This document shows, piece by piece, positions 1-64,000 of a stretch of 64,000 nucleotides of DNA (its first letter is position 1; every line of letters begins with the position of its first letter). A program made the translations under genes and the position numbers. The DNA comes from Bugulina stolonifera (taxonomy: Eukaryota > Bryozoa > Gymnolaemata > Cheilostomatida > Bugulidae), in the NCBI GenBank assembly GCA_935421135.1, contig OW285190.1, positions 14,270,501 through 14,334,500 on the forward strand. Reading direction: 5' to 3'. The notes under the pieces are model-generated. The model was not told the DNA's origin. It saw nothing but the letters and a program-made list of their open reading frames with translations, and ran no database searches.

Positions 1-13
1 AGATGTGTTGCAG

Positions 14-3000
14 TCAAATCCAAAGAACAAAAGGTTGCAAGATGATGGGTACATCGCAAGCCATAAATACTATTACTCAAAATTTCCAGTTTCACTACAA
101 GCAACATCTAAACTAACATACACCATTAGCAAGATACCGAAATATAAAGTATTTCCCTCTGTCAGTATCACCTTTATTGGCTATAAGATGGATGACAACT
201 CCCGTCTAATACTATCAGGGATTTGTGGATATCCTGAACAGAAAGAGAGAATATCTCAACAGAACCTACTAGCCACATTATGTGGTAGGCAAATATCTTT
301 CACTCTTTATACTTCAAAAGATGTGAGAAACAGAGGATTCCTTCTGAAATATAAAGGTATGTCTTGATAGCATATTTCCATCATTACAAAAAAGTGTCCT
401 GATTGGCTACTAGGTACAGTAGTGGGGAAATTTGGATAGCCTTAGTTCTATATTGTGGTTGGGGTTTGAGCAGTCAACCAAAGTACATGTATAGATGTTG
501 GGGTTTGAGCAGTCAACCAAAGTACATGTATAGATAAGACTACCTCCCCTGCTTAAAATTTGGCATAGAACAAAGGCTATCTAAAATTTCTTAATTTCTG
601 GGCCAGTTGTTGTATAGTTGTAACCTACATAATATTGTATTCTTGTATACCTACTATATTACGATGTAATAGCACATTATGGTTTGTTATAATAGTGCTG
701 ATCACTGAGATTTCGGATTGCTACTGTTGCCAAGATTATCAGAACCACCAGTCTGCCACCAGTAGTTTGGACCTAATCGATAACTGGTATGGGTTAGTGA
801 TTCGGGTATGCAGGCTGGTTTGTATGTGCAGTGTGAGTGTCCCATTGTCGTATGCTTTTGACTCAACTAAATTGTATGCGTTTATGTGTAGTTGAATCAA
901 CTGGTTGTTCTACGGAAGTTTTAACAAGTGCAGGAATGAAGTTCAGAAAATCCAGCAAATTAAACAAGGTAACAACTACATGTAAACGTGGCTATACTAG
1001 ACTCACTAACAGTGTGGAAGTTGTATGTGAAAGTGACGGTCAATGGAGTGGACTACAGCCATGCACTAGTAAGTACTGGTCATACATTACATGTATTTAT
1101 CTACTGTTACAATTATGTGTAATGCAGTAGTTTATTTGCATCATGTACATGTACATGTACATATTGTATATATCACATTAGGCGTTAGGGTAGCAGACCT
1201 GCACAATAATGTTTATTTAATTGTTTAAAAGTACATTCCATGTATTTTACAATTTGATGCTACTTTTAGAGGCAGCATTCTATTTCACAAATACAAATGT
1301 ATATCACTAGAGACATGACTTATATAACAGGACGGGGAGGGGGGGGGGGGGGGGTAGATAAGTAATTGTGATAATGATACTACAGTAGCCCATTGTTTAT
1401 TGTTACTGAATGATATGATTTATGTAATTCTTGTTCATGGGTATCTCTATTATCAGTGTGCTTGCTGGTGCATTTGTAACTACATACATGTAAGTTGTAT
1501 CAGTCTAATCATGTACATGCATATTTACATGTACATGTATTAGTATAAGAGTCAGCATAAATAAACTGCATAATTATAATATTATGTTGTACTACAGTTT
1601 ATTGTTATGCTCTTCGTCTAAACTCTAAACAATTAGTCTCATAGAATACTTCTCATATTTGATCTGCTGCGTGTGATGCAATATTTGGCCGAGGCTTGAA
1701 GACTCACTCTTCATGACTTGAACCTGTGGCCTTTTAACTTGCATGAATACCTTACTGACAAACTTTTTAGTTAGTATTGCCTATCACTTAGTATAATTGA
1801 TATCCTCCTACATATAGGACAGCATGTGCACTGAACTAGACGTGTAAATAACGTTTTGTAATACAGAGACTCTCTAAATCTATGGGCAGGGCAGCATTAT
1901 ATAGTACATATACATGTACATGTATATTGTGTATTATGAACAGAATATAATCTGAAATAATGGGAGATCCCCAAATAAAATGTGAATTTGCAACTCATTT
2001 GAAAATGTCAAACTTGTAGAGAACCCAAAATCTATTGTCTAAAAGGCTAAATCAGACGCTGTACATCTTATTGCATATTTCAACTTGCCAACAACATCTC
2101 CAGTGTATTACATTCATTAATTTTTAGAAGCCACACCTTCAACCATGCCAACTACAGTGTTAGTTACAACTTTTCTAACAACTACTACTACAATTGCACC
2201 GCCAACAGCAGCAACCGCATTGGTTACTAAGGCAGTGTCAGCATCTACAAGTAGCATGATAAGTACCGCAACTAACATGATATCAAATGGATCAACCATA
2301 TTAGTGTCGCCAACTACAACCACAATTAGCTCAGTAACTATTGTATCAGTTACGAATATATCAAACATCCGAGAGCAATGGAGGAACCAATGATAATCCT
2401 TTCTCACAACCGGAAGCAAAGAACAGTAAACAGACAATATCTGAGAATAGCAATGAGGCAACGCTGTATGGCAGCATAGGTGGTGGAGGTGGTGCTGCTA
2501 TTGTCTTGATTGTGGTAGCTGTGGTGGTGATACTATTCAGGCGGAGACAACAAAGGTAACACCAATCAGAGTGCAATTACAATATGTATGCTATTAATTT
2601 GAATTACACTTTAAATTTTACATTGTACATTGTATAACTCATTGGCGTGGGAATAATAATGTAACTAGGAAAATAGAAAAGAATTTGGAAAACCTATGTA
2701 CATGTACGGATGTAATGGTGTATATATATACAGTATATTGTGTGTAGTCATGTAGTTTACATACATATTGAACAATAAATGTTTTTGTTTTCAATTTTAG
2801 GTTCTCTGATACCAAACAAAACAACAGAAAGAAGTCACGATTGGCCACAACAAATCCTGGTAAGTTAATTTTACTCCTTTGCCTTTGGATGTAAGTTATG
2901 TTCAATAAATACTGTGCATTGTACCAACATATTCACATATATTTACCAGTTTAACAATGCACTGGACTGTTAGCTGAGAGATTATTAAGTGCATGTCTGA

Positions 3001-3833
3001 AACCTGAAGCACAACTTGTTCTACTAATAGTTGTCTAAACAAAAGTTTTATACCCGCCCCGCCCGATTCCAGTACCTATTCCCACACCTCGAACTGTAGA
3101 CTACGATTGGGCAATGTAGTGATGTGCTCCACTTATAAGAATTGTATAGTATTTCATATTATACTCATTTAATGTATGTATTAAATTACTTTTTGATTAA
3201 TTTTCTTTTTTTGTATCCAGCCTATGAGCGCAACCTTTATGTTGCTGATGCTGACGGCGTTATCCAAGGTCATGTGATTGGAGAGACTCAGTATTATGAA
3301 GCAGAGCCAGTAGGCACACGTCGTACTGATGTACATGATAACACACATGGCTTGGTGACCAAGTCTTCTACACCTGACTTGGATGATTATGACGTCCCAG
3401 CGGCAGTAGATGTCAACTATGACGTACCGGCAGCAGTAGATGTTAACTATGATGTACCGACAGTAGAACAAGAAGACTACTATAACCTGAGGTCAGTTTT
3501 TCTCTATTTATACAATGAGCAACAATATAATTTATGCCGAAGCAATAATTATGATTCATTCATTTGTCCGTGTTATAGAGTTTAGTCTGTTATTTAGTTT
3601 AGTGAATCTATACACGCCATATACAATATTACAGTGCTGAGATAACATTAACATGGACTGGACTTATACTTGGATATATTGTTTGTAGCTTTACGAAGAA
3701 GACTGCTGAGCAAGCAAGCAATATCACTGATATATACGCTGAAGTAAACAAACCAAGCAGAGAGAAAGACAGTCATGAAGCTGACACACTAGTTGAAATG
3801 GTTGACAATGACCTATATGACGTGACACAATGA
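14..3833 (+). CDS. CUB/sushi transmembrane receptor with YDVP-repeat tail (5' end outside window)
   Basis: Seven exons join with consistent phase: 14-356, 892-1068, 2128-2333, 2374-2555, 2801-2859, 3221-3491, 3689-3833 (TGA 3831-3833), giving 460 visible residues. Exon 1 reads as most of a CUB-like domain ending in the typical GFLLKYK. Exon 2 is one sushi/CCP domain with four Cys and the Trp before the last Cys. A Thr/Ser-rich, mucin-like stalk follows. A Gly-Ala-Val-Ile membrane helix lies at about visible residues 278-297, followed by a basic RRR stop-transfer. The tail has three YDVP motifs, then IYAEV and DLYDV. YxxP motifs are known SH2 docking sites (Crk/Cas type) and YAEV is ITIM-like, so I infer a phosphotyrosine-signalling type I receptor. 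The N terminus, signal peptide and any further ectodomains lie upstream. Exon 1's acceptor at 12-13 is a guess. Confidence 0.8.
458..535. repeat. Two-copy 39-bp tandem duplication
   Basis: Positions 458-496 and 497-535 carry the same 39-bp unit (starting GTTGGGGTTTGAGCAGTC) back to back with no visible difference. It lies in the first visible intron of the receptor gene and looks recent. Confidence 0.9.
1334..1354 (+). repeat. Poly-G tract
   Basis: Four G, one A, then 16 G in a row, inside the second visible intron of the receptor gene. It could fold as a G-quadruplex. Homopolymers of this length are also prone to sequencing-length errors. Confidence 0.9.
2334..2373 (+). other. Inferred 40-nt mini-intron of the receptor gene
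   Basis: The Thr/Ser stalk frame and the membrane-helix frame differ by one. A 40-nt GT-AG segment (GTAACT...TCCGAG) restores the frame exactly: the upstream codon ends at 2333 and AGC AAT GGA starts at 2374. Every other junction of this gene is phase-consistent. Without removal the stalk frame stops at 2391. The alternative is a one-base indel in the assembly or the gene. Confidence 0.6.
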
Positions 3834-4759
3834 TGTCTCCTTTGTAATCTGGGTGCTTTCTGATGTTGTATTAGGTATTGCAAACTGTTACACAGTGCAA
3901 GATAGGAGTATACTCATTTTATCTTAACTATAATTGAAATTTTTCTTTATATGAAGCTGTTGTGAACGTACTTTATATTAATTTTATATGCACTACTGGC
4001 TAGATATAAAAGTGTACATACACATGTACATTACATGTATCTATACATTTATTATCATTTCAGATGGTCACTAAATAATAGTTGTACTTGGGAGTTGTGT
4101 TCTCTTTGAATCGTAAAGAGACAAGATTTCTACTTTTAGTTGCAGTACCCTCTACTTCACACTGTAATCGCTAATCAAGGTGCTAATATTGTATGGAAAT
4201 GGAACAGTAAAGATTTGCTTGGGTTCATTACTTTTTAAGCATAAATAGCTACATAATATTATATACCATGTTATTATTGTAGATTATTCTTTTATACTAG
4301 TCTTAGTACTTATTGTATAATAATATCACAGAGTGCTCTTGCAATGCCCATCTAAACTAATGCCTATGCACTGGCACTGTAAATGTAATACAGTAACAAT
4401 CACCACTACATTTACATTCCATGATCTTTGGGCAAGTGCCAAGTAAAAATCATCCCTTTGTAATAATCATAATTATTTAAAAAAAAGAGGACAACCCTAA
4501 AATAATAATATAGCGGAACAGTTTTGTTATAGAGTTGTCTTCTCAAACTAACTTACAGTTTTCGAAATTTTTTATCTAAACCGGATACACTGCAGTTTGC
4601 ACTTGGTTTCAATGGGGCGCCTGGTTTGGTTTTTCCCTCTTTTTTGTGTATTGAACAATGCAATATAATGAAGTTATGGAAAAATAATTGACTCTAATAT
4701 TAACTCACATACTAGCAGCATTTACTGAATTTAAATCAACACAAAATATTATCGTACAA
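3834..4759. other. Intergenic spacer, receptor gene to USP48
   Basis: AT-rich spacer holding the receptor 3' UTR and the USP48 promoter and 5' UTR. I found no convincing AATAAA after the receptor stop and no clear TATA box before the USP48 start. An AGTTGTC-pyrimidine motif occurs at 4533-4544 and a related reverse-strand copy at about 4487-4497. Confidence 0.6.
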
Positions 4760-7700
4760 ATGCCAGCCAAATCAAGAAAAACAGCAGATAAGGAGTCTAT
4801 CTGGCAGAAGTTACGAGATGTTGATATAGAAAACCTTCATCAGTGTCATGTTGAGTATGTCTATAAACTCCAGCATGAACTAACGTGTTGTTTAGTCAGT
4901 GATAATAAAGGCGATAGCTATACATGTGCGAGAGAAAGCCGTATCAACGCCTCTGGGCATCACCCTTCTATGGCCAAAAGCTCTTCGCAGCAACCGTTTG
5001 TCCAGCTGGAAAGGACTAGGTTACCAAACAGTCACATTCACATTGGTGATCCTGAAAATTGCAACAGTGCATCTCCAAGCACTACAAATGGTGAAAGAAA
5101 CTGTGACACAGATAAGCCGAACGACCTGTTGAACGATGTAAGTAAGAATGCTACCTCTTTGCATTCAGAAAGCAAGAGGAATGTAATGCCTTTCAAATCA
5201 GATTTGTCTGGTGCAGAACAAGTTACTGGTACCTCTTCAACATCACAGCTGCATAAAAACTGTCGGTAAGTTTGTGGAAATTAACATCAACATTTTATTT
5301 GGTTTCACAAGCTTGTTTCTTCTAGCAGTAGCCATTCTGGTTCTTTCCATCATTTCAATTATTTTTATATTATTATAATGATTATAATAATAATATCTAG
5401 ACTTGCTAACTAGGCCGACATTCATAATAAAATACATTGATTTAATGGAGGTTCTATCTTGGCCGTTTTTCTTTAGCTAGCTATTATGTATGTGATCGGC
5501 AAACACAGTCTATTTAATTCAAAAAGTAAATTGTATGTGTTCTCTCTAGATACGTGCAAACAAAGAAAGCTAATAACATATTGAAACATTTTTCTGATGC
5601 AGTTGTTGATCGACTTATCAATGTATTTGTAGGAGGAACTGTGTAAGTGATCCATTTTGTGTTGCTGGTCTTGGGTTTGAAAAATGGTTTGCTGGTGATA
5701 TGGACTATGACTGGCCATCAGACGATGAAGATGATGACTGCCTTGTTAAACGGAAGAAAGATATCCCAGTGGGACTTGTGAATCTAGGGGCGACGTGTTA
5801 TGTTAACGCATTCCTTCAACTTTGGTATCACAACCTAGCCTTCAGAAATGCTGTTTTTGAATGGGGTCCAGATACCGGTTAGTGATTTAAATACCTCCTA
5901 TAAAATGAAATAAAACAGGCATGAATAGGCTTGCTGAAGGCTCAACTGAAACTTTATCTGTTACAAAATTATCACTAATAGTATCGGATTCAAATTTTTG
6001 CCTCAACTGAAATGTATAAAAATTTGTTGCAGATGACGGATTTTCTATATGTCATTCTCTGCAATATATCTTTGGGCTATTGGAGTTAAGCCATCGTAGG
6101 TAAGAGGCTTTATTACCAATCATTTTATGGAAAACCCTATACTTGAATATAAACTAATTTAAGGCTCACTAACTATGATGGCTGTTAGTAGATTTGTAGT
6201 TGGTGCATTGTTTTGACTTCTGACTCATACTGTGTTTATTAATTGACAATCACTTGTACTAGCCTCAGCCAAATGTGTCCTTTTTTAGACTTGACAGTAA
6301 AGTCTATCATTATAAGTGTTTTATTACATACGCAGCTGTGTGGACCCTTCATCACTGATACATGTACTCGGACTAGATGCCTCGTTACAACAAGATGCTC
6401 AGGAGTTCAGTAAGCTCTTTGTTGATCTGCTTCCGTATCCACAAGTGAAGAGTATGTTCTCTGGCAGCTATGATTATGTGACCAGGTATATACACGTACA
6501 TTGTACTAGATGTAACATGTGACCGGGTATATACTAGATGTAACACGCGACCAGGTATATACACGTACATTGTACTAGATATAACACGTGATAAAGTTTA
6601 TACTAGATGTAACACGTAACCAGGTATAATACTAGATGTAACACGTAACCAGGTATAATACTAGATGTAACACGTGATCAGGTATATACTACATGTAACA
6701 CGTAACCAGCTATAATACTAGATGTAACACGTGGTAGTATACTCTTGATGTAACATGAATGTATCATACTAGATATGCATGTTGATTATTCCAGCTGTAG
6801 CACTTGTATTGTTCAAGATGTTGTATTATTCTAGATGTAGCACATGTAAACAAGAATCTAGGACCTTGTCACAGTTCAATGAACTAGATCTAAGTATTGA
6901 ATCTCTCAACACACTCGACGATTGCCTCAAGTCTTTCCTCAAGGTAACTACAACCTTCTGTATTCTATTATATCACCTGTGCTCTGCTGTCATATCACCT
7001 GTACCCTGCTGTCATATCACCTGTACCCTGCTGTCATATCACCTGTACCCTGCTGTCATATCACCTGATCCCTACACTGTCATATCACCTGTATTCTGCT
7101 ACCATATCAATGCTTGTTCATTTCTGTAACAGATAGAGAAACTGACAGGAGACAACCAGTACTTCTGTTCAAAATGTCAGTCTAAACAAGATGCTAAGAG
7201 GAGGATTCAGCTAAGGAACCTACCACCTGTTCTCAATATACAACTACTTAGATTTGTATTTGACAGGTTGGTCATGTGTTATTCTTAATGCACTCATCGG
7301 TCTACCAGTTTAAATTTCTTGATGTCTATGTACGAGTACACTGGTCACATGATCCTTCCAGCTATGCTAGAATTACTAAATTATTACTTCAATGCTGTCT
7401 AACTGGTTGCAGAAAGACTGGACATAAGAAGAAGTTAAACACATGTCTACAGTTTCCTGACCATTTAGACCTGACCAGCCTAGTGGCTTCTAATGGAGGT
7501 AAGTCAACGAATGAGGAGACTGCTACATGTACTCATTATGATATGTAGTAATATATTCCTGTTCTCTACTCTCCTATCACATTCAGCGCTAATTTTTATA
7601 TATGACTGTATACCATGAAACCGGTTGATTGGTAACATAATGTATGTTTTGTTCAGCGGTTTTTCTTCCTAATAAATTTCCTAGATTGTGCATTCTACAT

Positions 7701-10700
7701 GTATATACACTTATGTACATGTGTATTTATATGTGCATGTGTATTATATGTATATGTATGCACAGGTATGTTGCATATACACTATCTACATCCGTATTGT
7801 ATGTGCATTACGTTGTACGTATTGTAGAACAACACCAGTATGAGCTGACCGCTGTGCTTATGCACTCAGGTGTATCAGCGTTCAGTGGTCACTATACGGC
7901 ACATATACGTAAACTTGATCACTGGTTCTCATTTAATGATGCTAACGTAGTCAAACTCAAGGGAAAGAAACTAAACCTAACTAATGAGGAGTCAATAGAC
8001 TACAATCCTGGTGAGTAATAATAGCCTGTAGTTCTATTGTAAAGGTGGCTTGGAGTGGTGGGACGTGTAATCAGAGGAATACGGCTGGGCCCTCAGCGAT
8101 ATAAGAAATGGGTTTTTTTTTTAGTGCAAGAAGACACCGTAGCAAACAGTTGAATATGTTTGCATGGGCTATTGTACTAGTATTGTTTTTTAGTTTACAT
8201 GCTACAGTAAATAGATAAGTGCTATGCTTGAATGAAATCAAATCTCAATTATGTTACTAAACTGTAACAGAGCAGGAGAGGGTGTGCCCCATACTTGTTC
8301 TACATTCTTTCACTTGGTTTATCCAACCATAGAAGTAAAGGTAACGCTCAGGACTTCTGTATTTTTTAGTACAAGTTTTACTTCTGCAGCTACCAGTTGT
8401 ACAACTCAATGGATTTGCATGTACAATGTATATACACCCATACAGTATAATATCTCTATATACCATAAGCCTTACCAACTGACTACTGTTATTATTGAAG
8501 ATGCTACGGCTAGTGTATCTAATGAGGGGAGAAAGAAAGGAAACAGATCTAAGAATGCATACATGTTAGTGTATCAGAATAAAGCTTTTATACAATCTAC
8601 TAAAGGTAGGTGAACTACTAGTATAATATAACTCTAACAGAGGGTAAAATGTGCCCTAACAGAGGGTAAAGTGTACCCTAACGGAGGGTTAAGTAAAATA
8701 GTGTACCATGTGCTGCTTGTACCCACTAGCACCATCATCCTTTACATTCCTTCACAAACATGGTGCAATTTGTATTATTAGTGGTGAATATTATACACCA
8801 ATTCATAAGCCTTTTACATTTACTACACTTGACATTAGTATTGTAGTGGTAATGGTAGTACAATATAACCATCTGGACTAGTCACTACAGTCATATGCAT
8901 GCAAGTGTATTGTGTACATTACAAATAATTGTACTGTTTATATACTACTGTTTAACTATCAGATCTACAGCCCAGCCCTGTACCTGAGAATATTAAACAG
9001 AGAGTGGAAGAAGACAATGAGAAGCTTAACTTCAGTAATCAAGATGCTGAGATAAAACAGGTGTGTCTGTCTGTCTGTCTGCATGCATGCATGTCTGTCT
9101 GCACGTCTGTCTGCACGCCTGTCTGCACGTCTGTCTGCACGTCTGTCTGCACGCCTGTCTGCATGCCTGTCTGTATGTATGTTGAATTGTCTTCACCTTA
9201 TGGACTGATGTACTGAAATTTTTAAGGTAATTATGTGACCTAGAATGTAGATAAAAATGACTAGAATTTGCTTCTCTTGACCTCATCACTGTATGTGATT
9301 TTACCACATGGCAGACTGAGCAGATGGTGAGAGTGGACATGAAGAAGGACCAGGTAAAGGAGCTATGGAATGGGCTGGAGGTGCCAGTGGACAGTAGAGA
9401 GAATTACTACATGCTGCCGGTCAGCTGGCTGACCGACGCGCTCAAGGACTGGGGAGACCTTGACCTCATAGACACTAAACCACTACTATGTAGACACAAT
9501 AAACTCAACTGGACACTCCACAGCAAATACAAGATCGTTTCTCAACAGAAGGTAGGTGTACGTCAAGTTCTATTGGATGTAATGAACAAAACAATTTCAG
9601 AATACCAAATCAAGTGTACATCAGCTGGTGGTATCCAGTTTATTCTCAATATCTCATTACATACCGTTATTTTAAATCTGCCGCTATTTGTCGGAAACTG
9701 ATTTGGACTGTTCCACTCAATTATTTTCTGTAGCATTCTCTTGGGTCTTTGTTAAATGATCACAGCCATAGCATAAACTTACCGGAGAGTTGGTGTGTAC
9801 GATACATTGTACATCGTGGGATAGAGTTCGTCTGTATGATACTTTGCAGGCTCGAGTCGGTGTTTATGATACATTGTAGGATGGCGTGTAATGATATATT
9901 ACATTGTAGGGAGAGTTTATATACAAGACATATGCTGGTAAAGATACGGTGGTGCTAAACAGAGATAACAGCCTCTGCTATGACTGTGTGAGGAATCAGC
10001 TGATCTGGAGAAGACAGAAGGAGAGAACAGAGACAGACAGCAAGAAGATCAGCAGTCTTATATCTACCAATACTTCTAATGCTACCAGGTGAGTGCGTGT
10101 ACGTGTACTTTGGTAATACTACTCCTACTACCAGGTATCTGCTATAGTATTATGGCAGGGTTGATGTTTTAGCTGTACTTGGTATGTTATGTTATGTATA
10201 TTTACACTATTGTAGTTATAACTAACATTGGTTAATTAAATATTGTAGTACTTAGTTTTTGAGTCTCAATGGTGGTGTCCCGATCAGAGCTATACACTAC
10301 TAGTTTTATCTATCAGTCACACTGGGAAGTAGATTATATAAACCACTTTTAGTTACAATTATTGTTATGTTTGTACTTATATCAACGCAGTTCCGTCCAG
10401 TATTGGGTGAGTAAATCAGAGCTGAGATGGTGGCGGTCCCTAGTACTGAAACCTCTGGAGAAAGATGCTCAGCCTACTTTAAAATCTGCAAATGATGGTA
10501 AGTTTTGTATTATTATGTATTTTATTATCCATTAAAGATACGATAAAACACTGCAACTGTTTGTAGTTATCTTCATCTGATAGGCTACATGAAATGATAG
10601 ATATTTAAGTTAGTTATCATGGCGCTCACTTCTTTTTTATGTCCCATACTGTGACCTTTTGTATTCAGGTGCACAAAGTTCTCACTGGTTTACTGTCACC

Positions 10701-13700
10701 TCGAAGAGCAAGAGCTGTAAATATTAGATGCATGAGTTATCTTGCAATTCCTAACTGAATGGCTTCATTATGAGTTCAGTGCAATTTTGTTTGGCTGATT
10801 GCCAATAGTAGTGAATACTAAAACGTTAGAATACAAAAGGTCACTAGAGTAATAGTCGGCATACTGCTTGTGGTACATGTATATCTGTGTCGAATTATTA
10901 ATTGCCAAGTTGGACTGTTTTATTCAGACAACGAGGAGAAATCCGAGATGAATGGAATAGATAGAGCTGGTTCCTCCACAGGCTCCAACTTAGCCACAGC
11001 AGGTTAGTCACTATAATGGAAAGTGGTTATCATCCACCCCCAATACTTGGTTTTACATGTGCTAAACCTCCAGGCTAACGGTAGAGCTATAATAAATCAA
11101 TTGAGTAACACTTCATTGCAAGTCTTCAAATTCGTAGCGTCACTGGTTGAGCTGTTTTTTGGATCTTGGTCCCAGTTCTATATAAAACATGATTTTGTTG
11201 AATTTAGTCATTTCTTATACCTGTATGTTCACTGGAACTCCCAAGTGAATCTCTGTCTAACCTGCTATTTATAGACAGCCAATCAGCATGTACTAATGGT
11301 CCTACAACCTCCAATGGCATTCCCTCTAGTGGTTCATCTCCAAATGAGCTGCTTATGGATGACACAGATGATAGATTCAACAGTGAAATTCTCTGTGAAC
11401 ATGGTCTGTGTATAATGTAGTATACAATGTAGTGTTTAATGTAGTTTATACTGTTAAAATGTAATGTATACTGTTAACGTGTGGTTGTATACTGTTAACG
11501 TGTGATGTATACTGTTAACATGTAGTGTGCAATGTAGCTTATAGTGGGGTATACCACATATATCTGGTCTACTTCACGTATTGTATATTTACTGTTCCCA
11601 GTAGGCGGTCACATCATGATCTAGGTTTAACTTTATATGTAACCTTTATGAAACTGAAGACCAATTTGGAGTTATCACCACCTTGTGCACTGGATAATAC
11701 CACATTACATTGGACACATTTCTCATATGTGGTGAATCATAACTCGCATGTAATTAACAGTGTAATGACCATTATTACTTGTATACCGTAGGTGAGCTAG
11801 CTACCACAGAGAAAGTCAGACAGCTCGTACCACAAGCAGCGTGGGATATACTACTTCACTACTTCCCTGATGCCGTTACGGTCACTAGTCAGCAGCCCAT
11901 ATGTGCAAAGTGTATGGTAAGTATCTACACTGCAGTATTATTACATATTGTATTATTATAATCTGTATTATTATACAAATGTATTATATTATAGGTCTGC
12001 TGGTATGTCGAATTGAGTTGTCAAAACTTTGCTTTGCAGGTTTCTTAGCAGGATTAGTATAACTTACGTCTCTGTAAATAAACCAATGATAGCAGCAATG
12101 CAAGGTGCTTGTGATAGATCTCATGGGTCACTTATTGGCTGATTGGACAAATGAGTTGTCTTCTCCTTCTACATGTCATGTCACAGCAGGTCACAGCAAG
12201 TCACAGCAGGTCACATCATGTCACAGTATCTCAGCACTCTGTTGTGTCGGATCAATGACTCAGTGTTACTGTTGATATGATGCAGGGAGATCAGGAGAAG
12301 ATGGCGAAAATTGAAGAGCAGCGTAAAGTTATGGTGAGGGAACAGAGGCAAGTGCTGTCAGATCTATCAGCGTTACGTAACCGTCCAATCATAGACTGCC
12401 TTGTAACAGATACAATATATTGTATGAGTCATACCTCCTACAAGCAGTGGAAACAGTTTCTAAGGTATGTGTCTCTCTCTGTACACAGTTCTAAATATTA
12501 CGTGGTTGATTACATAGCATTACAATTTAATCCTAGTAAGAATAATATTCACTATAGTATTTGTGGAGATTAGATACATATTGTTTATTTTGTAACACAA
12601 TTTGTGGTGGTATGGGTTGTATTCTAACGTATAAAATTCATCCAGTACCATATACATGTATTATACATTTTACATGTACACTGTTTGGTTTATTTACCAA
12701 CTATTGACTACATAGATGAATGTGTACTTGGACCTGTACGTCATGTATATGCACATGTACATGTATACGTACACGTATATGTATATGTATAATTATGTAT
12801 ATGTACACCTCTATGTATGTGTACATGTATGTCTACTGCAGGAATCCTACTACCCTGTCTGGCATCGAGACCATAGAGAACGACTCTGTCATATGTCCTC
12901 ACAGCAAGTTATGTGTTTATCCGTCCAATGACAACAGGTTTGTGTTTACACACCCCTGTCTCTCTCTAACATATTTTAATTCATTCTCTCTGTAATTTCA
13001 AACATCTTCCTCTATACCATGCAATAAGTTATTATAAGAAGAATGTACTGACCTTATGTATTTACATATTATACTTGGGTGGTCTTTACATACGACCTTT
13101 AGTATTTGTGGTAAGATTAAATGTAGCTAGTATATTATTTGGTGATGGCAAGCAATCAGGAACAGTGAATATTTTGTACACACAGAGCTAGCTTCTAATA
13201 TATTCACTGTTTATGTGTGATGTTTTAATTTACAGTATTGTACTTCTTTGGCCATACGAATGGGATCTAATCTCCTCCCACTTTCCTTGTGATGTCATCA
13301 TACAGGTCAAGGCTAGAAAAGACCACACAACAGATAATCATAGTACAGACAATATCCCATATCTCACCATACCAGGTGTGTATTTATATACAATGTACAG
13401 TACTAGTGTTCTGTGTTATATAGATATACATGTAGGTACAATACTAGTTAAGTATTATATGTAGATATATGTGCAATATACTGATGTTATGTGTTATGTA
13501 GATATAATCTAGTGTAATGTACAGTATGTAAAGTACTAGGGTTGTATGTTACATAGATATACGTACAATACTAGTATTATATTATGTTATATAGATATAT
13601 GTACAATACGTCTAGTGTTGTGTTATATAGATATATGTACAATACTAGTGTTGTGTTATATAGATATATGTACAATACTAGTGTTGTGTTATATAGATAT

Positions 13701-15882
13701 ACGTACAATACTAGTATTATATTATGTTATATAGATATATGTACAATACTAGTGTTGTGTTACATAGATATATGTACAATACTAGTGTTGTGTTATATAG
13801 ATATATGTACAATACTAGTGTTGTGTTATATAGATATATGTACAATACTAGTGTTGTGTTATATAGATATATGTACAATACTAGTGTTGTGTTATATAGA
13901 TATATGTACAATACTAGTGTTGTGTTATATAGATATATGTACAATACTGGTGTTGTGTTATATAGATATATGTACAATACTAGTGTTGTGTTATATAGAT
14001 ATATGTACAATACTAGTGTTGTGTTATATAGATATATGTACAATACTAGTGTTGTGTTATATAGATATATGTACAATACTAGTGTTGTGTTATATAGATA
14101 TATGTACAATACTAGTGTTGTGTTATATAGATATATGTGCAATACTGGTGTTGTGTTATATAGATATATGTACAATACTAGTATTATATTGTGTTATATA
14201 GATATATGTACAATACTAGTGTTGTGTTATATAGATATACGTACAATACTAGTGTTATGTTATATAGATATATGTACTGAGTGCGTACAGTCCAGGCTAA
14301 TATCAGAGGAGTTGGAGTCTCATGTCTTTGATAATGCCAGGATATACATCAGGCTACTAGACAACGACAGCAAAGACGATGCAGACAAGGATAAAAATGG
14401 TAAATCCAATCACAGTGCTTCAGTCAACACTTCCACCACAGAGGATGATGAGGTATGTTTGTTGGCAGACTGCCAATCGCGGAGACGCTTCTTACTTGAT
14501 CTTACATACCGTTATGTACGATAGCTGCCATATTGGATTGTCGATATTGCATTAATAATATTGTAGACAGTTGATTGATCAATCTGGAAGTAATGTTACA
14601 TATTATATACTGTGGAAGGAGCTGTTTATATTCGTATTGGTAATTCCGAGTCCGTTTTATTTTGAGGTTACTCTGCGATGTATGTGCACTATTTACATAC
14701 AATATATATATATACTTTCTTCTCCTTGTATGATCATATGACTCAAAATTTTCACTCAAGGTAAAGTGAAAGTCTTCCCAGTGACTTAGAATACTTGTTA
14801 ATGCGTAAACAATACTGGAGAATAATCAAGTTTTGGTTTAAAACAGCCCTTGGGGAATTTTAATCCAAGTTTTGAATCCTCTCCTATCCGAGTACTAGCT
14901 CATTGTTTGTATTGGTACTTCCATATCTCCTCCAGGTGCCTCCAGAGTCCAAGAAAGCTAAGCTGGACCACCCACCAGAGGATATTCTACACACCATACC
15001 CTTAGCTGTCCCTACGTTACAGAGACGCTCAGGCCGACGTAAGCACGTGAGGGGTGATAAGAGTTTGAAGGTTTCCTCATCGCTGAAACTAAAGGAACTC
15101 AGGGTGGAGGTGAGAGAGTGAATGTAGATATACATGCAGTCCATCATTATACGTGATGCTTCAAGTGGAATATTAGGGTATATCATACATGTTGTGGTGT
15201 ACCCTGTGATATATTAGGGTATATTTATATATTTATGGATATGTTGGTGTTTATTTCAGCTTGTGAAACTGTTTGCTATCGCACCGTTTGACCAGATACT
15301 ATCATTAGATGGCAGGAAACTCGAAGGTGATGATAAAAGTCTTGCCGAACTAAAACTATACCCAGACTGTCTTCTTTTTCTGAAGGTACGTAATTAGGCT
15401 AGAAACAGAAAATAACTATCCATTTCACCAAACTTATAATACAGTCTATTCAATATAATTAGACTATAGAACAGTTCCCCATTTAGTTGAGTTCCTCTCT
15501 CAGGTGGGAGGCTCAGTAGGTTGCCTGGTTTATTCACACTTTACACAAAGTAGTAGTGGCCTTCAGGTATTCTGTATAAGAAATATGTATGTACTATTTC
15601 TATAATAACATGTTTTAATAAGGCCCTTGTAATTATTAGTAGTGCGTAGTATGTACGTCTTAATAATTTATGCTTTGACCAGTGGACCCGAAGCTGTAGC
15701 ATAGCATATAATACTTGTTACTTGTTATACACACATGTACATGTATGTTTTAGGGTGACATATATGATGATGGGAATCTAGAACAAGCTATTCTACACCA
15801 AGGACTCATGGAGGAAGGATTTAGGGGTACTGGACTACTAGCTAACACAGATGATATGAGAGATAAAAACTCCATACAGTAA
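4760..15882 (+). CDS. USP48: Ubiquitin carboxyl-terminal hydrolase 48
   Basis: Exons: 4760-5265, 5633-5877, 6033-6099, 6336-6485, 6835-6943, 7133-7266, 7413-7498, 7828-8010, 8501-8605, 8963-9060, 9315-9551, 9910-10088, 10391-10497, 10928-11002, 11275-11403, 11792-11916, 12286-12464, 12842-12937, 13236-13375, 14268-14452, 14936-15109, 15260-15385, 15754-15882. They sum to 3564 nt, 1187 residues; human USP48 is about 1035. The peptidase C19 Cys box is NLGATCYVN (Cys224) and the His box is SGHYTAHI (His454) followed by FNDAN. Zinc-knuckle CxxC pairs lie at 324/327 and 371/374. DUSP-type domains span about residues 562-960, a ubiquitin-like domain about 1046-1145, and the C terminus keeps EEGFxGTGLL. 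The family removes ubiquitin from substrates, including nuclear ones. Exon 1 carries an extra low-complexity insert of more than 100 residues before the conserved CRRNC. The ATG at 4760 is the first in frame. An alternative exon-2 acceptor at 5549 would hit a stop after about 30 codons. Confidence 0.95.
6476..6760 (+). repeat. Tandem array anchored on the USP48 exon-4 donor
   Basis: Exon 4 ends ...GTGACCAG with intron GTATATAC. The following about 275 bp repeat this junction degenerately (TAACACGTGACCAG|GTATATAC, TAACACGTAACCAG|GTATAATAC and so on) about eight times at 28-41-bp spacing. Each unit also carries CTAGATGTAACAC, which resembles the acceptor and first bases of exon 5 (CTAG|ATGTAGCAC at 6835). 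The units therefore look like tiny pseudo-exons flanked by both splice signals. Confidence 0.85.
6960..7105 (+). repeat. About 23-bp minisatellite in USP48 intron 5
   Basis: Six or so degenerate copies of CATATCACCTGTACCCTGCT fill most of the 189-bp intron. It does not copy a splice junction. Confidence 0.85.
9061..9180 (+). repeat. TGTC-rich microsatellite at the USP48 exon-10 donor
   Basis: The intron starts GTGTGTCTGTCTGTC and continues as TGTC/TGCACG repeats for about 120 bp. The repeat begins at the exon edge itself. It is open in several frames on both strands but not coding. Confidence 0.9.
9780..9909 (+). repeat. Degenerate array anchored on the USP48 exon-12 acceptor
   Basis: The real junction is ACATTGTAG|GGAGAGTTTAT. 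Upstream lie about four diverged copies with the same order: an exon-start-like GGAGAGTTGG, GGATAGAGTTCG, GCTCGAGTCGG or GATGGCGTG, then a TGATACATTGTAG-like acceptor. Spacing is about 30-37 bp. Confidence 0.65.
13395..14277 (+). repeat. 33-bp minisatellite anchored on the USP48 exon-20 acceptor
   Basis: At least 20 near-identical 33-bp units occupy 13.59-14.27 kb, with more degenerate copies from about 13.40 kb. Each unit reads ATATATGTACAATACTAGTG then TTGTGTTATATAG. The last TTATATAG is the real acceptor (AG 14266-14267), and exon 20 itself starts ATATATGTAC, which is the first ten bases of the unit. Because 33 is a multiple of three, the array makes long open frames on both strands that are not genes. 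Confidence 0.95.
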
Positions 15883-17289
15883 GACGTCTATGAGTATAGC
15901 ATGTAGCCTATATGTGTATATCTATGTTATAATATGTCTAAGATGTCTGCATTAGTAGACCTACCTACCATGACTTATAATTCCTATTTATGTGCAATTC
16001 AAACCTCTGATATGTTTTACAAGTAAAAGATAAGGTACGGACTATCACTTCACCAAACAATATATTCATTTTAATATCGACGGTTGGTTGGAATCAGTTA
16101 TGTAATTTGTTAAATTGATATCAAAAAGTGTAACAGTTGCTTTATATACTATTTGCTATTATTAGAAACTCCCTCTACTGCAATGGGAAAGTAGAGTATT
16201 TGCTCATATTTGTAAACTAGCCGGTTCATCTCCGACAGAGTAAGTCTATTTTTTAAAATGTTTGTTGTCTCAAACCTCAACTCGCGCAACTTGTCCCTGA
16301 TAATAACAGAAGCCTTTGCCAGTATATTAAGTTTTATTCTAATTACATGTAATGTTGTTTTATAGTATCTAAATTAAATGAATGTATTTTGTAATTTAGT
16401 GCTAAACAAGTTGTCAGGGGGAATGGTTCACGAGTATTTTCCTATCGTACGGTACACTCTAAAGAGTGACAAGTCATATCTCAATGGTTTTGCTTTACAT
16501 TTGTCATATGACTTTTAATATAACTATGAAAAATATAGTCTTTTATATAATAAAATGTATTATTCGTCATTCACTCATCCGTTTTGTTAGTTCAGTGAAA
16601 ATTCGCTTCTCGGACCAAGTTTAGTTGTTCCCTATACATGTAATAAAGCAGCATTTAATTAAAAGGCGGCTCTCTTGCACGTATGCTGACCCAGGTGCAC
16701 CCAGTGCTGATCCCATTGGCAGCATTGGCCAGTCGGCTACCTAATACAGTTGGTCAGCTCATCCGTGCACTGCTCCAATACATGTTTTATTACCTGGAAA
16801 TTTATTAAGAACTTTCAACGTATCGTTTATGTTTATCCATTTGAATTCAATTGCTCAATCACTATGCATTGATTTGGTGATATAATTATTTCAATTCAGT
16901 TTCAACGGTCATGTTTTGATAGTATTTTACAATAGTCAAATTTCTATCAATTACACAACACCAACAATTTGCTGAATTTGTAAACGTTTCAATTTTCTTT
17001 TAGAACAATAGAGTTAAAAGAACGAGCAGTCATTGAAACTCATTCTGTTTAGTTAATTGAATTGTTAAAATAATAGTGTTACGATACACACACCTCTATC
17101 CAGTGTATTACGGTTGCTAACATGGATATCTAGTACAAAAACACTCAGTGTAGTTTGGCCAGGCAAATCCTACGGCGTCTTTTATACCGCTAGTTACCCT
17201 TGTTTAATATAGAGATAGTGTTGTTTCACTAAAACTAACTTCATTGACTAAGCAATTAGCTTCGATGTATAGACAGAAATCGAAACAAT
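15883..17289. other. Intergenic spacer, USP48 to the 29-exon gene, with exon-like segments
   Basis: Contains the USP48 3' UTR and the next promoter. Two segments are locally richer in GC and look exon-like: 16168-16241 (an AG acceptor, 74 bases open in one frame, then a consensus GTAAGT donor) and about 16660-16805 (open on both strands). I could not join them in a common frame, so no gene is called. Confidence 0.4.
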
Positions 17290-20200
17290 ATGGCAGATTT
17301 TGACAGACTGCCGCGGCTCGGCGCATCAGCTTTTGATCCTACATTGCATCATCGGAATCGGCCAGAAACATGTGGCGAGGTAACACTTCGACGGTCTGAT
17401 ACAACCTTCAACAGAGGTTAGTCTTGTACATGTACATCTAAATAACATTCAGTCTGATAATACTATAATATAATGTCGTTAACAATATACATGTACATGG
17501 CTTGTAGTAGCAAAAGGTGAGACTCGCCATCACATGTATAAAGATTGCTTGCCTGAGGGGTGTTCAATTGCCAAAAATCGCATACACGACGTTCACTATT
17601 TCTGCAAATTGAATCTTATTTGCTTGATTTTTTCAAATCTTCCAATCTAAACAGAAGTTGAGTATCGACCACATTGTGTATTTGTTGCCCATAAAGTCAA
17701 ACTATTCACATGTTTATATGGTAATTTTCAGGACGGGGGTCCCGAGGAGCCACCCCTAGAAGACCTACCACAGTGTTGACGCTACCACTGATTGCTGATC
17801 ATGTAAGTAAAGTATATACTGGCATAGTGTTATTTGTTCCATGTTATATACATGTACATATGTACAGATATGCTCCTCTGTCCTTGACACAATTATATTA
17901 TATAATATAATATAATATTACATTATATTATTATAATATGATATTATGTTATATTATGTATATGTATATCTTTATCTGTATCTAGCTCTAAATATCTGTC
18001 TATTTTTCCGCTCTTTAATGCTTAGGGTTGTTTTCTGAAGTCTTCGTTTTCTTTTATTACTCTTGTCTCAAAGTTGTTGTCATATACAAATAGAAATTTT
18101 TGGAATAGTGAAATTGATGTAACTTTTGAAGCTGTGTTGTGGGCATATTGTAGATTTAGTTGTTGTAGCTGTAGATGCAGCTGCATTACCTTCAGTAGTA
18201 GGACAAGTTCGAAGTTTCAAACGCCCTGCTCTAAAATTTAGTCAAAATACAAGTCCATTTAATCAGCATGACAATAATGTAAAACAAAGAGTTAAAAAAA
18301 TTGTTAAATAGTGGAGACAGATATCAATGGATGCGAATAGAGTGAAAGATGGATGTGTAGATAGCTCTGTGCACTGACATGTATATGTCTACTAAATATT
18401 TTATGATGATAATTAAATAGTTTTATCGCAATATATTACATGATACGAGTATATTACATGTAAAAATGGCTTAAAAATTTATTCACAAATTAACGTCGTA
18501 AAGTGATGCTTCAGTTCATATTATGCACTTGGGCAGTTATTACATAATTTCATATATACATGTATAATGTATATACAGTATCATACACGGATTGTTTAAT
18601 TTTGTTACAAATAATATAACAACAGAAATTGTCGTTAACCTCTAACTTTGACTGATATATGATATTCCATAATACCCTTTTCAGTTTCCCAATGTATTCT
18701 GTTTCATAAACATGTTTACAGAGTCTAATTTTACTTGGGTCAGCTGTTAGGGGCTATTATTAGCTGCCTTAGACTATTATTATATTGTATAATAAGGTTG
18801 GTATTGTTTAACATATACATAATGTAATGTAATAATCTATATTATACAATGTGTGTGTAACTTGTAGCACCTGTTGAATAGGACATGTTACCTTATAAGA
18901 TATTATTTGGTTAGATTGTGTTTGAGTCTACAAATGTAATAGTTATAAAGTGTAGATCCTGTTCCAGCAGTGTAAAACCCCCACTTAAACTTCTACAGCT
19001 CATAGCTTATCTATGCTTACTCAACACTTTAAGCCTGAGACCCAGGCTACTTACCGACATGTAATTGTTGTAATTTATGGACGTACATGTACATGTATAT
19101 TATCTGCTGTAGTTTTTGGAACAGTTTGCCCAGCTGAATACTGCTCATGGAGCTGACAAGGTAAGACTGTTATATAAGTTACACTGTAGATTACCACTAC
19201 CACTTTACCACTTTTGTGATGGAAAACCAAACAAATTTCCAAAGTTATAGGCAATGTGCACATATTATGAAAATGTATATAAAACGGCTTTTTTTAACAA
19301 AGCGACCACACATTTGGTTTCTGTACTATTGCCATAAACTGTTATAGTTCGTAATATGTGTGCATGTAGGTAGCACACCATTGTATATAGCACACTACTG
19401 TATATAGCACACTATTCTATGTGATGTAAGGCACAGTGACTATTCTACTCCATTCTATTGTAGCTCGGACCAGAAGAGTGCATAAGATGCATGCTAAGGG
19501 TACCTCACAAGAAGTGTGAGGCCCACAAATACATCCGGGTGGGGGGTGGATATAGACATAGCTACTCGTACCTCAAGAGCATCATGGGAGAACTCCTGGT
19601 GGAATTAACTAAGGAATTATATGAAAGAGAAGTTCAGTTACAGGCTATTCAGGAGGCCAGGGAAGGAGCAGAGACACCCCGTAAGTTGTCTTTTTGTATA
19701 GCCTTTTTTACATGGTCAGCAGGCTGTGCTATTCGTATGTAGTCAGTAAGTAGTGTAATTCTCAGTGAGAGAGTTGCTGTTTTGTTGTCTATCTCTTGGT
19801 TTGTCCGTTTTTTTTTCCGTTCTTACGCAAAAATTTCTGACTTTCTGCTATTTCTCCAAGTTTTGAAAACTTGTTTTATCTTTTTATAAGAATAACGAAA
19901 ACAAAACGTTTTAATAAAAATTCTTGGAAAGCTGACTTTTGAAGCTGCACTAGATTCTGCGTAAAATTTCCAGTATTCCATATTTAGTCAATGCTTGCAG
20001 TTCTTTCGCTGCATCGAGGCTTATAACCATGCTATTCCTATACAGATATCAAATGAAATCTCGTTGCGATGCGTGTGATAGAAACCACTCCCAGTGGAAA
20101 TATTACCTTGGTGGTACAGTTGCGATTATAAATTTCTATACCAATTTTAATCTATGGTCCGAGACTAAACAGCAAGGCTGAATAATAATTAAATTATTTA

Positions 20201-23200
20201 ATTACCTTCTTTACCAACCTGTTAGTCTGCACACTATGCATTCATTCAGTTTTCACAGGTCTATATGTACCTGTATCTAATAATATACATATGACCTGAT
20301 TGACTCAACCAGTTTATTTTGTCAAAAACTCGTAACTTGTTGACTTTAATTATTATGCAACAGTTAATTTGAATAAAACTAATTTCATGTAAAACTGTTT
20401 CAACTAAAAACCTTTTATTAGTTTTGTAACTGACAGCTATAATAACAACCAATAACCAAGACTGTTTAGCAATAAACAAGTCATGCGTCCATAGAGTTCT
20501 GTTCCCTGTACTTCTGCTGTAGGTAAAACATGCACTTGTTCTGATCAGCCTATAATTATCTACCAATCGTCATCACAGTATTGTTAGCTGTGGAGAGGAG
20601 CCTGCAGATTTAGGTTTTAAACATTGCGCAACATTAAAACTATTTTCACAGTTTACATTTTAGACTTGAATAGTCAATTCTATACATTATACTTTTTTTC
20701 AATTCTTTGATATATACGAAATCCTTGTGTATGTTTTACAGCCGTTCGTGCCGTGAAGACGTACATCAGAACAAAGAGTGGCAATATAGTGGAGAGGGTT
20801 GTCTTCCTCTCCGCAGAAGATTATGAAAAGTTTACTAAAGGGGGTGGTAAGGCTTCAGATCTTCTAAAGAAATACCTCACTAAAGAAGAGGCTGGAAACC
20901 TCGAGTCGTGGGACAAAGAGGAGGTAGCTCATAGATTACCCATTTATTGTATGCTAATAGGCCAGGGGTCGACAAGGTATAGTTCTTTGGCGAGTTCAGT
21001 ACTGCCTTTTTATAAAAAACCAAAATGTCTAATTTGTCTCAAATTTATGTTGATAAGAAATTGTTCCAAGAAAGAATAGTCCTAACTTGTCATTAAATTC
21101 ACATTAGATAATAATTAGTAGGTGGACCCAATATGGTTAAAGGGTACTTTAGAGTGGCACATGACTTGTAAAAATGACTAAAGGTTTGAAAATCGATACA
21201 GCAGTTAAAAGGTTTGCCCATTCCTGCTATTATGCACCTGTGTACACTGCAGGTTTATGTTGAACAGGAAAGTTAGGTATGACAGTACAGTATTAGTAAT
21301 TGGGTCACTCTAGCTAGTGTCTAGAGTGAGCTTCAGACAAACTGTAGATGTGATCACAGGCTACTGGATGGAGAATTATGCAACGACTATTCACCTTTAG
21401 CTAAACACATTATATATACGACCATGGTTTATACTATAATTGCCAATACAGTGGAATGGTGAAGTTTTTGTTGTTGAAATGGAGTTGTCGTCTCTGTTAC
21501 TGTTATGTGCAGATAACTCCCGTTTAATGAAGTTTTCACAGCTTTTGAATAATATGGTATCATCGGTATGTTTTCTATGTTGAGAAACTGATATATTATG
21601 TTATTGCAAGTCGTCATGTTCCACATACATGTATATATCCGAGGTTTATGTATATGTTGTGTCTAGGTAAAGATGATCAAGACATTTGTACGAACAAAGA
21701 GTGGTAGGCTGAAGGAAAAGATGGTGTACGTTAGCAAATCAGATTACGATAAGATTAAAGCTGGTGGAATGGAAACGAAGGAAATGATGAAGATGTTAAG
21801 TAAATATGTCAAACCAGAGGCAGGCGAACAGATAGATGGGTGGGGCGAGGCAGAGGTGAAACAGGTACGTCATGATGTGATACAGTGTTTACATACATGT
21901 ACATGTTGAATCTTATTGTTCAAATGAAGTCTTTTATCTTCTACTAAGCTCTACATGTATTTAGTAAAGATATAATAGTTTGGTATATAATGCAGTTCCC
22001 ATGTTTGTTTCACAGCAACTCATGAATAGCCAGCATAATAATATAATACAGCATGTTTGTTCTTTGAGTTGAGTCAGGTTTATAGGAATACCATTTACAT
22101 GTAGTTGTCATTATTTAATCTTATTTTAATTTAGATACATTCAGTCTAATTTATAAATGTCACGTCCAGTGTAGGGACTATCATGATCTTTAGAAGTTAT
22201 TTGTGTACTTCATCGATAACGCAGAATCTTCTAGAATCTTTAGTGTATTATTCCGTGACCTTGACCTTCAGATAAAGACTATGGTGAGAACGAAGAGTGG
22301 AAGAATGATTGAGAAGACAATAATGGTTAGTAAGGAGGAGTATGAGGAACTGCAGAGAATAACTAAGGCTGGGGGAGACCCTTCCACTGTGAGTAGTCAA
22401 TAGAATAGCCTCTGTTCCACTGTGAGTAGTCAATAGATTAGCCTGTGTTCCACTGTGAGTAGTCAATAGATTAGCCTGTGTTCCACTGTGAGTAGTCAAT
22501 AGATTAGCCTGTGTTCCACTGTGAGTAGTCAATAGATTAGCCCGTGTTCCACTGTGAGTAGTCAATAGATTAGCCTGTGTTCCACTGTGAGTAGTCAATA
22601 GATTAGCCTGTGTTCCACTGTGAGTAGTCAATAGATTAGCCCGTGTTCCACTGTGAGTAGTCAATAGATTAGCCTGTGTTCCACTGTGAGTAGTCAATAG
22701 ATTAGTCTCTGTTCCACCGTGAGTAGTCAATAGATTAGCTTCAGTTCTAAAAGTATTAGCCTACCGTCCAGGTGAGCCGATAAGCCGTTGGGATTTACTT
22801 CGGTATTACACATTTAGAATTCTATGACTGCATGTATTTAAATAGTTCTGTACATACTTGTCCCGCAGATACTGAAGAAATACATGGGTAGGGATGAAAA
22901 GGTAGAGAGCTGGCAAAAAGTAAAGAAGACATCTAAGGGTGGAGTCGCTCCCCCACCCAAACCTATGAAAGTGATTAAAACTATGGTTAGGACTAAAAGT
23001 GGTAGAATGGTGAGTTGGTCAATCAAAGATAACAGCACATATCACGAGTTTTAACAGTCGAGTTCTCTTGATTTCGATTTGGCATTGACAACAGAAATGT
23101 AAACTGTAAGACATTAAATGACTATATAGATTTATAATGACTTCAGAAGCTGTTTTCACCAACTCCAAATTTTTTAGCAAGAATAAGTAAGATGGTCTTG

Positions 23201-26200
23201 GGAGACTCGCTACTATAAATACACAAATTATATTACTCTGGTCGTATTTCTTGAGGCTTCTGGCTATATTTCAATAATAACAGTATAATTCTTTACATAA
23301 TATGTTGAACCAGTAAAATATGTCCTTGTCTCTCCTACACACAAGTTTTAGTTATGTGTTAAACTGTGAACTACGTTTTTTTACATGCAAAAATTTACAC
23401 TGCGCTTGTATTACACAACACCATACTAATATGGTGGAGTTGTCCTCTCAAGTCTATAGAGAAGGCAACTTCTACACATTTAGAAATGACGCGCAATAAT
23501 GTCCTATGGTTAAATAGCTCATAATATTGATAGGTGGAGAAAACGATTATGATGACAGAGGAGGAATACGCTGAGTTTGAGAAAGCTGGAGGTGGTAAAG
23601 AGGCTCTAAAGAAGTTCATGAAGCTGGAGAAAGGGGAGGAGCTAGAGACGTGGGAGAAGGCCAGCACCGTCTACGCAGACGAAGATTCAGATGCTGACGA
23701 GATCATTCAGCAAGCAGCAGCAGGTGGGTGCAGTTATCTCCTCTTTATAGAATGCACTGGACTTGATTGAAGTAATATAATATTGCATGTGCACATACAA
23801 TGCACCTACTGTGCTGTAGGTCAGAGACTGGTAGGTGATGACGGTATAGTGTATGAAGTCGTTATCGATGAGAAAACTGGAAAGAAATACAAGAAGTAAG
23901 TAGCAGTAATAGTACAAGTGCAGTCAGTGCATGTTTACTAGTACTAGTGCTAGTGCTTTGTAAGTAATAGTGTAAAGTAAGAGTATTACCACTGATATCA
24001 GTACAAAATAGACACACCCAGTAGTTTACTTTATATACATCTAAGTTTTATTATAAGCCCACATTTTGTATGCAATTATTACAATACAATATAGTCAAGG
24101 TATATGATAGTACTTACCACTAGCGTTACCATGTATCATAATGCTACATCACACTACATGAAGTGTAACTGCTGTTTAGAAAGCTGGGTAAGGCAGCAGA
24201 CTTTGAGGATCTGGATGATCTACTAGCTGGTGGTGATGGTGGTGAGTACTATGGTACAGATGGTAAGGGAGTAACTGGAGGCAAGGGCAAGAAGAAGAAA
24301 GGTCAGTAATAGGTCACTCAGCTTTTCCAGTGAGTTGAGTCCTCTTCGCTAAGAGGAGTAGACAACTTCAGCTAATGCAACATACTAGTATTACCAATAG
24401 GAAAAAACATTTCCATGCCATGCATGTGGGCATTATATTATGTTGTCATAATTTTATTACAGATGTTGCATATTACTGTAGCCTACATGTCCATGTGCGT
24501 GTATGTAAAATTACGTGTACTTTAATAATAATACGTGTAGATAGGTTTGCTTAGCAGTTCCCAGTGAATTCAGTGACTCTATAACTGATTTTAGTAAGTT
24601 TGCATTAGTATCTATGTGATGTCTTACTTCATAAAGGGAAAGGTAAGAAAGGGGCGGATGACGACAGTGATGATAACTATGATGAGTTTGGTAATGTACT
24701 GCCCAGCAAGGAGGAGGTGAAGAAATACAAAGCTATGAAACAAGGTCTACGTAATGACAATTCCGACTCTGAATTCAGGTAAGCTGTATTATAATATTGA
24801 TGTCTGTAGAACCAAACCAATACTCTCAATGCTTCTGTACTCTTGTTACACATGTCATAGTATATATTTAGATTCTGGCAGAGTTGTCTGTAACATACTG
24901 GTTGATATTCTAAGATGACTTCAATACTATGATGTAACAGATATTTATCTTATATATAAGTGTAAATCCAAAATTGGTTTTTCTGTTAGCCAAAGGCTCA
25001 TAAACAACTTTTTACAAAACATTCTGATTTGTCTCCGCTTGGTCATCGCTATTATCATACCGGTATTGTATGTTGACAGTTACCGGAGTGTGTACAGTGC
25101 AGGAGGTACCAAAAAGGTGCTACGTAAACGTAAGAGAGGGGACGGTACATACTCTGCAGAAAAAGAGTACGACGAGGAACAGGATGAAGAGGGGAAAGCG
25201 AGACGCAGACAGCGTAGGAGGGAGAGAAAGCATGGAGCTGGCAGTGCTCACAGTTACTATAGGTAGGCATACACATGTATCCATAGTAACTGTATGTGAT
25301 CGACTGCAAGTATCTAGTAACTACATATACATGTACCTGTAGTTAGACATACACAAGAGTAGTATCTGTTGTAATTGTAGGTAAACATACACATACAATA
25401 CACATGACTTGTATCCATAGTAACTGTAGGTAATTATGTGCAGTTCCCCATAATTGCCGGTAGTTTTTCCATCAAAGCAGAATCAAAGCTCCAAGATAAA
25501 TGCGCAGCTTTCATAGTGTTACATAATAAAGAGCACTTGGGCTGAGGTGTCGCAGATACAGCTACATTTGTATATACCTGCATATAGAGTATTTTTGTAA
25601 CATTGAGATGACTAGATTGTTGGTGGAAACTAATCGTCATGGTTACTAGTAGTAGATAAATACTATATGTGCAATTACTGCTTCACACGTGCACTGCATG
25701 TAATAACAAATAACATTACATTACAGAGGACATAACTGCATAGAGTAGCATGGGTGAAAGTGTAATACATGTATACACTAGGCTCTACCATACTGTAAAG
25801 CATAAAAAGGACAAAATATCATGCACACAACATGTAGTTACTCAACGCTTATGTACTGATATGTACACCCCATAGCGTCTCATCTTCTCTTGCAGTGTTG
25901 TGAGCGCTGGAGGTACCAGAAAGGTGAAGAGACGCAAGAGAAACGCTGACGGTACGTATGGTGCTGAGGAGGACTATCACAGTGCTGACAGCGATATCAT
26001 GAAGAAGGCCGATAAGAAACATAAAAAATCAAAGAAAACAAAAAGAGTCCATGGAAGTGACAGTGAGCATAGGTGAGTGACTCTTGCGTGAGCAAAGGTG
26101 TGGCCGCAAATAAGTGTAAAGGAAGTTTCTGCTGCTCACATGTATATAAATTATTTCCCAATTATCCTTGAGTAACACCAAGAGTCACGTAGTAACAACA

Positions 26201-29062
26201 TCAAAATTTACGTGTGTGCTGTGTTGTCACCTTATAGTTACCGAAGTGTGGTCAGTGCAGGTGGCACAAGAACTAGAGTACGCAGGAAGAGAATCAGGGA
26301 TGCTGATGGAAAAGTTATTGGACATGGTGAAGTGCAAGTTTATGAATCTGGTAAGATACACATACACAGGTTCTCTGTGAAGCATCAAATTTCTATACCT
26401 ACAAAAAAAGCAAAAGTCTACAGCACCTGGTATTCCCAGGCGGTCACCCATCCAAGTACTAACCAGGCTCAACGTTGCTTAGCTTCAGTGATCGGACGAG
26501 AACTGGCGTTTTCAACGTGATATGGCCGTAGACAATCGATGTGTAGTTATTATAGTTGTTATAAGAATCGTATGCCCGTCACGCTTGACGAGCAACAATA
26601 TGATTGGTTGAAAACAAAACCATTTATTATGCGCGGCTATTAGGTTGATAGTAGTCGATCATCAAATGTCTACGGCCATATCACGTTGAAAACGCCAGTT
26701 CTCGTCCGATCACTGAAGCTAAGCAACGTTGAGCCTGGTTAGTACTTGGATGGGTGACCACCTGGGAATACCAGGTGCTGTAGGCTTTTGCTTTTGTTTT
26801 TTGTGTGTTAGCAAAGAGATCCCATATTAGTATTATCCATAAACTAATGAATCTCTATACTTTGTGCTATTTATCAATTATTTTTAGGCTTGTTCGTTAT
26901 CAATATTGCTAAATTTTAACCAATATATATCAATTATCTCAGATTACATGTTGTGTTGTGGATGGCTATCGTGATTGTGTGTTCAACCTCTATCTTTTGT
27001 ATCTACCTTATGAACGGCATTTACTCACTACTAATAAGGTGTCAAGTATACATTATAAATCGAGGGTAAATTCAAGGACATGCGAAAAACCTCATTGATA
27101 TCTTTGGTAAAGGGATGTTTCAAAAATGTCGGTTAGAAACAGGACGTTCCGAAAACGTTTGTTTGGGGTTTAGGGCTCGAACGTTTTCGAAATGTCCTGT
27201 TTCTAACTGAAACTTTCGAACAGTTGCAAATTCGATATCTTCATACTAACTACACAACACAAGTGGTAGTATTAGCCTAAATATGTAAGTACATGGTCAT
27301 GTCACAGTTTATAATATTATTATAGCACAGTAACAGTCTTTATTCTCATACCAATACTGTCATTCGTTTTGGATATGTATGATTACAGAGGACGAATCAT
27401 TGGAGAGTTTTATAGATTCTTCTGGCAAGAGAGTTGTGCGTCCCAAACCATCCAAAGATGGTAAGGGAGGCCGAGGGAGAGACAGAAGAGGACGGGATGG
27501 AAAGGAGAGGAAAAAACTTGGTAAAACTCGAGACCATTTCAAAGGAGGCTTTAGGTTAGTATCTCGTACCTGATGGTTAAGCTACAGCTAGTGGAAGGGC
27601 AAACTCATTATAAGAGAGGGGACAACTACGCATGGTTGTGGATTGTATTGTACAAATTTTAATTATGCATAAATGATACCATAATACCGTATAGTTGCTA
27701 GTCGCTAATTGGCTACTACTGTTTCCATAGAGATAATATAAATGCATGAGAAGAACAAGGAAAGGCCCCATTTCAACTGCAAGGTACATTCTATGTGAGA
27801 TCAGAACATGATTTTATAATAACACCAGTATATTATATTGATCATCTACTTTGTCACTCAGTGACAACTCCACAGACACCGAAGATGAACCAGATCTTGA
27901 GAACATGACTGAGGCAGAGAAGAAGGAGTATCTGGCCAAGAAAGCGGAGAGAAAGGCTGCTAGGGATCAGCGACGGAGAGAGAAATATGGAGACAAGTAT
28001 GATGAGGTGATGGCTAAGCATGAGAAGTAAGTCTAATACAGAGTCTAATAGTCTAGAAATGACGTAGTTTTCTAACGCATTTAATTTCTCACCTCCACTG
28101 CCTGAAGATTCATTTGCTCTCATTGTTTGTTTGTTTGTAGAAATAAGAAGCAGTTGAGAAAGGAGAGAGCCATAGCTGAGGGCATAGACTGGGACTCAGA
28201 CGAGTACGAGGCAGACCCTGAGGGTTTCAAACAAAAGTACAAGAGTATGGTGACTTATGACAAGGCCTCAGATAGAGGTCTCACTAAGAAGGGCAAGTCT
28301 GATAGTAGGAGTCTAGGACCAGGACACGATGAGTTAGTAGTTAAAATAATCCATTGGCTTATTTTTGTTTGCATTGTAACGTTTCACACTCTATCTAATC
28401 GGAATAAAAGACATTTGTATCAATCAATTTATATAATGTGATACATAATGGTGAATTGGGACATGGTTGCATGTACGAGTATATCTTCTACATAATGATT
28501 TTTTGCTGTGTTTCAAATGGGTAATTTCGACTCGAGACTTACAATGTAGCTCCTACTGTGAAGTACAAATGAGCAAATTATTCTCAGTAAGAGGGAATTA
28601 CATCTGGAATATTGATTCGTTGCAGCTGGGGATCAACTGGAGGAAAGAAAGTCAAGAAAATTCTGAGGAAAGATGGAGATGAATCAGATTATGAATCAGG
28701 AGGTAAGTACATGTACATGTATATACGGTAGTACAGGTACCTAGTAATCAGTCAGTAGGTAAGTATATGCAGTAGTACAGGTACCTAGTAATCAGTCAGT
28801 AGGTAAGTATATGCAGTAGTACAGGTACCTAGTAATCAGCCAGTAGGTGAGTATATACTGTACAGGTATCTAGCAATCAGTCAGTAGGTAAGTATATACA
28901 GCACAGGTACCTAGTAATCAGTCAGTAGGTAAGCATATACAGTACAGGTACCTAGTAATCAGTCAGTAGGTAAGTATATACAGTACAGGTACCTAGCAAA
29001 CAGTCAGTAGGTAAGCATATACAGTACAGGTACCTAGTAATCAGTCGGTCAGTCAGTCAGTC

Positions 29063-29098
<36 letters not shown>

Positions 29099-32000
29099 TA
29101 TACAGTACGTAGGATAAATATTATATTAGTATTCAGTAGTTGCTATCATACTACATGTACATATTAGTACAGTAGTTGTTCCCTCTTAACATGTGATGCT
29201 ATAGAGAAAGGACAACTTTAAATGAAACTTTTAACTGCTCATACACAATAATGTAGCATATGATTGTGTAGTTCATAACACACACTGACTTGTCGAGCAT
29301 ACATGTAAGTGTGTGCTAAATAATAATACAAGTGGTACATACATGTATGCATGATACTACTACATGTGCAGTGTATATGAATACGCACCACAGAATATAA
29401 TGGGTATATTATATAGAATGAGTTGTTACCTTTTGTACTTGTAGAGGAGAGATATGGAGGGAAGACTAAGCATAAGGGGGGTAAAGGAGGAAAGGGTAAA
29501 GGAGCTGGTGAATATCAGAGCAGTGACAGTGGTAAGTAAACAAGCACCTGTAGTGCATGTCCCTAACTATTTGGTAGTAAGTAGACAAGCACCTGTAGTG
29601 TGTGCCCCTAACTATTTGCTGGTAAGTGACCAAGCACCTTTTAGGTAGCCATGCAAGTGTTTCTCACTCCCTATTCTATTGGATATTTTAGAGTTGTGTT
29701 ATTACCACTATGTTATTGCATTTGTTGCACAGGCGAGTCCTTCATTGGTGTTGACGGTAAAAGGAAGAAGAAATTGCGTAAAGGAGTGGACGAAGTCGTA
29801 GAAAGTGACTATGAGTATGAAATCGTGAGTTCCTACTGGTCTTAGGTTATCATTAGGGTATGACTATCACCCCCTCCTTATGCTTTCAAGTCTAGGGTTG
29901 CGTAGAACCATAGCTATCCTTAGCTAATAGATATTATTATCAAATGCTGATGACATTCACCAAATATTACTTGAAAAAGAAGCAAATGTTTTTGCATCTG
30001 TCTTTTCACCTCATATATGCAATTCGTTGAGAGAATTCTGTGTGCGAAGCAGTAATTTCATCCACTTGGCCTGCCTGCCAGCCATTCCCATTTTGAACTT
30101 GTTGCTACTTTACATTAATTAATGCGTTACTTTTATATTATATATTATGCGTTGTATGTTATTATATATTCTATATTCCTCTGTCTGGCCACAGGAATAC
30201 GATGAGAAAGGCAGAATAAAGAAGAAGAAAAAGAAGTACCATGACGGAGAGTCAGGGTCCGAGTACGAGTATAACTATGACGAACATGGTAACGTTATTG
30301 GTAAAACCAAGATTAAAGAAGGTCTCAAGGCTAAGAAGCATATCACTAGGGATAAATTTGACAATGATGATGGAAATTATTTTGAAAAGGTAAAACCATG
30401 ATTGTAACATATCAGCTTATTAGTCTCAAATCTCTGATGCTCTGATAGTTACCAGAGAATTTAAAACTACTAGCGAATAGTTGTACAGTATCCAGTTAAC
30501 ATTTTCAATAGATGTTAGGGTTAAAGGTTGCAAGCACTTGGCTTCTGTCTGCGTACCATTATATCGATCCGCAGTGAGAACTACAAATCTGGTAAACATT
30601 GAGAAGTTAGACTTAGAATTGCTACACTTATTCTTGTTGTTAAATGTGTTATATTTGACTTCTCAGGGTGCTGATGGAAAGATGAAACTAAAAGCTGGTA
30701 AAAAGAAAATAGACATAACTAAGTTATCTAAAGATGACCTTAAAGCTCTTGGCATCGATCCAAATATGTCTAAACAGGATATAGCCCGAGCTCTAAAGAA
30801 ACAGTTCGGAGAAGACATAAGAATTATGGAAGGGGGTCAAAAGGTGATAAATTAGGATAAAATGAGCAAAAGAATGTGCAAGTTTCAGTAGTTTTGCTAT
30901 TGTTGCTATACTACCATATTATGTTTCTACAAACATCTACAATGCATATAGTCTTATATAAGCTTTTCGAACTTCTCATAAAGCCGGTTTACGATATACA
31001 TGTAATAATAATATTGTGTGTGTACATACTATAATATAACGCTGGACGCATATAATGTATGCACACATGGGCTTGCATTCACACATATAAACACCATATA
31101 CAATCAGTTGAAAAATTAAGCCCATCCATATGATTTCATGGTCTTTGTGTTTGCAGGTTGGCCTAAAGCAAGCCCGAGATTTTGCTAGTGATTTAGACAC
31201 TGACGATTTAGCTGGTGACAGTGACCTTGACACCTCAACCTGTAAGTTTAGCCTTAGACACTACATTATAAATATATACTTTTAACAATCTTTAATCACC
31301 AATACATAGTGTCATTTTTAATAGCACCTCAACTCTGTTATATCGTAGGAATATGCCTAGAAATTTGTCATATCTTACAACTGTTGCAATTGCAGCATTG
31401 AATAATACCATTTTTGTTCATTGTTAAATCCAGAGTTTCCAGTTCACCAGTATATGGTTGTATAATAACTTTTGTTAGAGGTCTAAGCTGAAAGACAATT
31501 TCTGTTGCAGTGTTACCTGGCAAGCGTCGTGTGAACATCCTGATGAAAAAGGGAGGTAATGAACTGCTGGGGTACATGAAGAAACTGGTGGAGGATTCGG
31601 CTCTCATTCAGCAACCTCTGGAGCCAGAACAGAACGCTGGGATAGACTATCTCTCGGCCTACAGGCTGGTGGATCAGAAAATGATAGACGGATATGCACG
31701 AGCATTCGTTGTAGAGGATCAGAGTAAAACTGGAATTGTCCACTATAAAGTGAGTGATTCACTGACGCCTGCTACGTTACATATTACGTTAGCCTGACAT
31801 GTTACGATACATGTTCCGTTACATATTTGATGTTATGTAGTGTCATTAAGTAGCCTTAGTGATCATTAAATAACCTTGCTGGTACTGGTGACCCTCTTCA
31901 ATGATCCAATCAAAACTAACAATACTTTGCGGGGTCGGGGTGAAAGAACATCCAGTAATAGATGAATAACAGTATACTTACTATACTTTGTAATAGTAAA

Positions 32001-34536
32001 CTTTAGTATGCTAAAGTACATGTATAAGCTGGTGAAGATAACTCCCAAGTAGCCTGTCTGATAGCCAAGTATGTTGAATGTTGACAGTCTAATTTATGTC
32101 CTAATAGGCAGTTGCCGCTACATTCCTGTTTAGTTTTCTATAATTGCTACAATATATCTCATAATATAATGTACATGTATCTTTATTTGTGAATAAAACC
32201 TAACTGCATGTAGATACGTTTACTTACTAGTACTACTGTGTGTATTCATGTCCGCCTACATAGATTGTATATCTAAAGCATGAACATGAATATATGGATC
32301 TGTTACAGGATGCTCGAGTGGCATTAGAAGGTATAAACAGTCTAGGGGGTATGACTGAGAAACAGGTTGACTATGTTATGAAGATACTGGACGTCCAGCC
32401 ACATGACAATTTGTCCTTCAGAATGTTTGGTGTGGCAGCTGCCCTTAGTGACCGGGTCACCAAGATGGAGTAAGTACCATCTTCTATAAACTACCATGTG
32501 CAGTGGAAATACTTGGTACATTTTATAATATGTGGTGTAATATATACATGTAAGTACCTGGTATTAGATTGTACTACATAGTGTAGAATCATGTACATGT
32601 AAGCACATGTTACATGATTTTATGGCTGGATAGCTCATAATACACAAATAAATATTTTTATGAAGGGGTGTGTCCCATGTCAGGAGTCAGGTGCTTTAGT
32701 ACTTGACAAATATCATATTCCTTGTGTTTTAGTGATTTTTAATTGCGCGTAGGGTCAGGCAACTCCTCCCATTTATCACTTACATGTGTGTCAGTAGGTA
32801 GAACAATGGATTAATACAATGTATAATTTTTCTATTTGCTATTGCTCAGTGCCCATTGCAAAGATCTGCTGAAGATCTCCGACCTTGCTGACATCGAGCG
32901 TAAACTTGAGCTCTACAAAGAGATGTTTTACTGCAATAATAGAGGCGATCGTGATCCAAACTATATCAAATGTGAAGCTCTTATGATAGAGCTCATTGCT
33001 GGTGGGTTGTCATGGCAACAACAGGATTACGTGATGGAACAACTCCGGCCAAACACATGGCATGAGGTAAGTTATATCATTAGATGCATGCATATCCTGT
33101 CCTGCCATATCTATACTAAACTAACAGTGGCCGTCACATCTCACAACCTTTTACTAAGTGTATTTCTCAACTGTGTTACTTTTTAGGTTTCTTTCTTGGA
33201 TTACTTAGTCTACATTCCTCTGTTCCTCTCAATGCATGATGGGATATGCCTTAACCCCTTTGACATGTCACTTGAGAAATTTAATAAACCTCGAGCCATG
33301 AAAAATGCACCGCCTACGCGAGATTTGAATCCATTAGGATTTCCACTTAAAAAGAAAACTGCCTGGCAAAATCGTCAAATGGCCGAGGAGCTTCTCGAAG
33401 GACAGGAAGTGAACAAAACAGAAATGAGGGAGAAGAGTAGAAAAATCTTGACAAAATATGCAAAGTGAGTAAACATAAAATACAAATATGTGTCTAGTAT
33501 ATATGCATATAACTGTACATGTAGGGTAGTTCTAAGGTCTATGCATATAACTGTACATGTAGGGTAGTTCTACACTATGTAATATACTCAGTCTTATTTG
33601 GAGTTGTCCCTTCTCATTGCCACATCTCTTGTCTATGAGTACATTAGTTTACATTTTTAGCAGATGCATATCAATAACTGGATCTGTGACTTTCTGTAAG
33701 GTCACTTCTGATTATTTCTTAATAATATCTTAGTGCGATTCTTCCGGATTGTTCTATTGTTACATACGCAAATCATGTGACCGCTGTATCAGTTACCAAG
33801 TACACTCCAACATCATCATCTTGATTAGCAATGTCATAATATCATTTCCTTGTGTGCTTGAAATGTCATGAAGTATAGTTCCTTTCAACCAACACTGCAA
33901 GCATGCATCCTCTCTACTTATACAATGTAAATATGTTTACTTACTGCTATATATATTTTATCAGGTCTTAACTTTTAAGCCAATAATCCACTTTATTATA
34001 TAAAATTTAATTTAATATACTGGTGCTTAGTGGTGTTAAATGTTCAATATTAGTGTTTTTATGTGATTTCTGCAGCTGGGTACTGGGGATGTCAGCTCTT
34101 GTTAGGTCAAAATGTCGTGGTGGCGGAATATCGTTCTTATCAATGTTGGCTCACTTCAACTCTTGCACCAAAGTTTGGGATTTCCAGTTTCTTTAGTCAT
34201 GGAATAATTTGTTTACATCTGCTCATATTTTTTTAATTAGAACTATTCAACTCAGTAGATCTGAACCTTTAAACTTACTCTGTTTTCAATTAAGTTAAAT
34301 TTATTGCATCTGAACTCTGGCTATAATGTGGCTATAGGAACATATATCATGTAGATGTGTGTATAATGACCAATAATTGGGGAGTGTAAGAAATTAGGTA
34401 CCCACTAGTGGTTTAATTAGTCTCTCTTATTAGACTTTGTAATTTACATTTAAAATATTTCACCTGTGATTTTAGATTGCCAGAGATTATTGGGACTTTG
34501 GAGAAGAGACCTCCCGGAGCTCCTCGGTATTTTTAG
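17290..34536 (+). CDS. Large repetitive charged protein with degenerate C-terminal EF-hands, family not recognised
   Basis: Twenty-nine exons: 17290-17416, 17732-17802, 19113-19160, 19464-19680, 20742-20923, 21667-21864, 22272-22388, 22869-23009, 23534-23723, 23820-23895, 24180-24301, 24637-24778, 25080-25262, 25896-26072, 26238-26350, 27389-27554, 27862-28026, 28141-28332, 28626-28702, 29445-29531, 29733-29824, 30195-30389, 30667-30843, 31157-31241, 31511-31749, 32309-32469, 32850-33066, 33187-33464, 34476-34536. They total 4296 nt (1431 residues) with all phases consistent. Residues about 83-154 have a CxxC...HKKC cluster and YIRVGGGY. Residues 155-415 hold four about 60-residue repeats built on RTKSGxxxEK...S.E.Y...GG...LKKY. 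Residues 545-700 hold three repeats starting SxRSVxSAGGT or SVVSAGGT with basic runs. The middle is rich in Lys/Asp/Glu. Near residue 1190 the loop DQSKTGIVHYKD fits an EF-hand; a degenerate second one follows. No signal peptide or membrane segment. Function unknown; a cytoskeletal or ciliary role is only a guess. The last exon is uncertain: 34076-34196 is an alternative. Confidence 0.8.
22382..22745 (+). repeat. 33-bp minisatellite anchored on the exon-7 donor of the 29-exon gene
   Basis: Exon 7 ends ...CTTCCACT (22388) and the intron starts GTGAGTAGTC. The 33-bp unit TTCCACTGTGAGTAGTCAAT plus AGATTAGCCTGTG then repeats about 11 times. Each unit contains the last seven exonic bases and a full GTGAGT donor. 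The reverse strand is open as an 11-residue repeat but is not coding. Confidence 0.95.
25249..25440 (+). repeat. Degenerate donor-anchored repeats after exon 13 of the 29-exon gene
   Basis: The junction AGTTACTATAG|GTAGGCATACACATG is echoed as GTAATTGTAG|GTAAACATACACATAC at about 25370-25396 and AGTAACTGTAG|GTAATTATG at about 25420-25438. The phrase TATCCATAGTAACTGTA also occurs twice in between. Three donor-like copies are visible. Confidence 0.7.
26415..26533 (-). rRNA. 5S ribosomal RNA, minus-strand copy
   Basis: Read on the minus strand from 26533, this is a full 5S rRNA of about 119 nt. It starts GTCTACGGCCATATCACGTT and contains the internal control elements GAAGCTAAGCAACG and TTAGTACTTGGATGGGTGAC, then CGCCTGGGAATACC and GTGCTGTAGAC. 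A T-run past the 3' end suits Pol III termination. It differs from the plus-strand copy by at least two bases: G rather than A in GACCGCC, and GTAGAC rather than GTAGGC at the 3' end. It lies antisense in an intron of the 29-exon gene. Confidence 0.93.
26668..26786 (+). rRNA. 5S ribosomal RNA, plus-strand copy
   Basis: Full-length 5S rRNA: GTCTACGGCCATATCACGTT at the 5' end, GAAGCTAAGCAACGTTGAGC for the A-box region, TTAGTACTTGGATGGGTGAC for the C box, and GTGCTGTAGGCTT at the 3' end, followed by T-runs. It is divergent from the minus copy across a 134-bp spacer. The flanking T-rich tails are also inverted copies, so the two genes form one large inverted repeat at about 26402-26801. Host intron: 26351-27388 of the 29-exon gene. 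Confidence 0.95.
27132..27207. repeat. 28-bp imperfect inverted repeat (hairpin)
   Basis: Arms 27132-27159 (GTTAGAAACAGGACGTTCCG...) and 27180-27207 pair with two mismatches around a 20-nt loop. It lies about 345 bp after the plus-strand 5S gene in the same intron. It could be a small MITE remnant or a structured intronic RNA. Confidence 0.85.
28703..29100 (+). repeat. 41-44-bp donor-anchored array ending in an AAGT microsatellite
   Basis: It begins exactly at the exon-19 donor (28703). Eight units follow, seven of the form GTAAGTATATACAGTACAGG...TCAGTCAGTAG and the last running into TCAG/GTAA tetranucleotides from about 29045. Complete units start with a donor (GTAAGT, GTAAGC or GTGAGT) and end in AG, so each could formally be a 41-44-nt intron. 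Confidence 0.95.
29532..29645 (+). repeat. Three donor-anchored repeats after exon 20 of the 29-exon gene
   Basis: Starting at the exon-20 donor (GT at 29532), units beginning GTAAGTAAACAAGCACC, GTAAGTAGACAAGCACC and GTAAGTGACCAAGCACC follow at about 46-50-bp spacing. The last is truncated. Each opens with a full consensus GTAAGT. Confidence 0.9.
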
Positions 34537-37500
34537 TACATAATGTGGAGGAGGAGAACAGCTGCTCTTGAATATTTAAACTATATCTGTCAGTTGAACT
34601 CACCATCTGCCTTGGGGATTAACCTGCTCACCTCTCAGCCATCTAGTTATTTATTTCTATAGCAAACCTACCCTAGTTGTATGACTGTATATGAACATAG
34701 GACAAAACTCTATTATTATATTATACTATGCTATATAAATAAGCAAGATACCAGGTAGTTAAATCAAAAATAAAATATTTAAAATTATTTGTTTTATTAT
34801 AGACTTTATTAGTAGGATAATGTGCTCTTTAAGGTTCTATTGTGGTGAGCATTATATGATTATCTTTCTAGATTCGACTACAGAAAAGCTTTAATTACCT
34901 ATTAAAAATTTTGCTGTTGAATTATATGCTAAGCTACATTTATTATGAGATATTTATAATATTTCATTTGGTGCTAATGATATTATTATTCCCATGCTAA
35001 GCTCTCACATTTGATATAATTCTAAAGGGTGGGGACAACTCCCTATTCTATTGTGAATATCTTATGCTATCGTATACAATCACACTGTCACACTATCTTC
35101 CCAATCAATTAGTACATTTTCAAATACATAAATTTACAACACACAAAACTCCTGTCATTCCATTCATGTATACCCACATGTGCATGTGCAATGCAAACCC
35201 TGTCTTGTCTCTGTGGGAAAGGCTGGTGGATGCAGGAATTCTGGGAAGGCCAATCTACCTGTTGGCTTGCTGGAACCGTTTTGAGAGTAGTGTGAATTTG
35301 GGTTGAGTGCAGCCGTGCACAACTGTGTATGCATTAACATTGTAGATTTGAACTCTTCTAGCTGAGAGAGGATGACTCTAATTCAAGTTTCCAATTAATC
35401 AGTACTTGAGCACTCAGAGTCATGCGAACCCGATGTTAAAAGTGGGAAAAAACAAGACGCTGTAATTTTGAAGTAATATCAATTACTGTGTACAGGTTCT
35501 GGAAATTTGTAACACTGGGTAAACCCCTTTTGGTAAACCTTCCTTTATTGGTTTTAGTTCTACAAGAAAAACCAATCTGTAGGAAACCACAACTCTACGG
35601 CTAAGCATATCTCCTTCATTTTAACAGAGCTACGTGTTAGATTAGTTAGTTTCAGTGAATAAAGCAGTACAAGAAATGAGTTTCCCAAATGAGTTAATGT
35701 GTTTTGTAAACGTTTTGTTGTGTAAAGTCTATGTTAAGAACATTTGGAAGAATTAGCAATTTGTTCACAAATGCTACCTGTCACCCAATAACTGGAACTG
35801 TTTGACTAAGCTATAATACTAGTTCCTCTTATTCACAATTAGAAGAATATGCTTTATCTTTTGGCTCAATCTGCCCTGTTGACGACGTAGGAACATCTAA
35901 CTTGACAGAGAATGTTGAAATATGTCCTTTCACATTCTGAGAAAATGTTAAAATTATGTTTTAACTTCTAATTGCTTTATGAAGTTAGTTCTTGTTGATC
36001 CTACGTAAAAATGATGTGTGGTTTTACAGTTTCTTGCCATTGACTGTGTTGGCAAATAATATATCTTCTCCTTCTATATCCTACATGGCAACAGGAATCA
36101 CTCTTGGGTGAGACTTGAGAAATAAAATTTAGAAAAATCCTACTGGTAAATTAGCATAGTAGTCCATAAGGAGTAGCCCTAGTTCTACTGGGCTGGTGCC
36201 ATCCCAATGCTTATTTTTAGAGACTATAGTGCATTCTAATAAAACTCACAGCCCATTCTAGTATTACAAGTCACCTAAGCTTTGGGCTAAAGTTTTACAA
36301 GCTCTACAAGTATTATCATACATAGGAGCTCATAGAAAGATATCTTGAATTGAATCAGCTGTATGACTGAAGTATTACTCGTACAAAGATCTTGTTTACT
36401 TGTTTGGAATATCCAGTATCTGAGTAAGACTAGATGTTGATATTTACTGGAATAAGTGTATCATGATGCACTTGGTATGCAGAACTCCTCTGGGTACACT
36501 ATGAAATATAATCTATAGAGTCAAAATATGTATGTTATATATAATCAAGCACTTGTTCAAAGTGTAATTATAATGTGTTGGTGTATCACAAGTGTGTATG
36601 TGGTTTAATATATCCAACATTACAGCAGAGTCATTTGAGAAATTAAATATGTGGCTAGAAGCTAATTAACTCCTTGCCATTGTCACCAAGCTTCAGTCTG
36701 CCACTGGCAGCCACTTTAATACGATTCTCAGTCTAAATAGTGTTTTATCTCATCGAAAGGTTGGGCAGTGTATTTCCCACCCTCAAGTAAAATGGCTGGT
36801 CACTCAATGTTCTAGTGTCTCCTAGTGCATTAATTAGTGCAAACATTACAATTCTTAGATCTCAATGGAAACCAGTGATTAGCAATAATATTTGACTGAT
36901 TGAAAAGCTTTGGTCTAAATCATCAATCAATTAGCATTGTTTTTGTTCCTGTTTATTTTTATAGTCTTCAGTAAAAAGCAGAGAAAACAAATAAAGATGA
37001 ATTAAAGAGTGTAATTAACAATTCACTTTGGCTATGCTGTCTATTCTGTTTTATAACAGACTATCAAAGTCACAGTGTTTTCCATGACTTCTTAAGCTGT
37101 TAGACTTTGTCAATATTAACAGCAATTTGTGTTTATATCGCCATTTTGCACCCAGATTAGCAAATAGAATAAATGTGAATTGTTTACACTTTTAACTCAA
37201 ACCTGAAGCCAGAATTTGAAATATTACACATTGCTTTACTGCACAGTACATTATCCATATATAATAACTTCCTCAATAATATTTACTAACCTTAAAATGA
37301 ACTTTAGGTTCTGATGGTCTACAGCTAATAATGCATAACATTCATAATGATTATTATTACTGCCCATTAGTATTTTCATAACATTCACAGCTGGGCAATG
37401 TTTGTTACTAATTGGAAGTTATCTGCCCTCCAGACTAAATTTAGACCAGATTTCTCACTTCTAAATGAGGCTTCTTAATGGAGGTGAATTTGGTGGAGAG

Positions 37501-39267
37501 TAAGGGAGTTTGATTTAAAATTCAGTGTTAGCTCCGCTTGTTTGCAGTGAGTTTAGTCTTGCTCTGACCAGTCATGGTGTTTAGTCTGAAACTGGGTTGT
37601 CACTGCAATATTTGTATTATTCACTACTAGCTAGTAGGCCTACAATTAGTAGTTACAAAGATGCAAGCTATATAATAATGATTATTTGCTTTTGTATAAT
37701 TCTTCATATTAATCACAATAATTATGTCTTACAAGTTGTAAATGTCATCTCTACAGGTCAGTGCAGGATACCTGTCACATTTATTGCTTTTAGAAGCAAT
37801 TTACATAATTCATAATCATTACATCACTGCCCTTCTTTAATGAGATATGTATTATAATTATGTATCACTGACCGTTATAAGTCTAGGTAATTGCATAACT
37901 TGCTACATAATCTAACATAAAATGGCTTTTACAAGTTAAAACAGAGCCATGAATGGATCAGCAATGATTTATTGGAAAATGTAACTTGTTCTGCAAGTAA
38001 ATATCGTTATTCAATGATGTCCAATGTCGATTTGCACCGCTTTATATTAGAATGTTATTGTCATCAGTTAATAGACACTGTTGTTGTCGTAGTTTATAGT
38101 TGTAAGTTATAACGGTCTAGCTTGCGTTCAGTTTTGTGTTGAAGCAATCCTCTCTTTGAATGAACTGATCTGATTTTTACTCAATAAAGAAAGACACAGT
38201 CCAAGCCGTTCCTACTCTAGTCCAATCTTTATCAACGTGCCTATTATCATTTTACAAACCATCAATTTTTAGCTCATTAAAATTAGGAATTACTAGAAGG
38301 GAACTGATACATTGGTAGAATGACATTTTGAAGAAGAGGAACTAAACATGACTTCTGATCAGTTGATATCAAAACACTTTGTTATTGTTATGATAAAGCA
38401 GTTTATTAGAAAGCAAGATTGGGAATAGATGTGAAGCAGTTGTCCACACCAATTTCCCTCCCATACCACAGTTCTTGCTCTTGTGGCTGGCTGCACTTTT
38501 GATGTATAGTCATACGGGTTACATTAACTAGAGTAACTGTGAGATTTAACACTGATTAACCAAAGGATTATTCCTAATCTCTGTGATGTTTGAATTTTTA
38601 TAAATTAGAATAATGTTATCTCCATTTCCATCAGGTTTGTTTGATCCTAGCTTGGTTGCCCATGCCCAGACCACAACTGAAATTCTTAGCAAAAATTCCC
38701 ATTGATTCTCAGGATAGCGAATGTAGGCTCAGCCTAAGTTCTACTTGCATTTTTCATAAAAAGGTGGGTGGACAGAAGAATATAAAGTGGTATAATCTTA
38801 AAATAACCTTGAATACGATTTAAATTTATCAAAAGAAGTAATAAATTGTCTACTCTGTGTGTTACTTATTATCTTAAGTCATAATAATTACTAGTTTAAA
38901 AACATATATTTACATGTAGATTACGATGCAGTATATCCTACTCATTATTGTCATATAATAGAACTCACTTTCCCTGATGCTGATTGATTAGTGGAAATTA
39001 ATTTTGTTGCAATATTGCAAAAATAATTCCATAATAATTATTAACTTTAATTATTATTTGTTAATTTGAAATACCTAGGTTTTTGTATACATGCAGTAGT
39101 AGCTTAGGTTTCCAAGCATGATTAGCATCCAGACATATTAGTCCTAATCATGTTTATAAGACAAACAGTCACTGACTGAATGAGTGTTTATATGGATCTC
39201 TCATGTACATGGTGTAATATAATAATTACCCAGACAATGCTTGTGACACAGTGAGGCTGTTATGCTA
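34537..39267. other. Gene-poor spacer, left part
   Basis: About 4.7 kb of AT-rich DNA without an exon I can support. Open frames are short and show no family motif. The tandem arrays typical of the genic half are absent. AGTTATCTGCCC-like motifs occur near 37418 and 40876, and a GGGGACAACTCC at 35032-35043. Confidence 0.5.
34769..34774 (+). terminator. Candidate polyadenylation signal of the 29-exon gene
   Basis: An AATAAA about 230 nt after the preferred stop codon (34534-34536). It is a short motif in AT-rich DNA and so weak on its own. Confidence 0.35.
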
Positions 39268-39805
39268 GGGCCACACTGACGCGATTTTTTGTGTGAATAG
39301 CGAATTTTGGCCAAAGGCGAATTCGCAAATCGCAAATTTTGTGCGAATTCGCTCAAAATTAGCGATTTCGCACTCGCTGATCTCAATCAGCTAATTCGCA
39401 ACTCGCTAACTTGTGATTGGCCAATTTTTACTTGTCACGTTACTGTCACGTGTTCAGAGCCACGGATTTTCAATCAATCATGAGTTTAAATTATTATATT
39501 GAAATTTTTATTTTAACTGATGAATAAAATGACTACTTCCGTTTGCAAGAATTGTGTAAAACGAATAAAAGTAAGAATAAAATGATTATTCTATTTTAAT
39601 TATAATTCTATTTTACATTTTTCGGAGTTCTAGTTCTGCAGTGAATGAGAAACGTGACCGAGGATAATAATTTTTGATCCCTCATTGGGTGAAATCAATG
39701 CGAATTCGCTTATAGCTTTTGCAGTGTGGCACGCTTGATTATAATTTGCGAATTCGCCTTTGGCCAAAATTCGCTATTCGCAAAAAAATTCGCGTCAGTG
39801 TGGCC
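39268..39805. mobile_element. MITE-like element with about 62-bp terminal inverted repeats
   Basis: The left arm 39269-39330 starts GGCCACACTGACGCGA. The right arm 39744-39805 is its reverse complement with a few mismatches; both include AGCGAATTTTGGCCAAAGGC and GAATTCGC. No open frame inside is long enough for a transposase, so it is non-autonomous. Flanks are CTAG on the left and TAAG on the right, so the duplication is unclear (TA or an imperfect TAR). I do not assign a superfamily. Confidence 0.8.
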
Positions 39806-42800
39806 TAAGCCTTAGCAGCTCTCTCTCGAAACAAAGAGGACAATTTCTAATGCTTATGAAACTCCGAAACAAGTTGGGAGACATTCATTTCCACCGAATT
39901 ATGTTTGAAACTTTGGTTGGAATATGTAGAAGTAAATGTGACTTGCATGGGTGGACATCTGCGAATTGTGTGAGAATGGAGCGCAGTGCATTACTCTCAA
40001 GATATATCTGTCACCTTACCAACACTCTCCCCGTTTATTTGATGCAATCATCGATAAATGTTTCACCATGCTTATCACTTGCTGATAAAAGGAAAAATGG
40101 CCAAAAAGTAGTTGCCATAAATTACATGAAAAGGATATAGAATTTTAGATCTCATAACAGATTTTGCTCAGTTCAGTCAAGTGGTATCAGATAATGAGCA
40201 CATAATTCTATAAATTGGACATGGGCTATGTTTAAAGTCCATCATACTTTGCATAATTCTTATTTATATATTTTTATAAAAGTGGCTTTTAGCGGTTATC
40301 AATTTCATTCATGGATACTTGAATAGCCCTGAATCAAGGTCTATTCCATAAGTATTTACATGTTCATAAGGTTAAATTCTGGTATGACATGCATATAACA
40401 TGACTATTCAGATGTTTGCGTTGAACCTACACATGCATGTACCTACATGTACATATACATATATGTAAGAGAACAATAGTTTTGGTAATTTCAGTGGTTA
40501 AAGTGGTTATGGTGGTTAAAGTGCAAATATGCTAATGAGGTTACTAGCTACTAAACCCATTTTACTAAAAATAAATATTATTAACATAACCTCTGAATAA
40601 TTAGCCAAAAGTTTATTTCTCAGAACCAGAAAATGGCTACTGACTTGAGTTTTGGAAGAACCAAATTTGTAATGAATCAGCACATTAGGACTCCAATTCT
40701 ACATTGTAGTTGCTAGTAACTGGCAACTGTGGTACCAACAGACATGAAAGAGCGAGAGGGGTGTAAGGAAGGCTACTCCAGATGAATTCAGATTCGTACT
40801 TCTTCTTTACCTGTAGTTTGTACAATTGCAAATGTGGTCTATATTAATTATCTAAACAGCAACAAACATAAGTGGAAGTTATCTGCCCTTTTCCAATTCT
40901 GTGGGTCTATTCTGGATGAAAGCAGGAACTATTATGTCAACTATAATATTCAAATCTGAGGTTCCTTCTGTGCAAGTTAGAAAGTTTGAGTTAATAAATT
41001 TCATATAAGCATTTTATCTACACTAATCTCTCGCATTTATAGCTACTTTAGTAGTTTTTGCCCCTTTGGACACAACATTATAAGAAGTAGATATATTATT
41101 ATAATATCATAATGTCATGGGATCAGATACCCTTAGAAATATAACGTGTAAATATCAATATCAAATAAATTACAACTTGTTTATGCCAGTCCATTATCAG
41201 ATTTCAAAAACATCCAGTATATATGGCAACTGTAAATAACACACTGCACTTAAATGGGGTAGGGTTGCATTATCCTACCATTCAATTGTATCTGTATGAA
41301 TCTCAAAGGAAATACTGACAAAAGTGTCTCTAAAATTGCTACCAAATCAAAACACCTGGTCAAATCAAAAGAAATTATAATATATGTGTGGAGTATTATG
41401 TTGCCTGTTAATGGTACCGTAAGGCTTAATAAAATCTATATCCAAACACCAAATGGTTGCGGATATACCACTTGTCTCATTTTGGTTCAACATTAACTCT
41501 CCATAAATAATAGGTAATGGCTATTTACTCAACAAGCAAATCCCAGTCCAAACTCCTAAGAGTTTAGTTTTAATTATTTTTTCATTTTAATTATGCTCAT
41601 ATTATTTCAAATTTTTTAATTATTTCTTTGAAAATAGTTTTACCTGGAAGTCAAGTTTATGGTATGTTTACAATGTTGTCTTTCCTTGTCTTTTATCTTG
41701 GTGACTAGCAGATCTGTGATGAGAAATTAGATATGGAGATTTGACCAGAATGTGGCGCTAGGATGGATATAGGCTTACCAACACTCTTGTGTTTAATTTC
41801 CTCCAACACTCATGCCCTTGGTCACCCCAAACCAGCTGGTCATTCATCATTGTAGCTGGTAAAAAATGATTGTCATTATTTTAATACAATTATAATCAAT
41901 GTCCAGTGATATTAATTATAATATATATATATCATTGTGTATACTATCCCCTACCTGTGGTTAGAAGCCAAGCTCTGTGTATGTGAAAGTGAAAAGCTTT
42001 ACATAATAACGATCTAGCATAGGAAATTAAAAATGGATACTTCTTGCAATAGTACATACATGTAGATTGGAGGTCAATGCAGATTGTTATTGTTATTCTG
42101 TGTGGCGACTTAAGCTGACAAATTTTGTGCCAAGTAATACTTACTTAACATTACACTGATCATTTTATTATTAAATGTACTGCAGCTGCAGCATGATGCA
42201 ATAGCAGCATATAAGTATGTAAATGTCAAGATAATATATATTATTGTAATGTTTACTGTCTGACTTACACATAATATTACGAAAAGACTTCAGCAGGGAG
42301 AAATTTGATAATAACTATGACTACGTCATCCTGCTGTATTATTTGACTGATAACATAGATATTACAAGCCTGGTATGATTGTGCATATAGCATAAGGGCA
42401 GATGTGGCAGTGGGATAGATACACATTATGTACATTATAAGGCCTATAAAAAGTGACACTAATTCGGATGAACAGCTACTATTTTGGCACCTGATATTTG
42501 CAGCATGTATCATCAACTGTTAATTACCACGATGATGTTGATCCATTATGGATATAACTTTGCAGTATTACTGTGTTAATGAATCATTAAAGCTTTTTAT
42601 TGTTTTTCTTTATTCCTATTGAAACCACACTATCAAAACAACAATTGTATTCTTTTTGTTGAAGATATTTTTAATACAGTCAGTTGTCTCCTTTTGGTCT
42701 CACTTTTGGTCGATTTCATTATCTAAACAAAATAGCACTGGCACACTTTGACAGGTGTTGAGTCACTCCAAAGCACTATATTCAGTCAGTGCAGAACTAT

Positions 42801-43292
42801 AATAGGCCTCTAAAGAAAGGATGTGGGGTGTTACAGATGATGTACATGACTTGTAGTTTATAGCATGTTAGACATTCTAGTTAGTGATACACCAGGTATT
42901 TTACAGCTCCACAGTCTAAGTACAATGACTTGGCTCTAAACACAGCATAAAGACAGATAATCTCAAGATTAATATAATGTTATTTAGTCTGATATAGTAT
43001 TAGCATGCCTATCCTCATTTACATTACAGACACTGATCATGTTTAATATTATTTTATTATTATTTATTAACATTTTTATTGAATTAATGAGAGCTAATGA
43101 AAATTATTGATGCATAACCAGGTTCTAAGAAAGGACATTCTCTCAATGGAAAATGCACGGCGCTATTTCATTCACATAAGACATGGCTATGTGCACAAAT
43201 TCCGCTTTGGCTCTGAAACGTGTATAGACACGCTTTAAAGGGTGGGAGACTTCAAATATATAAAACTGTCCAGCGGATCTTCAGCAACCTAA

Positions 43293-43406
43293 ATGTCAGG
43301 CACAGACCAACTTGCTCTGTCACAGGGCTGCGAACTCACTGGCCAGGGTCAGAAGCAAATTCCATATTTTCGCGCTAGGATCCCTGAGTGCGCAGATGAG
43401 CTTCAG
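43293..43406 (+). CDS. Candidate first coding exon, gene unidentified
   Basis: A roughly 450-bp island (43.16-43.62 kb) stands out by higher GC in AT-rich DNA. It has a TATAAAA-like box near 43258, an ATG at 43293 opening 38 codons, then an excellent donor CTTCAG|GTAGGT at 43407. The frame stays open to 43661 if unspliced. No homology is recognised and no partner exon was found. The ATG is only about 35 nt past the TATA-like box, so the promoter reading is doubtful. It could equally be a non-coding transcript or a repeat fragment. Confidence 0.25.
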
Positions 43407-46354
43407 GTAGGTATGATTTTCTTTGACCAAGCCAAGTCCCAGGTCGATAGCCCTTTTGGCCTAGGACAGACGGCCATCTTGGGATTTTTATTTGCGACCC
43501 ATGTTGGTTCTAGAGGTCACGAAGACATTATAATATGTAGTAGTAGTGCTGCTACTGAGACCGTGGGCTGCTTCTCTGTGCCAGGTTTCAAGTTCCATGT
43601 AGGTTATTACACCATGATAAATAATTTTGCATTACAAAACTTCTTGCAACTTTTCTTATAGAACTAGGTTGCTGCCAAGCTAGTTATGTGAACACTTGTC
43701 TGTGGTTCTGTTACCAACACATACCAATATTGACATGCTATGAGGCTTTGACTAGATACAAAGTTGATGGCATAAAATAAGATAATAGCAATGGTTGACA
43801 TTTCTTATCCTCTTTAAGTATCAGGGGGTGACATGGAGAGAGGGTGACACAATGTTATGTTTACTCAGGCTACAATTATGCTCTTTGGTTTAAAAGTCAA
43901 TGAGCAATAAATTTAAAAGCCTGACTCAGCTCTCTAACAGGAATAATACCCCCTAGCCTAGGTTCTTGAATTATAGTTAGAGAAGTAGTAAATCGGCCCA
44001 CAACTACAGAATACTAATAACGTTCTTATGTAAATATAAATACTTGAGGAGGGGTAAGTCAGTGAATTATTGTCATAATATGTTGCCTAAAACCCCATTT
44101 ATGATCATTTTGCTTGTTGTTTGATAATAAACATACTTGTGTGAAACAGATGACAGGATTAGCTTGATGTTATGTAACTCAGCCCCATGTATATGATATA
44201 TTTAGGTTAAATTAATGGTAGCAGGTAATTTCTAAAATTTCGAGGGATTGCTATTTAGGGAGGTTTGATTGGAAATCACCATTTTATCACAATACAACAG
44301 TGCTGCTAAAAAGGGGTTTGCCTAAACATGAATAACCAACTTCGGTTAGTCTTGTGTGAAACTCTAGAGGTCTGGTATTATAGCCTACTAATTTTACTGA
44401 TCTTATAGCCTACTGACCCAAGACTTTGGAACCTAGACAGATGTGTACAGAAGGGAAATTCATAGGTGTAAAATTAAGTAATTAATGTGGGTTATATTTC
44501 GTAAACTAATTATCATCAGCAGTCTCACTGGCAGCTTTCCCTGTGCCCTGCTGACAGTCAGAATGAGTTTAACACCTAGCTGAAAAGCAAATCTAATCAA
44601 TTTATTGCATTTTTACTTTTTGTTATTCATCTGTTATATTTCATAACAAGTTGCACCACATGGGGAGACTAATCTCCTACTAGCAGACGTGGGCACTCTG
44701 CCACAGCAGTGTTCATCTTTTGCTCTGATGTGGGGAAGCACATACATGTATAACCAATACTTCAATTGAGGTATTGAAAATTAACAGATGGACATTATAG
44801 TCATTTTTCTTGAACACTGCATTACAGAGGCCAAAAACGAAACCAAAGCCACACAACAGCATATAAAAATGATAGATATTATTTTATAAGCTAAGCAGTT
44901 ACTTAAGATATTTAGTTTGTAAAAAATTTCATATCTTCAGCTGTTAGTTATCATTAGCTCTTCTGCGTGACTGGTAGAATTTAAGCTCTTTTGTCAACTG
45001 GTTGATTGTCAGCAGCCCTCCATCCCAGTCTATATCACTACTTCAGTGCAAACAGCTTGTGTAAGCCACTTCAATATTTTATCTAACTGGTTTGGCACCA
45101 GAAATCCACCATAGATAAGAACACAATTAAACTTAAACAATTCTAGCTGTTCATTTGGGCTTATTGATTTTTGACTATAAAACATACAATAGTTTATGAT
45201 TAAAGTACTTTATTTTGAAAATTTTAATTATAATAGTGAATTACTAATAATTCCATTTTCTTTATACTGAAGCGCGATTCAAAGAGGTTAGTTAATATTA
45301 GAATCGGCAGTTGATTGACAATGTCATATTTTGCAATCTGACAATATTATTCTGACTGTTATACTGGCCACTGACTTTATGTAATAATATAGTTTGCCAT
45401 TTGAACAGAGAAGCAGAAGCATCTACAGTGTAGGACTAAATATATAATGCGTATTAAAGGTTACATCATTCTCCTTTCGAAAACATCTATATTGATTAAC
45501 ATTTTCAGGTTGGAGTTGTCTTTTCTCTGTTACACGTAGTTTGTGACGCTTTCCATGGGTCTATAATAGCTCTATTAAGATATAGCTCGAGAAAAAACAA
45601 TTTTTCTTTGTGAGTAAAATTACCGGCATGTTTTAATGAGTCAGCAGAACTTGACTTTCTAACAACAGAGCCTCAATTAGATCTTGATTGCTCATAGTTG
45701 CCACATACACGTACATGTCCATATTATATAATATATAACAATATATATCCTGATCGAGACTTGGCAAGGGAGATAGAGACTATGCTAGTCTACTTGAATC
45801 TGTTCAACCACAGTGAGAGCAGTTATGGCCATTACCACTTAGACAGGCCTATTTTAGGACCAATCAATAATATCTAGTGAGTCCTATATCATTTCAAATT
45901 TCTGGATCATTTAGATTTGGGGAAATTAAACTACCATGTATATATTTCCCTCATACCACATACACATGTAATTTGAATGTCTGTCAAACCAATTGAGTCA
46001 TTGTTACCTCTATTCCCCTACAACTTTCCAAGTATTAAATATTGTGCAACCAATAAATCAGTTATATTGATCGCACTTCTTTACTAGAAGAGCCCATTTA
46101 GCCCGAATTTGTACTGTACACAAATGGAGTATGAATTCTAAACTTTAAAAGTTTGGGTGTGTTCATTGGCAACGATCAGATGGACTCAATAGCTTGGAAC
46201 TCAGGCTGCCATGTTCTGTCTCTTGAAGTTCTATCAATACTTTGATGCAGACCTCCCAGAGTACCAGCATAAATTGGTGACAAACGCTAGCCACTTGTTC
46301 CATGAATATATTTATACATTACTTGCATAATCACACTAGTATTTCCATGGTACA

Positions 46355-46393
46355 ATTGTCTATATACATGTATGCTACATGTATATAGACAAT
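46355..46393. repeat. Perfect 18-bp palindromic hairpin
   Basis: Arms 46355-46372 (ATTGTCTATATACATGTA) and 46376-46393 are exact reverse complements around a 3-nt loop TGC. It lies about 0.7 kb left of the retrotransposon. Confidence 0.9.
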
Positions 46394-47071
46394 ATTGTAA
46401 TTACATGATCACATCGTAGGCCTACATATCATAAGTGCCTAAGCTGTGTACCTGCAGAATTTATATCTTTTGGACATTAGACCATTTTCTCAGATAAAAT
46501 ACTTTTGAAAAACATTAGTGTACAACACATTAGTAACAGTATATAGTTGGCCCTGGTTGTGAAGGGCTCATAATACAACACTGATTAATACTAGTAGTCT
46601 ACAGTTCTACCGCTGCTGTCATTAGCTGACCTTCGCTTATTGGGTGACTCATTTTAAAGACTCAATAATTGTGTACTGGTGTAGACTTTGCTGACCCCAG
46701 TAGCTAGGGTTGGCTGACTAACTATACATATTATTATTGTAATGGTATTTGCATACACATGGTTCAATATAATACAACAAATTAGTGAGACTGCAGTTGC
46801 CACTATGTCTTATCTTCATTGATTTCAGTGCTCGGTTTTTGTCTTTTACACGTTTTGTTATCTTCTTTCTATATCTTTTGTATTACTCACCATCACACCG
46901 AGGAGTAGGGAGTAACGGTGAATAAACAGACTGCGTTATCTGAAATCAATTGTAATCTCATTTTATCTTTTTTGTAGCAGAGAAAGTATATCGTTTCCAA
47001 TAATGCGCTTTTAATATTGCATAGAGTAGGGGCTATCATACAAAATTATAGTAATATCCACTAGATGCTGT

Positions 47072-47076
47072 CAAAA
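47072..47076. other. Target-site duplication, left copy (CAAAA)
   Basis: CAAAA lies directly before the left LTR and again directly after the right LTR (51474-51478). A 5-bp duplication marks a genuine integrase-mediated insertion and fixes the element ends. Confidence 0.9.
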
Positions 47077-47439
47077 TGTGCTCTGTTTACTCAGTCCAGT
47101 TACTACACTGATTATTCTCACTTGACTTCTGATTTATTGTGTTCTCAAAGCCAGCTTATATAGCAGGCAGCAAAGTATTACAATATGTTTACGTCAAAAT
47201 ATGAATCATAAAATGCTGCTAAATTCAGTCTATGATGCGTCATCACTTGTTTGCAAACAACAACATGATTGTAAAGTGTATAACATGATGAAACTGCTAT
47301 GTGCTGCCTATCAATCATAGGCAGCCCAAATTAACTCAAGCGTCATCATCAAGTTTATATATCAACACAGCTTATAATGTCAACACAAACAATGAACCAC
47401 AACTAGACACAAACTTGTAACAATAACAAAGTCATCACA
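47077..47439 (-). repeat. 3' LTR of the retrotransposon
   Basis: 363 bp, no difference seen against 51111-51473. In the direction of transcription (right to left) it has TATATAAG at 47162-47155, AATAAA at 47138-47133, and ends at 47077. Confidence 0.95.
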
Positions 47440-47447
47440 TTCCCCCA
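47440..47447 (-). promoter_or_regulatory. Polypurine tract of the retrotransposon
   Basis: On the minus strand ATGGGGGA abuts the 3' LTR (TGTGATGAC). It is in the right place to prime plus-strand DNA synthesis, though short. Confidence 0.65.
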
Positions 47448-47469
47448 TGATCTCAAGATCACATCAAAG

Positions 47470-50451
47470 TCAATGAGTGTAGTAAGTGCCATAACGTTCT
47501 GGTAGCTTTATCTCTCTGGTGGATCTCCGCATATTAATTTCATCCTCATCTGAGTCTTCTATTGGTTCACCATCATTCATTTGGTTGTCAATGCCGTTCA
47601 TATCTTGAAGCCATTCTACTTCTACTCCACTTGACTTGTGCTCTTCGTCATTTGCCAATCTTCCATCACCAGAACCCGGTTGCCAGCCATATCTCAAGTC
47701 AGCTATGTGTCTGTTTATTCCATCCACTTCTATAGTGTGATGTGACACTATTTTAGTCACTCTGCCAGGTTTCCACACAGATGTGCAACGTCTGTTTGGT
47801 GGCTTCACATATACAACATCACCTTCTCTAAAGCCAGAGTTAATGATCTTCTGGCCAGCAACAGTTTTCTCACCCCATAATCTAGGTCTGTATCTGTACA
47901 AAGTCTCAGCAGGAACGACTTTATTTGACAAAGGACTGTTGTTGTACCAGTAAACAGCTTCCTCTACTGATCTGCCAGTTCTAGCTACAGCTCTTTTGAT
48001 TGTTCTATGATTTCGTTCAACAATCCCATTTCCAGAGTGTCGATAAGCACAGCAAAAAACTTGTTCAACTCCCCATTCTGCCAAAAACTCCTTCATCTTC
48101 CAGCTCACAAAGCATGGGCCATTGTCACACAGTAGTTGGCTGACAGGTCCTCGCTCCAGAAAAACTCTCTTGAGCGCCTTGACCACCGTCTCAGCATTCT
48201 CACTTGCCAGGCTGCTCCAGATAGCAAATCTACTGGGTCCACAGTCAATCAATGAGAGGTACGGCTTTCCATCCATGTAAGTTATGTCCACAGCAAGGCG
48301 GCTCCACACGTCAGATACTTCCAATGAACCATGTTCCCATGTGATTGGAGTTGGGTCAATAGATCTGCACAAATGGCATGATTTTATCACATTTTCCACT
48401 TCCTCCCGCTGAACTTCTGCCCCGATAAGCCTTTTTGCCAAGTGTAGTGTTTTATCAATCCCAAAATGGTGCTTGTTATGAAGTTGTAGGATATCAGCCT
48501 CCATATTGCACTCTGTTGTCATTCCAGTGGCAACTGCTGGTCTTCTTAACCATTTCTGAGGTACTCGTGTAAGGACATCAGCTTCATTATCTTGGGACTT
48601 CACCAAATCAATAGATATCTTCACCTGATACTCCTCCGCCAGTTGACTTAGTAGACCAAGCCTCCGTCTCACAATCATCTCGCTCATACCACTAACTTTA
48701 GGTCTCCTTGTGTCCTCTAACACTGATTTGACCCAGCTATAAACCGTCGCTGAATCAGTCATCACAGACAGCTGCTTGAAACCCCACTTGAGTGCCAGCG
48801 TCACACCCTTTAGCACTGATTCTAATTCAGCAACATTGATGGGTGTTCCGTCATCTTCTTTCCTCAACCATGCTGCATCCTCAATAATTTTTCCATTTAC
48901 ATCCAGGCAAGCTCCTATGGCTAGGCTGCTAGCATCACACCACACTTTACAGTTTGTTTCTTCTTTAACCACCCAATCTCCTTTGACAGGATCACGCTCC
49001 TTAGCCCTAGTGATTATCTCCCTAGCAATGGATTCTGCTTCACTTGAGATCATTTCATCCCATCCAGCTGCTTGGGTCAGTCTCTTTACATAGCTACAAG
49101 CAGTTCTCATCCATCCAGCAACAGGATAGTGTCCAATCAGTTTTCCACAAATAGAAAAGAGCTCTCGTTTTGTGACTTGTTCCCCCATATCCGGCAGCAG
49201 TCCATCTCTCCTCCAACAGTAGGTGCCTTTATTGTCACACTCAACTCTTAAACCAAGAACACGTGCACTTGACAGGGGTTCTGGGTCTTTTGTTTCCAGA
49301 CCAAACTTCTTCAGATGCGACTTGACCTTCTCCGCTGAGACTTTATCCATGTTAACCCAGATGTCATCGATGTAATGATCTGTTCCACCATTGATCTCCT
49401 CATCAAGGGACAACACCTTGTCTAAAATTTTTGACATAATCTTTGGAGCAACACTCAGACCAAATCCCATCCTTGTCATCACATACAGCTTTCCTTTAAA
49501 CTTCACAGCTTGAAATCTCTGCAATGCTCGCTCCATATGGATCTGTAAATAGGCTTTCCTTAGGTCTAACAAACACGCATTTTGCCCTCCTTTTCGCCAA
49601 CTCCGAATCTTGTCTTGGCATACTGCTGTGTCCACCCCTGGGTTACTGATTAGCCATCTGTTTAACTCTCTGTAGTCCATAACCGGTCTCACTTTCTTTG
49701 GTTTATTCGGTTGTCTGGCTGCCATCAGTGGTATTAGGCCTCTGACAGCTCCATGAACGTGCTCATCATGCTCCATTAGCCATCCATCAGCTATCCACCT
49801 CTCCAGTTCAGATTCATATTCTTCTTTGTGTTCCTCCGCTACTGCATACATTGCCTTCTGATTTGTTAGTACTGCTTCATCTTTGCTCCACTTCCAGCTA
49901 ACAATCCACCGCTTTCCATTGAAGTTTGCTGAGAAATCTGTATCATCTAGTTCCAAACAACGGCTGTTCTCCCTTTGTGGCACATCTACCTCTATTCTGT
50001 CAACTACAGCTCCAGCTCCAACCACACAAGATTCACTATCGACTCCAAAGACCACTGTCTTTCCTACTATGACTCCACCCATCTGTTGTATAGCATCTAT
50101 CCCAACTATCAACTGGGCATCTCTAACTAGCCTCTTTGCCACTAAGCACTCCACCTCGAGTATTTTGCCATTAATGTCCATGCAAGCCATCACTGTGCCA
50201 CTGCATGATGTCTTCTCTCCATTCAACATGCTAACAATCCGCGCTCTACCTCCAGGCTTCAGTCCAGCTCGTCCACAAGAGCTTTCCAACATCACCGACT
50301 GCTCACAACCTGTGTCCACGAGAGCCTTAACCTTGATATTGTTAACATACATGGTTATAAATGGTAGCACCGACTTTTTTATTGTTTGTTGATGGGGAGC
50401 GCATCCGGCGCTGACGAGCTCCCTTCCTCGTTTTCCTGACTCTTGCACCAC
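47470..50451 (-). CDS. pol: Pol polyprotein (protease, RT, RNase H, integrase)
   Basis: 993 codons, open throughout; the start given is the first GTG after an upstream stop in this frame. The aspartyl protease motif is ALVDTG (Asp46). The reverse transcriptase has LLDLRKAY (Asp296) and YIDD (360-363). RNase H acidic residues are Asp506 (WCDAS), Glu542 (VAELE) and Asp566 (MTDSA). The integrase zinc domain has His near 658-662 and Cys692/Cys695. The integrase core triad is Asp722, Asp776, Glu812 with the classic 35-residue D-E spacing. A GPY/F-like basic module follows. The frame is -1 relative to gag with a 73-bp overlap, so it is probably made by frameshifting. I see no canonical slippery heptamer in the overlap; GGAAAAC is the nearest. 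Confidence 0.95.
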   Translation of the reverse strand: MVQESGKRGRELVSAGCAPHQQTIKKSVLPFITMYVNNIKVKALVDTGCEQSVMLESSCGRAGLKPGGRARIVSMLNGEKTSCSGTVMACMDINGKILEVECLVAKRLVRDAQLIVGIDAIQQMGGVIVGKTVVFGVDSESCVVGAGAVVDRIEVDVPQRENSRCLELDDTDFSANFNGKRWIVSWKWSKDEAVLTNQKAMYAVAEEHKEEYESELERWIADGWLMEHDEHVHGAVRGLIPLMAARQPNKPKKVRPVMDYRELNRWLISNPGVDTAVCQDKIRSWRKGGQNACLLDLRKAYLQIHMERALQRFQAVKFKGKLYVMTRMGFGLSVAPKIMSKILDKVLSLDEEINGGTDHYIDDIWVNMDKVSAEKVKSHLKKFGLETKDPEPLSSARVLGLRVECDNKGTYCWRRDGLLPDMGEQVTKRELFSICGKLIGHYPVAGWMRTACSYVKRLTQAAGWDEMISSEAESIAREIITRAKERDPVKGDWVVKEETNCKVWCDASSLAIGACLDVNGKIIEDAAWLRKEDDGTPINVAELESVLKGVTLALKWGFKQLSVMTDSATVYSWVKSVLEDTRRPKVSGMSEMIVRRRLGLLSQLAEEYQVKISIDLVKSQDNEADVLTRVPQKWLRRPAVATGMTTECNMEADILQLHNKHHFGIDKTLHLAKRLIGAEVQREEVENVIKSCHLCRSIDPTPITWEHGSLEVSDVWSRLAVDITYMDGKPYLSLIDCGPSRFAIWSSLASENAETVVKALKRVFLERGPVSQLLCDNGPCFVSWKMKEFLAEWGVEQVFCCAYRHSGNGIVERNHRTIKRAVARTGRSVEEAVYWYNNSPLSNKVVPAETLYRYRPRLWGEKTVAGQKIINSGFREGDVVYVKPPNRRCTSVWKPGRVTKIVSHHTIEVDGINRHIADLRYGWQPGSGDGRLANDEEHKSSGVEVEWLQDMNGIDNQMNDGEPIEDSDEDEINMRRSTREIKLPERYGTYYTH

Positions 50452-51095
50452 TTTGCAATGTGTTCAGGTTGCCTGCACTTGAAGCAAACTATCTGCCGCT
50501 TAGTACTTGATTTTCCTTTATTGCACTGTCTGGCATGGTGTCCATACTCAAAACACTTGAAACACTGCCCTTGTCTGCTTGTTCCGACAGCACATGACAT
50601 ATCCTCTGTTACTGAGAGCATCATTCGTGCTCTACTAACCAAGTCACTTAATGACATCTTTTCCACTGACGCCAATGACTTAAGCTGTATGGCTGTGTCC
50701 GCAGGCAGGCCAGCCACGAAAGCACATCTCAGTAGTGGCTCCGGATCACCTTGTCCTATCTGCACCACCAACCTTCTAAGCTCTGCCAAGTAAACATCTA
50801 CTGTCTCACCTTGCCTGTAACTGCGTCTGACTAACAGGTCATATGACTGGAAACTGTTATTGCCAAACGCCAGGATAATCTCTGCCTTTAATTTCTGATA
50901 GTCATCTCGTACTTCTGGTGCTAGTTGATTGTAGACAGCAAATGCCGATCCTGACAGAAACAAGGGCAGGAAGCTCTTTAACTCTGTGATCTTCTGTAGC
51001 TCTGCCACTAGCTCAAGTTTCTGTAACCATTCTACAATGTCTCCACTTGAGCCATCTTCATAAACCTTCACCAAATCTGACACCTTTACCGACAT
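50379..51095 (-). CDS. gag: Gag nucleocapsid protein
   Basis: 238 codons from the ATG at 51095. The frame is open further upstream into the LTR, but only from a GTG. The middle part is retrotransposon-gag-like, with SYDLLVRRSYRQGE and YLAELRRLV. Two CX2CX4HX4C zinc knuckles (CFKCFEYGHHARQC and CFKCRQPEHIAKWC) near the C terminus bind the genomic RNA in this family. The ATG lies only 15 nt after the 5' LTR, an unusually short leader. It ends TAA at 50379-50381, after pol has begun in the -1 frame. Confidence 0.9.
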   Translation of the reverse strand: MSVKVSDLVKVYEDGSSGDIVEWLQKLELVAELQKITELKSFLPLFLSGSAFAVYNQLAPEVRDDYQKLKAEIILAFGNNSFQSYDLLVRRSYRQGETVDVYLAELRRLVVQIGQGDPEPLLRCAFVAGLPADTAIQLKSLASVEKMSLSDLVSRARMMLSVTEDMSCAVGTSRQGQCFKCFEYGHHARQCNKGKSSTKRQIVCFKCRQPEHIAKWCKSQENEEGSSSAPDALPINKQ

Positions 51096-51110
51096 ATTGC
51101 CGAAATAGCT

Positions 51111-51473
51111 TGTGCTCTGTTTACTCAGTCCAGTTACTACACTGATTATTCTCACTTGACTTCTGATTTATTGTGTTCTCAAAGCCAGCTTATATAGCAG
51201 GCAGCAAAGTATTACAATATGTTTACGTCAAAATATGAATCATAAAATGCTGCTAAATTCAGTCTATGATGCGTCATCACTTGTTTGCAAACAACAACAT
51301 GATTGTAAAGTGTATAACATGATGAAACTGCTATGTGCTGCCTATCAATCATAGGCAGCCCAAATTAACTCAAGCGTCATCATCAAGTTTATATATCAAC
51401 ACAGCTTATAATGTCAACACAAACAATGAACCACAACTAGACACAAACTTGTAACAATAACAAAGTCATCACA
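51111..51473 (-). repeat. 5' LTR of the retrotransposon
   Basis: 363 bp matching 47077-47439 by eye. It drives transcription leftward into gag-pol. Confidence 0.95.
51189..51196 (-). promoter_or_regulatory. TATA box in the 5' LTR
   Basis: TATATAAG on the minus strand. AATAAA follows at 51172-51167. A start 25-30 nt past the TATA would put AATAAA just upstream of the RNA 5' end, so the signal would act only from the 3' LTR copy. Confidence 0.65.
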
Positions 51474-51478
51474 CAAAA
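51474..51478. other. Target-site duplication, right copy (CAAAA)
   Basis: Matches 47072-47076. Confidence 0.9.
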
Positions 51479-54400
51479 TATCTTTGATAAATTATTATCT
51501 GTCAAAAATATTTGTCCATAGTACATGTACAACATGTCAAATAAATTATAATTACTTGTATATGAGACCTCACAATCTCTCTTCTTGTTTTAACCAGAAT
51601 AGTACTAGCCTGTGTTCTAAGGAAACCTACTTTTAGCTCAACTTTTACTGTCAAATTTTCCTTCCATTGCTGGAACCCAGGCTTAGCTTTAACAAGGGAG
51701 CAATAGATGTATCCACAATGATATTCAGAGACAATTAATCAAAATCAGCTGACAGTATAATTTTAACTACGTATTATGTAACTTCATTACTCTCCTCAAC
51801 TATTACAGAATACCATGGGAACACCAAGCTATGCTTTAAGGTGTCTACGTGAAGAGCATCTTCCTCCATAAACTACATTAAATGAAAAGTTATGGATTTT
51901 TTAATTTAATTTTTGGTTATGATTTGGAATTCAATGTTGGATTAAAGGAAGGTATGTGCTACATTAGTAAGACATTATGTATTTGAAGACACCCAGCATC
52001 AACACTGAAGGATTGGTATAAAACTACATAAATTCCATTTTATTGGATCTTAAGGCTGACAGTAACTTCTGTTTGAATATTTACCCAAGCATTTTATCTT
52101 TGTTTCAACCAAAACCATGAAATAAATTGAAAAAACAATATTCTATAATGGTTTGATAAACTTGCTGATCTGCCAATAATGCACAAAGATAAGTTTTAAC
52201 CTGCAACCCAGGTTAAAATATATCATAATAATATTATTTGTAATTGTTGTTGCCAAGGAATGGCGGGTCAAAAGATGCTATCAAATAATAAAGGGGACCT
52301 CATCTCCACTTCACATCACCCTGTCGAGTAAGTTGACTAGATATCATACTTTGAGAACCAAATGTTAACTAGATCTGGCAAGAGATAACATCGAGTTAGT
52401 CAATCGCTAGCGATTGTATAACGTAAGAAAAGGGTCAAGGTTTCCCTCCATACAAACAAGTCAGTAGTCTATGACAGTCACAACTTATCTCTGCCATGAC
52501 TACTTGGTGAATAACACGGTAAACATTAAGGGTAGGTAGACTGATAATGGAATGATTCACTGAAGCTACCAAATTTATGATAATCACTTAGGTGGGAGAT
52601 TTAATGGGCATGTATGGCTATTACACAAATGTAGTTTTTCACGAAAGTTGTTTTAATAAATTTAGTGCCAGCGAAATTTGTTTGGTGCTTGCCAAAAAAG
52701 TTGATTAAGGAAGTTGTGAATAGCTAGTAGTTCATTCTACCAGGTACGGGCAGTCTAAACTCTTTGGAGTGGATACATATCTACTATCTAGTAGTATGAA
52801 GACATAGTTGTGTGATTAGAAATGTTACCATCAATTTAGTAAGGTGGAAGCAGCTTTCAAACAAAAGGGAACTGCAACATAGAAACAACCTATGTTTTAT
52901 CGCCCAACCCCGCTCCCCCCCCCCACACACAGTTTTGCCGACATCTTTGTAAAAACTAATCTACAATGCATATTGACATTGATTGCTTTGTAAGAACCAG
53001 ACAGACTCCAGTCAGAACACTTGTATCTGGTATTTCCAGGTTATTGTTGAATAACATACAATAGCTTTAGATATGGTATCAGTAGCTTCCAGCGTTAGAC
53101 TAATCTCGACTTAAATCTTCCAGGGCGGATGTTTTAGTATATCGAATGCTTAAGTTAGCTTATGATCCAGGCAGACAAAACCACACTTCTGTGCATTGTT
53201 ATAACAAGGCACACATTGAGAGGAATTCTGGGGTTTGAACTCGGATCACGGTTTTCACCAGACAAAATGTTACTATATTACACATAAACTTGCAAGTAAG
53301 GCCTATTTGATTATTGATATTACAGACTTGACTTTCTTCTTTCTCCACTGCAGCGAGTAAGAGCTGAGTAAGTGTGAAGGAATTGTAGCACTACAACACT
53401 AATGTAGTGTGTGAACTCGCAGTTGGTAAGAGAGGTGATAATTACTGTGCACTAAGTAAGATAAGGGTGACCTGAGCTAAGAATACCAGATGGTCATACA
53501 TCTGCATGCTTGCATACCATTACAACATAATGTGCATATATTTTAGCTGACAGGCCATGAAAATGACATACAAGCTGTTGAACATGGCATATTTTAATAA
53601 ATTGATAATTTTTCGAAATTATTCTTACACACAAAGACAGTCTAATTATCATAATCACAAGTAATAGCAAGTCTTACAGGCAATGAAGGTAAGAAAAGGT
53701 GTCAATAGAAGGTGTGAAAAGGAAAGATAACAGATGGTATTCGAATCAAAAGTCGTAGAATAGAATTCCTACGACTTCATGTCGTCAGCACGATGTCTTC
53801 CAGCTAATGACAAACGTTAGCTATTCAAGCCCTATAATCAATTTAAAGTTGAATAACATTAAAATGTTTTACGTTCGATAGTTTTCCATTTCCTGTTATA
53901 TAACAGTATCATTTTCTCCAAGCTTTTGACGGTGATGGAAAGGAACAGTGTTGTATAATGTTTCTCAAAGACTCCCTAATTACTATATTTTATGGATGAA
54001 AGCTGTGTGGTATAATGTGTGAGAAAATTATATATTCACTAAGAAATAGAATTTTTAATGAACTATTGCAAAAGTAATTTCTTGTGGATATCAAACAATC
54101 AAAAGGATATTTGCACAATATTAAATGTAGCATAACAGTTGGTAAGAACAAAAGGCTTGAAAGATTAGTTTCTTCAATGGTTTCTTCATTTTAAGTGGAG
54201 TATTGAAATGAGACATTTAATTCTTTATATCACACCTTGCAGTATGTCATGATGACAGCATCTCTTTGATCCTCATTGCAAATGTAGAAAAAATGTAGGT
54301 TTAGAAAGATTAGCTAGCATACTGCAGTATATATTATATCAGTCATAATGACTTATGAAATAGAGACTACATACCGTTCCCTATTTCATAAGGCTAGATG

Positions 54401-57400
54401 GTATTTGCTGTACATTGCTGTATGTATATTGCTGTATGTATATACTGTGGTGCGCTGCCATTTTTCTAATTTTTTCCAGAATATCAATTTTGAAGTCGGT
54501 AATCTTGCATTACTGCCGGTGCAAATGTTAGCAGATGAATAGACCTATGTAACAGGGGTCATAACTTTTTAAAACATTTCCTAAATAGTAACTGTGTCTA
54601 AAAGGACCTGAACAGCAAGTCAGATGACAAAAACGCTACAGAAAATATTGACATTGTATTATGAAGAGAATATACTACAACATAGCTAAATATGAATTAT
54701 CATGTTGCAGTGTTATAATATTATTTCATATTTATACTTTATATTAGTATTTCAAAGTAAATACTAGTTATTCCAACAGTATTTGGGGCAAGTGTGAATT
54801 ATTGATAGTTACCAAATTACAGAGTATGTTTGCTAATCTGTTACCAGGCAGTTAGCAGAGGATTAAAACAACAATAAAGATAATAGTGACTCTTTACAGA
54901 TGGGAGATAGACCTATTACCCTAATCCTGTCTCTGAGGTGTGAAGAGATTATGTGGCTATCTTTCTGGTACCCAAATTCATGGACTTGAGATTGGTTCAC
55001 CAATTACATAGTGCAACTAGACCAGAAATTTCTGCTTGGCTGGTCCTACAAAGAAGGAGATAAACCAGAAATAACCTACATGTGGTAATCCAGGATTCTG
55101 CAGCTTGGTAAACAATACAGACATTCTCTGTGCTTTGTGCCAGCAGCTCTTTGGGTTCTACTACTTCAATACCTGCAGGAGGTGAGGCTAACAAAGGCCA
55201 TCACTGCTCCACGTCTTTAGCGAGTAGCAACTGAGGCTAAACCCTGTTTTTGTCCACATTGTTCAATAAAATAAATTGTTTAATCCGAATTGTTACAATG
55301 CAGTCATGTTGCTAAATAATAGAATGATATTAATACAAGTATTTTTTCTCAAATTTTTAAACCCAGATGATCTGCTTCTAATGAATTATTTTGAAATGTC
55401 TGCAGAAATATTGCTTTATGAATTTAATTAGTCATGCATTTCCTTGCCATTAAAGATTATGTCGTTAGAATATCAGAGGTTGACCCCTAGCAGTAGAGAG
55501 AGATGCTTTGATCTAAGGTTTACTATTCCTTGTCCATGGCAACTAGCTACTGACAACTAGCGAGCTTATACCTAATCTATAATATTAATGCTTTTCACAC
55601 TTCTCTTTGAAGTGCTACTAAAAAAGAAAAATGAATTTTCGAAATAATCATTTGAATCCTAGATTGACATGATGTGATGTGTTTACAGGGTGGGTTCTTA
55701 AAGGTCCCCAACTAGAGGCTGTCTTGAAGCTGAAGCTTCAATTGCCTAAAGGATGATAATGCCCCTAGTAATATTTTAATGGCCACTTTTGTGGTAAAAA
55801 TGATTTATGGGGTGAGAAAAAAGCCATATCAGTTTTATCAGATCCATACAATTAATTTTGGAAATGTGTGAGACTCAATTCAGTCTGCTCTGTGTTTTGT
55901 TTAATGTGGCCCATTTCAAATCATTATCTCTCACAAATGGGTAGTGGTGTCTGATAAATATGTAACACTCCGCTGGAGGGAATAGCAATTAAACGCTTAA
56001 ATTATTGAAACCATTAGCTGTTACCAAGCAAGACAATAGAGAACTTTTAATTCTACATTCATAATTGTTTAAAAACAACAGGTTTATAGCAAAATCTCAA
56101 GTAGAATGCAATTTTGGTTTATGCTAAATTTTAGCAAATTAGTACAAAATTAATCTCACTTGAATGAATTGTTGGTTTGTTTGTGAGGTGAAAGACTGAT
56201 CTGTTTTCGGAAAATCGATGGAAATTCAAGTTATCAAACTTGTATTTTACGTAATATAATATTACAAATTTATTTCTACCATTACTGGTGTAAGTTATAT
56301 TACTATTTACCTATTGCTATTCCCTCTTGAATTATGCCAATATAAAGTAATATACAGCAGGCTTCCACCTTTGATTGAAATAAATTAATCATGTTTTAAA
56401 TTAAATGTGGACAGGACAATGCTAAATAGTAGTAGTATGTATTTTTAGCAGCCATAAATTATTATATAATTACATGTTCATTACAATCATGTACAACTCT
56501 CGAAATTTGTTTAAATACTGAGAAACCATAAATAATAAACTGCTGAGGCTCGGCGGAGCTGCTATGAGACCGACTGTTATACAGTAGTTACATCAATACA
56601 ATAAAAACTTTTTCAAACAGATTTAATCTGTCTAAAGCATTCACTTCTGCCCAATTAGCATTGCCCTAAAGGCTAAATATAATTAATAGCATTGGCATTA
56701 ATTAAATAATTACAACAATTAACACATTTTGTTAATTAAATGGTAGATTATGATGGGATAGGGCGATATTTTGCAAAACTAAAAACCTCACTCTTGTATT
56801 TGGGTTAGATTAATAGCCTTAGAGTCTATACACCCCTCAAACTCCCAAACCCCACCCTTGTAATTATTTAGGTTAGTCCTAGAAACCGAAGCTAGAAGTT
56901 GTATCAGACTGATAATCTTTTAATTCCTTCAAGCCATGGCTCCTGTTCCGCTACAAGCTTTCACTAGTTTGACTTTCATGTAAAATATAAAAATTCCGTG
57001 CTTTTTATAAATGACTAAAGCAGCTTCATACATCTACCATTCCTGAATGCAGGTAAATAGGCAATGCAGGTAATTTGTGCAGTGCTTTCTGAGATCATTC
57101 AAGTGAAAGCTACAATGACTGCAGTCCTCCCGCTACAACTACTGTAGCTAGTTTGCAAATCACTATCTACAGTATGTCCCGCCTATCTAGGTCAACAACG
57201 TAGCTCCCTTCTTCCTCTTAATCACAGCTAAACTTTTTTCAGAAAAGTCGCTTTCAACTGGCATCATATTCAGGTTCATGTCCGTTGACTTAATAAATAG
57301 ACCTCATAGCCTGTTTTTCATTGGATGGAGTTTGGCCAACTATATATTTGAAAATAGAGAGCTGTGAATGTAGCTCAGACTTCTGTTTAGTCTAAATGAG

Positions 57401-60400
57401 TCCTAAGTACTTTTCTGTAAATTATGCCTGTGTGATGCATTTGAACAATAAATTTTAAAATCTAGATGTTAAATATCATTGCAATATGCAAAACACTGGA
57501 GAAGATTAACAGCCAGATATCAACCACCTGCCCTCAGCTGTCGTATCTGGCTGACAAGTATTTATAGTTCTTTATCTAACTCTTTACATAATAATAACTA
57601 TCAGCTGTAGTAAGAGGAGATCTGATAAGTCTTAATAAACTTAGCCTCGGATACACACCTACAATAAGTACACATGTCAAAAAATTTATCTTAATCCTCA
57701 TAAGTCTTTCCAGGGGTAAATGAGAACCCTCGCTAAATTCTGAAATGTCAAACAATATACTTTAGCTGACAGTTTTTATCTTAGTTCGCGCTTTTTTAAG
57801 GTGCAGCGAGTGATAGTCAACTTTTACCACTGGCAACATGCACTCTCAAGAGATTGCTAGGTAAAGAAAAAAGGGTAGATTATTACTTAATATTCATATA
57901 ACTAAATACATAATATGCAGAATTCTCAGCTGTGTCCCATATGGTCCTTTGAAGTCAAAAGTGATATACTACCACCGCTCCTGAGCAATTCCCTAGTTTT
58001 AGATAGACTGAGCATGTAAGTATGCAAATAAAATATGCATAGCACACGTAAAAAGTAGCTTACACTAGAACCTGCATGTGACAGTGAGCATAACCCAGGA
58101 ATTCAAATCTCAGGTCACCACTTGACTAGAAATTACTTGAACCTGAGTCTAGGTTCTTGAATTTCTGTTAACTTTTCGAAGTCTGAAAACATTTTGAGGA
58201 CTTTGAATTTGAATTTTAGTGGAACACCTTTGAATTAATTTCCTTGCTACTTGTTGAGAGGCCTTCACTGTGGACAGATTACTACCCTTAAAACAGTAAT
58301 TACCACTTAATTTGCAGCTGCAGCTTGTTTTTCTTAAATAATAAAAACTAATTTAAATATCATTTATTTCATAAACCAAAACAAACTTTGTGGTTTGTGA
58401 ATCGTAAATGGTAGCTACCTCAGTCAAGTCTTTCTTTAGTTTCTGCATTTCAAATCACTTGATTGTGGTCTGAGTTATTGAAGTGTGCACACATTTGCCT
58501 GACTTTTTATGATAACACCAAATCCTATAATGTTTAATTTATTTACAGGATGAGATGAGTTATTGTCTCCAGGTAGATCAATTAGCAAGTGGTACAACCC
58601 AATGTTCTAATTTTAATTTATACATTGCTTTATGAATATTCAAAAAGTTATTAATTCTTTGAAAGTGGAACCCAGGTTATGTCATTGGAGTTCAGAAACG
58701 TTAATTTCGAAGACATAAGGAGACTCAATTTCGGAATAATAATTATATTTAACTCAAGCATCTATATTATTATCGTCTCGTATCATTGCCTCTACATCAT
58801 GCATAATTTGAAAATTAAGCGTTTCGATTGTTTAACAGAGAAGATAAAAATCGTATGAGAGTTTGATTATAGTATTCAGTGAAAGATGTACTAAAACGAG
58901 ATTAATATCTGCCTCGTGTTATCAATGCCTGAGACAAGTAGACCACATTTTATTCATTCGCTTGTTTTGCTTGCAACAATATCAATTTGCTTAACTGTTG
59001 ATTTTTCATTCAACTTCTCGAATACTGATAATGTACGGAAAAACGTGTGAATTTAGAGACTGTGCTGTTTAATTGAGTAAGTGAGAATTGTGCAGTTGGC
59101 CGAGCATTCACTATAGATCTACTTGTACCAACATTTTAGTGCACTTCTACTGGTGTTACACACTTTGTAATTTATTTCCATTGCCAGAGTTTGGAACCAA
59201 GGCTAGCCTCACTCCCAACAGAATGTTTATTATGATTTGAACCTGGTAACTACCCATACATGTAGGCCATTAAGTACATCAGTTGATAACAATATTAGTT
59301 TGTAAATACATGTAGGTCAAAGGTTCATTTCCAAATTTTCATTACAATGTTGAACTTTTTATGCATAATTAAGTTATATAATGAGATTAATTTATGAATA
59401 TTTTATCTGCGAATATTAATACCTATATCCTTCTATAAATATGGAGCATAAAAACACAATTAAACTATAAATCATAACATAACCAATAATAATTATGTTA
59501 TTGGTTGTAAAGCATAGACTGCAACATGCCCTACGAAGGGGTGTCTTCACAACACCTTGAACGACCCAATTTGTAAATGAGTACGAATCAAGATGGTTAC
59601 CGGCCTGGGATTGGTCGGAGCAAGTCCTGCATCGCTCGCACCACAGTATCTTATTGAAGTACAATGATTTCCATGACAAAACTAAATTGATTAAAACTTG
59701 GATTGTCAAAACACTCTATGCACCATTATGCCATGGCATTATTAATGTATTACAAATCAAACGCTTTCTTACACGTTGTACAACTAACATCTCATGTGAA
59801 AGTAGAAGTTAATAAATCTACGATTACATGTAAGTGACATTAGACAACGGAGGACTTAGTCTATAATCTATACCATGACACTCTCAGTGCATTAATATCA
59901 TGGTTTGGTTTACGTGATCAGATAATATTATAGTTTCTACCCACTCAATCCAGTACTACATGTAATGTATATATATAATGCTTATACTTACAAATACCTT
60001 TACTATGTGCTACTAATAGAGTTACCTGCATCTTTGATTTGAACTATCTTAGTTGGTATAACTATTAGCTCATCTGTACTGTACATTGTATGATACACTA
60101 CTATGATGTAATACCACTAAGATACCTCTTAATTAAGACTACCATGTGGAGATTACTACCACTAGACTCTATTCATAATCTCGATGAACTTTTTTCTCCA
60201 ACTCCAAAATAGTGTGGAAAGTTTGACCTAAAAAGAACACCCAACTGTCTGTTCCAATTTTGTGCCAAGTCACTATGTTTACTAGAATTACTGAATTAGC
60301 AATAACGTCAAAATTATATTTATTGGATTCCTCTGAACTAATTTATTCATGTACATGTAAGTATAGTAGATATTGAAGGTGCAGCTAACAATAGCCAGCC

Positions 60401-62250
60401 AGAGGAGAGGGAAGTAGTAATATTATAATGGTGTGTTGAGTAGATTAAAGTGATAGAGTGAATAGAAAGTGTCGTCTATAGAGTATTCTAAACACCCTTC
60501 ATTATGTATTCTGTTGAACTTTTACCAAATTTATTGGTACAAATTGATAACTCTTGAGTCTATTACATCATACCCGCTAAGCTCTTCTATGACCCTCATT
60601 GAATTGATTTGGTTGTCAGATGTATTTGTTTGAATATCAGGCCAACATTATATGTAGAAGCATATTGACTAATAGACATGTCTATGCCTTCATGTAGCCT
60701 ACAATGTACAGTGTTTGTGGCCCTACTTTCACTAGATGGGATATTGTATTGATGTATTTATTTTCTTATTGTTATCCAGCGTTTTGTATTCATTATCTTC
60801 AATTGTAAAAATAGGATTCACTAAATGCCTCATCGCCAACACCAGGCATTGTTTGACTGTTTGTATTTGCTTGTGTTGCACCTTCTTCAGTCATCCAGTT
60901 TGCATACATAATTATTAACCTTTTGTCATACAATCAATGGCCAATGAACAGTTAAAATCGTAGAAAAACATTTTTGTTTTCAAAACAATGCAAAGGAAAA
61001 AGGCTAGATTGTGATCATATCTAATGGGATTCCTATATCTATTACCCAGGTGGGATCTTTCCCATAGTGTCTAAATGGCCAGTTAGCTTGATAAAAAGTA
61101 GCAACTGAAAGTGTTGGTCAAATCGTCAAAAGTAGACAAAATCGCTTTGACCAACGCCTTCTCTCTATTCTATTAAAAATTTTCTTTTTAATATTTTATC
61201 ACATTGGTGAAGGTCAGCTATTTTTATGAAACCGCTCAATGTAGAAAGCGCTAACGCCATCATAAATTTCAACCACGAACATTTTCAAAATATCCAACAT
61301 CCAACAAAGAACGTGAGCTACCAGCAGATGTGTTGAGCTGGAGTTCATTGGGTAAACACCTGGAGTGGTAGAGCATCGAGACATTTCTTTCTCTCCAGTG
61401 GTAAGTTAGTCTAGTGACTAGCTGAATCTGGTGGTCTCTAGACTCATCTGTCCAACCAACACCTTCGATGGAGAGTAGAATGGAATGATTGATGTGGGCT
61501 CATCAATTACCTGCATTAACACACATCATCAATCATGATCAATCGCTAAACTGTTGTAGTTTAAATTAATATAAAGTTTCAGAATGATATCACAAGATAG
61601 TTGGAAATCAATTTGCCAAAATCTTCGAGTGACAATAGACTGATTAAAGAGGAAAAAAGCGAATTTTTATTCTTCTGCCCAGTTTGCATAAAAGTATAAA
61701 GACATGGTTGGCTATGGTGATGGCTCCACAGTGTGCCTTCACTGATTTAACAATGTGACAGGAAAATTAGCCCATTTTGTTTCTGTGCAACTGCAGTGCA
61801 AGTATTTATAACATCCATGGCGCTTGCTTCTGCATAAAACTTTAGTAATTAAAGTGACAAAACTAAATTAAAATTGAAAACATTTAAAATTGAAAAAGTC
61901 TCTTGAATCTGATTGCTGTCATCTTGATTCTTTTGCTAAACACCTGGTCAAATGAACATTTTTGTTTATTTCAACACTTGACTGGCAGCATATTTTCAAT
62001 GCTTTGTGTTGGTGTAATCACAACAAGGGCACATGTGAAGCAATGATTTGGTCACTATTATTATAATATCTCAAAATTACAAAACATATTAATTATGGAC
62101 TTGTGGAAAGTTCAGGTTAACCATGAAGCCATGAGAGTGAGTGTGAACAGCCAAAGTTTTCAGATAAGTAGAATGTTTTGTAGCTCTGAAATCATATCCA
62201 TGCTTCATCATGAAAGTGGGCGGAGATATTATCCAAACTAACCAGCCAAT
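51479..62250. other. Gene-poor spacer, right part
   Basis: About 10.8 kb of AT-rich DNA. I see no supported exon, RNA gene or intact element. A C-run lies near 52915-52924. A locally GC-richer segment at about 59510-59660 is open on the minus strand without recognisable homology. Parts may be 5' regulatory DNA or an untranslated exon of the gene at 62.5 kb; 62340-62421 ends in an AAAG|GTAATA donor-like site. Confidence 0.5.
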
Positions 62251-62533
62251 CAGATTAGCTCATATATACAGCTATTGTTCAACTAATCCCTTTAGATATT
62301 GAAATAATTTCTCCAGCTATTAGAATAATATAGGATGCACCATTCAGCAAGCAGCAGAGCTACCAGCTGACCAGAAAACTGTTGTTTTGCTTTGTCGCTG
62401 CTATTGATATCTTTGTATACAAAGGTAATAGGTGTATAATTGGTGGCACAAGTGTGACATCATCATGGGGTGCTCTAGTCTAAGCGTTGGCAGGTCACAC
62501 ATCATATGGACTTGTAGCAGCATACCTGTTAGG

Positions 62534-62678
62534 ATGTGTCGGATAGCACTCCTCCTGACACTCTTCTCTATCAATATACATGTGTCTAGTCAAAGAATTC
62601 CTAAGCTAAGGGAATGTAGACCAGAACACAAAGCTAAAGGATTAAAAGAGTACTACGTACCTATAGAGAATAACGATG
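62534..62678 (+). CDS. First coding exon of a secreted or membrane protein (3' part outside window)
   Basis: The ATG at 62534 opens a typical signal peptide: Met-Cys-Arg, then a hydrophobic core IALLLTLF, with likely cleavage after about residue 20 (VSSQ). The mature start RIPKLRECRPEHKAKG follows. The exon ends at a consensus donor GATG|GTAAGT (GT 62679), leaving one base of a split codon. 48 complete residues are visible, too few for family assignment. No continuing exon was found before 64000. A type I receptor or secreted factor is possible. Confidence 0.6.
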
Positions 62679-64000
62679 GTAAGTTTGCTCTAATATTTCT
62701 TACACTTGTCATGAAATAATCTGAAAATTTTACCTCATTGTGACTATAATTACCTACTTCTACAAAATTACTAGCATCCCAACTTATGACAGATAAAATA
62801 ACGGCAGCATGTCTAAAAAGTTTGTCAACCCCTTTAACAAGATAGGGATCCCCTTACATTAAAACATTATAAAACTAAAAAGCTAAGTTAGTATTTTGTT
62901 ACAACTGACTGTATAGTAACCTACACCCGTAACATATAGACAATCGATAGACAACAACTAGCAGCATGGGAGTAGAATGAATTTACTTCTAGTAACTTCA
63001 TTAGGTTCCAATATATACTACAATCACATAATGCATAATAATATTATGATAAGATTACCACTTATGTGGTCATGTTGGAAATTACATTATACTCAGTGTA
63101 ACTCAGCCAGTATATTAACTTATCTTATATCAATGATATTTATTCTTACATATTCAATGATAGATAGGCCTATACTTGCATATACGTACTAATAGTCAGT
63201 ACGCTGTACTAAAATGTATAGTTGCATACCACTGCAAGTGATGAGAAAATAAGATTGCACAAAATACAATATAAAAGACATTGAGTCAAAGTGAGATTGG
63301 CTGCAATTCAATTGCCTGGCGATGTGCTGCAGATATTTTGCACATTAAATAATACTTCATAATGAAGCTAAAAACAGGATATTGTAACTGCTCTGTGTCA
63401 TCATCCATGAGGTGACACCAAGTTGTTAAAGGTTGCAGGTGTTTGTTTCAGTAATAATTGTGTATCCGCTCATCTGCTAGGGGACTGGAACTGTGCAGTA
63501 CAGAATTGATGTCATTAGAAGGTGGAAAGGATTGAGGATTGAGTAGGACTTCTTAACTACTTAGCCAAGTGTAAATCTCATGACAGTGGAACCTAGATAT
63601 AAACTATCCCTAGATATCAATTATACAGATTAATGGTTACTTGAGTTTTTAGAAGTATTAAAACTGCTCTCATTGCTTCGTTATTCTACCCTTGGGTTGG
63701 TAGTTTGGCTGGTAGAAGATTTTGTTTGGCCTTTTTATCTGGACAATTGTTTGTGAATCAAAAGTGGCTCAAATAACTTTTACATGTTTTAACAAACAGT
63801 TGTTGGGCGATTAGTATAATTCACACATCAATTATGGAAAGATAGCTTTGAAGTTGACAATCATATGATTTTAAAATGCAAAATTGATTGACAGTTTGTA
63901 TATTGATGACAGCTCTCTCTGTCTGCTGCGACTACTTGCACACAAATTGATTGTATATCCATGGACACTTCACAACATATTAATTGTGATGAGAAACACT
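62679..64000 (+). other. Presumed first intron of the signal-peptide gene
   Basis: AT-rich, with no exon with good boundaries seen up to the window end. Confidence 0.4.

What the first reader, a model, noticed from the sequence alone, without database searches (positions are those of the whole stretch)
6476..29645. Tandem arrays seeded exactly at splice junctions in at least seven introns of two neighbouring genes
In USP48 (introns 4, 11, 19) and the 29-exon gene (introns 7, 13, 19, 20) an array starts at the donor or ends at the acceptor. In several, the unit includes 7-10 exonic bases plus the splice site, so the real junction is the edge of an array of copies. Random intronic minisatellites would not repeatedly use the exon border as their boundary. 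This suggests a recurrent process, such as repair of breaks at junctions, slippage, or R-loop linked duplication, that grows introns outward from splice sites. It could also protect splicing by redundancy.
Basis: partly seen in the sequence, partly recalled or inferred. Interest (0 to 1): 0.8.

Follow-up and report, generated by a model that had tools for sequence, protein, structure and literature searches.

The report
Tandem repeats spanning bryozoan splice junctions
In this moss animal, some short tandem repeats include the edge of a gene's coding piece together with its splice signal, so one intron can hold many copies of the same signal; the same kind of structure is known from lancelets as 'mirages', and here a repeat-rich genome can explain most of it without a special process at splice sites.

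Summary
USP48 introns 4 and 19 and introns 7, 19 and 20 of the second gene carry arrays whose outer copy is the real splice junction. Orthologues from another bryozoan support the exon borders and show that the last of 21 exact copies in USP48 intron 19 is the true acceptor and that intron 4 units carry both splice sites. The other two cases are weak. Similar arrays occur in other genes. Amphioxus has the same structure, named 'mirages' (PMC3087553, PMC3902484). A junction-specific process is not needed: outside the window I found 6 donor-spanning arrays, with 5.45 expected if arrays arise uniformly and are tolerated. Tests of bias disagree: array starts near donors are 1 to 5 times expectation depending on threshold; donor word AGGTAAGT starts a tandem triple in 12.6% of its occurrences, a matched word in 1.67%; a second donor word gives only 2.6-fold more hits. 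Best reading: a known kind of structure in a new phylum, mostly neutral.

The parts
6478..6846 (+). USP48 intron 4 (6486-6834) with its junction-spanning array; units carry donor, acceptor and a 17-base exon-like piece between them
9061..9176 (+).
13376..14267 (+). USP48 intron 19, mostly a 33-bp array; the last copy holds the real acceptor at 14267|14268
22382..22739 (+). Gene 2 intron 7 array, 33 bp x 10.8, unit = 7 exonic bases + donor + intron head (intron 22389-22868)
25263..25895 (+). Gene 2 intron 13, named in the finding; repeat at the donor not clearly above chance
28696..29105 (+). Gene 2 intron 19 array (intron 28703-29444), repeated TCAG(T/G)AG|GTAAGTA donors
29532..29639 (+). Gene 2 intron 20 array, 45 bp x 2.4, starts exactly at the donor (intron 29532-29732)
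5633..15880 (+). USP48 gene, 22 modelled exons, 1018 residues, no stops (5' exon or exons not included)
17290..33464 (+). Gene 2, 28 modelled exons, 1411 residues, uncharacterised protein; 73% identity over 91% of the query to Watersipora subatra

Best explanation
These are junction-spanning minisatellites of the kind called 'mirages' in amphioxus. The genome makes tandem duplications at a high rate outside exons. Now and then the duplicated stretch includes an exon's end, the splice site and some intron. The cell keeps using the outermost copy, because only that copy joins the right coding frame, so the extra copies become intron and the array can grow and shrink by slippage or unequal exchange. 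Shown: the anatomy, exon borders that agree with a relative, repeats made of exonic plus intronic bases, presence in other genes, ordinary array density. Inferred: use of the outermost copy, neutrality, slippage or unequal exchange.
For: Tandem-repeat cover of the window (4.6%) is like that of two stretches chosen by coordinate (5.5%, 7.6%). Outside the window 6 donor-spanning arrays with 5.45 expected from array density x unit length x donors. Probes at junctions outside the window match their own intron no more often than interior probes: 4 of 175 against 7 of 154. Units are local: the intron-7 unit is found only there, and the donor-motif arrays listed have different units. In gene 2 introns 7, 19 and 20 and USP48 intron 4, reading past the donor meets a stop within 16 codons, so later donor copies would give broken messages. 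Exonic overlap ranges from 0 to 32 bases, as expected of arbitrary breakpoints. Donors and acceptors (USP48 introns 4 and 19, USP39, a MAK-like kinase) are both affected.
Against: Array starts within 13 exonic bases of a donor are 7 with 2.15 expected from intron interiors at the laxest gene threshold (P 0.007), outside the window 4 with 1.66 (P 0.09), one of these being a doubtful gene; at stricter thresholds 5 with 1.68, 3 with 1.24 and 1 with 0.78. AGGTAAGT starts a tandem triple in 12.6% of its occurrences, a dinucleotide-matched word in 1.67%. The window itself has 4 with 0.82 expected. Four of the six outside cases come from the 33.5 kb of ubiquitin-hydrolase loci, two from the 250 kb chosen by coordinate. 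No RNA was examined, so which copy is used is not shown.
Confidence: 0.6

Rival explanations
1. Junction-directed seeding: strong donors themselves attract or provoke tandem duplication (for example through transcription- or U1-linked stalling), so arrays are born at splice junctions more often than elsewhere in introns.
For: Start profile: 9 array starts (7 after dropping two doubtful genes) in the last 13 exonic bases, 1.74 per kb, about 0.45 per kb beyond 40 bases into the intron. AGGTAAGT: 2254 triple hits among 17,835 occurrences; matched word AAGTAGGT 162 among 9,701. Of the first 15 fully listed AGGTAAGT arrays on C1, 8 begin at a donor that closes a coding-like stretch. Two introns in a row of a WDR54-like gene have donor arrays.
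Against: 6 found with 5.45 expected outside the window. Starts are also raised 4-40 bases inside introns: 0.87 and 1.51 per kb. Repeat cover next to donors (3.3%) is lower than deeper in introns (10-12%) in 92 high-confidence introns. The other donor word, AGGTGAGT, has 1116 hits and its matched word 427; by distinct places in the capped listings it is 7 and 8 for the first 16.3 Mb of C1. In the sample GTAAGT ranks 269th and GTGAGT 1459th of 2988 six-letter words for being in arrays. Control words differ almost 20-fold among themselves. Two of the 15 arrays hold the motif antisense to a gene.
Confidence: 0.25
2. Selected redundancy: extra donor copies help splicing or guard against loss of the site, so they are kept.
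For: In three arrays not chosen by motif, the nine donor columns of intronic copies carry 2 minority letters in 234, the rest of the unit 15 in 486.
Against: Few arrays, few changes, no formal test. Later donors lead into stops in four of the window's introns, so they cannot stand in for the first. Older-looking arrays (USP48 intron 4, gene 2 intron 19) show donor copies decaying.
Confidence: 0.07
3. Intron birth: some of these introns arose by tandem duplication of an exonic AGGT-containing segment (the Rogers model) and the array is what is left of it.
For: In a condensin-like gene (L043) and in L046, 32 and 29 of the repeated bases are exonic; USP48 intron 4 units carry acceptor, exon-like piece and donor.
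Against: In the condensin-like gene the intron goes on for about 110 bases beyond the array to an ordinary acceptor. No intron positions were compared with other species.
Confidence: 0.06
4. Wrong gene models or assembly artefact.
For: My first models put two USP48 acceptors at wrong places.
Against: Corrected models are open and agree with Watersipora at the named junctions; the published assembly was made with HiFi reads.
Confidence: 0.02

Closest known systems
Amphioxus 'mirages' (minisatellite-like tandem repeats spanning exon-intron boundaries: Adh3, globins BflGb6 and BflGb9, PGBD5, troponin C)
   Same: Tandem units made of exonic plus intronic bases with the splice site; donors and acceptors both affected; unit lengths overlap (Adh3 10-72 bp); authors report that regular splicing is not disturbed (passages of PMC3087553 and PMC3902484 read)
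   Different: Other phylum (Bryozoa); seen here in many genes of one genome; up to about 22 copies; length polymorphism and RNA use not tested here
Human internal tandem repeats at exon-intron boundaries in segmental duplications (PMC2812944)
   Same: Tandem repeats at exon-intron borders that affect gene structure (passages read)
   Different: There the repeats vary between recent paralogues and can form new introns; here no paralogues or new introns were shown
[quoted passage not shown] potato RdRp, PMC4974935)
   Same: Duplication of a segment with AGGT splice signals (passages read)
   Different: New introns there; here no evidence that the introns are new
Ordinary intronic minisatellites
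   Same: Local units, high identity, same genome-wide density
   Different: Unit includes the exon border

Membership tests
Amphioxus-type mirage | Tandem repeat whose unit spans an exon-intron boundary | tested here: met
   Exonic overlap 7-8 bases in USP48 i4, gene 2 i7 and i19; about 10 at the USP48 i19 acceptor; 4-32 in cases elsewhere. Gene 2 i20 only abuts the donor (0 bases)
Amphioxus-type mirage | Authentic exon border is the outermost copy | tested here: met
   Open frames and Watersipora alignments for the window genes; by protein likeness only, not RNA
Amphioxus-type mirage | Copies retain AG/GT splice signals | tested here: met
   Copies listed; some copies have lost them
Amphioxus-type mirage | Regular splicing of the mRNA in spite of the copies | not testable with these tools
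   No RNA reads held
Amphioxus-type mirage | Length instability between alleles | not testable with these tools
   Alternate haplotype GCA_935421085.1 exists but is not held here
Intron gain by tandem duplication | Intron absent in outgroup orthologues | not tested
   No annotated relative genomes at hand
Intronic minisatellite of neutral origin | Junction arrays no commoner than density x unit length | tested here: inconclusive
   6 found, 5.45 expected outside the window; start-position and motif tests point partly the other way

The most novel reading that the evidence does not exclude
In this bryozoan the strongest splice donors are genuine hot spots for tandem duplication: introns grow outward from the exon border by copying exon tail plus donor, linking splice-site chemistry or transcription to repeat birth, and producing introns with rows of identical donors or acceptors among which the spliceosome must pick one end copy.
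Probability: 0.25. Interest if true: 0.8.

Novelty: new member of a known kind. Interest (0 to 1): 0.5.

Why it matters
Introns with about 10 to 20 near-identical donors or acceptors, of which only the end one fits the frame, are natural test pieces for how the spliceosome chooses among competing sites. They also put the amphioxus mirage into a second phylum, in a chromosome-level genome with public RNA reads and a second haplotype, so both the origin of such arrays and their use can be tested directly. If a donor bias is confirmed, it would tie splicing or transcription to repeat birth.

Tried and rejected

It recovered most exons of the two genes, but placed the USP48 intron 4 and intron 19 acceptors wrongly, outside the arrays. 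Its acceptor counts (1 with 5.5 expected) are therefore biased, and I do not claim that acceptor arrays are purged. Two of its donor hits (C1 29474, C2 35018) look false and were dropped from the six; C1 55252 was added by eye, as was gene 2 intron 19 in the window.

Other enrichment tests, in full: arrays moved at random over non-coding DNA, donor-edge 9 with 3.54 expected (P 0.012), outside the window 6 with 3.18 (P 0.11), arrays scoring 100 or more 7 with 1.79. Array edges against random places with a donor-like signal and coding score: 15 with 11.1, 10 with 6.35, 2 with 2.77, 0 with 1.29 at rising thresholds. Start density at four gene thresholds, repeat score 50 or more: 7/2.15, 5/1.68, 3/1.24, 1/0.78 found/expected; outside the window 4/1.66, 3/1.29, 1/0.93, 1/0.73. 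Junction probe against own intron, score 16 or more: donors 7 of 48 in the window genes and 4 of 175 outside; acceptors 1 and 2; interior probes 7 of 45 and 7 of 154. That test used the uncorrected acceptors of USP48 introns 4 and 19 and leaves out the 28 bases next to the probe, so it misses short units.

Confinement of the exonic part to 13 bases, suggested, was dropped: cases with 19 to 32 bases turned up.

A genome-wide number of arrays was not estimated: the place listings of the pattern searches are capped, and their order is not clear to me (one search lists plus-strand places only, minus-strand places only near the contig start). Counts of distinct places from them are therefore rough.

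Two further matched-word controls (AGTAAGGT, AAGGTAGT) did not complete.
Full report
What and where. The window lies in an assembly of 234,951,659 bases in 27 contigs. Contig lengths held here (36,811,656; 20,271,823) equal the longest scaffold and N50 of Bugulina stolonifera tzBugStol2.1, and the sizes of chromosomes 1, 2, 5, 6, 10 and 11 agree (PMC10213821, passages read); the paper gives 234,982,697 bases in 30 scaffolds, so three small ones seem to be absent here. The window is chromosome 4, 14,270,501-14,334,500. The two genes are USP48 (UCH domain E 3e-38; 62% identity to Watersipora subatra USP48) and an uncharacterised protein, 73% identical over 91% of its length to one of Watersipora, with relatives among others in molluscs, annelids, nemerteans and amphioxus and no Pfam match.

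Borders. Gene 2 reads through 28 exons without a stop, and at each of the four named introns Watersipora reads on without a gap: PST|ILKKY, HSYY|SVVSAGG, DYESG|EERYGG, SSDS|GESFIG (the first three introns of the gene are not covered by that relative). USP48 needed correction. My first model lacked two conserved residues at intron 4 and a conserved C..C pair at intron 19. Acceptors at 6835 and 14268 restore VT|RCSTCK and [12 protein letters not shown] and give 1018 residues without a stop. Both true acceptors lie inside the arrays, which my gene finder had avoided.

Anatomy. Gene 2 intron 7: the exon ends CCTTCCACT and ten intronic copies of (G)TTCCACT|GTGAGTAGTCAATA follow every 33 bases, the last with one change. 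With up to 3 mismatches the unit is found 11 times in the genome, each time here. USP48 intron 4: repeated blocks ...CTAG|ATGTAACACGTGACCAG|GTATATACTAG|..., with an acceptor, 17 exon-like bases and a donor; the head resembles exon 5 (ATGTAGCACATG) and the tail exon 4 (TGTGACCAG), as if a segment from the end of exon 4 to the start of exon 5 had been repeated (my reading). USP48 intron 19: 21 exact copies of TATATAG|ATATA with first exonic base from 13424 to 14268, of which the last fits the protein; the exon's frame stays open for 555 bases back into the array, so use of an upstream copy could add open repeats. Reading past the real donor in gene 2 introns 7, 19 and 20 and USP48 intron 4 meets a stop within 16 codons. 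Of the seven introns named, five are firm, one (donor 9060) is a simple run that starts at the donor, one (gene 2 intron 13) is not clearly above chance. In the probe test the donor sides of USP48 intron 19 and gene 2 intron 19 were not above their null maximum by more than one point either; I call them firm because of the copies themselves.

Elsewhere in the genome. I fetched 200 kb of C1 and 50 kb of C2 chosen by coordinates alone, and eight loci with ubiquitin-hydrolase matches, 33.5 kb. Six further donor-spanning arrays were judged real by eye: C1 78546 (15 bp x 12; exon with a weak match to peptidase M2, E 0.0014, below the cut-off), C1 55252 (39 bp; no Pfam match), L003, two in L004, and L008 (39 bp x 9, 97%). 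So four of six come from the hydrolase loci. A search for three AGGTAAGT words 8-38 bases apart gave 2254 hits, the reversed word 50. Of 16 places visible in the capped listing, the last was cut off; I fetched 500 bases at the 5' edge of the other 15. Eight begin at a donor that ends a coding-like stretch. Of these, two have good homology (L043 condensin Cnd3 E 2e-25; L047 topoisomerase III, PDB E 1e-9), two a family match below its cut-off (L037 WDR54 E 0.001; L034 MENTAL E 7e-4), and four rest on an open frame (L035, L038, L040, L046; weakest are L038 with 13 residues and L040). Two have the motif antisense and end at an acceptor: L039 (USP39, PDB E 2e-8) and L041 (protein kinase E 3e-9). 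In three the array runs on past the fetched end (L036, L042, L045); in two I saw no coding (L044, L048). I then fetched eight stretches on the far side. They show a plausible next exon for L035, L037, L043 and L047, a second donor array in the WDR54-like gene (L050), a donor array at the other end of the USP39 intron (L055), and no donor array at the other end of the kinase intron (L056); L051 and L053 were not clear. These readings are by eye, and flanks of control arrays could not be fetched.

More than chance? The tests disagree. (a) Frequency: non-coding DNA outside the window has 0.457 arrays per kb with mean unit 37.2; if arrays arise uniformly and donor-spanning ones are kept, 321 predicted donors should show 5.45; found 6. 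In the window 4 of 48 with 0.82 expected, but this window was picked for them. (b) Position: array starts within 13 exonic bases of a donor, found/expected from intron interiors at four gene thresholds: 7/2.15, 5/1.68, 3/1.24, 1/0.78; outside the window 4/1.66, 3/1.29, 1/0.93, 1/0.73 (one of the seven and of the four is a doubtful gene). The profile has 1.74 starts per kb there (9 starts, two from doubtful genes), 0.87 and 1.51 at 4-20 and 20-40 bases inside the intron, and about 0.45 further in. In 92 high-confidence introns repeat cover is 3.3% in the first ten bases and 10-12% beyond 40. Probes at junctions outside the window match their own intron in 4 of 175 cases, interior probes in 7 of 154. 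(c) Motif: AGGTAAGT starts a tandem triple in 2254 of 17,835 occurrences; TGAATGGA 50 of 10,478; AAGTAGGT, same dinucleotides, 162 of 9,701; TGGATGAA 9 of 10,143. The other donor word AGGTGAGT gives 1116 hits, reversed 127, matched AGTGAGGT 427, and 7 and 8 distinct places for the first 16.3 Mb of C1 in the capped listings. In the sample GTAAGT ranks 269th, CAGGTA 70th and GTGAGT 1459th of 2988 six-letter words for occurring in arrays. Controls differ almost 20-fold, so composition matters. I conclude that tolerance of uniformly born arrays is enough for most cases, and that a moderate bias towards the strongest donors is open.

Mechanism. Shown: exon border bases are inside the repeated unit, the outer copy is the junction that fits the protein, units are local where tested. 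Inferred: tandem duplication with arbitrary breakpoints (exonic part 0 to 32 bases), later growth by slippage or unequal exchange, use of the outermost copy. In three arrays the donor columns vary less than the rest (2 of 234, 15 of 486), too few to argue for selection.

Known or new. The amphioxus literature names this structure 'mirage' (Adh3, globins, PGBD5, troponin C; passages of PMC3087553 and PMC3902484 read; the original Adh paper, PMC117041, is not held). It reports length instability and undisturbed splicing there. Human repeats at exon borders and intron gain by tandem duplication are related (passages). A search for bryozoan + intron + tandem repeat gave four papers, none relevant by title and start of abstract; a Flustra genome paper has no mention of introns or minisatellites (term search); the listings of searches, some of them capped, showed no bryozoan report of this kind. 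So: a known kind of structure in a new phylum, seen in several genes of one genome.

Noticed in passing
window 26415-26533 (-) and 26668-26786 (+): Two full-length 5S ribosomal RNA genes in inverted orientation inside intron 15 of gene 2 (Rfam RF00001, 116.6 and 115.8 bits).
   Followed up: partly
C1 0-1.4 Mb and 36.0-36.8 Mb: In the capped listing, AGGTGAGT triple arrays crowd near both ends of chromosome 1 (6 places in the first 1.4 Mb, 5 in the last 0.75 Mb, 8 between), perhaps as subtelomeric minisatellites do in other animals (recalled).
   Followed up: no
window 3388-3463: A 30-bp coding repeat giving YDVPAAVDVN-like repeats in the tail of the first gene of the window (translated by eye).
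   Followed up: no
C1:5,055,129-5,055,262 (sample C1 55129-55262, minus strand): Junction array with a 39-bp unit that is open in the exon's frame, so use of inner donors would lengthen the protein by 13 residues per copy without a stop.
   Followed up: partly
C1:763,101-772,544: A satellite-like array with 44-bp steps over about 9 kb, seen in the AGTGAGGT listing.
   Followed up: no
window 17290-33464: Gene 2 codes for an uncharacterised protein found mainly in lophotrochozoans, with internal repeats of the type MVRTKSGRMVEKTIMMTEEEYAEFEKAGG and no Pfam match.
   Followed up: no
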